Below, in pieces: positions 1 to 64,000 of a stretch of DNA of 64,000 nt. Source of the DNA: Closterium sp. NIES-65 (taxonomy: Eukaryota > Streptophyta > Zygnematophyceae > Desmidiales > Closteriaceae); contig CANXME010002310.1 in the NCBI GenBank assembly GCA_948144175.1, positions 219,501-283,500 of the forward strand, written 5' to 3'. Each line of letters begins with the position of its first letter. Positions within the stretch are counted from its first letter, which is position 1. Both the position numbers and the translations under genes were made by a program. The notes under the pieces were generated by a model. It was not told the origin of the DNA and did not search any database. It saw only the letters and a program-made list of their open reading frames with translations.

Positions 1-1180
1 TGTTATCAAGCACTGCGAGCGCTTCCGCCCAGGCAGCGGCCTCCGCGAGGGAGAGGGGGAGCGCCGCCACCAGATAGCGCCCCGCCTCCGCCAGCTTGGG
101 GGGGCGCACTGGGGAGGCGAGCGTGGAGGCCAGCGCGAGGTAACCCATACCAATCTCGCCCCCTCTCCCCCCTCTTCCCCTTCCCTCTCCTCTCCCTCCC
201 TCCCCGCATTCTCTCCCACTTCTCCCCCTTCTCCCACCCCCCTTAACTCGGTTCATAACCAACTCACGGGTTGTTATCAAGCACTGCGAGCGCTTCCGCC
301 CAGGCAGCCGCCTCCGCCAGTGAAAGGGGCAGCGCCGCCACCAGATAGCGCCCCGCCTCCGCCAGCTTGGGAGGGCGCACGGCGAGAGGGGAGCCGAGGG
401 TGGAGGCGAGCGCGAGGTAGCCCGTGATGGCGGAGGCCGTGGCGACGAGAGTCCCGCCCTCCGAGGGAGAGGCTGAGAAGAATGAAACAGCGTTGCCACT
501 CGGGTCGGCTAGGGGAAGGGGGCCATGGGGACGGGCAGGGGGGGGACGGGACGGGCAGGGAAGGGACGGGGAGGGCGGGCATGGGGCGCACAGGGGGTGG
601 GAGGGGTGAAAAAGAGGCAGGGTGAAGGAAGAGGGGGGAGGCGAGGGTAGAGGCGAGCGCGAGGTAGCCCGTGATGGCGGACGCCGTGGCGACGAGAGTC
701 CCGCCCTCCGCGGGTGACGCTGAGACGGCGTTGCCACTCGGGTCGGCTGCGGGAAGGGCAGACGGGGACGCGCACGGGAGGGACGGGGAGGGCGGGCACG
801 GGGCGCAGGGGGTGGGGAGGGGGTCGAAAGAGAGGCAGGGTGACGGAGAGAGGGGAGGAGAGCGGGGAGGCGAGCGCGAAATAGCCCGTGATGGCGGCGG
901 ACGCTGTGGCGACGAGAGTCCCGCCCTCTGCGCTCGAGGCTGAGAAGAAGGAAGCGGCGTTGCCACTAGGGTCCGCTGGACGAGTGGGAAAACCGGGGAA
1001 ATGAGAGGAGCGGGATGGGGGTTTGAAGGGAGGAAAGGGGGAAGGGAGGGACGAGAGGGGGGCAGGCACGGGGCGCAGGGGGTGGGGCAAAGAGGCAGGG
1101 TGAAGGAAGAGAGGGGAGGAGAGCGTGGAGTCGAGGGAAAGGTAGCCCGTGAGGGCAGATGCAGTGGCAAGCGTGGTAAG
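1..1180 (-). repeat. Repeated partial copies of an RPN2 exon
   Basis: The exon at 268-508 is accompanied downstream by a 3'-half copy at about 1-145 (identical start TGTTATCAAGCACTGCGAGC on the plus strand) and upstream by 5'-half copies near 650-770, 870-980 and 1140-1180. Several 5'-half copies retain a pyrimidine tract and an AG acceptor. This is exon-scale tandem duplication rather than a separate gene. Confidence 0.75.
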
Positions 1181-4100
1181 GGAGAGATCCATATGATAAC
1201 ATAGGCGCTGGGAGAAGAGCTGAGTTAACGCTTGATTCGATTCAACAACAGTGCGCGACAAAGGGCTCAAGTACAACGATTAATGCAGGTGAGATGACGA
1301 ACGACGAGTACGTTCACAGTGCAAGACGAAGGGCTGTACGACGAGTAAAAAAAGCGTTTCTTACAGTCAGCTGTGAGGAGAGAGAAGAGCGAGCTGACAG
1401 CATCTGTAACCGCCGACACCTGCCACATGCAGAGCGACGCAATGCCACGTGGCACATGCACACAATGCACACAGCAGAGCACTGTCGCGTGAACACACAG
1501 AGCACTAAAGCATTCACTCACGCAATAACGAGCTAAGAAACTCCATTACTACGATCCAACACCGAGTTTTATCCTGTGCTTGTGGCTTAAACAAAAACAA
1601 CTCACACTCTTGAGTACCAAGCTGAATCACCTCCCAATCCGAACATCTGCTTCTCACCAACTCGTACCTGCTTCTCGTCCACCAGTCCCAGCTCCTTGAG
1701 TGCAGCCCGCGCCTTGAGCACCACGCCCGCAGCAGCACTACCTCTCACTTTCACCTTTCCCATCCCTCACCTAGCTCTCACCCATCCCAGCTCGCACCTG
1801 CTTCTCATCCTCCAGCCCCAGCTCCTTGAGCGCAGCCAGTGCCTTGAGAGCCACGCCCGCTGCACCATCTCTAACCTTTCCACACCACTACCAAACCCTC
1901 CGACCCATCAAACCTCACCTGCTTCTCATCCACCAGCCCCAGCTCCTTGAGTGCAGCCAGCGCCTCGAGAGCCACGCCCGCAGCAGCCACGGACCCCTGG
2001 CCGTCCTTCCCCGTTGCCCACGAGCCATCCGCCTGCTTCAGTGCCTGTTGATGTACAAAATTTTCTTTTACGATTTTAATCTCTCCAAAAAAGGTCGGAA
2101 CGAATCATGCAGGCGGCAACGAGCATGGGACCAGATGAACAACACAGCCACCCACAATTACACTGGCGACGAACGTAATGCGGGGCTCTGAAGGCAGCAG
2201 CGTGGATGAGAGAGAGGCTTACGAGGATAGCAGCAGCAGCCTTCTTGAGGCCTGCAGGCACGGACCCAGTGCTCCACTTGTTGGCCTGGTAGTACCATGA
2301 AATTCGGTTGGCGGGAACATTTGTGGAAAAGGAGGGAAGCGAAAAAAGCAATGAGCAATGAGCCATGAGGCGAGGGCGCAAGAGAATGCAGCAACGGGCT
2401 TCTTAAGGCCTGAGGAGGACCCCCAGTACTCTACTTGTTCGCCTGGTACCATGTTGTATGAGTTGAGCATCCGTGACTTTTGAGTCGACTCAAACGTCAC
2501 CTTGGAGGACCCGCAGAACTCTACTTGTTCGCCTGGTACCATGTTGTATGAGTTAAGCGTCCGTGGGGAAGGAGGGAACGGATGGAAGCAATGAGCGCGT
2601 AGGGGCGGAATAAGGAGAAAAGAAATGAGACGTGCTCTCCCTCCCCTTCGTCCTCCACACTAAGGGAGAGGGAGGGGAAACCCTGAACAAAAGAGGCACC
2701 ACTCCCAACAAGTGAGCTCGCTCTCTCTCTCCCTCTCACTCTGACTCTCCTTACGCTAACAGGCATCCACTTCGTCTCACCTTGAGGATCTGGGTGCCGG
2801 CTGCAGCGTAAAACAGCTGGTCAAGGGACGGCGAGGATGCAGCTGTCGACAAGAGAGGCTCCAATCCCAGCTCTCTCCCGCTCTCATTATCTTTCCTACC
2901 TCTCAAGTATGTCTCCCTGCCTCACCTTGAGGATCTGGGTGCCGGCTGCAGCGTAAAACAGCTGGTCAAGGGACGACGAGGATGCAGCTGTCGACAAGAG
3001 AGGCTCCAATCCCAGCTCTCTCCCGCTCTCATTATCTCTTCCTACCTCTCAAGTATGTCTCCCTGCCTCACCTTGAGGATCTGGGTGCCGGCTGCTGCGT
3101 AAAACAGCTGGTCAAGGGACGACGAGGATGCTGCTGGAGACAAGAGAGGCTCCGCTTCCTGCCAAGGAAGGAGGTGCGACAGCAGGTAGGAAGAGACGCC
3201 GGCGCAAATAGAGCGGATTTACTATCGAACGGATGACCGTAGTGGCAGAATAAACTAGCTAGCAGAACATAGTCATGAAAAAGAGAAACAAATATAACGA
3301 TAACACCCTTGCAGCCGAGCGCAGCGAGTTTTGAGCGGCCTCAAAACTTGAAAAGAGGACGGGTGCGTTACCTTGACAACGGCGCTAGCGGCCTTGCAGC
3401 CGAGCGCAGCGAGTTTTGAGCGGCCTCAAAACTCGAGAAGAGGACGGGTGCGTTACCTTGACAACGGCGCTAACGCCCTTGCAGCCGAGCGCAGCAGCGA
3501 TCGAAACCTTCTGAAAGGCCTCCTCTGCTGACGTGGCGGCTGGAAGCTTCTTCAGCCACGCGCAGAGCTTGGCCGAATCGAGCGACGACTTCGAGACGAC
3601 GCTCAGAAGCTTGACTGCCTGAAAGGTCTCCTTCAAACTGGCGGGATGACAAACCGTAAGTGGTGGAAAGGGAGAATGCGACGGCAGCGCATAATGAGAC
3701 AGGGGACACTCGCGCGCTTGGTTTTGAGGCGCCACTGAACGGTCAGAAGATTCACTGCCTGAAATGTGTCCGTCAACCCGGGGAGACGAGAACCGGTAAG
3801 TAGTGGAAAGGGAGTGCGGGATTGAGCGAACGCTGAAAACGGTACGCGTTGTAATGGGAACACGCGATTGAAAGTAACGATTAGTTCACAACAATTTCGC
3901 CCTTTTCCCTCTGACGACAAGACGAGCAAAAGCGGCGCCTTTCGTCTCCCCAGCAACCATAGACTGTCATGGTCATGGTTTAACTCATACTCTGATTCAT
4001 GAGATCTGAAACAGAGATGTTGCATCCATCGTTCTCGACGGAAAACACGAGGGTGTAACATGGTAACCCGCAGCTCTGGTAATCTACAGCCGGTTTAACT

Positions 4101-4596
4101 CATGCTAAACCAATCGCTGATCGGAACATCCAACCATGTAAGTCCAACAACCAACGGAATGTTCTTATACGGTCATGAACGATCCAATTGATGGAAAACG
4201 GAAAATCTGAAGCCTTTCAATCTAGTAAACACGACACGATGATCTAATGCCGTCCGACTAATGCCACTTATTCTACACAAAGGAAAGATATATAGATTCC
4301 AGCTGACGAACGAGCCATCTTCGGAACGGATGGAACCAGAATGCCTTCATAGTTGACAGAAAAGACGCACTGAAGATTGACAACGACGAGGAATTTACGT
4401 CTATTTCGAGAATATATGAGGTAATTAGCGTCAAATCTCACCTGCCGTAGGAGCCGTCTTCCAGCGGAACTGCGAGAGTCTTTGCTGCTTCCACGGTTGC
4501 TAACGGCGAGGCATTGACGATAGCCACGCAAGATCCGGCGAAGACGAGGGAGATAATAGCGAGGATGGCCATTAATCCGCGCGATGCTGCACACAT
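1..4596 (-). CDS. RPN2: Ribophorin II (oligosaccharyltransferase subunit RPN2/HAP6), 3' part outside window
   Basis: Ribophorin II is a non-catalytic membrane subunit of the ER oligosaccharyltransferase that N-glycosylates nascent proteins. Exons read on the minus strand: 4596-4442 (start in MCAASRGLMAILAI, a hydrophobic signal peptide, ending LEDGSYG), 3637-3457 (LKETFQAVKLLSVVSK), 3158-3072 (SSLDQLFYAAAGTQILK), 2285-2223, 2044-1919 (ALKQADGSWATGKDGQGSVA) and 508-268 (TLVATASAITGYLALAS to AEALAVLDNN). These match, in order, the N-terminal half of plant RPN2 as I remember it. Phases join cleanly through the 1919 exon; the 508 exon needs one extra base, so a small exon between 508 and 1919 is missing from my model. 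The gene is full of partial exon copies: three of the 3158-3072 exon, several of the 508-268 exon (about 1-145, 650-770, 870-980, 1140-1180), and pieces of the 1919 exon at 1667-1860. An ATG at 4596 is chosen because it opens directly onto the signal peptide. Confidence 0.8.
2473..2500. repeat. Palindrome, TCGA centre, in RPN2 intron
   Basis: Core TTTTGAG-TCGA-CTCAAA with outer arms GTGAC/GTCAC, 28 bp with one mismatched pair. It separates two copies of a local segment (GAGGACCC... to ATGTTGTATGAGTT) at about 2412-2470 and 2503-2560. Confidence 0.85.
2776..3158 (-). repeat. Three tandem copies of an RPN2 exon with its donor site
   Basis: A unit of about 145 bp is repeated, with the donor-side CTCACC (reverse of GGTGAG) at 2776, 2921 and 3067. 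Each copy carries the end of the exon and its 5' splice site. Only the copy at 3072-3158 has an acceptor at 3159-3161 that keeps the reading frame from the previous exon. The other two contain GTCGACAG at the matching place, which would give a shifted frame, so they are probably intronic leftovers. Confidence 0.8.
3329..3346. repeat. Palindrome-like element, CGGC centre
   Basis: TTTTGAG-CGGC-CTCAAAA. The arms are perfect and the centre is not self-complementary. The flanking sequence GCAGCCGAGCGCAGCGAG is repeated before this and before the next element. Confidence 0.8.
3414..3431. repeat. Palindrome-like element, CGGC centre (second copy)
   Basis: Same core as the element at 3329, in the second copy of an 85-bp segment that includes the end of the RPN2 exon at 3457-3637 and its GTAACG donor. 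The arms extend outward by CGAG/CTCG. Confidence 0.8.
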
Positions 4597-7500
4597 GGCA
4601 CCAGAACGATGTTTGAAAACCGTCACCGGATGTGAAAAAGGTGTTACGGAGAACTCTAAAATAGCCCACGCAGTCCAGAATTTTGACTTGATCCCGAGCA
4701 CGCGACAGCGAGATCTGGTGAGTGAATCTACGACGACGGAAAAAAAGACGCGCGAAGGCACTAATGATCTGGGAAGCCTACCTGAAGCAGTCGCCATGGC
4801 TAGGGACAGCGACCAGAGGATGACACGAGGAATTTCCTAGACAAGACCGAGAGATCCAGAATTTGAGCCTCGAGACTGCCTTCTGGTCGACCAAGTGCCG
4901 GAGGAGCGGATCAGCGATCAACGAAAGAAGGGTAGGATGGGAAAGATGGTTGGAGGTTTGTGTGAACACTTCATTACAAGAACTGTGTTACAGCTTCTGA
5001 ATCAAGATATGGTTCATTGAGACTTTTATTATCAAATGCTGAGCCAAGGCTCACACTGTATCAGTTTTGAAGTAAACATTTGTGTGATAAACACAGAGCA
5101 CTACATTAGTTGTAACGCACTAACTTGAGCTCCCAAACTTTGAAACCATGGACCGAACCAGCTAGCAGGGCACCTGCAGCACACACGCAGAGAAACATCA
5201 ATCCATCCAGCAGAGGAGGCAAGCAGCTACTAGCAAATACTTCACACAAAACACGATCCCATCTTAAGACCCAGTTGTTCCCCTCGAAAAACTGAATGAA
5301 AGCATGATCCCCTAACAAGAATGATGCACGTAGACTAGGAAGGCCTAGAAGGCAGTTTGAGATATGGAGAGGGCGTTAGCTATGTGGGTACTATTGAAGT
5401 GCACCCAAGCTACTTGAGCTAAGGTGCTCCCCCCTCCCACCAGCACATTCATCTCTCCAGCTCTAAGCTTTGGTCTGTGCCACACGAACATCTCTTAAGG
5501 CTATCAAAAGCTTGATAAGAGGGCCTCAGAGACCATTTTGTGGCAGCGATTAATTGCACTTTCTCAATCAGTAACCGGTAAACGGCTCATCCTTCAGCGG
5601 GGTTCAGGTCTCTCACCTCTTTTGTTCATGTGGCTGCTTAATCAGCGGATGGAAAACATTAACCCAGAAATCTGACAGACAGCTGGCACTGCAGCAAGCT
5701 CAGAGGAGAGCGCGCGCTCGGAAGCACACAGAATTTGAAACAGGGAGGCAAGCGCCTGCATGAGACAATACATGTTACAGAAACTCGTGAAAAAAACTAC
5801 CAAGTTAGTCTTTACTGGAAGGAATATATGGACACGAATACACGCGGATGTTCCATGCGAGAACGTCCAGGCAGCACACAGGAGGCTGCGGCTGGCCTAG
5901 CAAGGAAGAGCGGTGGTCGATCCAATCGCAGGTGCTTCGAAAAAAGGTAGGAGTCTTAAGGCGGAGGCACAAGCCGACTGCAAACAATCAAGACGGATAA
6001 AGGGAACAGGTAACGGAATAAGGTACAAATCACAGACAGCGGAGAGTGCAGCAGAAACGGAAGTGAACGTAAGGAATGCATTGTAAGTTACCATATTACG
6101 TCGTAGCGTCAAGTGGTTAGTCAACGCTTCACGTGTCATAGCAAGTAGTGTCCATACGTGTCCTCATCACGCTGACACCCGTTCACATCATGGCTACGGA
6201 ACGACAGTCGTCATAACCACCTGGCGAGGTGAAGGGCTAGAGAATGGCATTCTGACCATGAGTGGCTGTGTTTTGAGGTTGGTATGTCATTTTTTTTCAT
6301 GTGAGCTGAACGTGGTTAGTACACTATTGGGTATGTTAGAAGTGTCTCCGTAGAAGATGAAGGAAAGGTGATCGAGGAGATGTAGAAGATAGGTTATGTG
6401 CTACTGTATTGGAAGAACTCTGTTCACTCTCCTCTGCAGCACAAGCCGTGTTGACCACCTGTACTGTATCGCGTTCCCTCCGACAGCCAGTTGCGATGCG
6501 ATCTCCTGACCGCGAAACTCGCAAACCTTGGGCACATCGCCTGTGGCCGTGCCACACAACCCTTTTGTCCTCAGTCAGATCAATCGGCTTTTGACCCTTT
6601 TGTCGAAACTGCTTCTGAACCTTGGTGTTGGAACTTGGAAGGTACTGTCGTAAGCTTGATATATTACCTGTGTACCACTTCTTATCGCACTGAAACAAAC
6701 AATGCCTTGTGACAACCAGTTCTTGACAGTCCAGGCTATAACTCAAAGTTTCGAAAACGGCCAGCGGAGTTATCTAGGTTGCAGAGATTCTAGAGGCTTC
6801 TCTGTGACACAAAGTTTCGAGTACCGCCAGCGGAGTTCTAGCATTGCTCCATGCCACTCTGGTCTTGTCTGTCTGTCCCTCGGGAACAATGTGGTCTGCT
6901 GCTGCTTGGTGCTGGTTCACAATGTACTGTATTGCTACAAGCACACCTTCGAGACTTGTAGGTGCTTCTCTTCTCTCCTCTCCTCTCCTCTCGTCCCTGC
7001 CAATCGCGCCAACATCGTTCCCTTGCTAGAGTCTAGACAACAATCTGGTGTTCTGTGACTGGGCTCCAATCATCCGTGCTCTGACCTTACCAAGAAACGC
7101 GATATGAGCGGGAAGAGCGAGAGGCACGCGCGCGTCTAGGTTGACTAGTATCTTCATCCTGCCTCCATTTCGCGCTGCCTTCGCTTATACCACCAATCCT
7201 ACCTCTCAGAATCCATAACGGGTTCTTTGCTTACTCAATGTTCCTTCACCATATTTCTCGCTTTCGTTGACCACAATAATCGTAATCCTCAAAGCCCATA
7301 CTATCTCGAGGCAACTCATTGTGTAGAACTGTAATGCTATCTCAGACACGCTGGCCTGTACTCCGTCTGTTCATTTTTTTTTCCGTCGCCTATCCCGTCA
7401 ACGACTTTCCGTCAACTAACTCCAGTCAACAAAATCTCGTTCGCTTTTTGACTCGCCAAAGTCCTACAGCCTCTCGTGCAGTGCCTGACGCATTTTACGG

Positions 7501-7875
7501 AAGTCGCTGCTGAGTCACCATCCGCGTAACAGCTCACCTCACGTGGCGTCGCCACGTCGGATGCGTAGGTGTACGCTTTAGGTTTCGGCCATATCGCGAA
7601 ACCTAAGGACCTCATTCGTAGCCTGGACTCTAGTTTCTGGTTCCAAGAAGTTTCCTAAGCAAGTCGCCAAGAAACCGGTGGAATAACGTGGAAGCGGGAT
7701 AGTCTAATATAGCTGGATACTCTAGCCAATAATAGCCGATACTGTAGCCGATTGTATTCGATAGTCCAATAATCGGTCCTTGGTCACTGTTCTCATGTTT
7801 CCGCATCGCGGCAGTGCAGCACCAACCGTCCCGCCATTCCTCTCCGCCCCCCCGCCCCACTCCCAAGCCCCCACC
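4597..7875. other. Intergenic region between RPN2 and the OBERON-type gene
   Basis: The two genes are divergent, so the outer parts should hold both promoters; I could not place a TATA box with confidence. A short minus-strand reading at about 5172-5106, after a possible acceptor (TGTGCTGCAG on the minus strand), gives GSVHGFKVWELKLV and a stop. It resembles the last strand of a WD repeat, but I found no partner exons. At about 6737-6829 two near-identical 31-bp segments containing CAAAGTTTCGA and GCCAGCGGAGTT are spaced about 75 bp apart. Nothing else is supported. Confidence 0.5.
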
Positions 7876-10800
7876 ATGTCCCTCGAGCCTCTCACTCTCG
7901 CGTCCCTCCTCTCCCTCCCCGTCGAAGCGGTTTCCGCGAAGCTTCGCTCCACGCCGCCCGCGCATTTGGAGCAGCTGCGCGTCTCGCTATGGGACATCCT
8001 CGGCACGCCCGACCGCAAGCCGGAGTTCCTCTCCCTCCAGCGCCTGCTTATAACGCGTACGGGCGCCGGCGCGGGCCTTTCCACAGAGTCCCTCTCCCGC
8101 GCGCACTACACGCATCTTAAGATCCTCGTCGCGGTTCGGACCGGCATCCAGGCGTTTCTACACCCCGATATCGCCATCCCGCCGACGTCTTTAATCGAAA
8201 TCTTCCTCCGCCGCCGCTGCCAGAACATGGCCTGCCAGAGCCCGCTTCCCGCGGGCGGCTGCCGCTGTCGTTTCTGCACGACGGGCAACGGCGAACCGGG
8301 GGGATCCGGCCGGGCGGGAACAGACGGGGGAGCGACAAATACCGCCGGGATTTCCGGTACCACCAGCGCCAACACCACCGGTGCTGTTACCAGGGGTAAC
8401 TCAGGGGCAGGCACTAGCGCTGGTATTGCTTCTAGCACGGAAATTGGCGGGGGATTTTGCAATTTGTGCATGTGTGTCGCATGCGGGAAATTCGATTTCG
8501 ACACCAACACGTGTCGGTGGATCGGATGCGATTTTTGTCTGCATTGGTGCCACACGGATTGCGCGCTCCACATGGGGTTCGTGCGCCATGGCGCAGTGGG
8601 GGCGGGGGGAAGCGCGGGGGGCGCGGGGGGAAGAGGCGGAGGGCAGGCGGGCGGGGGGGCTGCGGAGGGCTCCGCGGACGGGGCGACGGCGGCGACGAGT
8701 GCGCAATTCGCGTGCCCCGCGTGCGCGCGGTCGTCGGAGCTGTTTGGGTTCGTGCGCGACGTGTTCCGCCTGTGCTCCGCGCAGTGGGACGCGGAGGCCG
8801 CGCGGAGGGAGCTGGAGTGCGTGGGGGGGATCTTCGGCGCGAGCACGGACGCGCTCGGGCGCGAGCTTGCGCGGAGGGCGGCGCTGGCGCTGAGGGAGCT
8901 GCGGGAGGGGCGCAGGGCGTGCGCGGACATTTGTCGCGACATGCAGCTTTTCTTCGCCAGCAGTGAGTGGGGTGGGTGACGTTTGGGGTGGGTGTCGTTT
9001 GGGGTGGGTGTTGTTTGGCTTGCTTGTATCCAAGCCGCCGCTTACAGAAGGTTAGGACGCGGCACCTGTTTTCATTTTACAAGGATCGTGGCCTCACATC
9101 GATCTTGGCATATAGATCGGCACACCGATGTGCCCACACTGCAAATTTGCAGTGGGGTAGACACATCGAGCTATAGGTGCCAGGATCGAAATTGCAGGCT
9201 CGGGCAGGTTGGAGCTGCCATTACACTTAAACGCGCAGCCAATCAGGGCAGAGCGTGGATGGTCGTCCAGCAATTCCATTCGCAGCGACTCAATATTTTT
9301 TGGCCTGCGACCGTGGGCGACGCCGATCGATCGAGGCTGTCACCTGTGGCGCGATATGCTCTCCCGCCAACCTTAACGCATGCACCACGGCACATCGATC
9401 GTGCGAGCTGCAGGTGCCACCAATTTGGGTACCCGTTCACTGTACATTCTCGACGTTTAGCGAAGTACGGATACCAGGCATTGGCGATGTCGCCAATACA
9501 CTGTACAAGCGGCACATCGATCCCCTCCCACGATCGATCCTGGCAAAATGAAAACAGGTGCCGCGTCCTTACATTCAGGGTTTGTGCGGCGCTTGGAAGT
9601 TAGGGTTAGGGTATGCTTGCCCTCGTGTGCTCTCTTCTTGCTCTGACAGGTGATACGCTGTCCTGATCTGCTGTGTCGCATCAACTCACCACTGTTGTTC
9701 TGATTCGTCTCACTGTCGTTTACCTTTGCCTTTTGCCATTACTCACTTGCTTCCTGCATCCGGCTCGACTGTTTTCGCCATCACCATCCCTTCGCCCTGC
9801 AGACGCCTCGTTCGTCCTCTAGTCTCCCCACTTGTTTTTGCTTGCTCTCTAAGGTGCCCTTTTCTTTTCCGCCTTCCCCATCCCTTCGTCCTGCAGGCGC
9901 CTCGTTCGTCCCTGCTCCTCCCAATCCTGCCACCCCCGCCGCTTCAGCAGCTTCTGCTCCTCACCCTCCCCCAACAATGGCGGCGCCCTCCCCTGCTCCT
10001 CCCGTCGCCGCATCTGCTCCCGTTGCTGCCCCTCCTGCTCCTGCTCCTCCTCCTCCTGCTGCTGCTTCTACTGCCGCTTCTCCCATCCCTTCCATGGGCC
10101 CGGTTGCCTCCGCCACAGGCTCGGCCAGACCTGCTCCCGGGCTTCCCGGTCCAGGTTCGGGCCATACCAGACCCAGCTCCGGTCCCACCGCGCCCACGTC
10201 AGCGCTTTCCAAACCTCCGTCTCTGCCTCGGTACCAATCCAGCCTGGAAGCAGCGCGAGAGGCTTTGGCGGAATGCCATAGGGACGTTCTAGGGAAGCGG
10301 AAAGAGGCAGCGGCGGTGGAGGAGGAGCGAGCGCGGAAGAAATGGCAGGTGCAGGAGCTAGAAGCGGTTGCTGCGTCGCGATTGGCCGACGCGGAACGTA
10401 TGGAGAGAGAAGCGGCGGAGGCGAGGAAAGAGGTCGAGGTGCTGAAGATGATTATTTCAGTGAAGAAAACTACTTCGGAGGAGGAGTTTCGGCGGAGAGG
10501 GGTGGATTTGGCTTTGGAAGAGGCTGAGGCTAAGTATAGGAAGATGCTGGGGGTTGTGCAGGCGTTGGAAAGGGAAGACGGGCAGGGGGGGGGTGAGAAG
10601 GCGAAGGAAAGGGAGAGTGAGAGAGAGAGGGAGGGGGAAAGGGAGCGAGAGAGGGGAAGAGAGAGGGGAAGAGAGATGGGAGGTGAGGTTTCGTGGCCGC
10701 AGGTGCCTGATCAGAACAAACAGCAGCAGCAGGCTCAGCAGCAACAGCAGCAGCAGCAGCAGCGACAGCACCAGCAGCAACAGCAACAGCAGCAGCAGCA

Positions 10801-13800
10801 GCAGCTGCACCAGATGCAGCAACAGCAGCAGCAGCAGCAGCATCAGCAGCAGCAGCAACAACAACAGCAACTCCATATTCAGTTTCAACAGCAACAGCAA
10901 CAGCAACAGCTACAACAGCAGCACCGGAATCATTTTCAGCAGCACCATCAGCAGCAGCTGCAGCAGCAGCAGCAGCCCAATCAGCAAAACCAGCAGCACC
11001 AGAACCAATATCCGCTGCAGCACCAGCAGCAACAGCGGCAGCAGCAACAGGCGTGGCAAATGCAACACGCGATGCAGCAGCAGCAATCGAGGATGGGTGG
11101 TGGGCCTAGTAACGAGCCTCTTCCCAACAGCAACCAAGCGCTCACACGAGGGGCAGCACCCTACGGAGCATCACAGATCCCACCAGCACAGGCAACACAA
11201 GGAGCACAAGCAGTGCAAGCAGCACCGGCGTTGCAAGGAACACGAGCAGCACCCGCGTTACAGGTAGGGCAGGTAAGGCAGCGAGCGGATGAGCAAGGAA
11301 CAGCAGAGAGGGCAGCAACAGCTCAGCAACTTGCAGCTCAGCAGGTGGCTGAAGAGGTTCAGACGGCCAGACAGCTAGCCCGACAGCAAGTCGCACAAGA
11401 GCAGCAGAAGCAGCAGCAGAGGCAATTGCAGCAGCAGCAGCAGTATAGGGGGGATGACGGGAAAAGCAGTGGGGGGAGGAGGTTGGGCGTGGAGTTAGGG
11501 AACGAAGACGGCAGGGGGGGTGACGAGGGAGAAGGAGAGGGAAGGAAGGAGAATGTTCCTTGGTGGAAGACGGAGGCTGGTAGGGGTGGAGAGCGGTTGA
11601 CAGGCATGAACGAGGAGGCAGACGGGAATGGGCAGGAACAGCAGACTCAGCAGCGGCAGAATCTGCAGCATCAGCATCAGAATCAGCTGCTGCTGCAGCA
11701 AAGGCGATTGGATTTGCAGCAGCAAGGGCAGGGACAGGGGCAGGGGCAGGGGCAGGGGCAGAAGAAGCGGAAACGGCTTGTTTTGGACTTAGAAGCTGAC
11801 ACAGTAGAAGAACAAGAGGAGGAGATGGAGGAGGAGGAGGATGGGGGAACGGGAAGGCACCGTCCAAAGCAGCAGCTGCTACAGCCGCATGAGCAGAGCC
11901 TGCAGGGGAGAGAGGGGCAACGGGAGCAGCGTGAAGAGCAGGCGCAGTGGGAGCGGCAGGGGAGGCAGGAGCAGTGGGAACAGCAGGGGAGACAGGTTCA
12001 GCGGGAGCAGGAGCGACAGAGGGAGCAGCAGGAACAGCAGGTACAGCAGGGCAGGCAGGAGCAGCGGGAGCAGCGTGAGAGGCGGGAGCAGCGGCAGCAG
12101 GAGGGGCAGAGGGAGCAGCAGGGAAGGCGGGAGCAGAGGGAGCAGCAGGGAAGGCGGGAGCAGAGGGAGCAGCAGGGGCAGCAGTGGAGGCTGGAGCAGC
12201 GGGAAGAGCAGGAGCAGCTGGAGCAGCGGGAGCAGGAGGGGCAGCAGGTGCAGGAAAAGAGGCAGCAGCAACAGCAGAGCGTGGATCCGAGTAGTTATGA
12301 GAGCAGCAGGATTCAATCACAGTTTGATGCTGTTACAACGGCTGAAAGGCAGGGTGCGGAGGGGAGATATCTCACAGGGACAAATGGGGCAGCTTGGAGG
12401 GAGAAGGAGAAGGGAATGGAAGAGGAGAGGGAGAGGGGGAGGGAGAGGGAGAGGGAGAGGGAAAGGGAGAGGGATAGGGAGAGGGAGAGGGAAAGGGAGA
12501 GGGATAGGGAGGACAAGGAGAAGGAGAGAGAGAAGGAATGGGAGAGGGAGAGGGAGAGGGAGAAGGAGGGGGAGAGGGAGAAAGAGAGGGATAAGGAGAG
12601 GGAGAAGGAGAGGGAGAGGGAGAGGGAGAAGGAGAGGGAGAGGGAGAAGGAGAGGGATAAGGAGAGGGAGAAGGAGGAGGAGAGGAAGAAGGAGAGGGAG
12701 AGAGAGAGGGGGCGGGAGAGGGAGATAGAGAGTGAGAGGGAGAGAAAGAGGGACAAGGAAAAGGAGAATGATCAAATGGAGGTAGAAGACGGTGGGACCA
12801 GGAATCAGAGGCTCGAGGGGAGAGAAAGAGAGGGTAGTGAGAAGGAGAAGGACGAGGAGAAGGACGAGGAGAAGGAGAATGATCAAATGGAAGTAGAAGA
12901 ATGCAGGTCGAGGAAGCGGAAGGATCAGGGAGGCAGCAGAGATAAAGCAGAAGAAGATGGAGACATCAGGGAGGGGAAGGGACGGGTGGATGAGAAGGGA
13001 CCTGGGGGGGGAGAGAAGAATACCCGAATCCAGAGAGACGGGGGTCTGAGAGGCAATGAGTTGAAGACGTCCCAAGGAAACGAGCGTTCGGTAGGGGATA
13101 CCCAAGAAATCAGGATGAGTTCAGCTCTTGCGAAGCCTGCGAAGCAACATGATTCACGTCAGGTTGAAACTGAGCCTATCTCCCCTGGGAGGCGTGGTGA
13201 AAGGGGTGTTTCAAGAGATGGGTTCGATGCGGTTGAGAGGGATAAGGAGAGGCAGAAGGAAAAGGTCAAGGATATGGGTGAGCGGAAGGAGAAGCATGGG
13301 CAGAAGGATGGGATGAAAGGTCATGAGGAGGGTCAAAAGACTGCTGCTGCTGCGCAAGAGGGGCGACAGGGGCAAAAGGGTGAAAAGGAGCGACAGGGGC
13401 AAGAGGGGGAAAAGGAGCGACAAGGGCAAGAGGGGCGGGAGGGGGAAAAAGGGGGACAGGGACGAGAGGAGCAAACAGGGCAAAAGGGACGAGAAGGGGG
13501 TCCGACAGATACTGAGGTGCGGGGACTGGCAGGTAAAGAGAAGGCAGATGAAGAGAAGGCATCTGGGGAAGGTACAGCTGGGGAAGGTACAACTGGGAAA
13601 GGAGGTGTCACTGAGAAGGAAGGTGCCTCTTCCGACAGCGATGTGGAAGAGGTGAAAGAGGAGAGCGGTGCAGAGCGGTTGAGTGAGAGAAAACGGGTTG
13701 AGGCAGCTGTTGAAGGAACAGCTGCTAGGGAGAAGGGGGAGAAGGGAAAAGTGGAGAGGGGGGAGAGGGAGAGGGGAGGAGCTGGAGGGGAGGGAAAGGG

Positions 13801-14020
13801 GGATGAGGAGAAGGATGGGAAGAGAGAAGGGGAAGGGAATGGGGGTTTAGCGGTCAAGAGAAAATCGAGCGCGGATGCTGCTACTGGTACTGCTGATACT
13901 GATGGTGGTTTGGATAAGGTAAGGCCAGGAGGAGTGGGGGAGAAGGAAGGTAGGGAGGTGAAGGAAGGGGAAAAGGGAAAGGGATGGGTGGGGAAGGAGG
14001 GAAAGGGAAGAGGAGAGTGA
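7876..14020 (+). CDS. OBERON-type PHD-finger protein with giant low-complexity C-terminus
   Basis: OBERON proteins are plant nuclear regulators needed for meristem function. Exons 7876-8962 and 9897-14020 join in phase to 1,736 codons; family members I know are about 560-600 residues. Exon 1 holds the N-terminal family block (SLQRLL, HLKILVAVRTGIQAFLHP, PPTSLIEIFLRRRCQNMAC), then the Oberon PHD finger at about residues 193-300 (GFCNLCMCVACGKFDF, NTCRWIGCDFCLHWCHTDCA, then FACPACARSSELFGFVRDVF). A Gly/Ala-rich insert interrupts the PHD region. Exon 2 opens with a Pro/Ala-rich stretch, then the conserved C-terminal coiled coil at about 474-589 (KKWQVQELEAVAASRLADAE). After it come polyglutamine (10712-11090), Gln/Arg-rich repeats, and long Arg/Glu/Lys repeats (12417-12760) to the stop. 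The start at 7876 has a good context (CCACCATGTCC); an in-frame ATG lies at 7795. The expansion after the coiled coil looks lineage-specific. Confidence 0.88.
9055..9568. mobile_element. Tourist/PIF-Harbinger-type MITE in the OBERON-type intron
   Basis: Terminal inverted repeats of about 34 bp start GGACGCGGCACCTGTTTTCA at the left and its reverse complement at the right; I count two mismatches. The element is flanked by the 3-bp direct repeat TTA (9052-9054 and 9569-9571), as expected for Harbinger-type insertion. It is 514 bp with no transposase reading frame, so non-autonomous. Inside, several CACATCGATC-like subrepeats occur near both ends. Confidence 0.88.
9790..9900 (+). repeat. Duplicated 3' splice-site region of OBERON exon 2
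   Basis: The segment CCATCCCTTCG(C/T)CCTGCAG followed by CGCCTCGTTCGTCC appears at about 9782-9816 and 9878-9913. Both have a usable acceptor. Only the second (exon start 9897) leads into the long reading frame in the right phase. Confidence 0.75.
10711..11090 (+). repeat. Polyglutamine-coding CAG/CAA tract
   Basis: Mixed CAG and CAA codons encode long Gln runs broken by His, Leu, Met and Phe. It is in frame in the OBERON-type gene. The mixed codons suggest an old, partly stabilised expansion. Confidence 0.9.
12417..12760 (+). repeat. Purine-only GAGAGG-type tract encoding Arg/Glu/Lys repeats
   Basis: Hexamer-like units GAGAGG, GAGAAG and GATAAG run for over 300 bases almost without a pyrimidine on the plus strand. 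They encode an alternating Arg-Glu/Lys-Glu helix in the OBERON-type C-terminus. Confidence 0.9.
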
Positions 14021-14710
14021 GTGAGGTGAGGAGTGTTACTAGGTAGAGAGAGTCGATGAATGTCAAACCAGATGATGCGAAATCTGTGAGAAAGGGAGGA
14101 ATGGGGGAATGTCTAACCATAATTGTGTTTGCAGAAGTTTTTCTTTATGATGAGTAAGAGAGCTAGCCATGTGAGCAGCTTTTAAGGCATATGGGTTAGC
14201 GGAGAGCTTGAGTAACTAGAGGACTGTTTATGGTGTCTTATGTGGGGATATGGTAGATTGGTGATGTGTACTTAGCAGAATAGTGTCCGTCAAATGGGCG
14301 GGCTACTGGTTGTGATGTTACTGCTAGTTGGCACTCTAAATGGGCTAACTTGATAGGGCCATTTGGATATAAGGAGGTGTTTTATTAATAAACCCAGCTT
14401 GCTGCTCGTAGAGTACGTACATTCCTTATTCACTGTTCATAATTTCGCTAATTGTTCAGTAACATAATTGCTGTACTTACTGGTACCACAGGTTAGTGAC
14501 CGGAGTGGTTGTACGCGATTGTGGCATCGCACGGGGAATACAGTAACAATGAAAACGCGCTCACTCCCGTCTCGTCTTTTTCTGATCGCTGCTCTCTCGA
14601 TACTCACGCCCGCTAGGCTGCACGATCGTAATCGTATCTTTCGCGCCGTTTGCGGTATTAGTTAGACTGTTCTGGTCTCCGTATTCGCACATGCGAATTA
14701 AGTCGGTGCT
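14021..14710. other. Spacer between OBERON-type and DDR4-like genes
   Basis: About 690 bases hold the 3' untranslated region of the upstream gene and the promoter and leader of the next. No coding potential and no clear promoter motif were recognised. Confidence 0.6.
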
Positions 14711-17700
14711 ATGGAATCTGGGGTTGCAGAGGGTAAGGAGGTAGGCGCGTTGGCGGTGGACGCCGCGCCGCGTGCGGCGGAGATTAAGGACGCGAAGGAC
14801 CGCCGGTGGGATCGTAGCGAGATTCGCGGCATGTGGGAGTTTGCGTCGATACTTGATTTTTTCAGAGTAATAATTCGCGTTCATGCGTCGCAAGCGTAGG
14901 ACATAAGCGTCGCCGTTGATTTCACGGTTGAATTAAAAAACAGGACTTTCCGCGGTTACCGGCACTTGGTCGCGTTAGTATGATAGCATGAGAAAAAGTT
15001 GCAGAGTCTTCCTTTTTGTAACGGTAGATCAAAATTATTTCATGCGCCATATCAGCTTCCCGTCTCCAAATCCTTCTGCGGTGAACGAGCTTAAATGGCG
15101 ATTCGGGATCTCTCGCGTCGCGTTATTCGCGCCGCGATCATCGAACCATGGCCTCTGCCTCACTCGCGTGTCTTCACTGAGTATTCCCCGTAATCCTCCT
15201 TCGCAATATCCTCATATACTTCATGTCTCTCCGATCCTGCTCAAATCCATTACGTTTTTTTCCCAGATTTTCCGGGAGCCGCTACAACTTAACATCGACG
15301 CTACAGCCGAAGACATCGAAACGGCTCTGCTAACCCCGGACCCGTCTCCACTTCTTAAAGACATACACATTACGCTTCTTAAGGTGACTAGGGTTTGCTC
15401 GCAGCGCCACGCGACTTGGCATCACTGGCCTATGGCGGCTCGTAGTCGCGTCGAGCATCCATCCTAACGTAACGCAACGTTATTTCCTTTTCGTAGCGCT
15501 TGTTCGGTTGACGGAATCCGTTAGGGTTAGTCGGCTTACTGTAGGCGGCGCTCAGCATCTGCTGTCAGCTTGTCGACGCTTTTCAGTAGAGTGGTTACCT
15601 TTCGGCAATTTCTGTGTTTCGCCAGTGGTTTCATTTCGCAAAAATCATTGTTTCTTCAGGCATTCAGGCACTCCGGCATTCAGGCATTCAGGCATTCATG
15701 CATTCATGTATTCATTCTTTCGGGCATGCAGGCATTCAGGCGTTCAGGCATGCAGGCGTTCAGGCATTCAGGCCTTCAGACATTTAGGCATTCAGGCATA
15801 CAGGCATACAGGCATTCATGCATTCAGGCATTCATGCATTCATGCATTCAGGCATTCATGCATTCATGCATTCAGGCACTCATGCATTCATGCATTCAGG
15901 CATTCATGCGTTCATGCATCCATGCATTCATGCATTCGGCATTCAGGCATTCATGCATTCATGCATTCAGGCACTCATGCATTCATGCATTCAGGCATTC
16001 ATGCGTTCATGCATTCATGCATTCATGCATTCGGCATTCATGCAGTCAGGCATTCATGCATTCACGCTTTCATGCATTCATGCATTCACGCATTCAGGCA
16101 TTCATGCATTCATGCATTCATGCATTCAGGCATTCATGCATTCAGGCATTCATGCATTCAGGCACTCATGCATTCATGCACTCATGCATTCATGCATTCA
16201 GGCATTCATGCGTTCATGCATTCATGCATTCATGCATTCGGCATTCATGCATTCACGCTTTCATGAATTCATGCATTCACGCATTCAGGCATTCATGCAT
16301 TCATGCATTCATGCATTCAGGCATTCATGCATTCATGCATTCATGCATTCATGCATTCATGCATTCAGGCATTCATGCATTCATGCATTCATGCATTCAT
16401 GCATTCATGCATTCAGGCATTCATGCATTCATGCATTCATGCACAGCATAGCACTTTTCATGGAGCGCCCACATGTCGCTCGTCCCAGTTCATGTTTTGA
16501 CACGGGAACATTGATCTGAGCCAACTGCTCCGCCCCACCCCTTTCAGGAACTCAGGCTATAAGGCATTCAGGCATTCACTCATCATGGAGCGCCCACATG
16601 TCGCTCGTCCCAGTTCATGCTTTGACACGGGACCAGTTAAAAAAACTTGGACCAGGAGCACTGAACTGATCCGCTCCGCCCCACCCCTTTCTCCCGCTCC
16701 TCCCGTGCATGCAGGGCATTCAACCGTTCAACCGCCCGCCAGCCGACCACCGCACATGGGCCACACTTGTGTGTCGTCCCCTCTGCCATGCTCTCATCTC
16801 TCCCTCCCTTCTGTCCCCCTCCTCTTCTACCCTTGCAGGGCATTCAGCCATTCAACCGCCCGCCAGCCGACCATCGCACATGGGCCACTCTTGTGTGTCG
16901 TCGCGTGCACAACACATGGCCGCAGGTAGTTAGGGGTGATCAAGAATGCGTGATGATGATGATCTTGTTGCATGCGGAATGTTGTATGTTGCTTGCTTGC
17001 CATTCATGGGGTACACTTGTGTGCCGTCGCGTGCACAACACATGGCTGCAGGTAGTTATGATGCATGCATGCCATGCCATGCCATGCCATGCATGAGTCA
17101 AGGGCTACTGTTGTGCACCGTCACATGCACAACACATGGCCACAGGTAGGCATGAATGATCCATTTATACATGCCATGTGTGTGTGGCCCATGAAATCAT
17201 GTGCATTGCACAAGATAAGGCTGCAAGTCAAGCATGATGAGATATGATGCATGCATACATGCCATGTGTGATGCATACATGCCATGTGTGATGCATACAT
17301 GCCATGTGTTATGCATACATGCCATGTGTGATGCATGCATGCCTGTTGAGTTTGCACCGCACAAACAACACGTTGCAGCAGATACAGCATACATGCATGA
17401 AGTGTCTGCCCCTCCTTGCATCTAAATGAAAACCATTCCCACTCCCCACAAATGTGCACGTGTGTGTGTGTGTGTACGTGTGCGCGCACGTGCGGTGTGT
17501 GTTGCCGTTGCGTGCACGCATGTGTGTGTGCTTGTTTGTGTCTGTGAATGCATCCCTACTTGTCTCCCTAACCAGGTTGCACCGGGGATTTGCCCTCTCT
17601 ATTCCTGTCAGGGGTAAGTGCTTTTGTACTTTGGCTTTGTACACACACCCTTCAACTCCTGCTCCTGGTGGGGCTTGCTTCTGCTCCTCCTGCTCCTCCT

Positions 17701-20700
17701 GCTCCTTCCGCTCGTCTCATAAGGAACAGGGGGCATGTGCCCGCCCGCCTCGCATGTGCCACACGTCTATGATGCTGCAGGGATTCTTTGAGAATTCTCG
17801 CAGGGCTTTGAGGAATCCCTGGGGTGGGGCATGCGCCCGCCTCGCATGTGCCCACACCTCTTCCTGTGTGCCCGCCTCTCCCCCTTATGGACCCTATCCC
17901 CACTCCAGGGCTGAGGCAGAGCTCTACGCGTCTCTCCCTCCCCCTGACCGCGTGCGCATCTTGAAAGCTCTCTGCGAGATTCGGCTGGATGTGAGTAGAC
18001 AGACAGACACTTGTGCGTGCGTTGGGCGGAATAGGGAGCTGTGTGTTGAATAGAGCTGCTTAGGTGACTTTTGAGTCGACTCAAAAGTGACTGTGCGTGC
18101 GTTGGGCAGAATAGGGAGCTGTGTGTTGAATAATAGAGCACCTTACAGTAGAGAGGCATTCAGTAGGGAGGCAGGCGCTTTTCCAGTGGTGGTAGAGGCT
18201 GGCTGCTATGAAGAGGAACCTTGAGTATGAGTCGAGTTTTGAGTCGGCTCAAAACTCGACTCACTACACGCTATGAAGAGGAACCTTGAAGGGATGTGCT
18301 CTTCCCTCCCACCCCCTGATTGCGCGTGCATCTTGATTCCTGACAGGTGGCCTATCAACTCCTCTCTATTTCCCTCCCTCACTCCCTGCCTCCCTCCTGC
18401 TGCTACCCATACCCCCCCCCCCCCCCCCCCCCCCCCCTCACCACGCAGCAAGAGGACACTCGAGTGGTGGTAGAGGCGGCCATGAAAAGGAATCCCGATG
18501 AGATTGGTGGCTTATTAACTCCTCTCCACTCCTCTCTACCTCTCTACTTATCCCCGTCCCCACACTGCACAGCAAGAGGACACGCGAGTGGTGGTAGAGG
18601 CGGTCATGAAGAAAAATCCCGAGGAGATTGCTGCCCTATCCCCTGGCTCCCTCTCGGACCCTGCTGTACCCATCCCCACCGCGCAGCAAGAGGACACTCG
18701 AGTGGTGGTGGTAGAGGCGGCCATGAAGAGGAACCTTGAGGAGATTGGTGGCTTATCCTCTAGCCCCTCTGTATCCCTCTCGGACCCTGCTGTACCCATC
18801 CCCACCACACAGCAAGAGGACACGCGAGTGGTGGTAGAGGCGGCCATGAAAAGGAATCCCGAGGAGATTCGCATGGAGCCGTTTGGCATGGACGCCAACA
18901 ACCACGTGTTCTGGTGGGTGCATCGTGGTGAAATGCGGTGAAGTGCGGTGCAGTCCATCATAGAAAAATGCGAGTTGAGGTTCCTTGTATTCGGGGTTCT
19001 GCAACGATTCTGTCCTGGGTGACTCGGTCACCACCTGTCCAAAGTGGGCGGGCCCACCTTTCTATCGTTTCGCACAAGAGGAGGCTGACACTGCTGCTGC
19101 TTCTGCTGCTGCTGCTGACTCTTCGTTTCTTGTGTTATGTTGTGCCCAATTTCAATCGTACTTGTCAACATTCAGGTTTTGCAATGACTCTGTGTTGGGC
19201 CATCGCCTGTTCAAAGAGGGTCCACCCGTTTTCATCACACAGGAAGAGGCTGACGCTGCTGCCGCTGCTGCTGCTGACTCCTGCCTTTTCTTGTGCTTAA
19301 CTCCCATCCCATTCTGCTTTTCCCTCTCCCCATCAACTCCCTGCCGTCAGGTTTTGCAACGACTCAGTGTTGGGCCATCGGCTGTTCAAAGAGGGCCCAC
19401 ACGTTTTCATCACACAGGAAGAGGCTGATGCTGCTGCTGACTCTGCTTTTTCTTGTGCCCAACTTCCATCCTCCAGGTTTTGCAACGACTCTGTGTTGGG
19501 CCATCGGCTGTTCAAAGAGGGCCTACACGTTTTCATCACACAGGAAGAGGCTGATGCTGCTTCTGGCTCTGCTTTTTCTCGTGCCCAACTTCCATCCTCC
19601 AGGTTTTGCAACGACTCTGTGTTGGGCCATCGGCTGTTCAAAGAGGGCCCACACGTTTTCATCACACAGGAAGAGGCTGATGCTGCTGCTGACTCTGCTT
19701 TTTCTTGTGCCCAACTTCCATCCTGCAGGTTTTGCAACGACTCTGTGTTGGGCCATCGGCTGTTCAAAGAGGGCCCACACGTTTTCATCACACAGGAAGA
19801 GGCTGACGCTGCTGCCGCCGCCGCTGCCGCCACTGCTGCCGCAGCCGCTGCTGCTGCTGAAGCTGAAGCGGCTGAAGCTGCTGCTGCTGCTGCTGTTGCT
19901 GCTAGCGCGGCTGTTCCTGCACTTGCTGCTGATTCTACTGCTGTTTCTCCTGCAGAAACCGTAGCACTGGTGGTGGAAGGAGCAAAGGCAGAGAGTGCAA
20001 GAGATGCTGCCACAAGTGTTGGTAACGACAAAGCTAAAACAGAAGTTGCTGCTGTTAATGGAGAGGCGGTGGCAGTGATGGTGGAAGGAGCAAAGGCGGA
20101 GGCTGCAAAAGGTGCTGCCGAGAGTGCTGCTAAAGTGGAAGCTGAATCTGAAACAGAAGCTGCTGAGCCTACTCAATCGGCCAGAAGCGTCGATGATCAC
20201 ACAGACGCCACTGTTCCTGCAGAGACAGTGGCAGCGATGGTGGAAGGAGCAAAGGCGGGGGCTGGAAAAATTGCTGACAATAGTACTGCTAAAGCTGAAG
20301 CTGAAGCTGAAATAGAAGCTGATGAGCCCACTCAACCGGCCAGAAGCTCTGATGATCACACAGTCGCCACTGCTCTCATGCCTCGTGCGCCGAGAAGTGA
20401 GGAAGTGGCAGGGGCAGCAGAGGCAGCAACAGAGCGGCCAGAGGTGGCAGAGGTAGCACAGGTAGCAGATATGGCAGTGGTGGCAGAGGCAGAAAAGGCG
20501 GCAGAGGTGGCAGAGGTGGCAGGGGCAGAAAAGGCAGCTAAGGCAGCGACAGCAGATATTGCAAGGGTGTCTGCTAGTGCTGAAGCTGATGTGCCTGCCA
20601 CACAGCCTGCTACTAGCGCTGATGTTACCAGCGCTGCTGCTACTGCTGCTGCTGCTTCTGATGGTGCAGCTGCTGCTGCTGCTGCTGCTGACGGTGCTGC

Positions 20701-23700
20701 TGCTGATGGTGATAATGCATCAGCGGCCAAGGAGGCCCCATCTGGCAAAGCTGGAGCATCTGAGCCGTCCGTTAGCCCAACACCAGCATCCGATCCCCTA
20801 CAATCTGAACCACCACCCAATTCCACTCTCGAAGTCTCTGCTGCTGACAGCGTTACAGCGATCAGTGTGGTAACCAGATTGGGTGATGTGAAGTCGTGTG
20901 CAACTGGTGTTGAATTGATTCTAAAGTCGCCTATTGGGAGTCCCGACAATAAGGGTTTATCACGTGGGAACCATAGGGAGTTCTTGCGAGGAAATGGTAA
21001 AGAGTCGCAAGGAGATAGGGATTTTATGAGCGGCCTAGCCGCTATCGGTGGATTGAAGGCTTTAGTCGGGGTGAAGGCTGAGGAGGAGGAGGAGGAGGGG
21101 GGAGTGAAGGGGAGAGGAGGAGAGGAAAGTGGGGTAGGAGCGAAGGAGCAAGGGGTAAAAGCGGAAGAGGAAGGAAAGGGTAAAAAGGGAGACGAAGAGG
21201 ATAAGGTGCTTGTGAGGAGAGGGGCTGGAGCGAAGGAGAATGAGAGGGTTTACAGGAGGCGAGGTGGCAGGGAGGCGGGTAGGAAGGATTGTGAGCGTGG
21301 GGAGGGGGGCAAGAGGGAGGTGAAAGGAGAAGAAGAGAGCAATAGAGGTGGCGTTGGTGTGGGTGAAGAGCGTGGAAGATACGAGGGAGAAGAAGAGGAG
21401 GAGGTGAAGGAGGTGAAGGAGGTGAAGGAGGTGAAGGAGGGAGAGGAGGAGACGAAGGAGGAGGAAGAGGAGAAGGATGCTGCTGTGATTGACTTAACTG
21501 ACGCAGATCCCTGCATGCCTGCTCAAGGCGGCTCAGCTGAACCTGCTCAAGACCCCTCAGGCACCGCTGCTGCTGGAAAGGCCTCGGTTGTTGCTGGTAA
21601 GGCAGACTCTGCTGCCAAGGCAGATTCGAGCGCCCGTCCTACTCGCCATGGCATGAGCACGCGAACCAGGTCCGGCAGTCTCCGCCCTCCTTCCGCCTCC
21701 AAACCTGCTCCCAAGCCTGCTGCCAAGCCTGCTTCCAAGGGCACTCCCACCAAGGGTGGCAGCAAGAAGGGGAGAGGAGCCGATGCTGCTGCTGCTGCTG
21801 GAGGGGAGGGGAGGAGGAAGGCAAAGAAGAAGGCCAAACCAGTTTTCCTGCCACCTGTGTGTGGCGAGTTCGCCACTGCAGCCGTCTGCCTCACAGACTT
21901 CACAGCTCTCGCGGTGAGTCTGCAGAACTGCGTCCTTTAAGTGCGAAGAAGAAGGCCAGGCCAGTTTTCCTGCCACCTGTGCATGGCGAGTTTGCCACTG
22001 CTGCTGTGTGTCTCACAGACTTTACTGCTCTCGCGGTGAGTCACTTCACTCTGAGGAGATCCCTTTTCAAGGACCTCAATATTGGCCCGGCTGGTGTTCC
22101 TGCCACCTGTGTGTGGCGAGTTCGCCACTGCTGCTGTGTGTCTCACAGACTTCACTGCTCTCGCGGTGAGTTAGCTGGTACTTGGTTGGAGCTTTGAGTG
22201 TGCTGTGCTTTTCGTTAACTGTATTGAGTTTTATTTTGTGCATCTCAAAAGTTTACTCCAGACTTGAAGCCAATTTCACTGGATGATATGACTGCTTATT
22301 GGACTTAGAACATCAGTTTATACCTGTTTCTAATACAAAATCGGATCAGCTTATATGAGTTTCTTCCCTCCCGCTGCCTTCCTTGGCGTGCCTGTATCTG
22401 CAGGACGACCTCAGCGCCAGTGTGCATAACGCGGATCAGCTTATAGCGGATCGCTTGGCAGAGGAGGCCATACCTAAAGTGGAGCTAGAAGAGAAGGTGA
22501 GGAGGGAGGGACGGGATTGTTCTTTCACCCGCGCACTCTCACTGTCACTCTCACTCTCACTCATTTTCAATCACATGCTAATGTTATTTCAACACTCACC
22601 TCCCTCTTCCCTCTCCCTCTCCTTTCATGCCTCCTCACACCAGCACAAGGAGCAGCATGCAAAGAGGCAGCAGTGGCAGGCAGCACAGCAGGCAGTAGCC
22701 ATGGCACAGCTGTATCCAACTCCTTGCTTTCTGCTACATACTTGTCTCGTCTCAATTTTTTAGGCGCCTAGAAAATGCATGGCACACTTGTATCCAACTC
22801 CTTGCTTTCTGCCACATACTCGTATCGCCTCTCTCTTTTTTTCCCTGCTCTCCCCTTCCCCCATCCGCACAAGGAGTGGCATGCGAAGAGGCAGCAGAGG
22901 CAAGCGGCGCAGCTGGCAGCGCAGCTAGCAGCTAAGTTTGTACCCGAAACCCTCTCTCTTCACTTCCGTTCACCCCTCTTCTGTACCCCCACCAGCGCAA
23001 GGAGCGAGAGGCAGCAGAGGCAGGTGGCGCAGCTGGCAGCCACTGTCACACTCGAACCCTTTCCCTGTTTTAAAAAAGCGGAGTGATTTGAGACGTCTCG
23101 AAACACTCCTTTCTTCACGTGGCAGCCACTGTCACACTCGAACCCTTTCCCTGTTTTTAAAAAACGGAGTGATTTGAGACGCCTCAAAACACTCCTTTCT
23201 TCACGTGGCAGCCACTGTCACACTCGAACCCTTTCCCTGTTTTTAAAAAACGGAGTGATTTAAGACGTCTCAAAACACTCCTTTCTTCACGTGGCAGCCA
23301 CTGTCACACTCGAACCCTTTCCCTGTTTTTAAAAAACGGAGTGATTTGAGACGTCTCAAAACACTCGTTTCTTCACGTGGCAGCCACTGTCACACTCGAA
23401 CCTAGGGTTGAGCAAAAAAACGAACACCTGTTCGGTTCGCCTCGAACACGTTCAAGGCGAACCGAACAGGTTTTTTTTTTTGGCTTAAAATGTTCGCCGA
23501 ACAGTGTTCGATGTTCGCCCGAACACGTTCGTGTTCGGGCCGCTGCTGCAATTTGCCCGCGACGAACACGAACAGTGTTCGAGGTTCGCCCGAACACGCC
23601 TTCACAGGCGAACGGCGAACACCATTTTTTGCTCAAAGTGTTCGCCGAACCGAACAGTGTTCGGTTCGGCAAACGAAGGTGTTCGTGTAGGGGCGAACAC

Positions 23701-26700
23701 GAACACGTTCGTGTTCGCCACTTGCTCATCCCTACTCGAACCCTTTCCCTGTTTTTAAAAAACGGAGTGATTTGAGACGTCTCAAAACACTCCTTTCTTC
23801 ACGTGGCAGCCACTGTCACACTCGAACCCTTTCCCTGTTTTACCTTCTCTTCTCTTCACCTCTCCTCTGCCCACACCACCATCGCAGCGAGCGGCATGCG
23901 AAGAGGCAGCAGCAGCAGGCGGTGCAGCTGGCAGCCACTGTTGAACCCAACTGGCAGCTGGCAGCTACTGCAGGGTGTTTTTGAGAATTCTCAAAAACAC
24001 CCGGCCCGGCAGGCGGCGCAGCTGGCAGCCTAGCTGGCAGCTACTGTTGAACCCAACTTCTGCCATCTCCCATGTTCTTCTCGTTTCTTTCTCCTCTTAT
24101 TTCTCCTATCAACAGCGCAAGGAGCGGCATGCGAAGAGGCAGCAGAGGCAGGCGGCGCAGCTGGCAGCGCAGCTAGCAGCAGCCATGGCAGCAGCGGGGC
24201 AGTACGCAGGGGGGTACGGCGAGGGGCTGGCTCTGGGTCGATCGAGGCGGGAGAGGAAACCCGTGACCTACACCTTCGGTGCGTGCATCTTGCATTGCTG
24301 TGGGGGGGTTTGGGGAGGGGATGGCTGTGGGGTGCTGTCCTGAGCGCCAGGGGGGTACGGCGAGGGGATGGCTCTGGGTCGATCGAGGCGGGAGAGAAAG
24401 CCGGTCACCTACACCTTCGGTAGGTCTGTCCATGAGTTGAATCCAGAGTCTTTTTGAGACGTCTCAAAAATCTACTTTCTACACGGGAGAGGAAGCCGGT
24501 CACCTACACCTTTGGTAGGTGTGTCCATGAGTTGAATCCAGAGTCTCGTGTTATCAGCTGATGATGCAGGGAGTTTTTGAGAATTCTCAAAAACTCCCTG
24601 CAACGTCGAGGAAACCAGTCACCTACACCTTTGGTAGGCCTGTCCATGAGTTGAATCCAGAGTCTCGCGTTATCAGCTGATGAGATTTGTCTATTGACGA
24701 TGCAGCCATTGCCACGCTACCTCCCATATCTCATCAGTTGATTCAAGAACCTCGTTACTGTGTCGTCTAGTCAACGTCACTTCACCACCTTCCTCTTGAG
24801 GTGACTTTTGAGTCGACTTCAAAGTATCTCGTGTCTGTGCCTGGGCAATGTCTCTTCACCACCTTCCTCTTGCCCGTTCCCATCCCATCCACTTCCCTTT
24901 CCTCTTCCCCTGTGCCCCCGCCCATCTCCCTTCCCCCCATCCTTTCTGTCCCTTCAGACGACTTTGATCGTTCTATTAACAATGCCATCACACTACCTTC
25001 CAAATCCCTTCCGTTCCTCCTCCTTCGCCCCCCCCCCCCCCTCTTTCTCCTGTCCCTTCAGACGACTTCGATTGCTCTACCAACCATGCCATCACACTAC
25101 CTTCCAAATCCCATTAACTGATCCTTCCATTCCTCTTCCCCTTTCTCCCCGTCCTCTCCCCTTCCCCCCATCCCTTGTGTCCCTTCAGACGACTTTGATC
25201 GTTCTATCAACGATGCCATCACACTACCTTCCAAATCTCGTGAGCTTCCCCCCGAGCACGCCCCCACTCGCGAGGGCCTCCGACAGCTGGCAGGGCGGCG
25301 CGTTTTGTCTGCTAGCGGCGATGCGGTTGGTAGTGGTGTTGGGGGGGATGGAGGAGGGGAAGGGGGTGTGGGAGGAGAGAGGGGAGGAGAGGGTGAGGAG
25401 GGAGAGAGAGAAAAGGGAGAAGAGAAAGGAGGAGGAGAAGAAGGGGAAAGAGAAGAAGGAAGAGAAGGGAAAGGAGAAGAGGGAGGAGAAAGAGGAGAAG
25501 AGGAAGACGGTTTGGGGGTAGGGTGCAGTGGGGAAGGTTCTTATGGGGAAGGAGAGATGGAAGAGAAGGGAGGCAAGAGCGATGGTAAGGAGGGTGATAG
25601 TAATGATGGTGATAGTAGTGATGGTGATTGGAACGAGAGTGGTGATAATACAGGGGATGGGAGTGATGGTGATGAGAATGGGGGGGCACGGAAAGAGAGG
25701 AGGGAGGAAGGAGGAGAGGAGGGGAGGGGGCGGGGAGAAGGAGGGGAGGAGGGAGAGGAGTATGATGAGGGGGACAAGGAGCGGGAGAGTGGGGGTGAAG
25801 GGGAAGAAGAGGAAGGAGAGGTTAGGAAGTTAAGGGTGAAAGGGGAGAGAAGAGAGAGTGGTGGCACTGAGAGCAGAGAAGGGAAGGAGGGGAGAGAGGG
25901 AAGAGCAGAGGCGGAAAGGAAGGATGGAGAGGAGCAGAGGCTAAGGAAGAGACAACTGAGGGAGGGACGGCGAGAGGAGGATGGGGCATTGGATGAGTGG
26001 TTGAAGGGATCGGGAGGGGAGGGAAGGAAGCGGCGAAAAGGAGGCTATGTGGGTGATTATAACGAGGATGGAGTGTTGGGGAAAGATGAGGGCGAAGGGG
26101 GGGGCCAAGAGGAAGGGGAAAGGGAAGAAGCGGAAAGTGAGGGAAAGAAGGTGGAGAGTTACGAAGAGAGGGGAGAAAGGACGGCGGAGGAGGCAGAGGA
26201 GGGGGGTGAGGACGAAGGGGAGAGGGAGGAAGAGTATGGGCTTGAGAAGAAGAAGCAGGAAGAGGATGGTGGTGGTGATGAAGACGCTTATAACGAGGAT
26301 GGTCAAAGAGAGCCGAGGAAGGGAGAAGCGACGGGCGGAGGGAAGGGAGTGAGATTGGGGACGAGCGTGAGGGAACAAATGGAGGAGGGAGCGGATGGGG
26401 GAGTGGATGGGGGAGTGGATGAGGGTGGGGGGAGAAGAAGGAAGGAGAAGAGAAGAAAAACTGAAGCTGTATTGAGGAGGGCAGCAGATGAAAGTGGATT
26501 AGAGGCAGAGGAAGGGGATGGAAAGAGAAGGCTCAGGAGAAAAGGCGCTGGCTTGGTGGCTTTTGAGTCGACTCAAAAGCCATCCGTTGTGACTGGCTTA
26601 GTGGCAGAGGAAGGGGATGGAAGGAGAAGGCTCAGGAGAACAGGCGGTGGCGTGGTGGGAGGGGAATTGGGTGGGAATGAGGGGATGCAGGAAGGGGGTG

Positions 26701-29498
26701 GTGGAGTGAGGGGGAATGGTGGAGTGAGGGGGGATGGTGGAGTGAGGGGGGATGGTGGAGTGAGGGGGGATGGTGGAGTGAAGGGGGATGGTAGAGTGAG
26801 TGCAAGGACTAGGTGGGGAGGGAGGCGTCCTGATGGTGTGTCGTTTAAAGAAGAGGGGAGTGGGGAGGAGGAGAGTGGGGAGGAGGGGAGGGGCGTGGAG
26901 GATGGATGGAAGAGTGGGGAAGAGGATTGGAGCGCAGAGGAGGAGGAGGCAGAGGCAGGGGAGGAGGAAGGGAGTAGGAAGGGATTGGGAGGGGTGAAGC
27001 GGGATACCCGTGGAAGTTTGCGAAGGAAGGAGGGGAGAGAGGGGAGGGAGGGGAGGGAGAAGAAGGAGAAGAAGGGAAAGAAGGAGAAGAAAGAGAAGAA
27101 AGAGGGGAAGGAGGGGAAGGCTGAAGGAGTGCATGCAGCGAACGGGCGAGGAGGGGGGGAGCGGGACAGGTCTGACAGAGTGAAGGCTGGGTTGGCCTCC
27201 GATATCCTGCCCTTGCGGTTGCTCAGGTGGGCTCTCCTCTCTCCTCACGTGCTGCCCCTCAGATTTGAAGGAGTGCGTACAGCAAACAGAGGAGTGGAGA
27301 GTGGCAAGTGTGACAGAGTGAAGCCTGGGTTGGCCTCGGATATCCAGCCCTTGCGGTTGCTCAGGTGGGTGTCTTTTAATTCCTTTTCACAAACCTTTCA
27401 ACACCCTTCTGCGCCCTTTCATCTCTTCCCACTCCTCCCATTGCTGCCTATCAGGCGCCGGCTCAAGAAAAGGCGGAACTGTGCCGAATTTTTGGAGGAG
27501 GACGGGGAGAAAGAGATGCCTGATGCGATGCAACGCGGTCGAGTTTGAGTTGTTTTACCTCGTTTCACTCCCGCTCCTTTCCATTGCTGCTGCCTGCCAA
27601 GCACTGGCGGAAGGTTAGGCAGAGTTACGCTGATATCTTACGTCCTCTCATCCCTTTCCACTCCGTCCCATTGGTGCTTATCAGGTACCGACCAAAGAAA
27701 AAGCGGAGCCTTGAGGCGCCTCAAAAGTCTACTCCGTTTCAACCCCTTCATCTCCCTCTCCTTCCCATTGCTGCTTATCAGGCACAGACCGAAGAAAAAG
27801 CGGAGCTATGTTGATATCTTGGAGGAGGAAGGGGAGGAGGAGAGGCGGGAGGAAGGGGTTGGGGAAGGAGGTATGGAGGAAGGGAACGGGCAGGGGAAAG
27901 GAGAGCCTGGGCAGGTGAAAGCAGAGGAAGGGCAGGTGAAAGAAGTGGCAGGGCAGGAATTAACAACCGGTGACAAGAGGGGTGAGCAAATCGGTTCTAG
28001 AGCAAAGAGGAGAGGAGAAACAGGGAAATCAAAGGGTGTGGAAGTTGAGGGTGCGAATATTGAGGCCAATGGTGTTGAGAGTAGGGAAACCAGTGCTGGT
28101 GGTGGCCTAAGTGCTGGTGGTGGTAAAAGTGATGGTGGCGGTACTGGTGCTAGCAGTGGGGATGGTGGTGGTGCTGCTACCGCTGCTGCTAATGGTGGTG
28201 CTGACGGTGCTGCTGCTAATGGTGCTCCTGAAGCTAATGCTGGTACGGGTGATGCTAATAACGAGGACAGCATTGGGGATGTGGAGGGAGAGGTGGTGTA
28301 TTATGAGGAAGAGGAGGAGAGGGTAGAGAGAGAGAGGAGGGAAATAGGGATGGCAGGGAGGGTACCAGACGAGAAGGGGAGAGGACACGAGAGGGTAAGG
28401 GCAAAGGAGAAGAGAGGGAAGGATGAAAAGGGAGGAAAATTGGACAAAAGTCATGTCAAGAGTGTTGTTGTTTCTTCTGGTATAGAGAAGGAGAAGGTAC
28501 CTGGGGTGAAGGAGCATACTGCGAGGCTAGTAGAAGGAGAGGAGAGAGAAGGGGGGACTGGAAAGAAAGAGGAGGAAAACGGGGTGGTGGAGGAAGAGGA
28601 GGAGGGTGAAGAGGAAGAGGAAGAGGAGGAGGAAGAGGAGGAAGAGGAGGAAGAAGAGGAGTATGTGGTGGGATCTCAAGGCAAGAAAAGGAAGAGCAAA
28701 AAGGGGTCACAAGGTGCACGGAGCAGAGGAACACAGAGGAGTGTGCGGAAAGGAGGGGAGGCAGGGAAGCGCAAGGGTGAAAGAAAGAGTGGGGAAGAAG
28801 GGAGGAGGAAGGCAGAAGGAGGACGGAAGACGGAAGGGAGAGGAAGGGTGGGACTGGGTAGGCAACAGCAGGAGGGTGAGAATGGGAGGTGGGAGGGAGG
28901 AGAAGCGGCACGTTCAGTTGTTTCCTCCCCTCCTTCGGGTTCGGGTTCGAGGAAAAGAAGAAGCGGGGTTGGTGAGGCGGCTGCTGCTGCAGCTCCAGAC
29001 GCAGTAGCTGCTGCTGCTGCTACTGCTGCTGCTGCTGCTGCTGCTACTGCTGTTCCTGCTGCTGCTTCACCTGTTCGTGCTAGTGCAGGTTTTGCACCTG
29101 CTCCAGCAGCTGCTGCTGATGCTGATGCATCAGCAGATGAAGGGACGCCCACAGGAGTGAGGCGCAGCGGCAGGAAGAGGAGGGAGCGGAATTATAGAGA
29201 CCTGGTGAACGCGAATGATGGGGAGGATTGGATCTTCTCCAGTGAGGACGAGGGCAGGGGGCGAGGGGGAAGAGGAGCAAGAGGGAAACGAGGGGAAGGA
29301 GGAAAAAGGAGACGGATAGGAGGAGGAGGTGGGGGGGGAGAGAGGCGGAGGAGGGGAGGAGGGGGAGAGGTAGGAAGAGGTGGTGGTGGGGGGGGTGGGA
29401 GGAGGAGGTGGGGAAGGAGGAGAGGAGTTTGGGACGAGGAGAAGATTGATGGTGAGTGGGCAGGGTGTGCAAGTGGGGGGGGGAGTAAGAGAGGTTGA
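14711..29498 (+). CDS. DDR4-like DDT-domain chromatin protein, greatly expanded
   Basis: Plant DDR4-type DDT proteins are nuclear and associate with ISWI-type chromatin remodelling. Exons: 14711-14866 (RWDRSEIRGMWEFASILDFF, start of the DDT domain), 15267-15383 (LNIDATAEDIETALL), 16839-16925 (RTWATLVCRRVHNTWPQ), 17576-17613, 17909-17990 (PPPDRVRILKALCEIRLD), 18813-18913 (MEPFGMDANNHVF), 19729-21913 (FCNDSVLGHRLFKEG), 22404-22496, 24116-24278 (GRSRRERKPVTYTF), 25189-27364 (DDFDRSINDAI) and 27782-29498. All phases agree; total 2,304 residues against roughly 650 in Arabidopsis, by memory. The excess is Ala-rich, Glu/Gly-rich and Lys-rich sequence in the three long exons, plus a Gly/Arg-rich tail after RRSGRKRRERNYRDLV. 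The conserved blocks follow the family order. Nearly every exon has partial tandem copies in the adjoining intron. An alternative donor at 27226 also keeps frame. Confidence 0.82.
15656..16446 (+). repeat. 8-bp minisatellite (GCATTCAT/GCATTCAG) in DDR4-like intron
   Basis: About 790 bp built from units (G/T)GCATTCA. The G and T variants are not random: a longer block containing GCACTCATGCATTCATGCAT, then GCGTTCATGC and a 7-bp slip (ATTCGGCATTC) recurs near 15873, 15970 and 16163, so there is higher-order structure. The unit equals the first eight bases of the next exon (GGCATTCA at 16839). The open frames of His/Ala/Phe/Met/Ser across it are by-products. Confidence 0.92.
16700..17150 (+). repeat. 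Partial copies of the DDR4-like exon at 16839-16925
   Basis: A 5' copy with acceptor (GCAGGGCATTCAACCG) lies near 16708-16775. Two 3' copies with donors (ACAACACATGGC then GCAG or ACAG before GTAG) lie near 17009-17053 and 17107-17146. Only 16839-16925 has both conserved ends. Confidence 0.75.
17237..17345 (+). repeat. 20-bp tandem repeat, TGATGCATACATGCCATGTG
   Basis: About five copies in an intron, close to a CCATG microsatellite (17069-17093) and a TG/CG-rich alternating purine-pyrimidine tract (17455-17540). No function is evident. Confidence 0.85.
18069..18086. repeat. Palindrome, TCGA centre
   Basis: TTTTGAG-TCGA-CTCAAAA in a DDR4-like intron. The same sequence (GTGCGTGCGTTGGGC then GAATAGGGAGCTGTGTG) lies on both sides, at about 18015-18050 and 18091-18130. 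Confidence 0.9.
18229..18262. repeat. 34-bp palindrome, TCGG centre
   Basis: Arms GAGTCGAGTTTTGAG and their complement, with one unpaired central position. GCTATGAAGAGGAACCTTGA is repeated directly on both sides (about 18206 and 18270). Confidence 0.9.
18455..18913 (+). repeat. Four tandem copies of a DDR4-like exon
   Basis: The segment GCAGCAAGAGGACAC(T/G)CGAG with following codons VVVEAAMKRNP recurs near 18449, 18570, 18686 and 18812, about 115-125 bp apart. Each has an AG acceptor. Only the last continues into RMEPFGMDANNHVF and a donor, so it is the likely exon. A run of about 25 cytosines (18413-18437) precedes the first copy. Confidence 0.8.
18985..19810 (+). repeat. Six copies of the FCNDSVLGHRLFKEG exon start, partly as an exact 126-bp array
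   Basis: Copies begin near 18999, 19173, 19351, 19477, 19603 and 19729. The last four are spaced exactly 126 bp, which is 42 codons. Each copy has a pyrimidine tract, an AG acceptor and the start of the exon. Because the period is a multiple of three and the intron part has no stop, the reading frame runs open across all four copies. Confidence 0.9.
21840..22170 (+). repeat. Three copies of the 3' end of a DDR4-like exon with donor
   Basis: The coding segment for PVFLPPV-GEFATAAVCLTDF and its CTCGCG-GTGAGT donor recurs near 21842, 21961 and 22092. The first is continuous with the long exon. Confidence 0.8.
23041..23830. repeat. 86-bp repeat array with a palindrome in each unit
   Basis: Five units of exactly 86 bp contain CAGCCACTGTCACACTCGAA, a CTGTTTTTAAAAAACGGAG stretch and a degenerate palindrome. 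Palindrome cores start at 23086, 23172, 23258, 23344 and 23770. The last gap is 426 bp, which equals 86 plus a 332-bp inserted element plus its 8-bp target duplication. Confidence 0.95.
23403..23734. mobile_element. hAT-type MITE inserted in the 86-bp array
   Basis: Ends are TAGGGTTGAGCAA and the complement of TAGGGATGAGCAA, a typical hAT terminal pattern. A perfect 8-bp target duplication CTCGAACC lies at 23395-23402 and 23735-23742. The 332-bp interior is made of GTTCGTGTTCG-type subrepeats in both orientations and has no transposase. Confidence 0.93.
23973..24002. repeat. 30-bp perfect palindrome, AATT centre
   Basis: Core TTTTGAG-AATT-CTCAAAA extended by GGGTGT/ACACCC. Both sides carry GGCAGCTACTG and a TGTTGAACCCAACT segment. 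Confidence 0.93.
24452..24469. repeat. Palindrome, ACGT centre
   Basis: TTTTGAG-ACGT-CTCAAAA, extended by one T/A pair. The same sequence (CACCTACACCTT, then GTCCATGAGTTGAATCCAGA) flanks it on both sides. Confidence 0.93.
24565..24602. repeat. 38-bp perfect palindrome, AATT centre
   Basis: Core TTTTGAG-AATT-CTCAAAA with arms extended to TGCAGGGAGT/ACTCCCTGCA. It is the longest perfect palindrome seen here and separates the second and third copies of the CACCTACACCTTTGGTAGG segment. Confidence 0.93.
24806..24823. repeat. Degenerate palindrome, TCGA centre
   Basis: TTTTGAG-TCGA-CTTCAAA, with one inserted T in the right arm, after GTGAC as in the copies at 2473 and 18069. Confidence 0.75.
24955..25250 (+). 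repeat. Three copies of the DDFDRSINDAI exon start
   Basis: The acceptor CCCTTCAG followed by ACGACTT(T/C)GATCG and the codons for AITLPSK recurs near 24958, 25061 and 25189, about 103-128 bp apart. The third opens the 2.2-kb exon. Confidence 0.85.
26557..26582. repeat. 26-bp perfect palindrome inside coding sequence, TCGA centre
   Basis: Core TTTTGAG-TCGA-CTCAAAA with TGGC/GCCA extension, inside the long DDR4-like exon. The 18-bp core is read as FESTQK. The flanking GCAGAGGAAGGGGATGGAA segments start at 26514 and 26604, exactly 90 bp apart, so palindrome and duplication keep the frame. Confidence 0.92.
27440..27830 (+). repeat. Copies of the RPKKKR exon start
   Basis: The acceptor TATCAG and codons like RRRPKKKRS recur near 27454, 27600 (degenerate), 27684 and 27781. 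A degenerate palindrome (GCGC centre, 27709-27726) lies between the last two. Confidence 0.75.
27709..27726. repeat. Degenerate palindrome, GCGC centre
   Basis: CCTTGAG-GCGC-CTCAAAA, two arm mismatches, at the junction of two copies of an exon-start segment. Confidence 0.7.
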
Positions 29499-30940
29499 GG
29501 TTGGTGAACAAGGTTTGAGTGCGGTTGAGGGCGGTAGAGAGGGAGTGAGTAGGGCTGAGGGTGGTAGAGAGGGGGCTGAGGCTGGAGAGAGGATAGAGAG
29601 GAGAGAGAGGGGAGAGAGGAGGGAAATGGGGAGAGGGGAGGAGCTAGGCAGTCCCACAGGTGACAGTGGGAGTCCCAAGTGGGCGGGTGTGAGGAGGAGG
29701 AGGACCCAGCATGCCGAGACTCATGGTGACAGTCAGATGCACCTGGCGGGGCACGTGGCGGACCCTTCACAAGGTTGATGGCTTGCTAAAGCTGAGAGGG
29801 AAGGAGCAAGCGATTCCCTCCGGCAACTGTGGCAGGTTCAAGTGACGGGACGTGAGGAGGAGGAGACGCCATGCTACAGGGGAGGAATCACATGTTGATA
29901 TCAAAAGAGTAGCTTTGTTGACTGAAACTCGAGAAGCCTTTTATCCCTGATGGATGAGGAACTTTCGAGGAGCTGATGTTTCAAGAAAGAAGGCTTCAGC
30001 TGTGTTTGTTTTGGTGGAAAGGAAGGAAGAGTCCCTTCAGACTGTGTGGGAGAGTACGTGTATTCATAGCATTATGAATCGGCTGATTGGATTGTACTGT
30101 CTGGATTAGTGTCCTCCATAAGGGTATCATCTGCTCAGCTTGTTGAGCAGGTTTCTGTGCTATTCATATGCTTAATTAATTCGGAAAGTTAGTGGTGACG
30201 CTCAGTTTTGTAATGGTGTCTAGCCATGTGCCTTCATTCAGAATAAAGGCATTCCTGTGGTGATTTGGCTGCTGAATTAGTTGTTGTAAGAAACGACTCT
30301 TCTTTGTAACACTGTTCGTAGCGCGTACGAGGTACAATATACATCCAACAAAGCGCCTGGGTAGAAACCGATATTACAGTCGGTGCTCAGTTCAAGAACA
30401 CCAGGTAGGCGGGCGGCATGTGAGTGAAACGTGTTTTGCGCAGTTCGCAACGTTCGCCCTTGTCGCCACGGGCAAAAATGTGACTGTAATATGAAATTGC
30501 ATTGTGAATTGAGTCAAGGGCTTTACTTTCATAACCAGGTAAACTTTTCTTATGACAGGCAACCGTTGTTGTTTATGAACTGTAGATGTTTTCCTTCCGC
30601 AATTGGTGACTGTACCCCGAAATCGGCACGATGGTCAATTTAGTCACTCACGGGCAAAACGTTCGCGAGTGACTAAATTTTTCATTGTGGGAAGCAAATG
30701 TTTTATGATAGGCTGAGCATCGACTGTACCCTGCACACCAAGCAAGACAAGCCAGCTGGCTTGTATCTTCTTAGACATCCATGTTTCTGTCGTCTAAGAA
30801 GACCGAGGCCTACGTCCGTTATTCTACTTTCGCGAGTGTTTGATTGCCGGTCCCGCTGGTTAGGCGCGCTTTAACCCCACTCGATCGAGCCGTGTCGCGA
30901 TTCGCGAATCAATAACTGAGAAATCGAGATTCGAATCGAC
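29499..30940. other. Spacer between DDR4-like and farnesyltransferase genes
   Basis: It contains the 3' untranslated region of the first gene and the leader of the next. Upstream of the second gene are three inverted repeats: AATTTAGTCACTC at 30637-30649 with its complement ending at 30678, the 18-bp palindrome ACAAGCCAGCTGGCTTGT (30747-30764), and TCTTCTTAGAC/GTCTAAGAAGA (30766-30776 and 30792-30802). No gene is seen. Confidence 0.6.
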
Positions 30941-31405
30941 ATGGAGCTTCTGAGGGACAGCGACGACTGGGCTGACGTGGAGCCATTACCGCAGGACGAC
31001 GGTCCGGATCCCGTCGTGCCGATCGCGTATTCGCGCGAGTTCGACGACGCCATGGGCTTCATGCGCGCCGTTCTCGCGTCCGGCGAGCGCAGCGCGCGCG
31101 TCTTGCGCTTGACGGAGCGCGTTATCTCCGTCAACGCCGCTAGCTACACCGCCTGGCAGCTCCGTCGAGACGTTCTCACGCATCTGCTGTCGTTAGCGGA
31201 ACCGGAGGCCACGACATCGAAGCCCTCGTCCACGTCAGCGGATGAGAATCGAGGGGATGAAGGGGATTGGCTGGTTCAGGATGAGGTACTTTACGCCGAA
31301 AATGTGACTCTATCGAATCCCAAAAATTATCAGGTGTGGCACCATCGCCGGTGGTTGGCTTCTCTTCGCAAAGATAGGGTTACCAGACGCCAGGAACAGA
31401 TGGAA

Positions 31406-31438
<33 letters not shown>

Positions 31439-32206
31439 GAGCAAGAATGCGTTTCAAACTCACCGTCCCCGTTACAGCAAGTTCCGTTACGGTCGATAAC
31501 TGAGGTCGCGCAGGAGGAATTCCGCTTCTGTGAGGAGGCGTTGCGGGGAGATTCAAAGAACTACCACGCGTGGTGTCACAGGCAGTGGGTGGCGAGGGAA
31601 TTTGACACGTGGCATGGTGAGCTGACGTTCTGTGAGAAGCTGTTGGATGATGATGTGCGCAACAACTCAGCATGGAACCACAGAATGTTTGTACTGGAGC
31701 ATCTTATAGCGAAGCAGAAGCAGGGAGCAGAACATGTGGGAGGAGGAGCCAATCAGGAGAAGGATTCCGAAATTAGGGTTACACCAGTAACAGTGGAGGA
31801 TGAGGTGACGTTTGCAGTGACCGCCATCTGGCTTGCTCCGTCCAATGAGAGCCCTTGGCGGTATCTCCAAGGGCTGATTCGCCTGCTGGAAAAAGAAGCA
31901 GAAGGTGTGGGTAAGGAAGGGGATCTGAGGCTTCTTGGAATCTGCATGGATGTGCTGGCAAGTGAGCCGGAGTGTGTTCATGCGTTAGCGACTCTGCTGT
32001 CAGTGCTTGGTCGGGGTTGCATGTCTGATAAAGTGGGTAAGGTGTTAGGGTTGAGCCAGGATGGTGCTGGTGATAGTGCTGCTATCTCATGCACGGATGC
32101 AGCTGTAGCATTGTGTGAGAAGCTGCAAAAGGTGGATAAGATAAGGTGGCGGTATTGGGAGATGAGGAAGAACCAGGTTGTTGGTGTCCCCGGGCAGTCC
32201 AATTGA
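30941..32206 (+). CDS. FTA: Protein farnesyltransferase/geranylgeranyltransferase I alpha subunit
   Basis: The alpha subunit pairs with either beta subunit to prenylate C-terminal CaaX proteins in the cytosol. The 421-residue product shows the tetratrico-like PFTA repeats: NPKNYQVWHHRRWL (about 127-140), DSKNYHAWCHRQWVA (about 205-219) and NNSAWNHRMFVLEHL (about 243-257), plus a later PSNESPWRYLQGLI. The middle repeat carries the NYHAW-HRQW signature. A run of nine glutamines in a Gln-rich stretch follows the first repeat; an insert here is not part of the core fold. The ATG is preceded by an in-frame stop region and fits the family N-terminus (DDWADVEPLPQDDG). The gene is a single exon, unlike its neighbours; either the introns were lost or this is a retrocopy. 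No frameshift is seen, so it looks functional. Confidence 0.93.
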
Positions 32207-33360
32207 TATGGTCGAATCTATGCATTATCTTTCAAAGGTTATTCTGCAATGATAGACACCACAGTCATGCACTACAGATTTCAGCATCTCCCACCAGGCC
32301 TCTTGATATAAGGGTGATTCACCCTTATGACACTATAAGGGTGGGTTTTCTTATGCACCCTTTTTTACCAGAGTGGCTTTTCCATTGACCCTTACAAGAA
32401 AAAGTGTATAGATTTACGACACTGATATTTCAGAGTGCTGTTGAACAACTCCATGTAGATACACTGACGGTTCTGATCTAGTTCTTACCGAGTCTGTCAG
32501 AATTCCACGCGAAAAGAGTATAGGCGAGCGCCTGCGGCGAGTTTTGAACCCACGTACTCACTACAAATTATCACTCCTACACAACTGGACACCATAACAC
32601 GAGTTAACTAACTTGTAAAAAAATCATGGACAACTTATTTAAAGTTCCACCCTGATTTATAAGTGTGTTCTGAATTTGTACCCTGATTGAAAGAGTGAAA
32701 CTAGGATGTTGGCCTTATGGGAAAGACCAACTCAAATCCTATCCAGAGGCCTGTCTCCCACCCATCCCTCCACTTCACTTCATTTGCTAATTCGAGAAAC
32801 AAGATATTTATGCCGCTTATGAATTCCCCAAAGTGTATGCTTCGTTATTGGCGCAGAGCTGTCATGGTGTGGGCAACCAGAAGCTCTGGTTGCTGCGAAA
32901 CTCGGGGGCGAAATGTGACAGAATGTCAGGCACGCGATGCGGGCTGGTGGTGGCAGGCGGAGCCACAGGTGTGACAGGCGGAACGAACTAGGCGGGACTA
33001 AGGTAACAGAAAATCGCTCGTTGTAGTTCGTCAATTTTTTCGTGAGGCTTGTGTTCCGGTTCGTCAATCTCGTCACTACTTTCGCAACATTCCTTTTCCC
33101 TAAACAGAATCGAAAGAAACTGAAACACGCGACGCGAGACATTCATGGGCAGGGCTGGAGGTGGCATGGTTCAGGTTCGGACTTGTAGGAGTGGAACAGA
33201 ATGCCTGTTCTTTTGCTCGTGGAAACTCGCCAGTCACATCGAATTCCTGTTTTCTCGTGGTAACCACCTCGCTGTTATCTTACACGAGATGGTTGGTGAA
33301 TGTGATTGACCGTGATCGTATTCGTTGCCAGAGATTCTGGCGGGAAGGTCGCGAGCCATC
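32207..33360. other. Spacer with a possible tRNA-derived repeat
   Basis: A small hairpin AAGGGTGATTCACCCTT lies at about 32311-32327. On the minus strand near 32610-32525 there is an A-box-like TAGTTAACTCG and a B-box-like GGTTCAAAACTC, as in tRNA-derived SINEs, but without poly(A) or target duplication that I can see. No gene. Confidence 0.4.
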
Positions 33361-36300
33361 ATGATCCAAGCTTCATCAGCGAATCATGTACCGTTTTGGC
33401 GATACACGATTTGGCATAGATTCTTTGCAGTCCTTTTTATCTTCTCGGCGCTGAATCTTTGGCAAAAAGCGGTGGCGGCGCCACGTGGCATAAGACTGTG
33501 GGGCGACTCGGCGCAACTCCAGAGCCATCGGCATAAAGCGGGGGACGGGCGGGGCGGCGGAATCAGCCTTGAGCGGGCGCTCGCTCTATATCGGGTACAA
33601 CGTGACACGCTCTCGCTCGCTCTTGCAATGTATCGGGACTGAACAAGTTTATTTTAACGTTCTTCGGCCGACACGCCAAATCCGTTGACTGATACGTTAC
33701 TCTCAGGGAGGTGACAGAACAAAGAGACGACTTTCGAATCGGCCCAAAAGACACGTTTACAAATTTGTGATCATCTAGCCTTCACCACACTCCAAACTAG
33801 TAACTGCTAAAACAGGATTATTTCGCCCTTCACTCCCGCATCGCTGCTAAAACAGGCATGGACAGGTGCTCACAGTTTGGCCAGTGAGCCTTCTTCAATA
33901 TCCCAGTCGCCCCTCCCCCCCCCTCCCCCCTCCCCCCTCTTCCTCCTTTCCCCCAGGCGTGGACCGACGCTTACGGTCTGGCGGTGGGCTTCGTCCTTCC
34001 CCCGATGCGCCTCGTTTAAGCTACCCGGTCGTCCCTTCCCGCCCCTCCCTTTTCCTCCTTCCCCCTTCCCTCTTTTCCCCTTCTCAATTTCCCCTAGGCA
34101 TGGACCGACGCTTACGGTCTGGCAGCGGGCTCCGTCCTTCCCCCGTCGCGCATCGCCCTCCCCCCGAACGTTCCCCCCCCGCCGCACCTTGAGGACTGCG
34201 CGACGCGCACGGCACAGCGCCGTACAAAAGAGATGCGCGGACCCAACGGGGAGCCGCCGCGGTGGACGCGCGCGCGGGGCAGGTGCCGGTACCCGCAACC
34301 CCCGTGGGTGGGTATTGGGCGGAGGGGGAATCGGGGGAGAGGCAGGAAGAATCGTGGGGCGGGGGAAAGTAAGGTGGTGGGGGTTCCGGCAGCCCCTGTG
34401 GGTGGGTATTGGGGCGAGCACGGGGCGGATGCCGGTTCCGGAAGCCCCTGTGGGTGGGTATTGGGGCGAGCACGGGGCGGATGCCGGTTCCGGCAGCCCC
34501 TGTGGGTGGGTATTGGGGCGAGCACGGGGCGGATGCCGGTTCCGGCAGCCCCTGTGGGTGGGTATTGGGGCGAGCACGGGGCGGATGCCGGTTCCGGCAG
34601 CCCCTGTGGGTGGGTATTGGGGCGAGCACGGGGCGGATGCCGGTTCCGGCAGCCCCTGTGGGTGGGTATTGGGGCGAGCACGGGGCGGATGCCGGTTCCG
34701 GCAGCCCCTGTGGGTGGGTATTGGGGCGAGCACGGGGCGGATGCCGGTTCCGGCAGCCCCTGTGGGTGGGTATTGGGGCGAGCAGGGGGCGGATGCCGGT
34801 TCCGGCAGCCCCTGTGGGTGGGTATTGGGCCGAGCACGGGGCGGATGCCGGTTCCGGCAGCCCCTGTGGGTGGATTCCAGGTACCCTACTTGCCTTCTTT
34901 CCGCCTCCTTCTCTCCGCCCCCTCACCCTCAGCTCACCCCCAGCATCGCCTCGTTATTCCCATTCCCGTTATTGTCACCCTCGTTTTTCTCAGGTGCGGG
35001 GCTCAGATGCTGCCAACCTGGCAGCGACCCGCCAAGCACAGGCCGACATCTGGCGACACCAGTTCCCAAACGAATCACCTTCAGCTGCCAAGTCAGCAGC
35101 TGCCACCTCATCAGCTGCCACCTCATCAGCTGCCACCTCATCAGCTGCCACCTCAGCAGCTGCAGCATCTTCATTTCAGTCTGAATCAAACCCAGTCGCC
35201 TCCACGTCAGCCTGCTCCGGGCGGCGGCTCTTCGTCGTGGATTGGCCGAAGAGGAAGCACGGGATTGGCTCTCAGCTAAGCATCGTGAGCGCTTACTTAA
35301 GCCTTGCGCTGACTCACAACCGCACGCTCGTTCCCACGCCCGGCACTTACATAAGAGCCAACCATTCCGAGTGTCTAGAGGCTGGGAACTTAAACTCGTT
35401 TGACTGCTATTTCTTCCCCTTGGTTGCTAAGAGCTGTGAGGAGCGAGTGAGGGAGGCGATGGGGGGAGGAGTGGAGGCTGGAGGCGGCGTGGGGAGTAGG
35501 GTTCAAACTATGGGAGAGGGAGAGGGGGAAGCAGCGGAAGGGAAAGTGGATGGGGCGGATGGGGAAAAAGGAAGAGAGTGGGAGGGGGCGTGCGCGGATC
35601 ACAGCAACGTGCGGGCCTTATTGGGTTCGGATCGTCCCATCGTGAGGTTCTGTGGGAACTACCTGCACCTGAAATACGAAGCTGGCGCTGCCAGGTGAGA
35701 TATGTACAGTATCTGGTATCTACTGTAGCTCCTTAACACAATGCTCGTATATATATTTGTATACAGTATGGTATGCATAGTAGCTGCTTAACATCGTTAC
35801 TTGCTGTTTTACGTTACTGGTTTTGGTAGAAAGGTTTTTTCACCCGCTGTGCTCATAAACATGTACGGGCAACATCTCCCTACATGCCATATCGTCACCC
35901 GCCACGTCATCACCACCTGCCACGTCAACATCTATCTGCCACGTCAACCTCTGCCTGGCAGGTTGTGGGGGTCGGCGTACCTGAGGCGGCGCAACAGCAT
36001 TGAAGTGAGGGGGCGCGTGAAGGCCTCGGTGCCGAGGCTGCAGCAGGTACGGGAGTGGGAGGTATGGGAGTGGCAGGTACGGAAGTGGCAGGCACGGGAG
36101 TGGCAGGTATGGGAGTGACAGGTATTGCTGCCACCACTGCTGCCACCATAGCTGATACCCCTTCCCAACCTTTTTCCTCATCACTTTTTCTCCCTCCCTT
36201 ATCGTCCTTCCGGCCCCATTGCCAGGTGCATTGATGGTGAGCGCGGCCGCTGCGCTTCATTTCATGCCGATGCTGCTACTGGCGCTGGTGATGGTGATGG

Positions 36301-37906
36301 TAATACTGCGGCTGTTCCCTTGCTGCTGCTCATACCCCTTTCTACCCTTTACCCCGTCCTCCCCTTCACCCCCGTTCCCCAAAACCTTCAGGTGCATTGG
36401 TGGCGAGCACAGTCGCTTCGCTTCATGCTGAGGTGGCCGTCGGCGTACCTGTGCCACGTCAGCAACAGGGTGCGGCAGCAGGCGTATGGGCTCCACGTGG
36501 CAGTGCGGATTGAGGAGTCAAGAGCGGCTCAAAAGAGGATCCTTGACTCTCTCGGTGCTGCCGCTGCTGCTGTTGGTGATAGTAATGCGAATGCAGCGAA
36601 AATGAATGATTCTGGAATCGCACAGAGCGAAGCTGCGGCAGCAGAAGCAGCAGCAGCAGAATCCACGACAGCAACAGCAGTAGCCTCCACATCAGCAACA
36701 GTAGGATCCACGTCAGCCGCAGCAGTTGCCAGCATGGCTATCAATGTCACGGAGGAAGCAGCTTCTCTGCAGTCCATCTCCTTCCTTGATACAAGCAGCC
36801 TCGCTCCAAGCACATGGCCTTCTATCGGGTTCGCTGGTTGCACCCCTAAAGATGACGATAACAACGAGGCTGGGGGAAAAGAGGGTTATGATAAAGAGGG
36901 AGAAGAGGGGGAGGAGGAGGAGCAGGTGTACAGGCGAGTGGGCGGGGAGGTGTATATGCCACGGCCGGTGGTGAGCGTGCATGTGAGGCAGGGGGACAAG
37001 GAAAAGGAGATGCGTCTAAGCTCGTTCCGAGCGTACATACTGCACGTGCAACGGCTGAGACTCAGGGTGCCGGACGTTCATTATGTGTGGCTCAGCACAG
37101 AGATGCAGGTGAGGGGGGAGAGAGCGTGGATGAGCGGTACAAAAAGGTGCACGCAGGTATGAGCAGTTTCAGGGCGTACATGCTGCACGTGCAACGACTG
37201 AGACTCCGAGTGCCGGATGTTCATTATGTGGGGCTCAGCACTGAGATGCAGGTGAGTGTACCCTCTAGGACTTCCCCTCGGGTGTCTCCTCATACCCGAG
37301 GGGAAATCCTTTTGAGGCGCCTCAAAAGACTTCCCCTCGGGTGTCTCCTCATACTCGAGGGGAAATCCTTTTGAGGCGCCTCAAAAGACTTCCCCTCGGG
37401 GGTCTCCTCATACCCGAGGGGAAATCCTACTCAAGTCTCAGCCATGCACACAGATGCTCGAGTATGAGAAGACAGGAGGGCGGGCGCAGCTGGTGGGGAT
37501 GAGCTTTCTAGCCGCCCCTCTGCTGTTCTCTTCTTACATCAGTTCCCCCTCCTGCCCTATCCTGATGTTTTCCCTATCTGTTGCCCTTCCCTCCACTCAC
37601 ACTCATCCCTCCCTCCCTTGCTCCTCACAGTCAGTAATTGACGAGTTAGACAGCTACAGCGATTGGACTTTCATGTACAGTAAGAACAAGCGCCAGCTCG
37701 GATCAACCCAGATGCTAGAATATGAGAGAGCAGCGGGGCTGGAGCAGCTGGTGGGGGTCAGCTTTGCGAATCTGCTCATCGCTTCCGAGTGTGATTTCTT
37801 TGTTGGGCCGCTAGGATCGAACTGGAACCGACTGATTAACAATTTGAGGGACACGAATGGGCGGGTGCATGCGGGGTACGTTGCTCTCAACACTGGCGAG
37901 TGGTGA
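33361..37906 (+). CDS. FUT8-like (GT23-type) glycosyltransferase, type II membrane protein
   Basis: The product resembles alpha-1,6-fucosyltransferase-type enzymes, which transfer fucose from GDP-fucose to glycans in the Golgi. Proposed exons: 33361-33594 (tentative; MIQASSANHVPFWRYT then the signal anchor FFAVLFIFSALNLW), 34994-35694 (QADIWRHQFP, RRLFVVDWPKRKHGIGSQLS), 35962-36046, 36392-37108 (VHWWRAQSLRFMLRWPSAYL and the motif VVSVHVRQGDKEKEM) and 37631-37906 (ASECDFFVGPLGSNWNRLI to the stop). Phases agree, giving 670 residues. The HxRxGD motif and the late GSNWNRLI block match positions of the nucleotide-sugar binding motifs in FUT8/NodZ. Ala- and Glu-rich inserts lie between W-R-A-Q and HVR. 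The first exon and its GTACAA donor are the weakest part. Substrate is unknown; a related O-fucosyltransferase-like family is the alternative. Confidence 0.65.
33950..34185 (+). repeat. Two copies of a 140-bp segment in the glycosyltransferase intron
   Basis: GTGGACCGACGCTTACGGTC and flanking sequence occur at about 33958 and 34099 (TGGACCGACGCTTACGGTCT), each after a pyrimidine tract with AG. They may be relics of an exon; I cannot place them in the protein. Confidence 0.65.
34389..34875. repeat. 52-bp minisatellite in glycosyltransferase intron
   Basis: About nine nearly identical 52-bp units contain GCCCCTGTGGGTGGGTATTG and GCGGATGCCGGTTCCGGCAG. A diverged unit at about 34281-34325 looks like the seed. 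Long open frames on both strands here come from the repeat. Confidence 0.93.
37310..37327. repeat. Palindrome, GCGC centre
   Basis: TTTTGAG-GCGC-CTCAAAA, extended by C/G, between the first and second 59-bp units. Confidence 0.93.
37369..37386. repeat. Palindrome, GCGC centre (second copy)
   Basis: Identical core, exactly 59 bp after the previous one, between the second and third units. Confidence 0.93.
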
Positions 37907-40900
37907 GGAGGACAGTACCGCTGGGAGTTGATACTTCTTTCTCGTACTGAAAGCTGTACCGTACCACAACCACATGTCCTGTAAGGATCAGGAACACTTT
38001 TCTCTCTGCTTGTATTTCTGTCTGCCGTTCTGAAACGAGTGTTTGTCCAATGTGATCAGTATTGCACCAAGAATCTTAATTATTTGTGCCTGTCTTGTTT
38101 ATCTTTTATTTCCACAGAAGTGTACAATACAACCAAGAAGCAGAACAAGCTTGTAATACCTGTCCACAAGGGATTTGAACTTCCATTGAAATGTCGTTTT
38201 AATACAACACTGGCGGATTGCTCGTTATGTATGTGTTTATCGCCTGTTTGAATAGACAAGGCAGAGATTCCACCCCGTGACGCCACACCACACTGATAGA
38301 CAGCAGGTAAGCCTTGAGAGTCACATACCCCGCATCATGAGCCAAGAGCCTGCAAGCAAGAACCAGAGGAGATGAGGACGTCTAAGTCATGTACCAATCA
38401 CAGATACGTGACCAATCACAACTGAGCCTGCAACTAATGGTGATTGTAGAGAGGTAGTCAGCCAGTGAATCCTCGAGGGTACACCCACTGGGGATGCATC
38501 CACTCCGACCAGCAGCTAAACCTCGCCAGCTTGTACAGCAGTAATGTGTGCCACGTGGGGATCCCTTAGCACAATATCCTCAATGAGGGCATCGGAGATC
38601 GTTCATGGCAACGGAAATAAAAATTTCCACAACAATAGAACAAATTGAGACGCACCTTGTAAATAGCGGCAATCAAGCGCAGATCCAGGCCAACGACGTG
38701 ACGTATCTGGGAAGCTCATAATGATTCGCAGTTCCAGTATAATTTTGAGTCTGTCAATGAATAGGGAAAGAAGGCAAGGGAAGATACAGAAATTATACAC
38801 CAGACGAAAGGTGGTAACCACATTCGTGAACCAGTAAGGGTCATGTCCCGTAAGCAATCGTCCAGCCAGCAGACAAGGGCTGCGGCAGGATAGCGAGCCA
38901 CGAGCGGTGGTTACGCCTAAGAGGGCCTTCGGACTCCCCCCAAGACCCGCCGTTCTCGCTTCAGGGAACGGGTCGACAGGCGACTGAAAACACTCGCGAC
39001 CAACTTTTATTGAAGCTTAAATAAACGATGGAATCAGGGCCGCGTGTACAGTTTAGGTTGAAGAGAAGCAGCGATCAGAGAACTTTGAAGACGTTAGATG
39101 AGTTGAAGCATCACGGCCACAAAGTGGCTCAACGCGAGAAAAAGAATCTCCTCATATCGCTGCGAGTAATTCGAACGGTTGAGAATCACCCAGAGCAGTG
39201 AGAAAAAAATATCAGCACTGAAGCGCACCTTAAAGCTCTGTCAACTTCTTCCGTGAGTCACCGAAACGACGACTCGTCAGTGCCGTCATAGCCATTGACT
39301 TAGCGTGCATGCTTCCACTGTTGAAGAACCGACGTTGCGCGGGAGCACGAACGCCCACATGAATCAGGGTGCAACACCATCTGCACGAACCAAGGCAGGA
39401 ATAAAAGACGGATTAATTGATAAAAAGAACAAATGTCGAGAGTGGCCGACAACACGTCGCCTCCTCCAAACGAGGGCAGCAAACCCCAATGGGAACGATC
39501 CGGCCCAACCGAACGATCGGCAGGGCTAGCAAGCCCCGGCCACCACCGAAACATTTCTGTTGCAATTACGTGACCGAACCTTTTTTGTAAGCAAAGGGCG
39601 GATGGAATATTGCATGATCTCCACCACTGACAAACATTTGTAAATGGACGTCACAGAAAGAATGATGGTGAGGTCCACTCAGACAAAATTACGTGAGTTG
39701 GAAACGAATAATTTTCTTCAGCGCTGCTTAGCAGCTCGAAGCGAGCTGGGTATATATCGAGTCATCACTGTGGACCGGCAGAGGTGTGACAGGTGAACTT
39801 CAGAAAAAAACAATCGTGGCGTGGAGAGAACGACGACGATGCTGTAATGAATCAGGGAGGAGGCTCAGACCCTTAGATTCCGCCATCAGCTTTGCGCTCA
39901 GACAATAAGGATTGTGATCTATAGATATCATCACCGCCTCCTCCAGTAATCAGCACAATGGGACTCGTCAATGAAAGTTCCTGTCTCTAGAAACGAGTCA
40001 AATGTACCCGTATACGTACCAAATGAGGGAAAGCGCTTTCTTGGTAATCACGTTGAACATTTGCTTCTGATTCGTAACCGATTGCAGGGTAGATGCAAAA
40101 CTTGTTGCTTCATCATCTGCTCCAGCCACCAACAGGAAAAAGGAGTGGGTCTGTTAGAAATGGCAGATTAAATCAGGGGCCACCGTTACGAAAGCTTTGG
40201 TGTACGAAAACGCTTAAGATAAAGCATGGCCTAAATGTGAGCACAATCGGCATCTGCATGTGGGGAACGATTATTCGCGGGCTTTCAGCAGGATAAACCC
40301 TCGGCCAACGACTCAAATTCGCTCTGCCTCAGTGTCCGCCGTATGGGGGCCCCCATCGCCAATCAAAACAAACCCGAGCGACAGGGGAAAATACGGCGCA
40401 TCACAATTTCTAATAGACTGTTTAATGGTATCAGTGGACTTGTTCAACATCGTTTCCAGCTTACAATGTCAGATGAAAGGCTGCACATTCCAGCAGCCAT
40501 AGCTGCCAACGAAAAGTAGTACCGCTCCGGAGGGGTGTGTGGGAGTGTTGGAAGCTAGGTAGACGAATCGAATGTTAGGCAGGGTAATCAATACAGCGGT
40601 TCTGATGAATGGTTTATATGGCCGAACAAGGAGGCTCAGACAACTGCCTGTTGTGAAATGAAAGAGGTGGGTGGACGTAGGAGTTTGTGAGGGTAGAGGT
40701 GCAATGAAAGATGAGCGTTGAGGGGTTCGGGGGACGTCGAGACGCTTTTCGGGTGTTGCTGAATAACATCCTATGGTAGAACTAAAAAAAGGAAAGGAAA
40801 TGGGTGTCTGAGCCCACTGTATATTTTCGATTGTTATGATGATGACCTAAAACTCCAACGTTGTTTTCAATTCTTGTTTAGAATATTTTATGTATGTCTG

Positions 40901-41294
40901 CATATATTTTTCATGGCTAATGCTTTTGTTGCTGCTGAGCATTCAGCACTTGTCATAGTGCTACTTATGGAGCTGTTTCTCTTACACTAATGCGTATACC
41001 TCAAATCTATACAAGACCTGCTTATTGGGAAGATTTCGGGAATGAGTTTTGGGTCACGCTTTTCTTTTGCTGGCTTCGATTCTTTTTCTTCATTCATGGC
41101 CGCTGTACCCAACCTAGCGCACACCAGGTGCTACTGGTAGTTGATTGTTGTCAGCGTTTGTGGCTGATTTATTCGCACGTGTTTGCCTGGACTGGTGTCT
41201 TCTCTCGTGCAAAATTAGGTTTCAACCGCGCAGCTGGATTTTAAGTCCTGCTTGATTTGCAATTTAGGTTTGAAAATCCTGCTCGATTTCAGCC
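37907..41294. other. Gene-poor 3.4-kb spacer
   Basis: I found no reading frame with recognisable protein features, no clear inverted-repeat element and no RNA gene. It contrasts with the repeat-filled introns on both sides. The last part must hold the PRP17 promoter. Confidence 0.5.
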
Positions 41295-44200
41295 ATGGAT
41301 ATTCTATCGCGTCAGTACGGGAGTGACGAGGAGGGAGGGGAGGATTCTCCGCGAGAGAAATCTACGATAACAGCTTCTCCGCCTCGGGAAAAGCAGGCTT
41401 TTGGTACCAATACTGGTGCAACCCTAACCGGTTCTGCTGGGGTTACTGCAAGCAAGTCAGCGTCACGAATTGCTCAGGAAAACGACGATAACGATAGCGA
41501 CGATGACAATATGGCGTACAGGTTTCTCGCTCCCCCTAGTTCGGCCGCTCCGCCAGTGAGCGACGCTTTACTCGCTGCTGTACCACGCGATATTATGACA
41601 GCTCCCATCGACCCGTCGAAGCGGAATTTACAATTTAATCCAACTTACGATCAACTGTGGACTCCTGTAGTGGGACCCGCGCATCCTCATAACGCGGACG
41701 GCCGCGCGTTAGGGTTGCGAAACCACCGGCTGGGATCCGTCCAAGACGCGTCGGTGGACTCTTTTGTCTTCGATGAACAGTACCACACGTTTCAGGCGTA
41801 CGGCTACAGTGTTGACCCCGCAAGTGTAAACGGGACCGAGGTCGTGGGTGATAAAGAAGCGGTTGACACTAAGGCGGGTGCTACAGTGTACAATGTGTCT
41901 AAACAGGAGCGGGAAAAGCGGGCTATGGCGGTGAAAGAGGAGGAGAGGAGGAAAAAGGCGGAGGAGAAGCAGAGGAAGGAGGAGGAGAGGAAGAGGAAGG
42001 AAGAGAAGAAGAGGAGGAAGGAGGAGGAGAGAGCGAAGAAGGAAGAGAGGAAGAGGAAGAAGGAGGAAGAGAAAGCGAGAAAGGCTGCAAAGAAGAAGCG
42101 GAAGGGGGAAGGTGATGTGGGGGCGGAGGTGGGAGCGGAAGGGGAGGAGGGAGCAGGAGGAGAGGGGGAGGGGGAGGGGGAAGGGGAGGGGAAGAAGCGA
42201 GGGCGGCAAGGGAAGGGTGTTAAAGAGGAGGAGGGTGAGGAAAGGGCAAAGAAGAGCAGGGAGGAGGAGAGAGAAGAGGAGGAGGCAGAAGAGGAAGAAG
42301 AGGAGAGTGAGGAGGAGGAAGAGGAGGAAGAGAGCGAAGAAGAGGAGGAGGAGGAAGAAGAGAGTGAAGAAGAGGAGGAGGAGGAAGAGGAGGCTCCAGA
42401 AGCGGAACTAGCCAATCCGGCGTCAGAATCATGGCTCCTCAAAAGCTCCAAATCCCCCTGGGCAGGCAAAAAAGAGGAACCCAAGGCTGAGCTGACCGAG
42501 GAGCAAAAAAAATACGCGGAGGAGCACGCTTTGAAAAAAGCCAAGAAGGAGAGAGGAGACAAGGAGGAGGTGGAAGAAAAGAGCACGTTCCATGGGAAGC
42601 AGGAGAAGGACTATCAGGGTCGCTCGTGGATTGCACCGCCTAAAGACGCCCTTAATCCCGTGCCGCCCACGCATTGCTATATTCCGAAGCGGTGGATTCA
42701 CACGTGGAGCGGGCATACTAAGGGCGTCAGTGCTATCCGGTTCTTCCCCAAGTGAGTATCATAGGTGCTGAGGTTCCGGACTTGAAGTGAGTTCTGTAAC
42801 CCGAAGACGCCTTTCAGGCGGATCCACGTGAAAGAAGGAGTGTTTTGAGACGTCTCAAAACATTCCGGACTTGAAGTGAGTTCTGTAACCCAAAGGCGCC
42901 TTTCAGGCGGATTCACACGTGGAGCGGGCATACCAAGGGTGTCATTGCCATCCGGTTCTTCCCTAAGTACGGCCATCTGCTGCTGTCTGCATCAATGGAC
43001 ACCAAGATCAAGATCTGGGACGTGCCCAACATGCAGAAGTGCATTCGCACCTACATGGGTCACTCCAAGGCCATGCCGTGCGCGACCTTTGCTCCTCCTC
43101 TCCTTGCCTCTTCTCATTACTCTCCCCTTTTCCCTCTCCTCTCCCCCCGCTCTTCTCCCCTCTCTCCCCTTTTTTCTCTCTTCCCCTCCGTATTCTCCCC
43201 TCTCTTCCTCCTCTGTCCCACCAGGTACGGCCATCTACTGCTGTCTGCATCAATGGACACCAAGATCAAGATCTGGGACGTGCCCAACATGCAGAAGTGC
43301 ATGTGCACCTACATGGGTCACTCCAAGGCCGTTCGAGACATTTTCTCCTCCTCTCTTCGCCTCTTCTCCTCACTCTCCCCTTTTTTTTCTCTCTTCCCCC
43401 CTCTTGTCCTCTTCTCCCCCCTCTTCTCCACTCTTCCCCTCTCTTCCCCACTCTTCCCTTCTCTTCCCTTCGCTTCCTCCTCTGTCTGTCCCACCAGGTA
43501 CGGCCATCTACTGCTGTCTGCATCAATGGACACCAAGATCAAGATCTGGGACGTGCCCAACACGCAGAAGTGCATGCGCACCTACATGGGTCACTCCAAG
43601 GCGGTTCGAGACATTTGCTTTGCGAACGACGGGCTGAAATTCGTCTCGTGCGGTTACGACCGTAACATCAAGCTCTGGGACACCGAGACCGGGCAGGTCA
43701 CGGGGACGTTTTCCACGGGTAAAATACCCTACGTGGTGAAATTACACCCCGACGACGACAAGCAGAACATTCTGCTGGCGGGGATGAGCGACAAGAAGAT
43801 CATGCAGTGGGACACGCGGTCAGGGGAAATTACCCAGGAATATGACCAACATTTGGGTGCAGTCAATACGATTACGTTTCTGGATGACAACAGGCGGTTT
43901 GTAACGAGCAGCGACGACAAATCGTTGCGCGTGTGGGAGTTTGGTATTCCCGTTGTCGTCAAGTATATCAGGTAAGCAATACACTACTTCCTTTCTTCTC
44001 TGCCCTGCTCTGCTCTTCGCTTTGTCCCCTCTTTTGAATCAACTTCAATGTCATTCTGACAAGCCCCTGCGTGTGTGGGATGTGGGATTCCTCTTGTCGT
44101 CAAGTATTTCAGATAACCTTCTCTGCACTGCTTTCCTCGTTTAGTGAGGTGCATTTTGAGGCGCCTCAAAATGCACGTGGGATTCCTCTTGTCGTCAAGT

Positions 44201-46746
44201 ATTTCAGATAACCTTCTCTGCTCCTCTGCTTTCCTTGTTGCCTTTTGAGTCGACTCAAAAGTCACCTCCTCTTGTCGTCAAGTATATCAGACAACCTTCT
44301 CTGCTCCTCTGCTTTCCTTGTTGCCCGTCCAGATCCTGTTTTCCCGCTTCTCATCCCTTCTCATTCCACCGCACCTCTCTTTCCCTTTTTCTTCCATCTG
44401 ATTTCCCTCTGCTCGCTCCTTTTGAGTCGACTCAAAAGCCAACCCGCCCCTGTCGTCCCCTGTCCCTCCTTTTGAGTCGACTCAAAAGTCTGCTGTTGCG
44501 ACTCAAAAGTCTGCTGTTGCGACTCAAAAATCTGCTGTTGCGACTCAGAAGTCATTTCCTTTTTCCCCGCTGATTTCCCTCTGCTCGCTCCTCTGCCTCC
44601 TCCCTCCCCCCCCCTTACACCAGTGAGCCGCACATGCACTCCATGCCAGCCATAGCAGTGCATCCCAACGAGGCGTGGGTGGCAGCATATATGGAGAGCC
44701 AAAGGCCCATCCTTCTCATCCCCCTCTCTGCTTTCCCTTCTGCTTGCCCTCTCCCTCACACCAGCGAACCACACATGCACTCCATGCCAGCCATAGCAGT
44801 ATCCCAACAAGGCATGTGTGGCAGCATGCATGTGTGAAGCCAAGGACTGTCTTTTCATCCTTCCCCCTTGCACGCCCCTTCCTCTCCCTCTCTACTCCCT
44901 TCCCCCCCACACCAGTGAGCCGCACATGCACTCTATGCCAGCCATAGCAGTGCATCCCAACAAGGCGTGGGTGGCAGCTCAATCCCTGGACAACCAGATC
45001 ATCGTATACGGTGCTAAGGACCGGTTCCGGCTCAACAGGAAGAAGCGTTTCGCAGGCCACATCATTGCAGGATACGCCTGCCAGGTGGGTGGTGTGAAGA
45101 GGAGATTGGCCAGGTGGGGAGGGGGCCTTGCAGGGCTCTGGTATAGGGCTCGGGGGGACACAGACATAGGGGGCGATGGGGTGGGCTGGCAGGCAGCTCA
45201 ATCCCTGGACAACCAAATCATTGTGTATGGTGCTAAGGACCGGTTCCGGCTGAACAGGAAGAAGCGGGTTCGCAGGCCACATCATTGGGGGATACGCCTG
45301 CCAGGTGGGTAGAGTAGAGCGGGCATTGGGGGGACAGGCATTGGAGGAAGATTCATAGGGGGATAGGCTTGGGGACAGTGGAAGCTCAATGCTTGGACAG
45401 CTCGATCATTGTACATGGTGCTAAGGGCCGGTTCCGGCTGAACTGCAAGAGGCGGTTTGCAGGCCACAGCATTACAGGATATGCATGCCAGGTGGGTTGT
45501 GGGGGCCGGCTCGTGGGGGCAGGCTCGTGGGGGCAGGCTCGTGGGGGCAGGCTCGTGGGGGCAGGCTCGTGGGGGCCGGCTCGTGGGGGCCGGCTCGTGG
45601 GGGCAGGCTGGTGGAGCAATGATGGCTTGTTTGGTTTGGTGCATCCTCACCCCCCCGTGACCAGGTCAGCTTTTCTCCAGATGCTCGATTCATAATGTCT
45701 TTTGAGGCGCCTCAAAAGTTTTCTCCAGATGCTCGATTCATAATGTCGGGCGACGGCGACGGCAAGCTGTGGCTTTGTGTGGTTATTTGTCACTTTCTTC
45801 CATTCAACCCCCACCTGTTACCCCCACTCTCTCACACGCCACCTGGTGAATTTCTCTCGCGACAGCCGGTTCATAACGTCGGGGGATGGAGAGGGCAAGC
45901 TGTGGTTCTGAGCGCCGCACCCACAAAGTGACTTTTGAGTCAGAACCACCCACAGAAAAGTCACCTCTGAGCGCCGCACCCACACCCACCCTAACCCCAA
46001 CCCCCCCACCGCACCCCCACACGCCACCAGGTGAACTTCTCTCCGGACAGCCGGTTCATAATGTCGGGCGACGGAGAGGGCAAGCTGTGGTTCTGAATGG
46101 CTCATTCCTTCCATGCACAACCCCACCCACCCTAACCCCAACCCCCCCACCGCACCCCCACACGCCACCAGGTGAACTTCTCCCCGGACGGCCGGTTCAT
46201 CATGTCGGGCGACGGAGAGGGCAAGCTGTGGTTTTTGGACTGGAAGACATGCAAGGTGTTCTGCACAGTCAAGTGCCACGACTCGGTGTGCATCGGGTGC
46301 GAGTGGCTCTTATGCCTGTCAGCAGCGCCACCAATGGTTTTCAGGAACACCAACACCTACGCCCTTGCCCCTCCCTCCCCCATCCCCTTCCCTCCCCCGT
46401 TCTCCTGTTGGTGCTCGCCTCCCATTTTCCCCCACACCACCAGGTGAACTTTTCCCCGGATGGCCGGTTCATAATGTCAGGGGACGGAGAGGGCAAGCTG
46501 TGGTTTTGGGACTGGAAGACATGCAAGGTGTTCCGCACAGTCAAGTGCCACGACTCGGTGTGCATCGGGTGTGAATGGCACCCCCTGGAGACCAGCAAGG
46601 TGGCCACGTGCGGCTGGGATGGGCTCATCAAATACTGGTCAGTGATTGGTCAAAAGTGTGTGACCTTTGTTACTGTAGGATATGTCTGTTGCTACAGTCA
46701 AGTGCCACGACTCGGTGTGCATCGAGTGCAAGTGGCACTTGCTTGA
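41295..46746 (+). CDS. PRP17: Pre-mRNA splicing factor PRP17/CDC40 (WD40 protein)
   Basis: PRP17 acts in the second catalytic step of pre-mRNA splicing in the spliceosome. Exons: 41295-42751, 43498-43971, 44916-45084, 46444-46746; phases agree and give 800 residues. Exon 1 has the family N-terminus ([34 protein letters not shown]), then a Lys/Glu-rich insert ending in long polyglutamate (about 42285-42395), then [19 protein letters not shown]. The WD40 domain follows: [113 protein letters not shown] and [13 protein letters not shown]. The family usually ends at about this point; here the frame runs about 37 residues further, or ends earlier through a later copy (KYW then TGA at 46797). The charged insert is unusual. 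Confidence 0.92.
42843..42860. repeat. Palindrome, ACGT centre
   Basis: TTTTGAG-ACGT-CTCAAAA with TG/CA extension in the first PRP17 intron. TTCCGGACTTGAAGTGAGTT and GCGGAT(C/T)CAC flank it on both sides. Confidence 0.93.
42908..43497 (+). repeat. Copies of PRP17 exons 1 and 2, one joined without an intron
   Basis: At about 42908-43070 the end of exon 1 ([19 protein letters not shown]) runs directly into exon 2 ([11 protein letters not shown]) with no intron. A further exon 2 copy with its acceptor starts at 43225. The exon used in my model starts at 43498. Confidence 0.85.
44149..44176. repeat. 28-bp perfect palindrome, GCGC centre
   Basis: TTTTGAG-GCGC-CTCAAAA extended by GTGCA/TGCAC. GGGATTCCTCTTGTCGTCAA lies on both sides. 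Confidence 0.94.
44243..44260. repeat. Palindrome, TCGA centre
   Basis: TTTTGAG-TCGA-CTCAAAA, extended by C/G. CTCTTGTCGTCAAGTAT and TTCTCTGCTCCTCTGC lie on both sides. Confidence 0.94.
44420..44437. repeat. Palindrome, TCGA centre
   Basis: Same core. TGATTTCCCTCTGCTCGCTC precedes it and recurs at about 44570. Confidence 0.93.
44470..44556. repeat. Palindrome, TCGA centre, with its right arm amplified
   Basis: A full core at 44470-44487 is followed by a 21-bp tandem repeat, GACTCAAAAGTCTGCTGTTG plus C, starting at 44479, 44500, 44521 and 44542 (the last degenerate). The repeat includes the right arm of the palindrome. Confidence 0.92.
44620..45492 (+). repeat. Copies of PRP17 exon 3
   Basis: 5' copies with acceptors lie near 44624 and 44765. 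The complete copy is 44916-45084. 3' copies with donors lie near 45196-45305 (one extra G breaks the frame) and 45384-45491 (diverged). Confidence 0.85.
45497..45612. repeat. 14-bp tandem repeat, GGGGCAGGCTCGTG
   Basis: About eight units in a PRP17 intron, just after the donor of the last exon 3 copy. Confidence 0.9.
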
Positions 46747-46975
46747 AACCAGCAAGGTGGCCACGTGCGGCTGGGACAGACTCATCAAATACTGGTGAGA
46801 GTATGTTATACGGACTCATCAAATACTTGTTTGTGTGTCCCAAGCATGTTATACTTTGTTACGGTCTAATCTGTGTTGTATCAGTCAAGTGCCATGACTC
46901 GGTGTGCATCGGGTGTGAGTTGCATCCACTTGCAACCGCTAAAGGTGAAGTCTCTCCACTGTACTAATCGAAATT
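45660..46975 (+). repeat. Copies of PRP17 exon 4
   Basis: Exon-start copies lie near 45664, 45718, 45849, 46031 and 46172, each at or near an AG and coding FSPD(G/S)[10 protein letters not shown] or a decayed form; the model uses 46444. 3' copies of the [13 protein letters not shown] segment follow near 46697 and 46885. Confidence 0.85.
45700..45717. repeat. Palindrome, GCGC centre
   Basis: TTTTGAG-GCGC-CTCAAAA, extended by C/G. TTTTCTCCAGATGCTCGATT and CATAATGTC lie on both sides. Confidence 0.94.
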
Positions 46976-48096
46976 GGAAATGTATGTGGCATGGCATCTT
47001 GTGTGGAACAGGGATTGACAAACCTTATGCGAAATGAGGGTGGTGTCGACTTCCTTATTTGGCCATATCAAGTTAGGAGTGTGTTGCTTACATTCCTCCA
47101 CACTCTTGCTATTGGAGCTCCAGTCGAGCTCTGCCAAATTGAAATATGCAGTGAGATGCTTTCACTCCTAAATCTTGTTTTTGAAGCTCCAGTTGCTGAA
47201 TCATACTATGGTGCAGTTAAACACTAATTTTGAAGCTGCGTCAGGCGCACACCATGCCATGTAGATGCTACCTTCCATTTGATTGGATTTGCATTTCCAT
47301 GTTTTCCCCACATCTGAGGCTTCTGAAGATTTGTTTTCCAGCTTGTCTCATGTATGTCGCTTTTTTTTTTTTCACCTTTGAAAGTGTAGTGCCTTGCTTT
47401 TCTATTGCACCTGTGTGACTCTGTCACTTGCATATAGATCTCGATTGCTACAGCTACAGTGAGTCGCATGAACCGCGTTCATCAGGAACTTGCATTCCAG
47501 CGAGGCATTTTATGTCGCCGCCGCGCGCCTTATGGGAATGCGCCACCACTGCCAGCAGGAAGTGCAGAGACTACATTCCTGTGCAACCTTGGGAATTGGA
47601 AGCAATTAAAGTTACCCACGTGGAATATAATCCAATAGTGTTACTCCACCTAAGCTGTATGACGCCAGGTTTGGCGAGCAGCCTACCGCCGTAACATCTG
47701 TCCCCTCCGTGCGGTCCATGCACTTTTTCCGAAGACCCGCCTTTTCTGTTGCGCTAGTTCCCGACGAAGACTTCCGCAGCATGAATGTCTGCCTCCCCAT
47801 CCGCGCGCTTAGCTTTCTGGCTCTCCCCTCTTCCAGTTTGCGCTCCGCTCGGGGCGACTCGACTACCCAATCCCACGATATTTTCGTGGCGGAAATCTCT
47901 GGGGAATTCATACCTGGGAACTCCCTGAAAAATCCAGTCGTATTTATTTCGCTGCGCCTTTCTTATCGTCAGTCATTCTTAGAAACGGTTCAGATTTTCA
48001 CCACTAGTAAACCTGTTTTTCGAATTCAGCTTCGTCGTTCTTCTCGTTCGGCCTCTCTGTTCACTTGCTTGACTCCGCTTCAATCGTTTCATCGCC
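46747..48096. other. Spacer between PRP17 and glutamine synthetase
   Basis: The first 230 bases are decaying copies of PRP17 exon 4. The rest holds the glutamine synthetase promoter and leader; no distinctive motif was found. Confidence 0.55.
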
Positions 48097-50576
48097 ATGG
48101 CTTCCACTATTGATCAACTTAAGAACATTCCCATCACAACTGGCGAAGTCATCGCGGAATACGTCTGGTGAGCCTAGGCAAACGCTTGAGAATTCTCAAA
48201 CCAATGTAAGCGTTTGCCTTCTTTATCTGACACTCGTTGAACGTTCTCGATCTTTTTTTCCCGCAGGATTGGAGGATCGGGAATTGATGTCAGAAGCAAG
48301 GCCAGGGTAAGCTTCTCCGCGAAGTTCAGCATCTTATTGCCCATTCAAGTTGCTCAAACTAATCAGCTTTCAAAAAGGGTCAGCTCGTTTCATTTCATCC
48401 GAATTCCGTTTTCGTTTCTTCGTGCAGACTGTGAAGGGTCCCATTGGTCCCGGCGACGTCGCGAAGCTTCCCAAGTGGAACTTTGATGGTTCCAGCACGG
48501 GACAGGCTCCGGGCACAGACAGCGAAGTGATCCTCTAGTGAGTCCCGCCTCCTGTTACAGGCGCCTTTCATTACAGGGGCCTCCCGTTTCTTTGGCATAC
48601 ATCGGCTAATATTAAACCATCCCTCATTCATGCTGCCCTTCCGGCACGTATGCAAAATTCCGACATGACTATCTATCTGGTTTTGGTGCTCATGTGATAC
48701 CTTTTGGCAGCCCTCAAGCCGTGTTCAAGGATCCCTTCCGTGGCGGCGACAACATTCTGGTGAGAAGCTATATGAGTAGGCTTTGACGCGAGCGCTCACA
48801 TATTGATCGCGTGGGCCTGACACACGCTCGTTACTAGCGACCGCTTGTACCAATCGCTTGCGCTGTACACGCTGTGCATGCGAACAGCCACGCCGTCACA
48901 ATCGCTTGGTTTTCTTGAACGCATTTTCTTAAGCGTCTCCACGCATTTTCTTGAACGCATTTTCTTGAACGCATTTTCTTAAGCTTCTTAAGTGGAATCG
49001 TGTAGTAGTACAATCATTTAACATACCCTCTTTTCGCTGTTGCTTTTCCTGTCGTTACTACCAGGTCATGTGCGATTGTTACACTCCGCAAGGCGAGCCC
49101 ATTCCCAGCAACAAGCGCGCCTTCGCAGCTTCTGTGTTCGAGAAAGTCAAGGACCACGAGCCCTGGTACGTCTCGTCTTCCCAACAAGCGTGCTTACTTA
49201 CATTACCTCTAAGCCCTGGAATATATAGGGCTGCCTTTTCCACGATGCCTGTCTTTTCACGTGCCTCCCGTGCCTTTTCCTGTTGATTCACATGCCTCTC
49301 GCATTCACGTTATGTCAATTCGTTTTTTTATGTCCCATTCCCCCGTGCCCAACCCTGCCTCGGCGTCCCGGAACCACCATCGCAGGTTCGGCTTGGAGCA
49401 GGAATACACTCTCCTCAAGAAGGACGTCAAGTGGCCCCTCGGCTGGCCCACCGGCGGCTACCCCGCTCCGCAAGGGCCGTACTACTGCGGCACGGGCGCG
49501 GACAAGGCGTGGGGTCGCGACATTGTCGACGCGCATTACAAGGCGTGCCTGTACGCGGGGATTAACATCAGCGGCATTAACGCGGAGGTGATGCCGGGCC
49601 AGTGGGAGTTCCAGGTGGGCCCCTGCACGGGTATCGAGGCGGGCGATCACCTGTGGATGGCGCGGTATTTGTTGGAGAGAGTGACGGAGATGGCAGACGT
49701 GGTGCTTTCGCTGGATCCCAAGCCGATCGAGGGCGACTGGAATGGCGCCGGCTGCCATACCAACTACAGGTCGGTTTGCTGCTAGTCTAAAGCTACGAAC
49801 CCTTTTCTTTCCCCCTTTCCAAGACAGCTCTCCCTTTCTCTGCCGGTTTCTAGCAAATCTTTTGAAAGCGAGGTTGTTCAATCGTTTCGTTGTGATCGTG
49901 TGTTGGGGTTCTCCCGTGCAGCACCAAGGCAATGCGCGAGGAGGGCGGGTACGATCTGATCGTGAAGGCGATCGAGAAGCTGGGGCTGAAGCACAAGGAG
50001 CATATCGCGGCGTACGGCGAGGGCAACGAGCGCCGCCTCACGGGCAAGCACGAGACGGCCGACATGAACACCTTCTCCTGGGTACGCGACTTTATTTTTC
50101 CTTTCTTTTTCCTTAGCGTATGTCGGTAGCATGATGAGAGCACGCTGTAGCAGTTGGAATGAACGAGCCAATTCTGTCTGCTTACTTCGTGATCCTTCTC
50201 TGTCTCTTCTTCCCTTCCTTTCTTCCCCCCCCCTGCCCCACTTTTACTCCAGGGTGTGGCCAACCGTGGCTGCTCGGTCCGTGTGGGTCGCGACACAGAG
50301 GCGCAGAAGAAGGGTGAGTCGAATTTCTCCTTGCATTCGCGCTCTATTGTGAGCGCATTTCTGAGCACGTAACTCTTGTTTTTTTATCTCGTGGATCAAA
50401 AGCAACAAACTCCTGAAACATGCTAAGAACCACGCTTTACAAAATGTCTCTGGTCATCTGACACCTTTCCAGGTTACTTCGAGGACAGGCGGCCATCGTC
50501 TAACATGGACCCATACATTGTCACGGGCAAGATTGCAGAGACCACCATCCTGTGGGAGCCTACTGGTATGTTCTGA
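48097..50576 (+). CDS. GLN1: Cytosolic glutamine synthetase (GS1)
   Basis: Catalyses ATP-dependent formation of glutamine from glutamate and ammonia. Nine exons: 48097-48167, 48267-48306, 48428-48537, 48711-48759, 49065-49165, 49386-49769, 49922-50081, 50253-50313 and 50473-50576, all phases consistent, 359 residues. Landmarks: [20 protein letters not shown] in the N-terminal domain, [56 protein letters not shown], the ATP/glutamate loop [33 protein letters not shown] and [20 protein letters not shown]. There is no transit peptide, so it is the cytosolic form. Typical GS1 ends at TTILW-x-P; here four more residues follow (TGMF). An alternative is splicing at the GTATGT in the last codons, but no later exon is seen. 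This is one of the least disturbed genes in the window. Confidence 0.97.
48177..48219. repeat. Palindrome, AATT centre, inside a larger inverted repeat
   Basis: In the first GS1 intron. The core (CTTGAG-AATT-CTCAAA type, 48184-48201) lies between GGCAAACGCTT (48177-48187) and AAGCGTTTGCC (to 48219). The arms are one base short of the usual form. Confidence 0.8.
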
Positions 50577-51393
50577 TTTTGTCCATTTGGTTCCCATTCC
50601 ATGCACGTAGCAGCTGCCTTCACTTTGTCCTTAAATGCGTATAATGTTCCTGGGATTTAACGTCTGTCTTCGCCCCGTCTTGCCTATCGTTGTCTTGGCT
50701 GCGCAGCGTAAGCACCCCTCCACACAGAGACGCATTACAGCAGTTGTAGCTTGATAGAATGGGCCTACGGTAGTTAGCAAGGTCCTGTTGACACATGCTT
50801 CTTCCCTTTTGGCGTGCCATGGTATTTATTAAAGTGTATTTATTTCAGCCTCAGCTGTGTGTGCTATGTCATGCATGCAAATTCCCCCCCGGTGGATGCC
50901 ATGACAATCCCTCACCCTGGACTGTCAGGCAAACCACCATTATGATTTGACTATTAAGTTCTGCCTAATGTCTTCCATAGCTTCCTGTTCAGATTTGTAT
51001 AGGCTACCGCTTGTTGCGCCGATCTGGTATCCTGAAGAGCCGTGGAGATATGGCGGGAACCAAACACAACCTGTATGTATGATATTCTTGTGTACGTTCC
51101 TACCAGTATCCTTACTGTATGTTCTACCATAGAAGGCGTGGCAGTATTACTATTACCATGCATGTATCATATGGTTGCCTTGGACATAATAACACTACTC
51201 TACTAGAACATTTTACATACCGTACATCATGTCACATCATCACCTAGAGTCAATGAATCCAGCCTATGACCCCTCACTGCTACTGCCCATGCACCAGGGA
51301 GAACCAAGAGGCAATAACAAAGAACGTGCCTGTGAGCCAATTCACGTCACCAGCCTCCATACTGTCTCAATTCACCACTCGTGCCACTCCTCT
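50577..51393. other. Convergent 3' spacer between GS1 and the secreted Pro/Val-rich protein
   Basis: It includes a second copy (about 51285-51352) of the C-terminal codons of the minus-strand gene ([10 protein letters not shown], then W-FSLVHGQ and a stop). No other gene. Confidence 0.6.
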
Positions 51394-53636
51394 CTACTGC
51401 TGCCCACGCACCAGGGAGGAGAACCAAGAGCCAATAGAAAAGAATGTGCCTGTGAGCCAATTCACATCAAACATCCTTGAGAAAGTGGACGTCAAAGGGC
51501 CCAGAAAACCCATCATCCCCCCCAGCCCCCCTCCTCCTTCCCCACTGCCGCCGCCGCTGCTGCTGCTGCTGCTGCTAGCGGCAGTTGGTGGGGAGGGTAA
51601 CTGGGAGGGCACTTGGGTGGGGAGGTTGCGAGTAGTCGTTGTCGCAGGGAGGACAACTGGCGAATCGCCCGTGGCAGCAGGGCGGGCCCTAGTGGATGTT
51701 GATGCAGGCACAGCAGCAGCAGTGGAAGGGAGTCCCCTTACAGGCGTCGAGACAGGCATGGCTGCAGGGCGGGCCCTAGTGGGTGTTGAGATAGGCATAG
51801 TAGCAACAGCCAAAGGGAGGCTCCTTGCAGGCGTCGAGACAGGCACAGCAGCAGAGGAAGGGCGGCCCTGAGTGGGTGTTGAGACAGGCACAGCAGCAGC
51901 ATGGGGGTTGGCCCTAATGGGTGTTGAGACAGGCACAGCAGCAGCATGGGGGTTGGCCCTAGTGGGTGTTGAGGCAGATACAGCAGCAGAAGGGGGGCGG
52001 GTCCCTAGGGCTGTGCTACTGGTAGCCGAGGGGCTTGACACACCCGCCCTCGCCCCTTCTGCAGATGCAGCCACTGCTCCAGGCGTTGAGACAGGCACTG
52101 CAGAAGCAGGCGAAGGGCGGGCCCCTAGAGTCATGCTACTGGCAGCAGAGGGCCCTGACACACCCGCTGCCCTCGCCCCTGCTGCAGATGCAGGCACGGT
52201 GGCAGGCACTGTTCCAAGCGCTGATGCAGGGACTGCAGTGGCCACTGCTGCAGGTACGATTGCAGGCACGGTTGCAGGTACGGTTGCAGGTACGGCTGCA
52301 GGCACGGTTGCTGGCACAGTTGCAGGCACGGTTGCAGGCACGGTCGCAGGCACGGTGGCAGGTACGATTGCAGGCACGGTGGCAGGTACGGTTGCAGGTA
52401 CGGCTGCAGGCACGGTTGCTGGCACGGTTGCAGGCACGGTTGCAGGCACGGTTGCAGGCACGGTGGCACGTAGGGTTGCAGGCACGGTGGCAGGTACGGT
52501 TGCAGGCACGGCTGCAGGTACGGTTGCAGGCACGGTTGCAGGCACAGCTGCAGGCACGGTTGCAGGCACGGCTGCTGGCACGGTTGCAGGCACGGCTGCA
52601 GGCACGGTAGCAGGCACGGCTGCTGGCATTGTCCCTCGTAGAGACACTGTGCTCCTCACCCCTTGGCTGCTCACTGGCTGACTGACTGCAGGTGTAGACA
52701 GAGGCCCGGTTGTAGCAGGAACCGCAGGTGTAACCGGAGGCCCTGCTGTAGGTGTAACCAGAGGCCCTGCTGTAGGTGTAACCAGAGGCCCTGCTGTAGG
52801 TGTAACCAGAGGCCCTGCTGTAGGTGTAACCAGAGTTCCTGCCGTAACAGAAGCTCTTGGTGTTGCAGTGCTTCGTGCTGCTGCACCAATTTCTGCTATA
52901 ACAGGCGCCGCTGGTGTTAAAGGTGTTCTAGGCGTAACTGGGGCAGGCGTAACAGTGGCCGGTGTTACAGGTGCTCTAGGGGTAACAGGTGTTGTGGATG
53001 TAACAGGGAGTCTAGGTGTTACAGGGGCAGGTGTTACTAGTGGTTGCTGCTTCGCTTGTGGGGAAGCAAGTGGCAACGGCGAACGCGATGATGACGTGGC
53101 GGCCTGGCGGGCGGCAGATGCCGGAGACACCTGACCAGGTGGAGCACGGGGCGCTGCCGCCCGTGCTGCTGCCGATGCTGCCGACGCTGCAGAAGCTGCT
53201 GATGCCGCTGAGGCTGCTGATGCTCGCGATGCAAGCGATGCTGCTGATGCTGGTGGTGGCGGTGGCGCTGCTGTTGCGAGTATTCCTGTGGATGAAGGAG
53301 TTGGGGAAGTGGTTGAGAGCGAGAGACGAGGGGAGTCAACAAACAAGGATGGTGAATTGTTAAGAGGGTGTTGCTGAGAAATGTGAGGGGGGTGTAGGGG
53401 ATTGGACGCAGGAAGGGGTCACTGCAGTAGATAGAGGTCGGGTAAAAAAAACAGTCTGAAGGAGGTCGTTCGTGTGTTGAGTCAGACATGCACAGACAGA
53501 CAGGCAGAAGCATACAAGCTCAAACTATTTCCCCATGAGACGACAATGACGTACCAGTGAAGCTGATAATAACGAGGCAGCACAGAAACACCAGCAGCGG
53601 CTGATGGAAAGGGACCGGGATCCGTGTGTGCGCCAT
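51394..53636 (-). CDS. Secreted Pro/Val/Thr/Ala-repeat protein with hydrophobic C-terminus
   Basis: Not a family I recognise; it resembles cell-wall or mucin-like proteins in composition. Exon 1 53636-53555 encodes [15 protein letters not shown] then the hydrophobic [13 protein letters not shown], a good signal peptide. Exon 2 is 53285-51394; the junction is in phase and gives 657 residues. In order: Ala/Ser-rich start, PVTP-type repeats, a block of LVTPTAGP octads (24-bp units), about 32 PATV/PAAV tetrads (12-bp units), then PVSTP-type repeats. The end is different: a Ser/Gly linker, [20 protein letters not shown] and [18 protein letters not shown], amphipathic and possibly membrane-active. 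The acceptor (CATCCACAG) has a long pyrimidine tract. A TATA box lies upstream. Proline contexts suit hydroxylation and O-glycosylation, which is inference. Confidence 0.72.
52200..52632 (-). repeat. 12-bp coding repeat for PATV/PAAV
   Basis: Units read on the plus strand as GCAGGCACGGTT with variants (GTACGG, GCTGCA, GTGGCA). About 32 units, in frame in the secreted protein. Confidence 0.93.
52690..52835 (-). repeat. 24-bp coding repeat for LVTPTAGP
   Basis: Four to five near-identical units of AGGTGTAACCAGAGGCCCTG plus CTGT, in frame. Confidence 0.93.
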
Positions 53637-53771
53637 CAGACACGCTTTCTCCGCTTGCGTCCCGGTCACGGTCGCTGCGAGCTTTTGGTGAGAATCGCTT
53701 CAGGGAGTAACGGTCAGCACGAACTGGGCAAGAGAGGCGCCTCTTCTCTGACAGCTAAGATGAGAAGACTC

Positions 53772-53779
53772 TTTTTATA
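53772..53779 (-). promoter_or_regulatory. TATA box of the secreted Pro/Val-rich gene
   Basis: TATAAAAA on the minus strand, about 136-143 bases before the ATG at 53636, leaving room for a leader of about 100 bases. Confidence 0.7.
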
Positions 53780-56116
53780 TCCTTCTGCTACGAGGCGTTC
53801 TTAACGTTAGACAGCAGCAGCGGCAGACTCTAAGGCCTTTTGAGTTCTCCACGTAACACCCTAGAGTAGCTCAGCCCAGTATCAAAGCTCGGATCGCAAT
53901 GACTAATACTCACGATAGCCCTGATGACCATCACTCACCCTGGGCCCTTCCTTATAACGAGTAGGCCTTTACAAAGAGCGGCGAAGCACTCCGATCAGGA
54001 ATCCGCACGCGCGATTGATTTCGCTGCTGATTGCTATTAACAGTCTGGATGCGTGGTTTCCAGCCATTGATGCGATCCCCGTCGAGCCGCAAAAGCGAAC
54101 AGATCGCTAGTTCGTCCAAGCCGCTGCGGACACAAGCTGGCGAAATCGGCCGCCGCGAAGAGTGCCGCATTGATTACAGCGGCTTTGTTGGCACGTGATC
54201 GATTGTAACGGATTGAGCCGGTTTGTACTGATATAACTAATCCCCGCACCTCGCACTTCCATTCGCTTTCAACCAATCCTTCGCCTGTCTGCGTCTCATC
54301 AGGCATTTCCAGACAGGCTTCGATCGCCATGGTTGTTGCACTACCAGTGGTCATTCCAACGAACGAAAAGTTCCTGGAAAACCAATTGAGTCGTTCTTAT
54401 GAGAAGTTGTAATCTAGAAGTTGACGAGGCATCACTACCGGAATTCAAGACCGGCGATAGTGCTTTTTTAATCGGGTGGCAAGCGTTCCAGGTCGTGATT
54501 CCAGGCAGGCAGGAAGGCGACAGCTGGCGGCATGGTAGCTTTTCACGACAGTGACAAATGGAGGAGCAAGAGAAGCCTACAACTAATCGGCGTGTAAGCG
54601 ATGAACATACAACATCAAAGATTTCAAGATCCCAACCTCGAGTGTTGCGAGGAGGAGGACACAGCGGAGTCCTGTGCACGGCATAGATTGTATCGAATAG
54701 AGAAAGCCCAGGCAACGGGAAGGGGAGAATAATAAGGTTCAGCCATCGCAGACCAAGGTTGGGGGGGAGCTTGAAATGGCAGTGGCAAGCAAACCTCCAA
54801 GGTTCATACGTGGGATGAAAATTCGAGTGATACGCAGATGTAATCAATCCCATATCACCCCATCCCACGCCTTTTCAGCCCATACCATCCCATCGCATCC
54901 GCTTACTGTCCCATCATATCCCACCGCACCGCATTTGACACCACTCGGTGATGGAGACGCGGGAAGCCCAAAATTACGCGATTCGACTTTGGCACATGGC
55001 GAGATGGGTTTGACAGGGATTGGCACATCTTCTCGGTCGAATGGAATTGGATGGGATTGGTGGCTGAAATGAAACCAGTGCGGAGTGTAGCTGCTGTAAC
55101 TAGGATTTACTGTATTCCATTGGACCCGATATAATGCGATTATGCGACACTCGTTTGGCATCCGGCCGTTTCTAGGGATTGGCCCTTCTGCCACCGAAAT
55201 GTCCATTTTCCCACCATCTCGTTCCTCCACCAGTAGCGAAAACGCATGAGATAGCCGTTATGGTTACTGGCTTTCTTTGTGCTAGGCAAACCACGAGACC
55301 CCTGGGATCGCCGCACTTCGCCAAGCGGTCCATCGCCAAAGCCGAAAATGCCATCTCTTGGACTTTCTCTGGATCGGAGAATCAAGGTGGGTGAATCGAG
55401 GCAGGTAGGTTGCTCAGACGAGAAATCTGTGGGTGGGCATTTCTCCAGGAGGGGAGGCTTGGAATCATCAGCCATACCTTCCCTGCTGTAATTTCTAGGA
55501 GAGAGCTCGCAGCAACACTCATTTCATCGGGGATCAGGATTCAGGCAATCCCTAGGACGCTCAATCAAGTTGTTTTCCTATTTTCTAAGGAATTTCTGAT
55601 CCGTTGGCCTATTTTCTGGATCAGTTACCTCGATCTCGTCCTCCTGAAGCCTGGCCATGGCTCAGGAGCAAGTTGATACCCTAATCCATTAGCAGTGAAA
55701 GGTCGTACCTGTAGTAATCGTTTCCCACTCTGTTCTTGCAGCCAGACATCTGGGATGTTGTGACGGATCATCCCTCTTGCGTGTCGTTACGAAAAACAAG
55801 GCCTTAGCTTGAGCTTCTTAGGGTTCCTGGTCAACCTAGATCTAGTTCCTCGGTCACTATTTTAGTTCTAGATCATTCGCTGGTGCTTCAATACGGGTTA
55901 AACTGCTGCAAAAACCGTCGATTTTTGTAAGTCGCAACGGTCTGTGGTTACGATAGGCATCGCGACTGTCGCATCAGCTGCCTAAGCCACATTAAGCAAT
56001 GTTCTGACTCTTTTCCCCCATTCGCGTCGACTCGACCAGGCTCCTTACTATCTGGCCTTATTCTCGCTTTGCCCTTACTTTCCAATTTTCCCTTAGGTTT
56101 CACAGAAGCAGGCGCC
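53780..56116. other. Spacer before AP-1 mu
   Basis: No supported gene. CCCATCCCA-type low-complexity sequence lies at about 54845-54945, with a loosely complementary TGGGATTGGTGGCTGAAA at 55048-55065, perhaps a decayed inverted-repeat element. A short ATG frame at 54329 (MVVALPVVIPTNEKF) has a good start context but no continuation. Confidence 0.45.
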
Positions 56117-59100
56117 ATGTCGGGCGCGGCGTCAGCGGTGTACATCCTGGACATGAAGGGGAGGGTCCTGATATGGAGGGATTACCGTGGCGATGTTCCT
56201 GCATCCGCTGCAGAGAAATTCTTCAACAAGCTGATGGAAGGCGAGGTACGCGATGAGGATTGAAGTCAAACCATATTCATGTCCTGATGTGGATCATTAC
56301 ATCATAAGAATGCCTGAAGTTTAGGCGGACTCTCGGTGTATGTTTGCAGCGTCGTGCAAGCTCTCATTTTCCAACAGAGAATCCAGGAATGCATTTTAGG
56401 ATCGTAGTCCGCATGTTATTCTGGCGACATTGGCTGGTCGTGGAAGCATGCTGTTTGGATTTCACCGTCAGTGTCAGTGTGTGTAATCAAATCTGACCGT
56501 TTGGTCGCTTCTGCTTGCCGTCTCACCAGTTGACATCCGCTCTGCGTCATTTCACGCTCTATCCATTGATTCCTCGTAACCGATGGTTCCGAATCCTCAC
56601 ACGCTCGCGCTCTCCTTGTCGCGTCAGGCTGACCCGTCCTCGCGAGAGCCAGTGATTTTGGACAACGGAGTGACGTACCTCTTCATTCAGCACAACAACG
56701 TGTACCTCATGATCGCCACCCGGCAAAACGCCAACGCGGCCAGCCTACTGCTCTTCCTTCACAAAGCCGTGGAGGTGAGTGGGTCGTAGAGATTGGTTTG
56801 AGTTGGGTCGGATGTGCCGGTAATTGCTCATGTATGCCTGGTGTTGGTTCGGATGTCAATGATGATGGCTCGTGTGTGCCTGGGCATGGCTCGGATGCGC
56901 CTGCTGATGGCTGATGTGTGCTTTGCGATGGTTTGGATGTCCCTTATGATGGCTCATGTATGCTTTGCGGTGGGTCATATGTACCTCGTGGTTTCATCGC
57001 ATATTTCGCGCGTAACTCATGATTGGATCGCTTACGGCTGATGCGAATCGCATGCGTCTGACGATTTAGTCGCATGTGTCTGACTAGAGTTACATGCATC
57101 TGATGACTGGTTCTCGTGCACCTGATGATTGAGTCGCATGAAATCGATCTTTGGGTTGCATGCAGCCAACAGCATGGGAATTGGCATAGCTTGACGTGTT
57201 CGGGCTGTGTGAATTTTCTGATCAGTTTCTGGGAAGCTGCGAGCAAATCCACTGCGGTGTTTAGTATCAACGACAAATATTTCCGTTATTGATACAGAAG
57301 GGTTGTGACCGCAAGTCTGTGACGGATGGCGGTAGGTAGAAATGATGCTTACGAATCTTCATGTGTATTTTCTTTCGTCACAGGTGTTCAAGTACTACTT
57401 CGACGAGCTGGAAGAGGAGTCCCTAAGAGACAACTTCGTCATTGTGGTACGTGTTGTTGCTTGAAAGTGTTTCCATCACAGCAAGCCAACTGAGTCTCTG
57501 CCTATTGTGGTTCCCCCCTCTTCCACGTTCTCCCTGCCGCTCTTCTTTAAGCGTCCTCATGTCCCGATCCCTTCTTCTTGCTGGTCTTCACTCCCATTGC
57601 CTTGACATCCCCCTTCCCGACACCATTCCTCCCCGTCTCCCACCCCAACTCTCCCATGCTCTCCACCCCCCCGCCTCCCCTCCCTCCCCTCTTCTGCTCT
57701 CAATTTTCCCACCCCTTCCCTCCCCCGCTCCTCAGCTTACCCCTTTTTACCACCTAACTCCTTTGGCTAACCTGTGCCACCACCGTGCAGTACCAGCTAC
57801 TGGGCGAAATAATGGATTATGGTACCCGCAAGTCACTCCCCCCCGTCCCTCTCCGGAACCCACCCGTCCCCCTCTCCTCGTCCCTCCCCTTCTCCCCATT
57901 GCCCCGTTCTTCCTTTAACCTTCCCTGTGCCACCATCGCGCAGTACGAGCTCCTGGACGAGATAATAGATTTCGGATACCCGCAATTCACGCCCCCTCCC
58001 TCCCCTCTCCCACCCCACCCTTCCCCTCCTCCCCACCCCTCCCGTCCTCCCCTTCCCCCCTTTCCCCCTTTCGCCTTCCCTGTGCCACCCGCGTAGTACG
58101 AGCTACTGGACGAGATAATGGATTTCGGATACCCGCAATTCACGGAGGCAAAGATTCTGAGCGAGTTCATCAAGACGGACTCGTACCGCCTGGAGCTGTC
58201 CACGCCCAAGCCCAACATCGCTGCCGTCACCAAACGCCGTCTCCTGGCGTAGCGAGGGCATCCGGTACAAGAAGAACGAGGTGAGCGCGTGCATGAGTTT
58301 TTGGTGCATATGGTGCCAGAGAGAGCCCCCCACACACTTCCAGGTGTCACGAACGCTGTCTCATGGCGTTCCTCTTTTGTTTTGCTTTTTCCCCACACTG
58401 TTTAATTGTTTTTTTTATGTGCATGTGTTCCTGGATGTGTGTTGAGAGTGGACATCCTAGACATTTGCAGACTGTTGAACGTGCCAATCATTTGCTTTCT
58501 GTGTCTTATTGAATGTCTCTATCTTTATTCACAGGTGTTCCTGGATGTGGTTTGAGAGTTGTGAACATCCTGGTGAACAGCAACGGTCAAGTGTGCGGTC
58601 TGAAGTCGTGGGCGCCCTCAAGATGCGAACGTACCTCAGGTGAAGACACGAGGGGGAAGGAAGAAAGGGGAAAACATGGGCGAGGAAGGGGGGTAGAGAG
58701 GGGTGCGGGAAGGGGGGGGTGGTGGGAGGGAGGGATGTGGGAGAGGGTTGGGTCAGGGAGTATGACTTTGTTTCTCCTTTACCCATTCCCTTTGACCTTG
58801 GTCCCCTCCCGGTTGCTTGCCAGAGTGCAATTCGGGACTGATTATCGAACTTGTGTGTCCCTGCTCCCTCTTTCCCTCGACCTCTCTCCCAGTGGCATGC
58901 CAGAGTGCAAGCTAGGGCTGAACGACCGAGTGCTGCTGGAGGCACAGGGCAGAGCGACCAAGGGCAAGGCCATTGATCTGGACGATATTAAGTTCCATCA
59001 GTGAGTAGTTCTCCTACGCCCGTCTTTCATTCATTTTAGTCGACTCAAAATCAGGGCAGAGCGACCAAGGGTAAGGCGATTGATTTCGACTGTAATACGT

Positions 59101-62100
59101 TCCAAGGGCTTGCGCTGCACCCGTCTTTCATTCCCCTTACCACCACTTGTGGCGTGTCCATCTCTTGATGCGAATCTTAACCCTACCATGCTCTTGTCCT
59201 TCCCCACCCCTGCCCTTTCCTGTTCGTCTGCCTACAGGTGCGTCCGTCTAGCTCGGTTTGAGAACGACCGGACCATCTCCTTCATCCCACCTGATGGGGC
59301 GTTCGACCTTATGACCTACCGGCTCAGCACTCAGGTCAGTAGCGCCTGCATATTCCCTCACTCTCCCTTTCTGAGGCGCGTTAAGCCATCTCCTTCATCC
59401 CACCTGACGGGGTGTTTGACCTTATGACCTACCAACTTAGTACTCAGGTCAGTAGCACCTGCATATTCTCTCTCCTGCTTCTCCCTTTTTCCACTCTCGC
59501 CTCTCCTGCCTTCCTTCTCCTCTACCATTCTCTCCTTCCCATCTGCCTTTTCTCTCTCCCAGTGCGTGCCTCACATCTTTTTCTATCGTGGCAATGGGGG
59601 CCATGGATTCATGTATTGTAGATGCAGCATGCACACATGCATGCACCAATGCATGGTTAGACCCATCCCGCAAACGTCCACACCAGGTGAAGCCCCTTAT
59701 TTGGGTTGAAGCACTGGTGGAGCGGCATTCCCGCAGCCGAGTGGAGTACATGGTGAAGGCGAGGAGCCAGCTCAAGGAGGCGGTCGACACACTGGCACTT
59801 CATTTTTGCACCCATGTGTTTTGTATGCCGCATGCACGTTACACTACCAAACCAGGCGAAACCCTTGATTTGGGTCGAAGCGATGGTGGAGCGGCACTTG
59901 CGCTAGCCGAGTGGAGTACATGGTGAAGGCGAGAGCCAGTTCAAGGAGCGGTCCACACACAGCCTCTTCGGTCTCTCAAACCATGTATTTGTATACACTG
60001 CATGCAGGTGAAACCGTTGATCTGGGTCGAAGCAATGGTGGAGCGGCACTCGCGCAGCCGAGTGGAGTACATGGTGAAAGCGAGGAGCCAGTTCAAGGAG
60101 CGGTCGACGGCGACGTCGGTGGAGATAGAGCTGCCGGTGCCCATGGACGCCATTGACCCCGCCGCCCGCACCTCCATGGGCACTGCTACTTACACGCCTG
60201 AGCGAGAGGCCATCCTCTGGAAGATCAAGTCGTTCCCCGGAGGCAAGGTAGGTGCTGCTGCCCTGCCTCGCACTCTCTTCCGTTTTCCCCCCTCCCTGCC
60301 TCCCAAGATGGAGTGGAAGCATACACGCCCAGGTACGTGTGGGCACACAGAGCGCACACTCAGCAGTGGAGCAGGCGAGCGGCAGTAGGGGTGGTAAACA
60401 CCAGCACTGGAGCAGGGGCAAGCAGCAGCAGGCAGGGCTGTGAGCCAGTTCAAGGAGCGGTGGAGATAGAGCTGCTGGTGCCCATGGACGCCATTGACCC
60501 CGCCAACCCGCACCTCCATGGGCCCCGCCACCTACACGCCCGAGCGAGAGGCCATTCTCTGGAAGATCAAGTCTTTTCCCAGAGGGAAGGTGAGCTGCCT
60601 TGTTGCATCTCAGACCCCGTCGCCCGCTCCTCCATGGGCTCTGCCAACCTACACGCCTGAGAGGGAGGCTATTGCTCTGGAAGATCAAGTCGTTCCCCGG
60701 AGGTAAGGTGGGTGCTGCTGCCCTGTCTCGCTCTTCTCTCTGTTTCCCCGCCTTCCCTGCCTCCCAAGATGGAGTCGAGGCACACACTCCATTGACCGCG
60801 CTGCCAGCACCTCCATGGGCTCCGCCACCTACACGCCCGAGCGGGAGGCCATCCTCTGGAAGATCAAGTCGTTTCCTGGAGGCAAAGGTGGGTGCTTCTT
60901 GCCCTCTCGATCCCACTTCCTGGGGGAATGTATGTGTGGGAGGCAAATCTTCAGAAAATCAAGTCTTTTTTTTGGAGGGAAGGTGCAGAACCTGTGCGTA
61001 TCGACGTTCTGCCCTGGGCTTTTTTTTCAGGAGCATGTACTGTGAGCCCGTTCCAGTCTGCTGAGTGTGGCAGCAGATGATGACGTGGCAGGGGTGTCCC
61101 CAAACCCTGCTTCCCCAAGTTACCAACACCCTGCTTCCCCCCAAGTTACCAAACCCTGCTTCCCCAAGTTACCAAACCCTGCTTCCCCAAGTTACCAAAC
61201 CCTGCTTCCCCAAGTTACCAAACCCTGCTTCCCCAAGTTACCAAAACCCTGCTTCCCCAAGTTACCAAACCCTGCTTCCCCAAGTTACCATAACCCTTCT
61301 ATACCCGTGTTTCCTCCCACCCCTGAGCTTCGACTCAACCTGCTTCGCTGTTTACCTTCAACCCCTATCAGGAGTACCTGCTTCGCTGTTTACCTTCAAC
61401 CCCTATCAGGAGTACCTGCTTCGCTGTTTACCTTCAACCCCTATCAGGAGTACCTGCTTCGCTGTTTACCTTCAACCCCTATCAGGAGTACCTGCTTCGC
61501 TGTTTACCTTCAACCCCTATCAGGAGTACCTGCTTCGCTGTTTACCTTCAACCCCTATCAGGAGTACCTGCTTCGCTGTTTACCTTCAACCCCTATCAGG
61601 AGTACCTGCTTCGCTGTTTACCTTCAACCCCTATCAGGAGTACCTGCTGCGAGCGCACTTCAGCCTGCCCAGTGTGGCAGCAGAGGATGGGTATAGAGGT
61701 GTCCCCAAAGCCTGCTCTCCCATGTTACCAAACCCTAGCACACCCATGTTATCCCACCCCAGGGCTTCACTGTCTACCTTCAACCCCTATCAGGAGTACC
61801 TGCTGCGAGCGTGCTTCAGCCTGCCTGGTGTGACATCAGTAAAATGGGGAAGGTGACTCAATCCCCTCTGCGTACCCTTATTCCCCTCCCGCTCCATTCC
61901 TGGCTTCACTTTTTTGCCTCGATTCCACCTCAGGAGTACCTGCTGCGAGCGCGTTTCAGCCTGCCCAGTGTGGCTGCAGAGGATGACGTGGCAGAGAAGA
62001 AAGCTCCGATCCGCGTGAAATTCGAGATACCCTACTTCACAGTCTCTGGCATCCAGGTGAGAAGCCAGAGTGTCCGTCAGGTTGTCTCTAAGTCTTCTCG

Positions 62101-62360
62101 TAACTCACCGCGTGACAGAGAATAACAAGTGAATACTCCTGAACCATGTCTTTTTTTTTCCAGTCACACTCTATCTTTCACGCTTGTTTCTGCCTCCCAT
62201 CCCTGTTGTCGTAACCTACCGGTATTCCTTCTTGTTCATGGAACTCGCTGCATCCATCCAGGTGCGTTATCTCAAGATCATCGAGAAGAGCGGTTACCAA
62301 GCGTTGCCGTGGGTGCGTTACATCACAATGGCTGGCGAGTACGAGCTGCGGATGATATGA
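56117..62360 (+). CDS. AP1M: AP-1 clathrin adaptor mu subunit, with frameshifts as sequenced
   Basis: The mu subunit of AP-1 selects YxxPhi-type cargo at the trans-Golgi network. Exons: 56117-56245 (VYILDMKGRVLIWRDYRGDV), 56628-56774, 57384-57446, 58097-58280, 58535-58639, 58893-59000, 59238-59334, 60008-60247, 61934-62056, 62262-62360. The longin-like N-terminal domain and the mu-homology domain are both present (LGLNDRVLLEAQGRATKG, FENDRTISFIPPDGAFDLMT, VKPLIWVEAMVERHSRSRVE, APIRVKFEIPYFTVSGIQ, KIIEKSGYQALPWVRYITMA). Exon 4 has one extra A at 58232-58234, just after IAAVT; exon 5 has an extra T at 58551-58553, an extra T at 58559-58560 and a missing G near 58593. The summed length is 1,295, two more than expected, so the frame is really broken here. 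Base errors in runs, or a recent pseudogene, both fit; all other exons are intact. Confidence 0.88.
57789..58135 (+). repeat. Three copies of the AP-1 mu exon 4 start
   Basis: Acceptor and codons YELLDEIMDFGYPQ or variants begin at 57790, 57944 and 58097. A short copy of the exon 5 start (GTTCCTGGATGTGTG) lies at 58428, before the exon at 58535. Confidence 0.85.
59034..59050. repeat. Palindrome, TCGA centre, one base short
   Basis: TTTTAG-TCGA-CTCAAAA in an AP-1 mu intron, followed by a copy of the end of the previous exon (CAGGGCAGAGCGACCAAGGG). Confidence 0.85.
59340..60905 (+). repeat. Copies of AP-1 mu exons 7 and 8
   Basis: A 3' copy of exon 7 with donor lies at 59390-59448. 5' copies of exon 8 lie near 59688 and 59856; the full exon is 60008-60247. 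3' copies of exon 8 lie near 60457-60590, 60616-60708 and 60793-60887. Several are frame-broken. Confidence 0.85.
61105..61292. repeat. 23-bp tandem repeat in AP-1 mu intron
   Basis: About eight units of CCTGCTTCCCCAAGTTACCA plus AAC, pyrimidine-rich on the coding strand, directly upstream of the 38-bp acceptor array. Confidence 0.92.
61343..61650 (+). repeat. 38-bp array carrying the 3' splice site of AP-1 mu exon 9
   Basis: Eight units with a period of exactly 38 bp (ACCCC at 61361, then every 38 to 61627). Each has CAACCCCTATCAG followed by GAGTACCTGC, the acceptor and first codons (EYL) of exon 9. Two longer copies follow at about 61776 and at the used exon, 61934. Confidence 0.95.
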
Positions 62361-63126
62361 AGTGAAACGAGGATGCGTTAAAAAAACAGAAACACGAGTC
62401 AGTTACCGTCATCATGTCCCATCTCGTGCATCACCCCATTTAGCACAGTAACTGGATTATGTGGATCTCAGTAGCTGGGAAGGTCCTCTTCTACGGTACT
62501 TGAGCAATCATTTGTATGCTGACCTAAAGCACATTTGGATTGTACACAGAACACTTGTATGCTGCAGTGTTGGTGTGATAATCAGTGAAACATGCGGTAA
62601 GCAAGGACTACAGTGCCCTGGTGGTGGAAGGGGTTACCTACCAATCAAACTAGCAACACAACCCGAACATACATCATCCAGTATCTCCATTACGGTGGAC
62701 TTCCCACTAGGAATGGTAACGTAGCATTCATTCCGCTTGTTCATGGTCTGGTGATCTATCTTGCAGTTCCGGTGATGGCCAACTAGCCTGGATAAAGGCT
62801 TGGGTAGCTTCCACAAGAGTGCACGAGAAATCAATATTTTATTACCATTCAAGGGTACATCCACTACAGCAAGCATCCTATGACCGCCATAGCTCCCTCC
62901 CCCGTGACTGCTTCCCATCTCCCATTCTAAAACCCAACCACCCAACCTTCTGCTGAACCGAGCTACTGGTTCCCAACCAACCGAACGACCCTAGTAAACT
63001 ACTTCAGATCCACAGCCCACTTCTACCCATGAAAATCAGAAACTCCCGGAAAATCCGTGTCTCAGAATCGGAATATGGACATATTTAGCAAAGAGTGGCG
63101 TGTGATTGGGTGCACGACGCAGGCAT
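62361..63126. other. Convergent 3' spacer
   Basis: Downstream ends of AP-1 mu (+) and the Cys-rich gene (-). No gene or repeat recognised. Confidence 0.6.
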
Positions 63127-63835
63127 CTAGCAGTCATCCTTGCAGTCGTCGTACTTGTCCTCACAGTGGCCCCTCTTCTTGGAATAGCACTGGCGTTTGT
63201 AATACTCACACCAGTCCTTGCAGTCCCACTTGCCATACTTGCACGCCTTGAAGCTCCTGTATGCCTTCACCTCGCACGCCTTGGACTTCTTCTCGCACTC
63301 ATTTTTGTCGTCGTCGCGCTTGGCCTTTTCCTCGCATTTGTCCTCATTCTTTTCGCACTTGGCGTAGCGCTTCTTGTACTTTTCCATGCACGTCGGCTCG
63401 TCGTCGTCGTCGTCGTCGTCGTCATCGTCGTCGTCGTGGTGTTTGTCGTCGTGATGATCGTCGTCGGTTAGAATGCGCCTGTCTCCACCAATGAGAGCAG
63501 GGAAGCGCCGCTCTGCACTCACAGATAAAGAGACTCGTTATAGTACATTGAAACAGAAACTCCATAGCGCGTGACTCGACCAGAATTATGTACACTCTCG
63601 TTGAACCAAGGGGGAAATGGGGCTCAACCTTACTAGTCCCACTGGCCCCACATGTGAGACTATCGCACATAGTAGTATGGTTCAACCTCCCACATATTTC
63701 AGCGAGAGACTTACCGGCGAAAGAAGGAACGGGATCAGACTCGGAAACTACGTTCGCATCCGCAACAGGCGTCGCGGTTATGGCGAGCAGTGCGCACAGA
63801 AGAATCAGCCCGGAGAGCAACACGAAAGTCTTCAT
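63127..63835 (-). CDS. Small secreted Asp-rich, 12-cysteine protein
   Basis: No family recognised. Exon 1 63835-63715 encodes MKTFVLLSGLILLCALLAIT, a clear signal peptide, then TPVADANVVSESDPVPSFA; exon 2 63512-63127 joins in phase for 168 residues. The mature part may begin after FPALIGGDRR. An Asp/His block (DDDHHDDKHH, then twelve Asp) is followed by about 90 Lys/Glu-rich residues with twelve cysteines. Spacing is regular: C-x10-C-x6-C-x12-C-x6-C-x10-C-x6-C-x3-C-x6-C-x7-C-x6-C-x3-C. The six-residue gap occurs six times, suggesting helices held by repeated disulfides. Aspartate and histidine could bind calcium or other metals, which is inference. A TATA box lies upstream. Confidence 0.78.
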
Positions 63836-63971
63836 GCTGGCAATAACGGGGAAAATCTGACTGCACTGATGGGGTGCAGGGGATGGCTGAAATCTAGACG
63901 ATTGATGGAAAACTGGTCAAATGGTGTGATATTTAGAAGATTTGCTGCTGTTTGGGAAGAAAATAGGGGCA

Positions 63972-63980
63972 TATTTATAG
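63972..63980 (-). promoter_or_regulatory. TATA box of the Cys-rich protein gene
   Basis: CTATAAATA on the minus strand, about 137-145 bases before the ATG at 63835. Confidence 0.7.
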
Positions 63981-64000
63981 TCGCGAAGTAAACCAAGGCT

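Follow-up and report, generated by a model that had tools for sequence, protein, structure and literature searches.

Candidate mobile palindromes set between direct duplications of host sequence in nuclear contigs of Closterium sp. NIES-65

Short mobile palindromes are already known from organelles and bacteria. The GC clusters of yeast mitochondria (GC42) are palindromic, 42 nt long and proliferating by a mechanism that is unsettled, with a putative target-site duplication of two nucleotides, AG (PMC4478555, in part). The organelle palindromes of Volvox carteri are hairpin-forming, about 50 nt long and located in introns and spacers, and their nuclear copies make up about 0.06% of nuclear DNA (PMC2670323, in part); that text contains none of the strings "direct repeat", "target site" or "duplicat". 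Bacterial REP/REPIN sequences are minute palindromic or hairpin DNAs, present in many copies and thought to be moved in trans by RAYT transposases (PMC3116915 and PMC8266576, in part). Small tandem duplications of less than 100 bp have been tied to breaks that arise from nearby nicks on opposing strands and are filled in and joined (PMC8355091, in part); that paper does not use the word "hairpin". Our literature searches, some of which were aimed at the organism or known relatives, found no mobile palindrome of a nuclear genome with long, variable target duplications, and the four main 18-mers described below are not in any text of the collection searched.

We analyzed a 64,000-nt stretch of Closterium DNA (the window), for which a preliminary description had reported at least twenty elements of the form TTTTGAG-NNNN-CTCAAAA. 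With up to three mismatches allowed, the window holds 31 such cores, versus 3.33 expected, and none of 100 shuffles of the window reached this number; 16 matches are exact. All 15 sites originally called good are correctly placed, 14 of them exact and one (2478) with a single mismatch. Among the sites called weaker, 3329 and 3414 turned out to be exact, with the centre CGGC; mismatches number one or two in the five cores of the 86-bp array, two each in 24806, 27709 and 59033 (first given as 59034) and three in 48184. The 874-Mb assembly contains 30,327 exact copies, about 0.06% of its length at 18 bp each, compared to 4 for a reversed control. Hence the shuffle and genome-wide comparisons that the preliminary description had suggested both place the copies far above chance, and chance or base composition is ruled out as the origin of the cores. 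The core is present in 16 of the 19 zero-loop palindromes of the window with arms of at least 8. Rfam at curated thresholds gave no match in the window. We also rejected carriage on viruses: a narrower pattern, CTTTTGAGNNNNCTCAAAAG, returned 26 IMG/VR stretches with one site each, taken, without a computed control, as roughly the chance rate.

The sites are as follows; "event" denotes two direct host copies around an insert, and no strand is assigned.

2414-2565: event; left copy 2414-2475, insert 2476-2503, right copy 2504-2565 (62 bp, 94% identical); core 2478, centre TCGA, one mismatch
3301-3495: 85-bp tandem array; cores 3329 and 3414, centre CGGC
18012-18132: event; copies 18012-18052 (left) and 18092-18132 (right), 41 bp, 98% identical; core 18069 (TCGA) within insert 18053-18091
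18205-18289: event; left copy 18205-18224, insert 18225-18269, right copy 18270-18289; palindrome 18228-18263 with 16-bp arms, core 18237, centre TCGG, not self-complementary
23034-23402: 86-bp tandem array; cores 23086, 23172, 23258 and 23344, ACGT subfamily, one or two mismatches; right arm CACTCCTTTCTTCACGTG
23403-23734: hAT-like MITE, separating the next core from the 86-bp array
23770-23787: fifth core of the 86-bp array, split from it by the MITE
23973-24002: core 23979 (AATT) within a perfect palindrome of 30 bp; copies on either side gapped or distant
24389-24546: event; left copy 24389-24451, insert 24452-24483, right copy 24484-24546; core 24452 (ACGT) lacks a left arm and has the right arm ATCTACTTTCTACA
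24489-24683: second event, nested; copies 24489-24564 (left) and 24608-24683 (right); insert 24565-24607 contains a perfect palindrome of 38 bp with core 24575 (AATT)
24751-24872: weak event; core 24806 (TCGA, two mismatches), copies 81-88% identical
26495-26658: event; copies 26495-26559 (left) and 26594-26658 (right), 65 bp, 91% identical; core 26561 (TCGA) within insert 26560-26593
27661-27806: weak event; left copy 27661-27709, right copy 27758-27806; core 27709 (GCGC, two mismatches), left end of core trimmed
37269-37428: 59-bp tandem array; cores 37310 and 37369 (GCGC), each inserted as a bare core of 18 bp
42774-42916: event in a WD40 (PRP17-like) gene, also found on contigs C151 and C66; insert 42828-42862 between left copy 42774-42827 and right copy 42863-42916; core 42843 (ACGT) with GTGAAAGAAGGAGTG as its long left arm and a right arm reduced to CA
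44082-44239: event with gapped copies, 44082-44141 and 44177-44239; the perfect palindrome of 28 bp at 44149-44176 has core 44154 (GCGC)
44184-44325: event; copies 44184-44242 (left) and 44267-44325 (right); core 44243 (TCGA) within insert 44243-44266
44378-44592: cores 44420 and 44470 (TCGA), then a 21-bp array of half-elements (44478-44553); bracketing host copies 44378-44420 and 44552-44592, 86% identical
45671-45747: event within WD40-coding sequence; copies 45671-45699 (left) and 45719-45747 (right) are 100% identical; insert 45700-45718 has core 45700 (GCGC)
48184-48201: degraded core (AATT, three mismatches), no clear duplication
58945-59133: weak event; core 59033 (TCGA, two mismatches), copies 76% identical

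The sample read for the counts that follow was 262 kb: the window plus 198 kb outside it (200 kb fetched, 2 kb overlapping). Because the outside sequence was picked for the core sites listed there, it is useful for anatomy and not for density. The half-site, spacer and abutting-duplication counts all include array members. On both strands of this sample there are 231 TTTTGAG half-sites; 134 have an exact partner and 46 a partner with one or two mismatches. This leaves 51 unpaired, versus 31 for the rearranged word GAGTTTT, so half-elements seldom travel alone. Within the 262 kb, the small number of unpaired half-sites speaks against a longer element with the cores as its terminal repeats.

Are the cores truly placed between direct copies of host sequence? 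The preliminary description held that this was so in almost every case, with copies of 30-130 bp. By a loose test (left/right direct match score of at least 40 within 300 bp), 25 of the 26 noted sites qualified, but so did 31% of 3,000 random positions, a high rate that arises because the genome is rich in tandem duplications. We therefore relied on abutting, ungapped copies (score threshold 15, which hides shorter duplications; sites less than 340 bp from a region end, and candidates combining three core mismatches with fewer than 6/9 pairs, were excluded). Abutting direct copies surround 50 of 67 exact cores and 48 of 500 random positions, an excess of the kind that the preliminary description had proposed looking for. 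An anchored test at score 20 gave 43/67 and 60/600, respectively. In the window itself, 17 of the 26 noted sites passed the strict test, and "almost every case" was thus somewhat generous. The nine failures comprise two array ends (3329 and 23344), core 23770, which is cut off by the MITE, five sites with gapped or remoter copies (27709, 44154, 44420, 44470 and 59033) and 48184. Among the exact cores, 17 of 67 failed; at one of the sites outside the window (contig C6, 112012), a duplication was sought at the core and none was detected. Short flanking matches of 9 and 11 bp, below the score threshold, were also seen.

Core centres fall within the spacers of tandem duplications in 29 of 67 cases, versus 2.9 expected. 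Conversely, 148 of the 195 such spacers in the 262 kb contain no palindrome, and hence the element could rely on duplication machinery that is not its own. To describe the duplications we used 47 cleaner events, which passed the threshold and remained after we dropped sites whose duplication was common to another core and sites that combined more than one core mismatch with a non-palindromic centre; at least 6 of them are last members of arrays. The duplicated target in these events spans 16-83 bp (median, 34 bp; little below 15 bp is visible to the test), not the 30-130 bp first given. The copies diverge with the core: median identity is 0.967, 0.946 and 0.919 for cores with zero, one and two mismatches (Spearman correlation with core decay, -0.35; P, 0.001; n = 83, array members not being independent), a trend broken at three mismatches (0.946; 6 sites).

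One comparison captures the state without the palindrome. The filled site at C6 position 118971 has a paralogous counterpart at 73811-73923 of the same contig (78% identical) with a single host copy and no palindrome. This is the only clear empty site; C6 position 72528 is consistent with one but diverged. The absence of the core from the empty site marks the palindrome as an insertion and not folded-back host sequence; given also that the core recurs 30,327 times, it was not built from local host DNA. These observations rule out a host-derived fold-back, and with it the simple form of one earlier proposal, a scar of break repair through a hairpin. The other, a tiny insertion with very long target duplications, gains support from the genome-wide family, the abutting duplications and the empty site. 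We conclude that insertion with target duplication is well supported. Presence/absence polymorphism was not seen among the eleven palindromes of window positions 22.5-28 kb, all of which are shared with contig C66.

What is inserted is usually the whole core. Cuts inside it are uncommon, with examples at window position 27709 and C6 position 141619. The insert measures 18-65 bp in the 47 events and carries variable arm remnants of 0-26 nt on the left and 0-25 nt on the right; the longest probably reflect misplaced boundaries, as in about 4 events with a one-sided remnant above 20 nt. The centre is self-complementary in 60 of the 67 exact cores and occurs in four types; the constancy of the core is partly a product of the search key. 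Of 56 cluster representatives, 15 have arms that are complementary over at least 4 nt (0.2 expected) and 8 over at least 6 nt (0.01 expected). The arms fall into subfamilies linked to the centre and are raggedly trimmed. The TCGA subfamily has 13,080 cores genome-wide; its one-arm pattern matches 3,607 times, 2,381 sites have a single full GGTGAC arm, and full two-armed copies are scarce, at 613. The imprecise ends and unfixed duplication length of the 47 events are unlike what is expected of a MITE or other class II DNA transposon. The variable length of the target duplications is a trait shared with LINE-mobilized SINEs and retroposons, and direct duplications of flanking DNA under about 100 bp are shared with those formed at staggered breaks. 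No strong sequence motif marks the two presumed nick points in the 47 events.

Judging from sequence, we tentatively favor, at not quite an even chance, a nonautonomous mobile palindrome that is captured at staggered breaks, the filled-in overhangs becoming the long duplication. A break-repair step that captures the palindrome is likely. The full form would be a perfect palindrome, with the core TTTTGAG-NN/NN-CTCAAAA (the slash marks the midpoint) and subfamily-specific self-complementary arms of about 6-18 nt; the longest copies suggest, for example, CACGTG-N12-TTTTGAGAC/GTCTCAAAA-N12'-CACGTG. The 54-bp full form is putative, being pieced together from partial arms. Capture would occur at a chromosome break with nicks some 10-90 nt apart on opposite strands, often with unequal arms, and fill-in would turn the nicked interval into two direct copies around the palindrome (A-PAL-A), whose direct repeats could later give rise to tandem arrays. 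The mobile form would most simply be a hairpin, a folded strand with one arm. Its recessed 3' end would copy the opposite arm, and arms would thereby stay complementary while their sequence drifts. As the four central bases would be unpaired in such a hairpin, the model leaves the self-complementary centres unexplained.

Perhaps the palindrome spreads through RNA? A short palindromic RNA might be reverse transcribed at a nick by a LINE-like enzyme, the distance to the second-strand nick setting the duplication length. This would suit the variable duplications, the ragged ends, the AAAA/TTTT core termini and the excess of one-armed over two-armed TCGA sites. However, the 47 events have no poly(A) or other tail beyond AAAA and are ragged at both ends, cuts within the core are uncommon, and an RNA loop does not need a mostly self-complementary centre. 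We regard retroposition as unlikely. An equally doubtful candidate is a dedicated nuclease or transposase that would bind the palindrome as a dimer, shield the 18-bp core while holding it, and insert it through nicks set far apart, much as REP/RAYT elements might work if transposed from bacteria to a eukaryote. The constant core, its two-fold symmetric centres, the trimming of arms but rarely of the core, and copies in the tens of thousands are all in keeping with such an enzyme. Yet no longer element with these ends was seen in the 262 kb, unpaired half-sites are few, and known transposases produce target duplications of fixed length, whereas those here vary. For REP/REPIN, we know of no long target duplication.

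A transfer of organelle palindromes to the nucleus, as in Volvox, is improbable. Exact cores occupy about the same share of the assembly as the nuclear copies do in Volvox (PMC2670323, in part), but 1.5 kb of plastid DNA, a very small sample, contained no core, and transfer alone leaves the target duplication at each site unexplained. More improbable still is a local replication error, in which fold-back and template switching (of the tandem-inversion-duplication type) would make both palindrome and duplication from host DNA. It would account at once for the symmetric arms and the direct duplication, and at window position 45700 a net 5-bp difference from contig C66, directly after the second copy, looks to us like slip-and-return at a 4-base match. 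Against it, identical 14 letters are found at 30,327 sites, and TTTTGAG starts the sequence after the second copy in 0 of 47 events. The empty site already refutes this origin for the core; replication error is left to explain no more than subsequent changes in the arms and the growth of arrays. An assembly or library artefact (adapter or concatemer junctions) is scarcely credible: library chemistry can yield palindromic joins between copies, but adapter chimeras usually give inverted rather than direct copies, the cores and flanking copies here are mutated and decay together, contig C66 has the same eleven sites together with SNPs, and an empty paralog is present.

If capture at staggered breaks is correct, the element may rank, in our judgment, among the smallest nuclear mobile DNAs, and a single insertion would produce a tandem duplication of exons, introns or spacers and then satellite-like arrays. 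With 30,327 exact copies, each bearing its own clock in the flanking copies and a record of symmetry in the arms, the family would allow tests of how short palindromes spread, a question equally open for those of organelles. Quite possibly, though with less confidence than in the capture itself, this is mobile DNA of a new class, namely a nuclear element without an interior, a bare palindrome of about 20-54 bp with a hairpin intermediate and tens of thousands of copies, which duplicates about 10-90 bp of its target and seeds tandem arrays and exon duplications.

How does it compare with the systems described above, as far as the available portions of those sources go? Like GC42, it is short, palindromic and proliferating, but GC42 is mitochondrial with a 2-nt duplication, whereas the element here lies in nuclear contigs with a variable one of 16-83 bp (PMC4478555). 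It shares with the Volvox palindromes a short, hairpin-forming repeat in a green alga, multiplied in introns and spacers and present in the nucleus; in Volvox the loop is unpaired, at 3-5 nt, and nuclear copies are regarded as inert organelle transfers (PMC2670323). REP/REPIN sequences are likewise minute and multicopy, but they are bacterial, and their proposed unit is a REP doublet (PMC3116915, PMC8266576). Staggered-break duplications have similar direct copies, with no specific palindrome at their junction (PMC8355091). MITEs, such as the hAT-like one at 23403-23734, are also short, nonautonomous, terminally inverted and numerous. They, however, have an interior and fixed short duplications, whereas the element here consists entirely of palindrome, its ends ragged and its duplications long and variable.

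Matches to TTTTGAGNNNNCTCAAAA with up to 3 mismatches number 31 in the 64-kb window against 3.33 expected, and the maximum in 100 shuffles of the window was 9. The 18-bp core, TTTTGAG-NNNN-CTCAAAA, is borne by 16 of the 19 zero-loop palindromes in the window with arms of at least 8 bases. Across the 874-Mb assembly (2,400 contigs) we counted 30,327 exact cores versus 4 for the reversed control pattern; 13,080 of the cores have TCGA at their centre, the four NNNN bases. Does the core move whole? We read 262 kb, consisting of the window and stretches of contigs C6, C9 and C10 that were picked for holding sites. Both strands together contain 231 copies of the half-site TTTTGAG, 134 with an exact partner and 46 with a partner at 1-2 mismatches, leaving 51 unpartnered versus 31 occurrences of the rearranged word GAGTTTT. 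Because unpartnered half-sites are so few, movement of the core is mostly intact rather than by halves, and a longer element with core-type ends is uncommon in the 262-kb sample.

The preliminary description had placed these palindromes at junctions of local duplications, and a comparison with random positions bears this out. Random positions are needed as a control, since tandem duplications abound in this genome. Host DNA is directly repeated on the two sides, abutting and ungapped, at 50 of 67 exact cores versus 48 of 500 random positions in the 262 kb (43/67 versus 60/600 in an earlier version of the test). Duplication spacers make up 4.3% of the sequence, yet they hold 29 of the 67 core centres (2.9 expected). 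A short-match version of the flank test was passed by 21 of 33 isolated sites versus 134 of 1,000 random positions, and among the isolated sites that failed it several show gapped or longer duplications. No flanking duplication was detected at the core at C6:112012. A spacer of 8-90 bp separates the copies in 195 duplications; 47 of these spacers contain a core at up to 4 mismatches and 148 do not, and shuffled spacers contain one in 1.6% of cases. The duplications with a core are shorter (median 54 versus 74 bp), while copy identity shows no clear difference (0.94 versus 0.92, P 0.09).

The 47 cleaner events share one layout, an insert between two copies of a host segment A. The copies are 16-83 bp long (median 34) and 85-100% identical to each other, and the inserts measure 18-65 bp (median 28). 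Fully identical flanking copies are seen, for example, at C6:109299, C6:106805 and window 45700. The 16-bp lower bound is set by the score threshold; flank matches of 9 and 11 bp were seen in the short-match test. All 47 inserts contain the core because it was the search key, but the half-site count indicates that its presence in inserts is more than selection alone.

The palindrome often extends beyond the core. Symmetric arms of at least 4 bases occur in 15 of 56 cluster representatives (0.2 expected) and of at least 6 bases in 8 (0.01 expected). Whole palindromes extend up to 38 bp within the window, and the one at C10:472603 measures 52 bp. The 67 exact cores have the centres TCGA (27), ACGT (15), GCGC (14), AATT (4), CGGC (2) and five singletons, three of which (TTGA, TCAA and ACAT) are single CpG-type changes. 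Sixty of the 67 centres are self-complementary. Arm subfamilies are tied to the centre: TCGA is accompanied by GTCACC reading outward, and ACGT by twelve variable bases followed by CACGTG. Of 36 arms in the ACGT subfamily, 15 have CAC and 7 have CACGTG at arm position 13, and CACGTG occurs at no other offset from 10 to 20. Trimming of the arms is unequal: genome-wide, 2,381 of the 13,080 TCGA sites keep one full GGTGAC arm and 613 keep both.

The more the core has decayed, the lower the flank identity, with medians of 0.967, 0.946 and 0.919 at 0, 1 and 2 core mismatches (Spearman -0.35, P 0.001, n=83 sites with a duplication, array members counted); six sites at 3 mismatches lie off this trend, at 0.946. 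The trend fits a single event for insertion and duplication.

Our inferred mechanism starts from a short palindromic DNA, in its simplest form a one-arm hairpin, which would be captured at a staggered break; filling in the ends of the break would then yield the two direct host copies. Such fill-in is an established origin of small tandem duplications (PMC8355091, which cites work on rice by Vaughn and Bennetzen). If the 3' end of the hairpin copied the facing arm, the arms would stay complementary despite drift, and one-armed insertions would be accounted for. The hairpin model does not explain the self-complementary centre, which a dimer-binding protein would explain. RNA-mediated insertion would explain the variable duplications, but less easily two ragged ends with a mostly uncut core.

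Could the palindrome be host sequence folded back? The filled site at C6:118971 consists of A (TGTCCTGTGATCTCACGGCA), the insert AGGTGACTTTTGAGTCGACTCAAAAG and a second A that differs by one base. Its paralog at C6:73811-73923, with 78% identity where the two match, has a single A and lacks the insert; this empty site rules out fold-back of host sequence as the source of the core. A paralog of C6:72528 likewise lacks insert and second copy, and is too diverged for placing the ends. At the nested window events 24452 and 24575, later copies of the unit continue without the insert and are thus internal empty sites.

The window has an OBERON-type PHD match, a prenyltransferase alpha subunit and a WD40 gene, which we take to be PRP17/CDC40. 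Other features of the window and of contig C6:

Window 15655-16443: TTCATGCA repeated about 99 times in an array, with all three forward frames open over much of its length
Window 19348-19815: repeat resembling the WD40 duplications at 41-47 kb, without palindromes
Window 23403-23734: 332-bp MITE, hAT-like at its ends (TAGGGTTGAGC...GCTCATCCCTA) and with a duplication of 8 bp (CTCGAACC), splitting the 86-bp palindrome array; some 40 scored matches lie elsewhere, most of them at 97-99% identity
Window 37269-37428: palindrome-duplicated host unit that is itself an inverted repeat with 12-bp arms (TTCCCCTCGGGT...ACCCGAGGGGAA)
Window 41-47 kb: WD40 (PRP17-like) gene in which exon-intron pieces recur as several tandem copies, some of them apparently broken
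Window 45499-45614: 14-bp minisatellite, 84 bp longer on contig C66
C6:108903-109202: repeat family of about 300 bp at many loci, roughly 74-93% identical, partly tandem at about 150-bp spacing

Contig C151 hardly differs from the window. Contig C66, which we take for a second haplotype, carries SNPs relative to window 22.5-28 kb and shares all eleven palindromes that the preliminary description lists in this interval. At 45700, TTTTGA on C66 follows the second host copy and host sequence resumes at a short match, a difference that we read as exchange between repeats. Arrays of alternating host copy and palindrome were read directly in the window, C6 and C10. On at least 8 contigs, queries bearing the element find it regularly spaced, at intervals of about 34, 46, 50, 73 and 74 bp, from which we infer further such arrays. 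Palindrome insertion may therefore seed satellites.

Contigs bearing rbcL, together with the PHD, WD40 and prenyltransferase matches of the window, mark the assembly as eukaryotic and of the green plant lineage, probably from a streptophyte alga. Six of the rbcL contigs (C75, C97, C162, C824, C1848 and C2174) have two to four copies of the gene, lying in both orientations, as would be expected had plastid DNA been assembled as concatemers or isomers. The core was absent from 1.5 kb of plastid DNA, a very small sample for an organelle origin.

No report of this element appeared among the open-access literature matches listed, and the four main 18-mers were found in no open-access text searched. 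Short mobile palindromes are known in yeast mitochondria (GC42, with a two-base AG duplication; PMC4478555), in Volvox organelles, where nuclear copies are considered inert (PMC2670323), in Lobosphaera and sponge mitochondria, and in bacteria as REP/REPIN (PMC3116915). Unlike the element here, none of these is described in the literature consulted with a long, variable target duplication, and there is a fair chance that the Closterium palindrome represents a new class of element.
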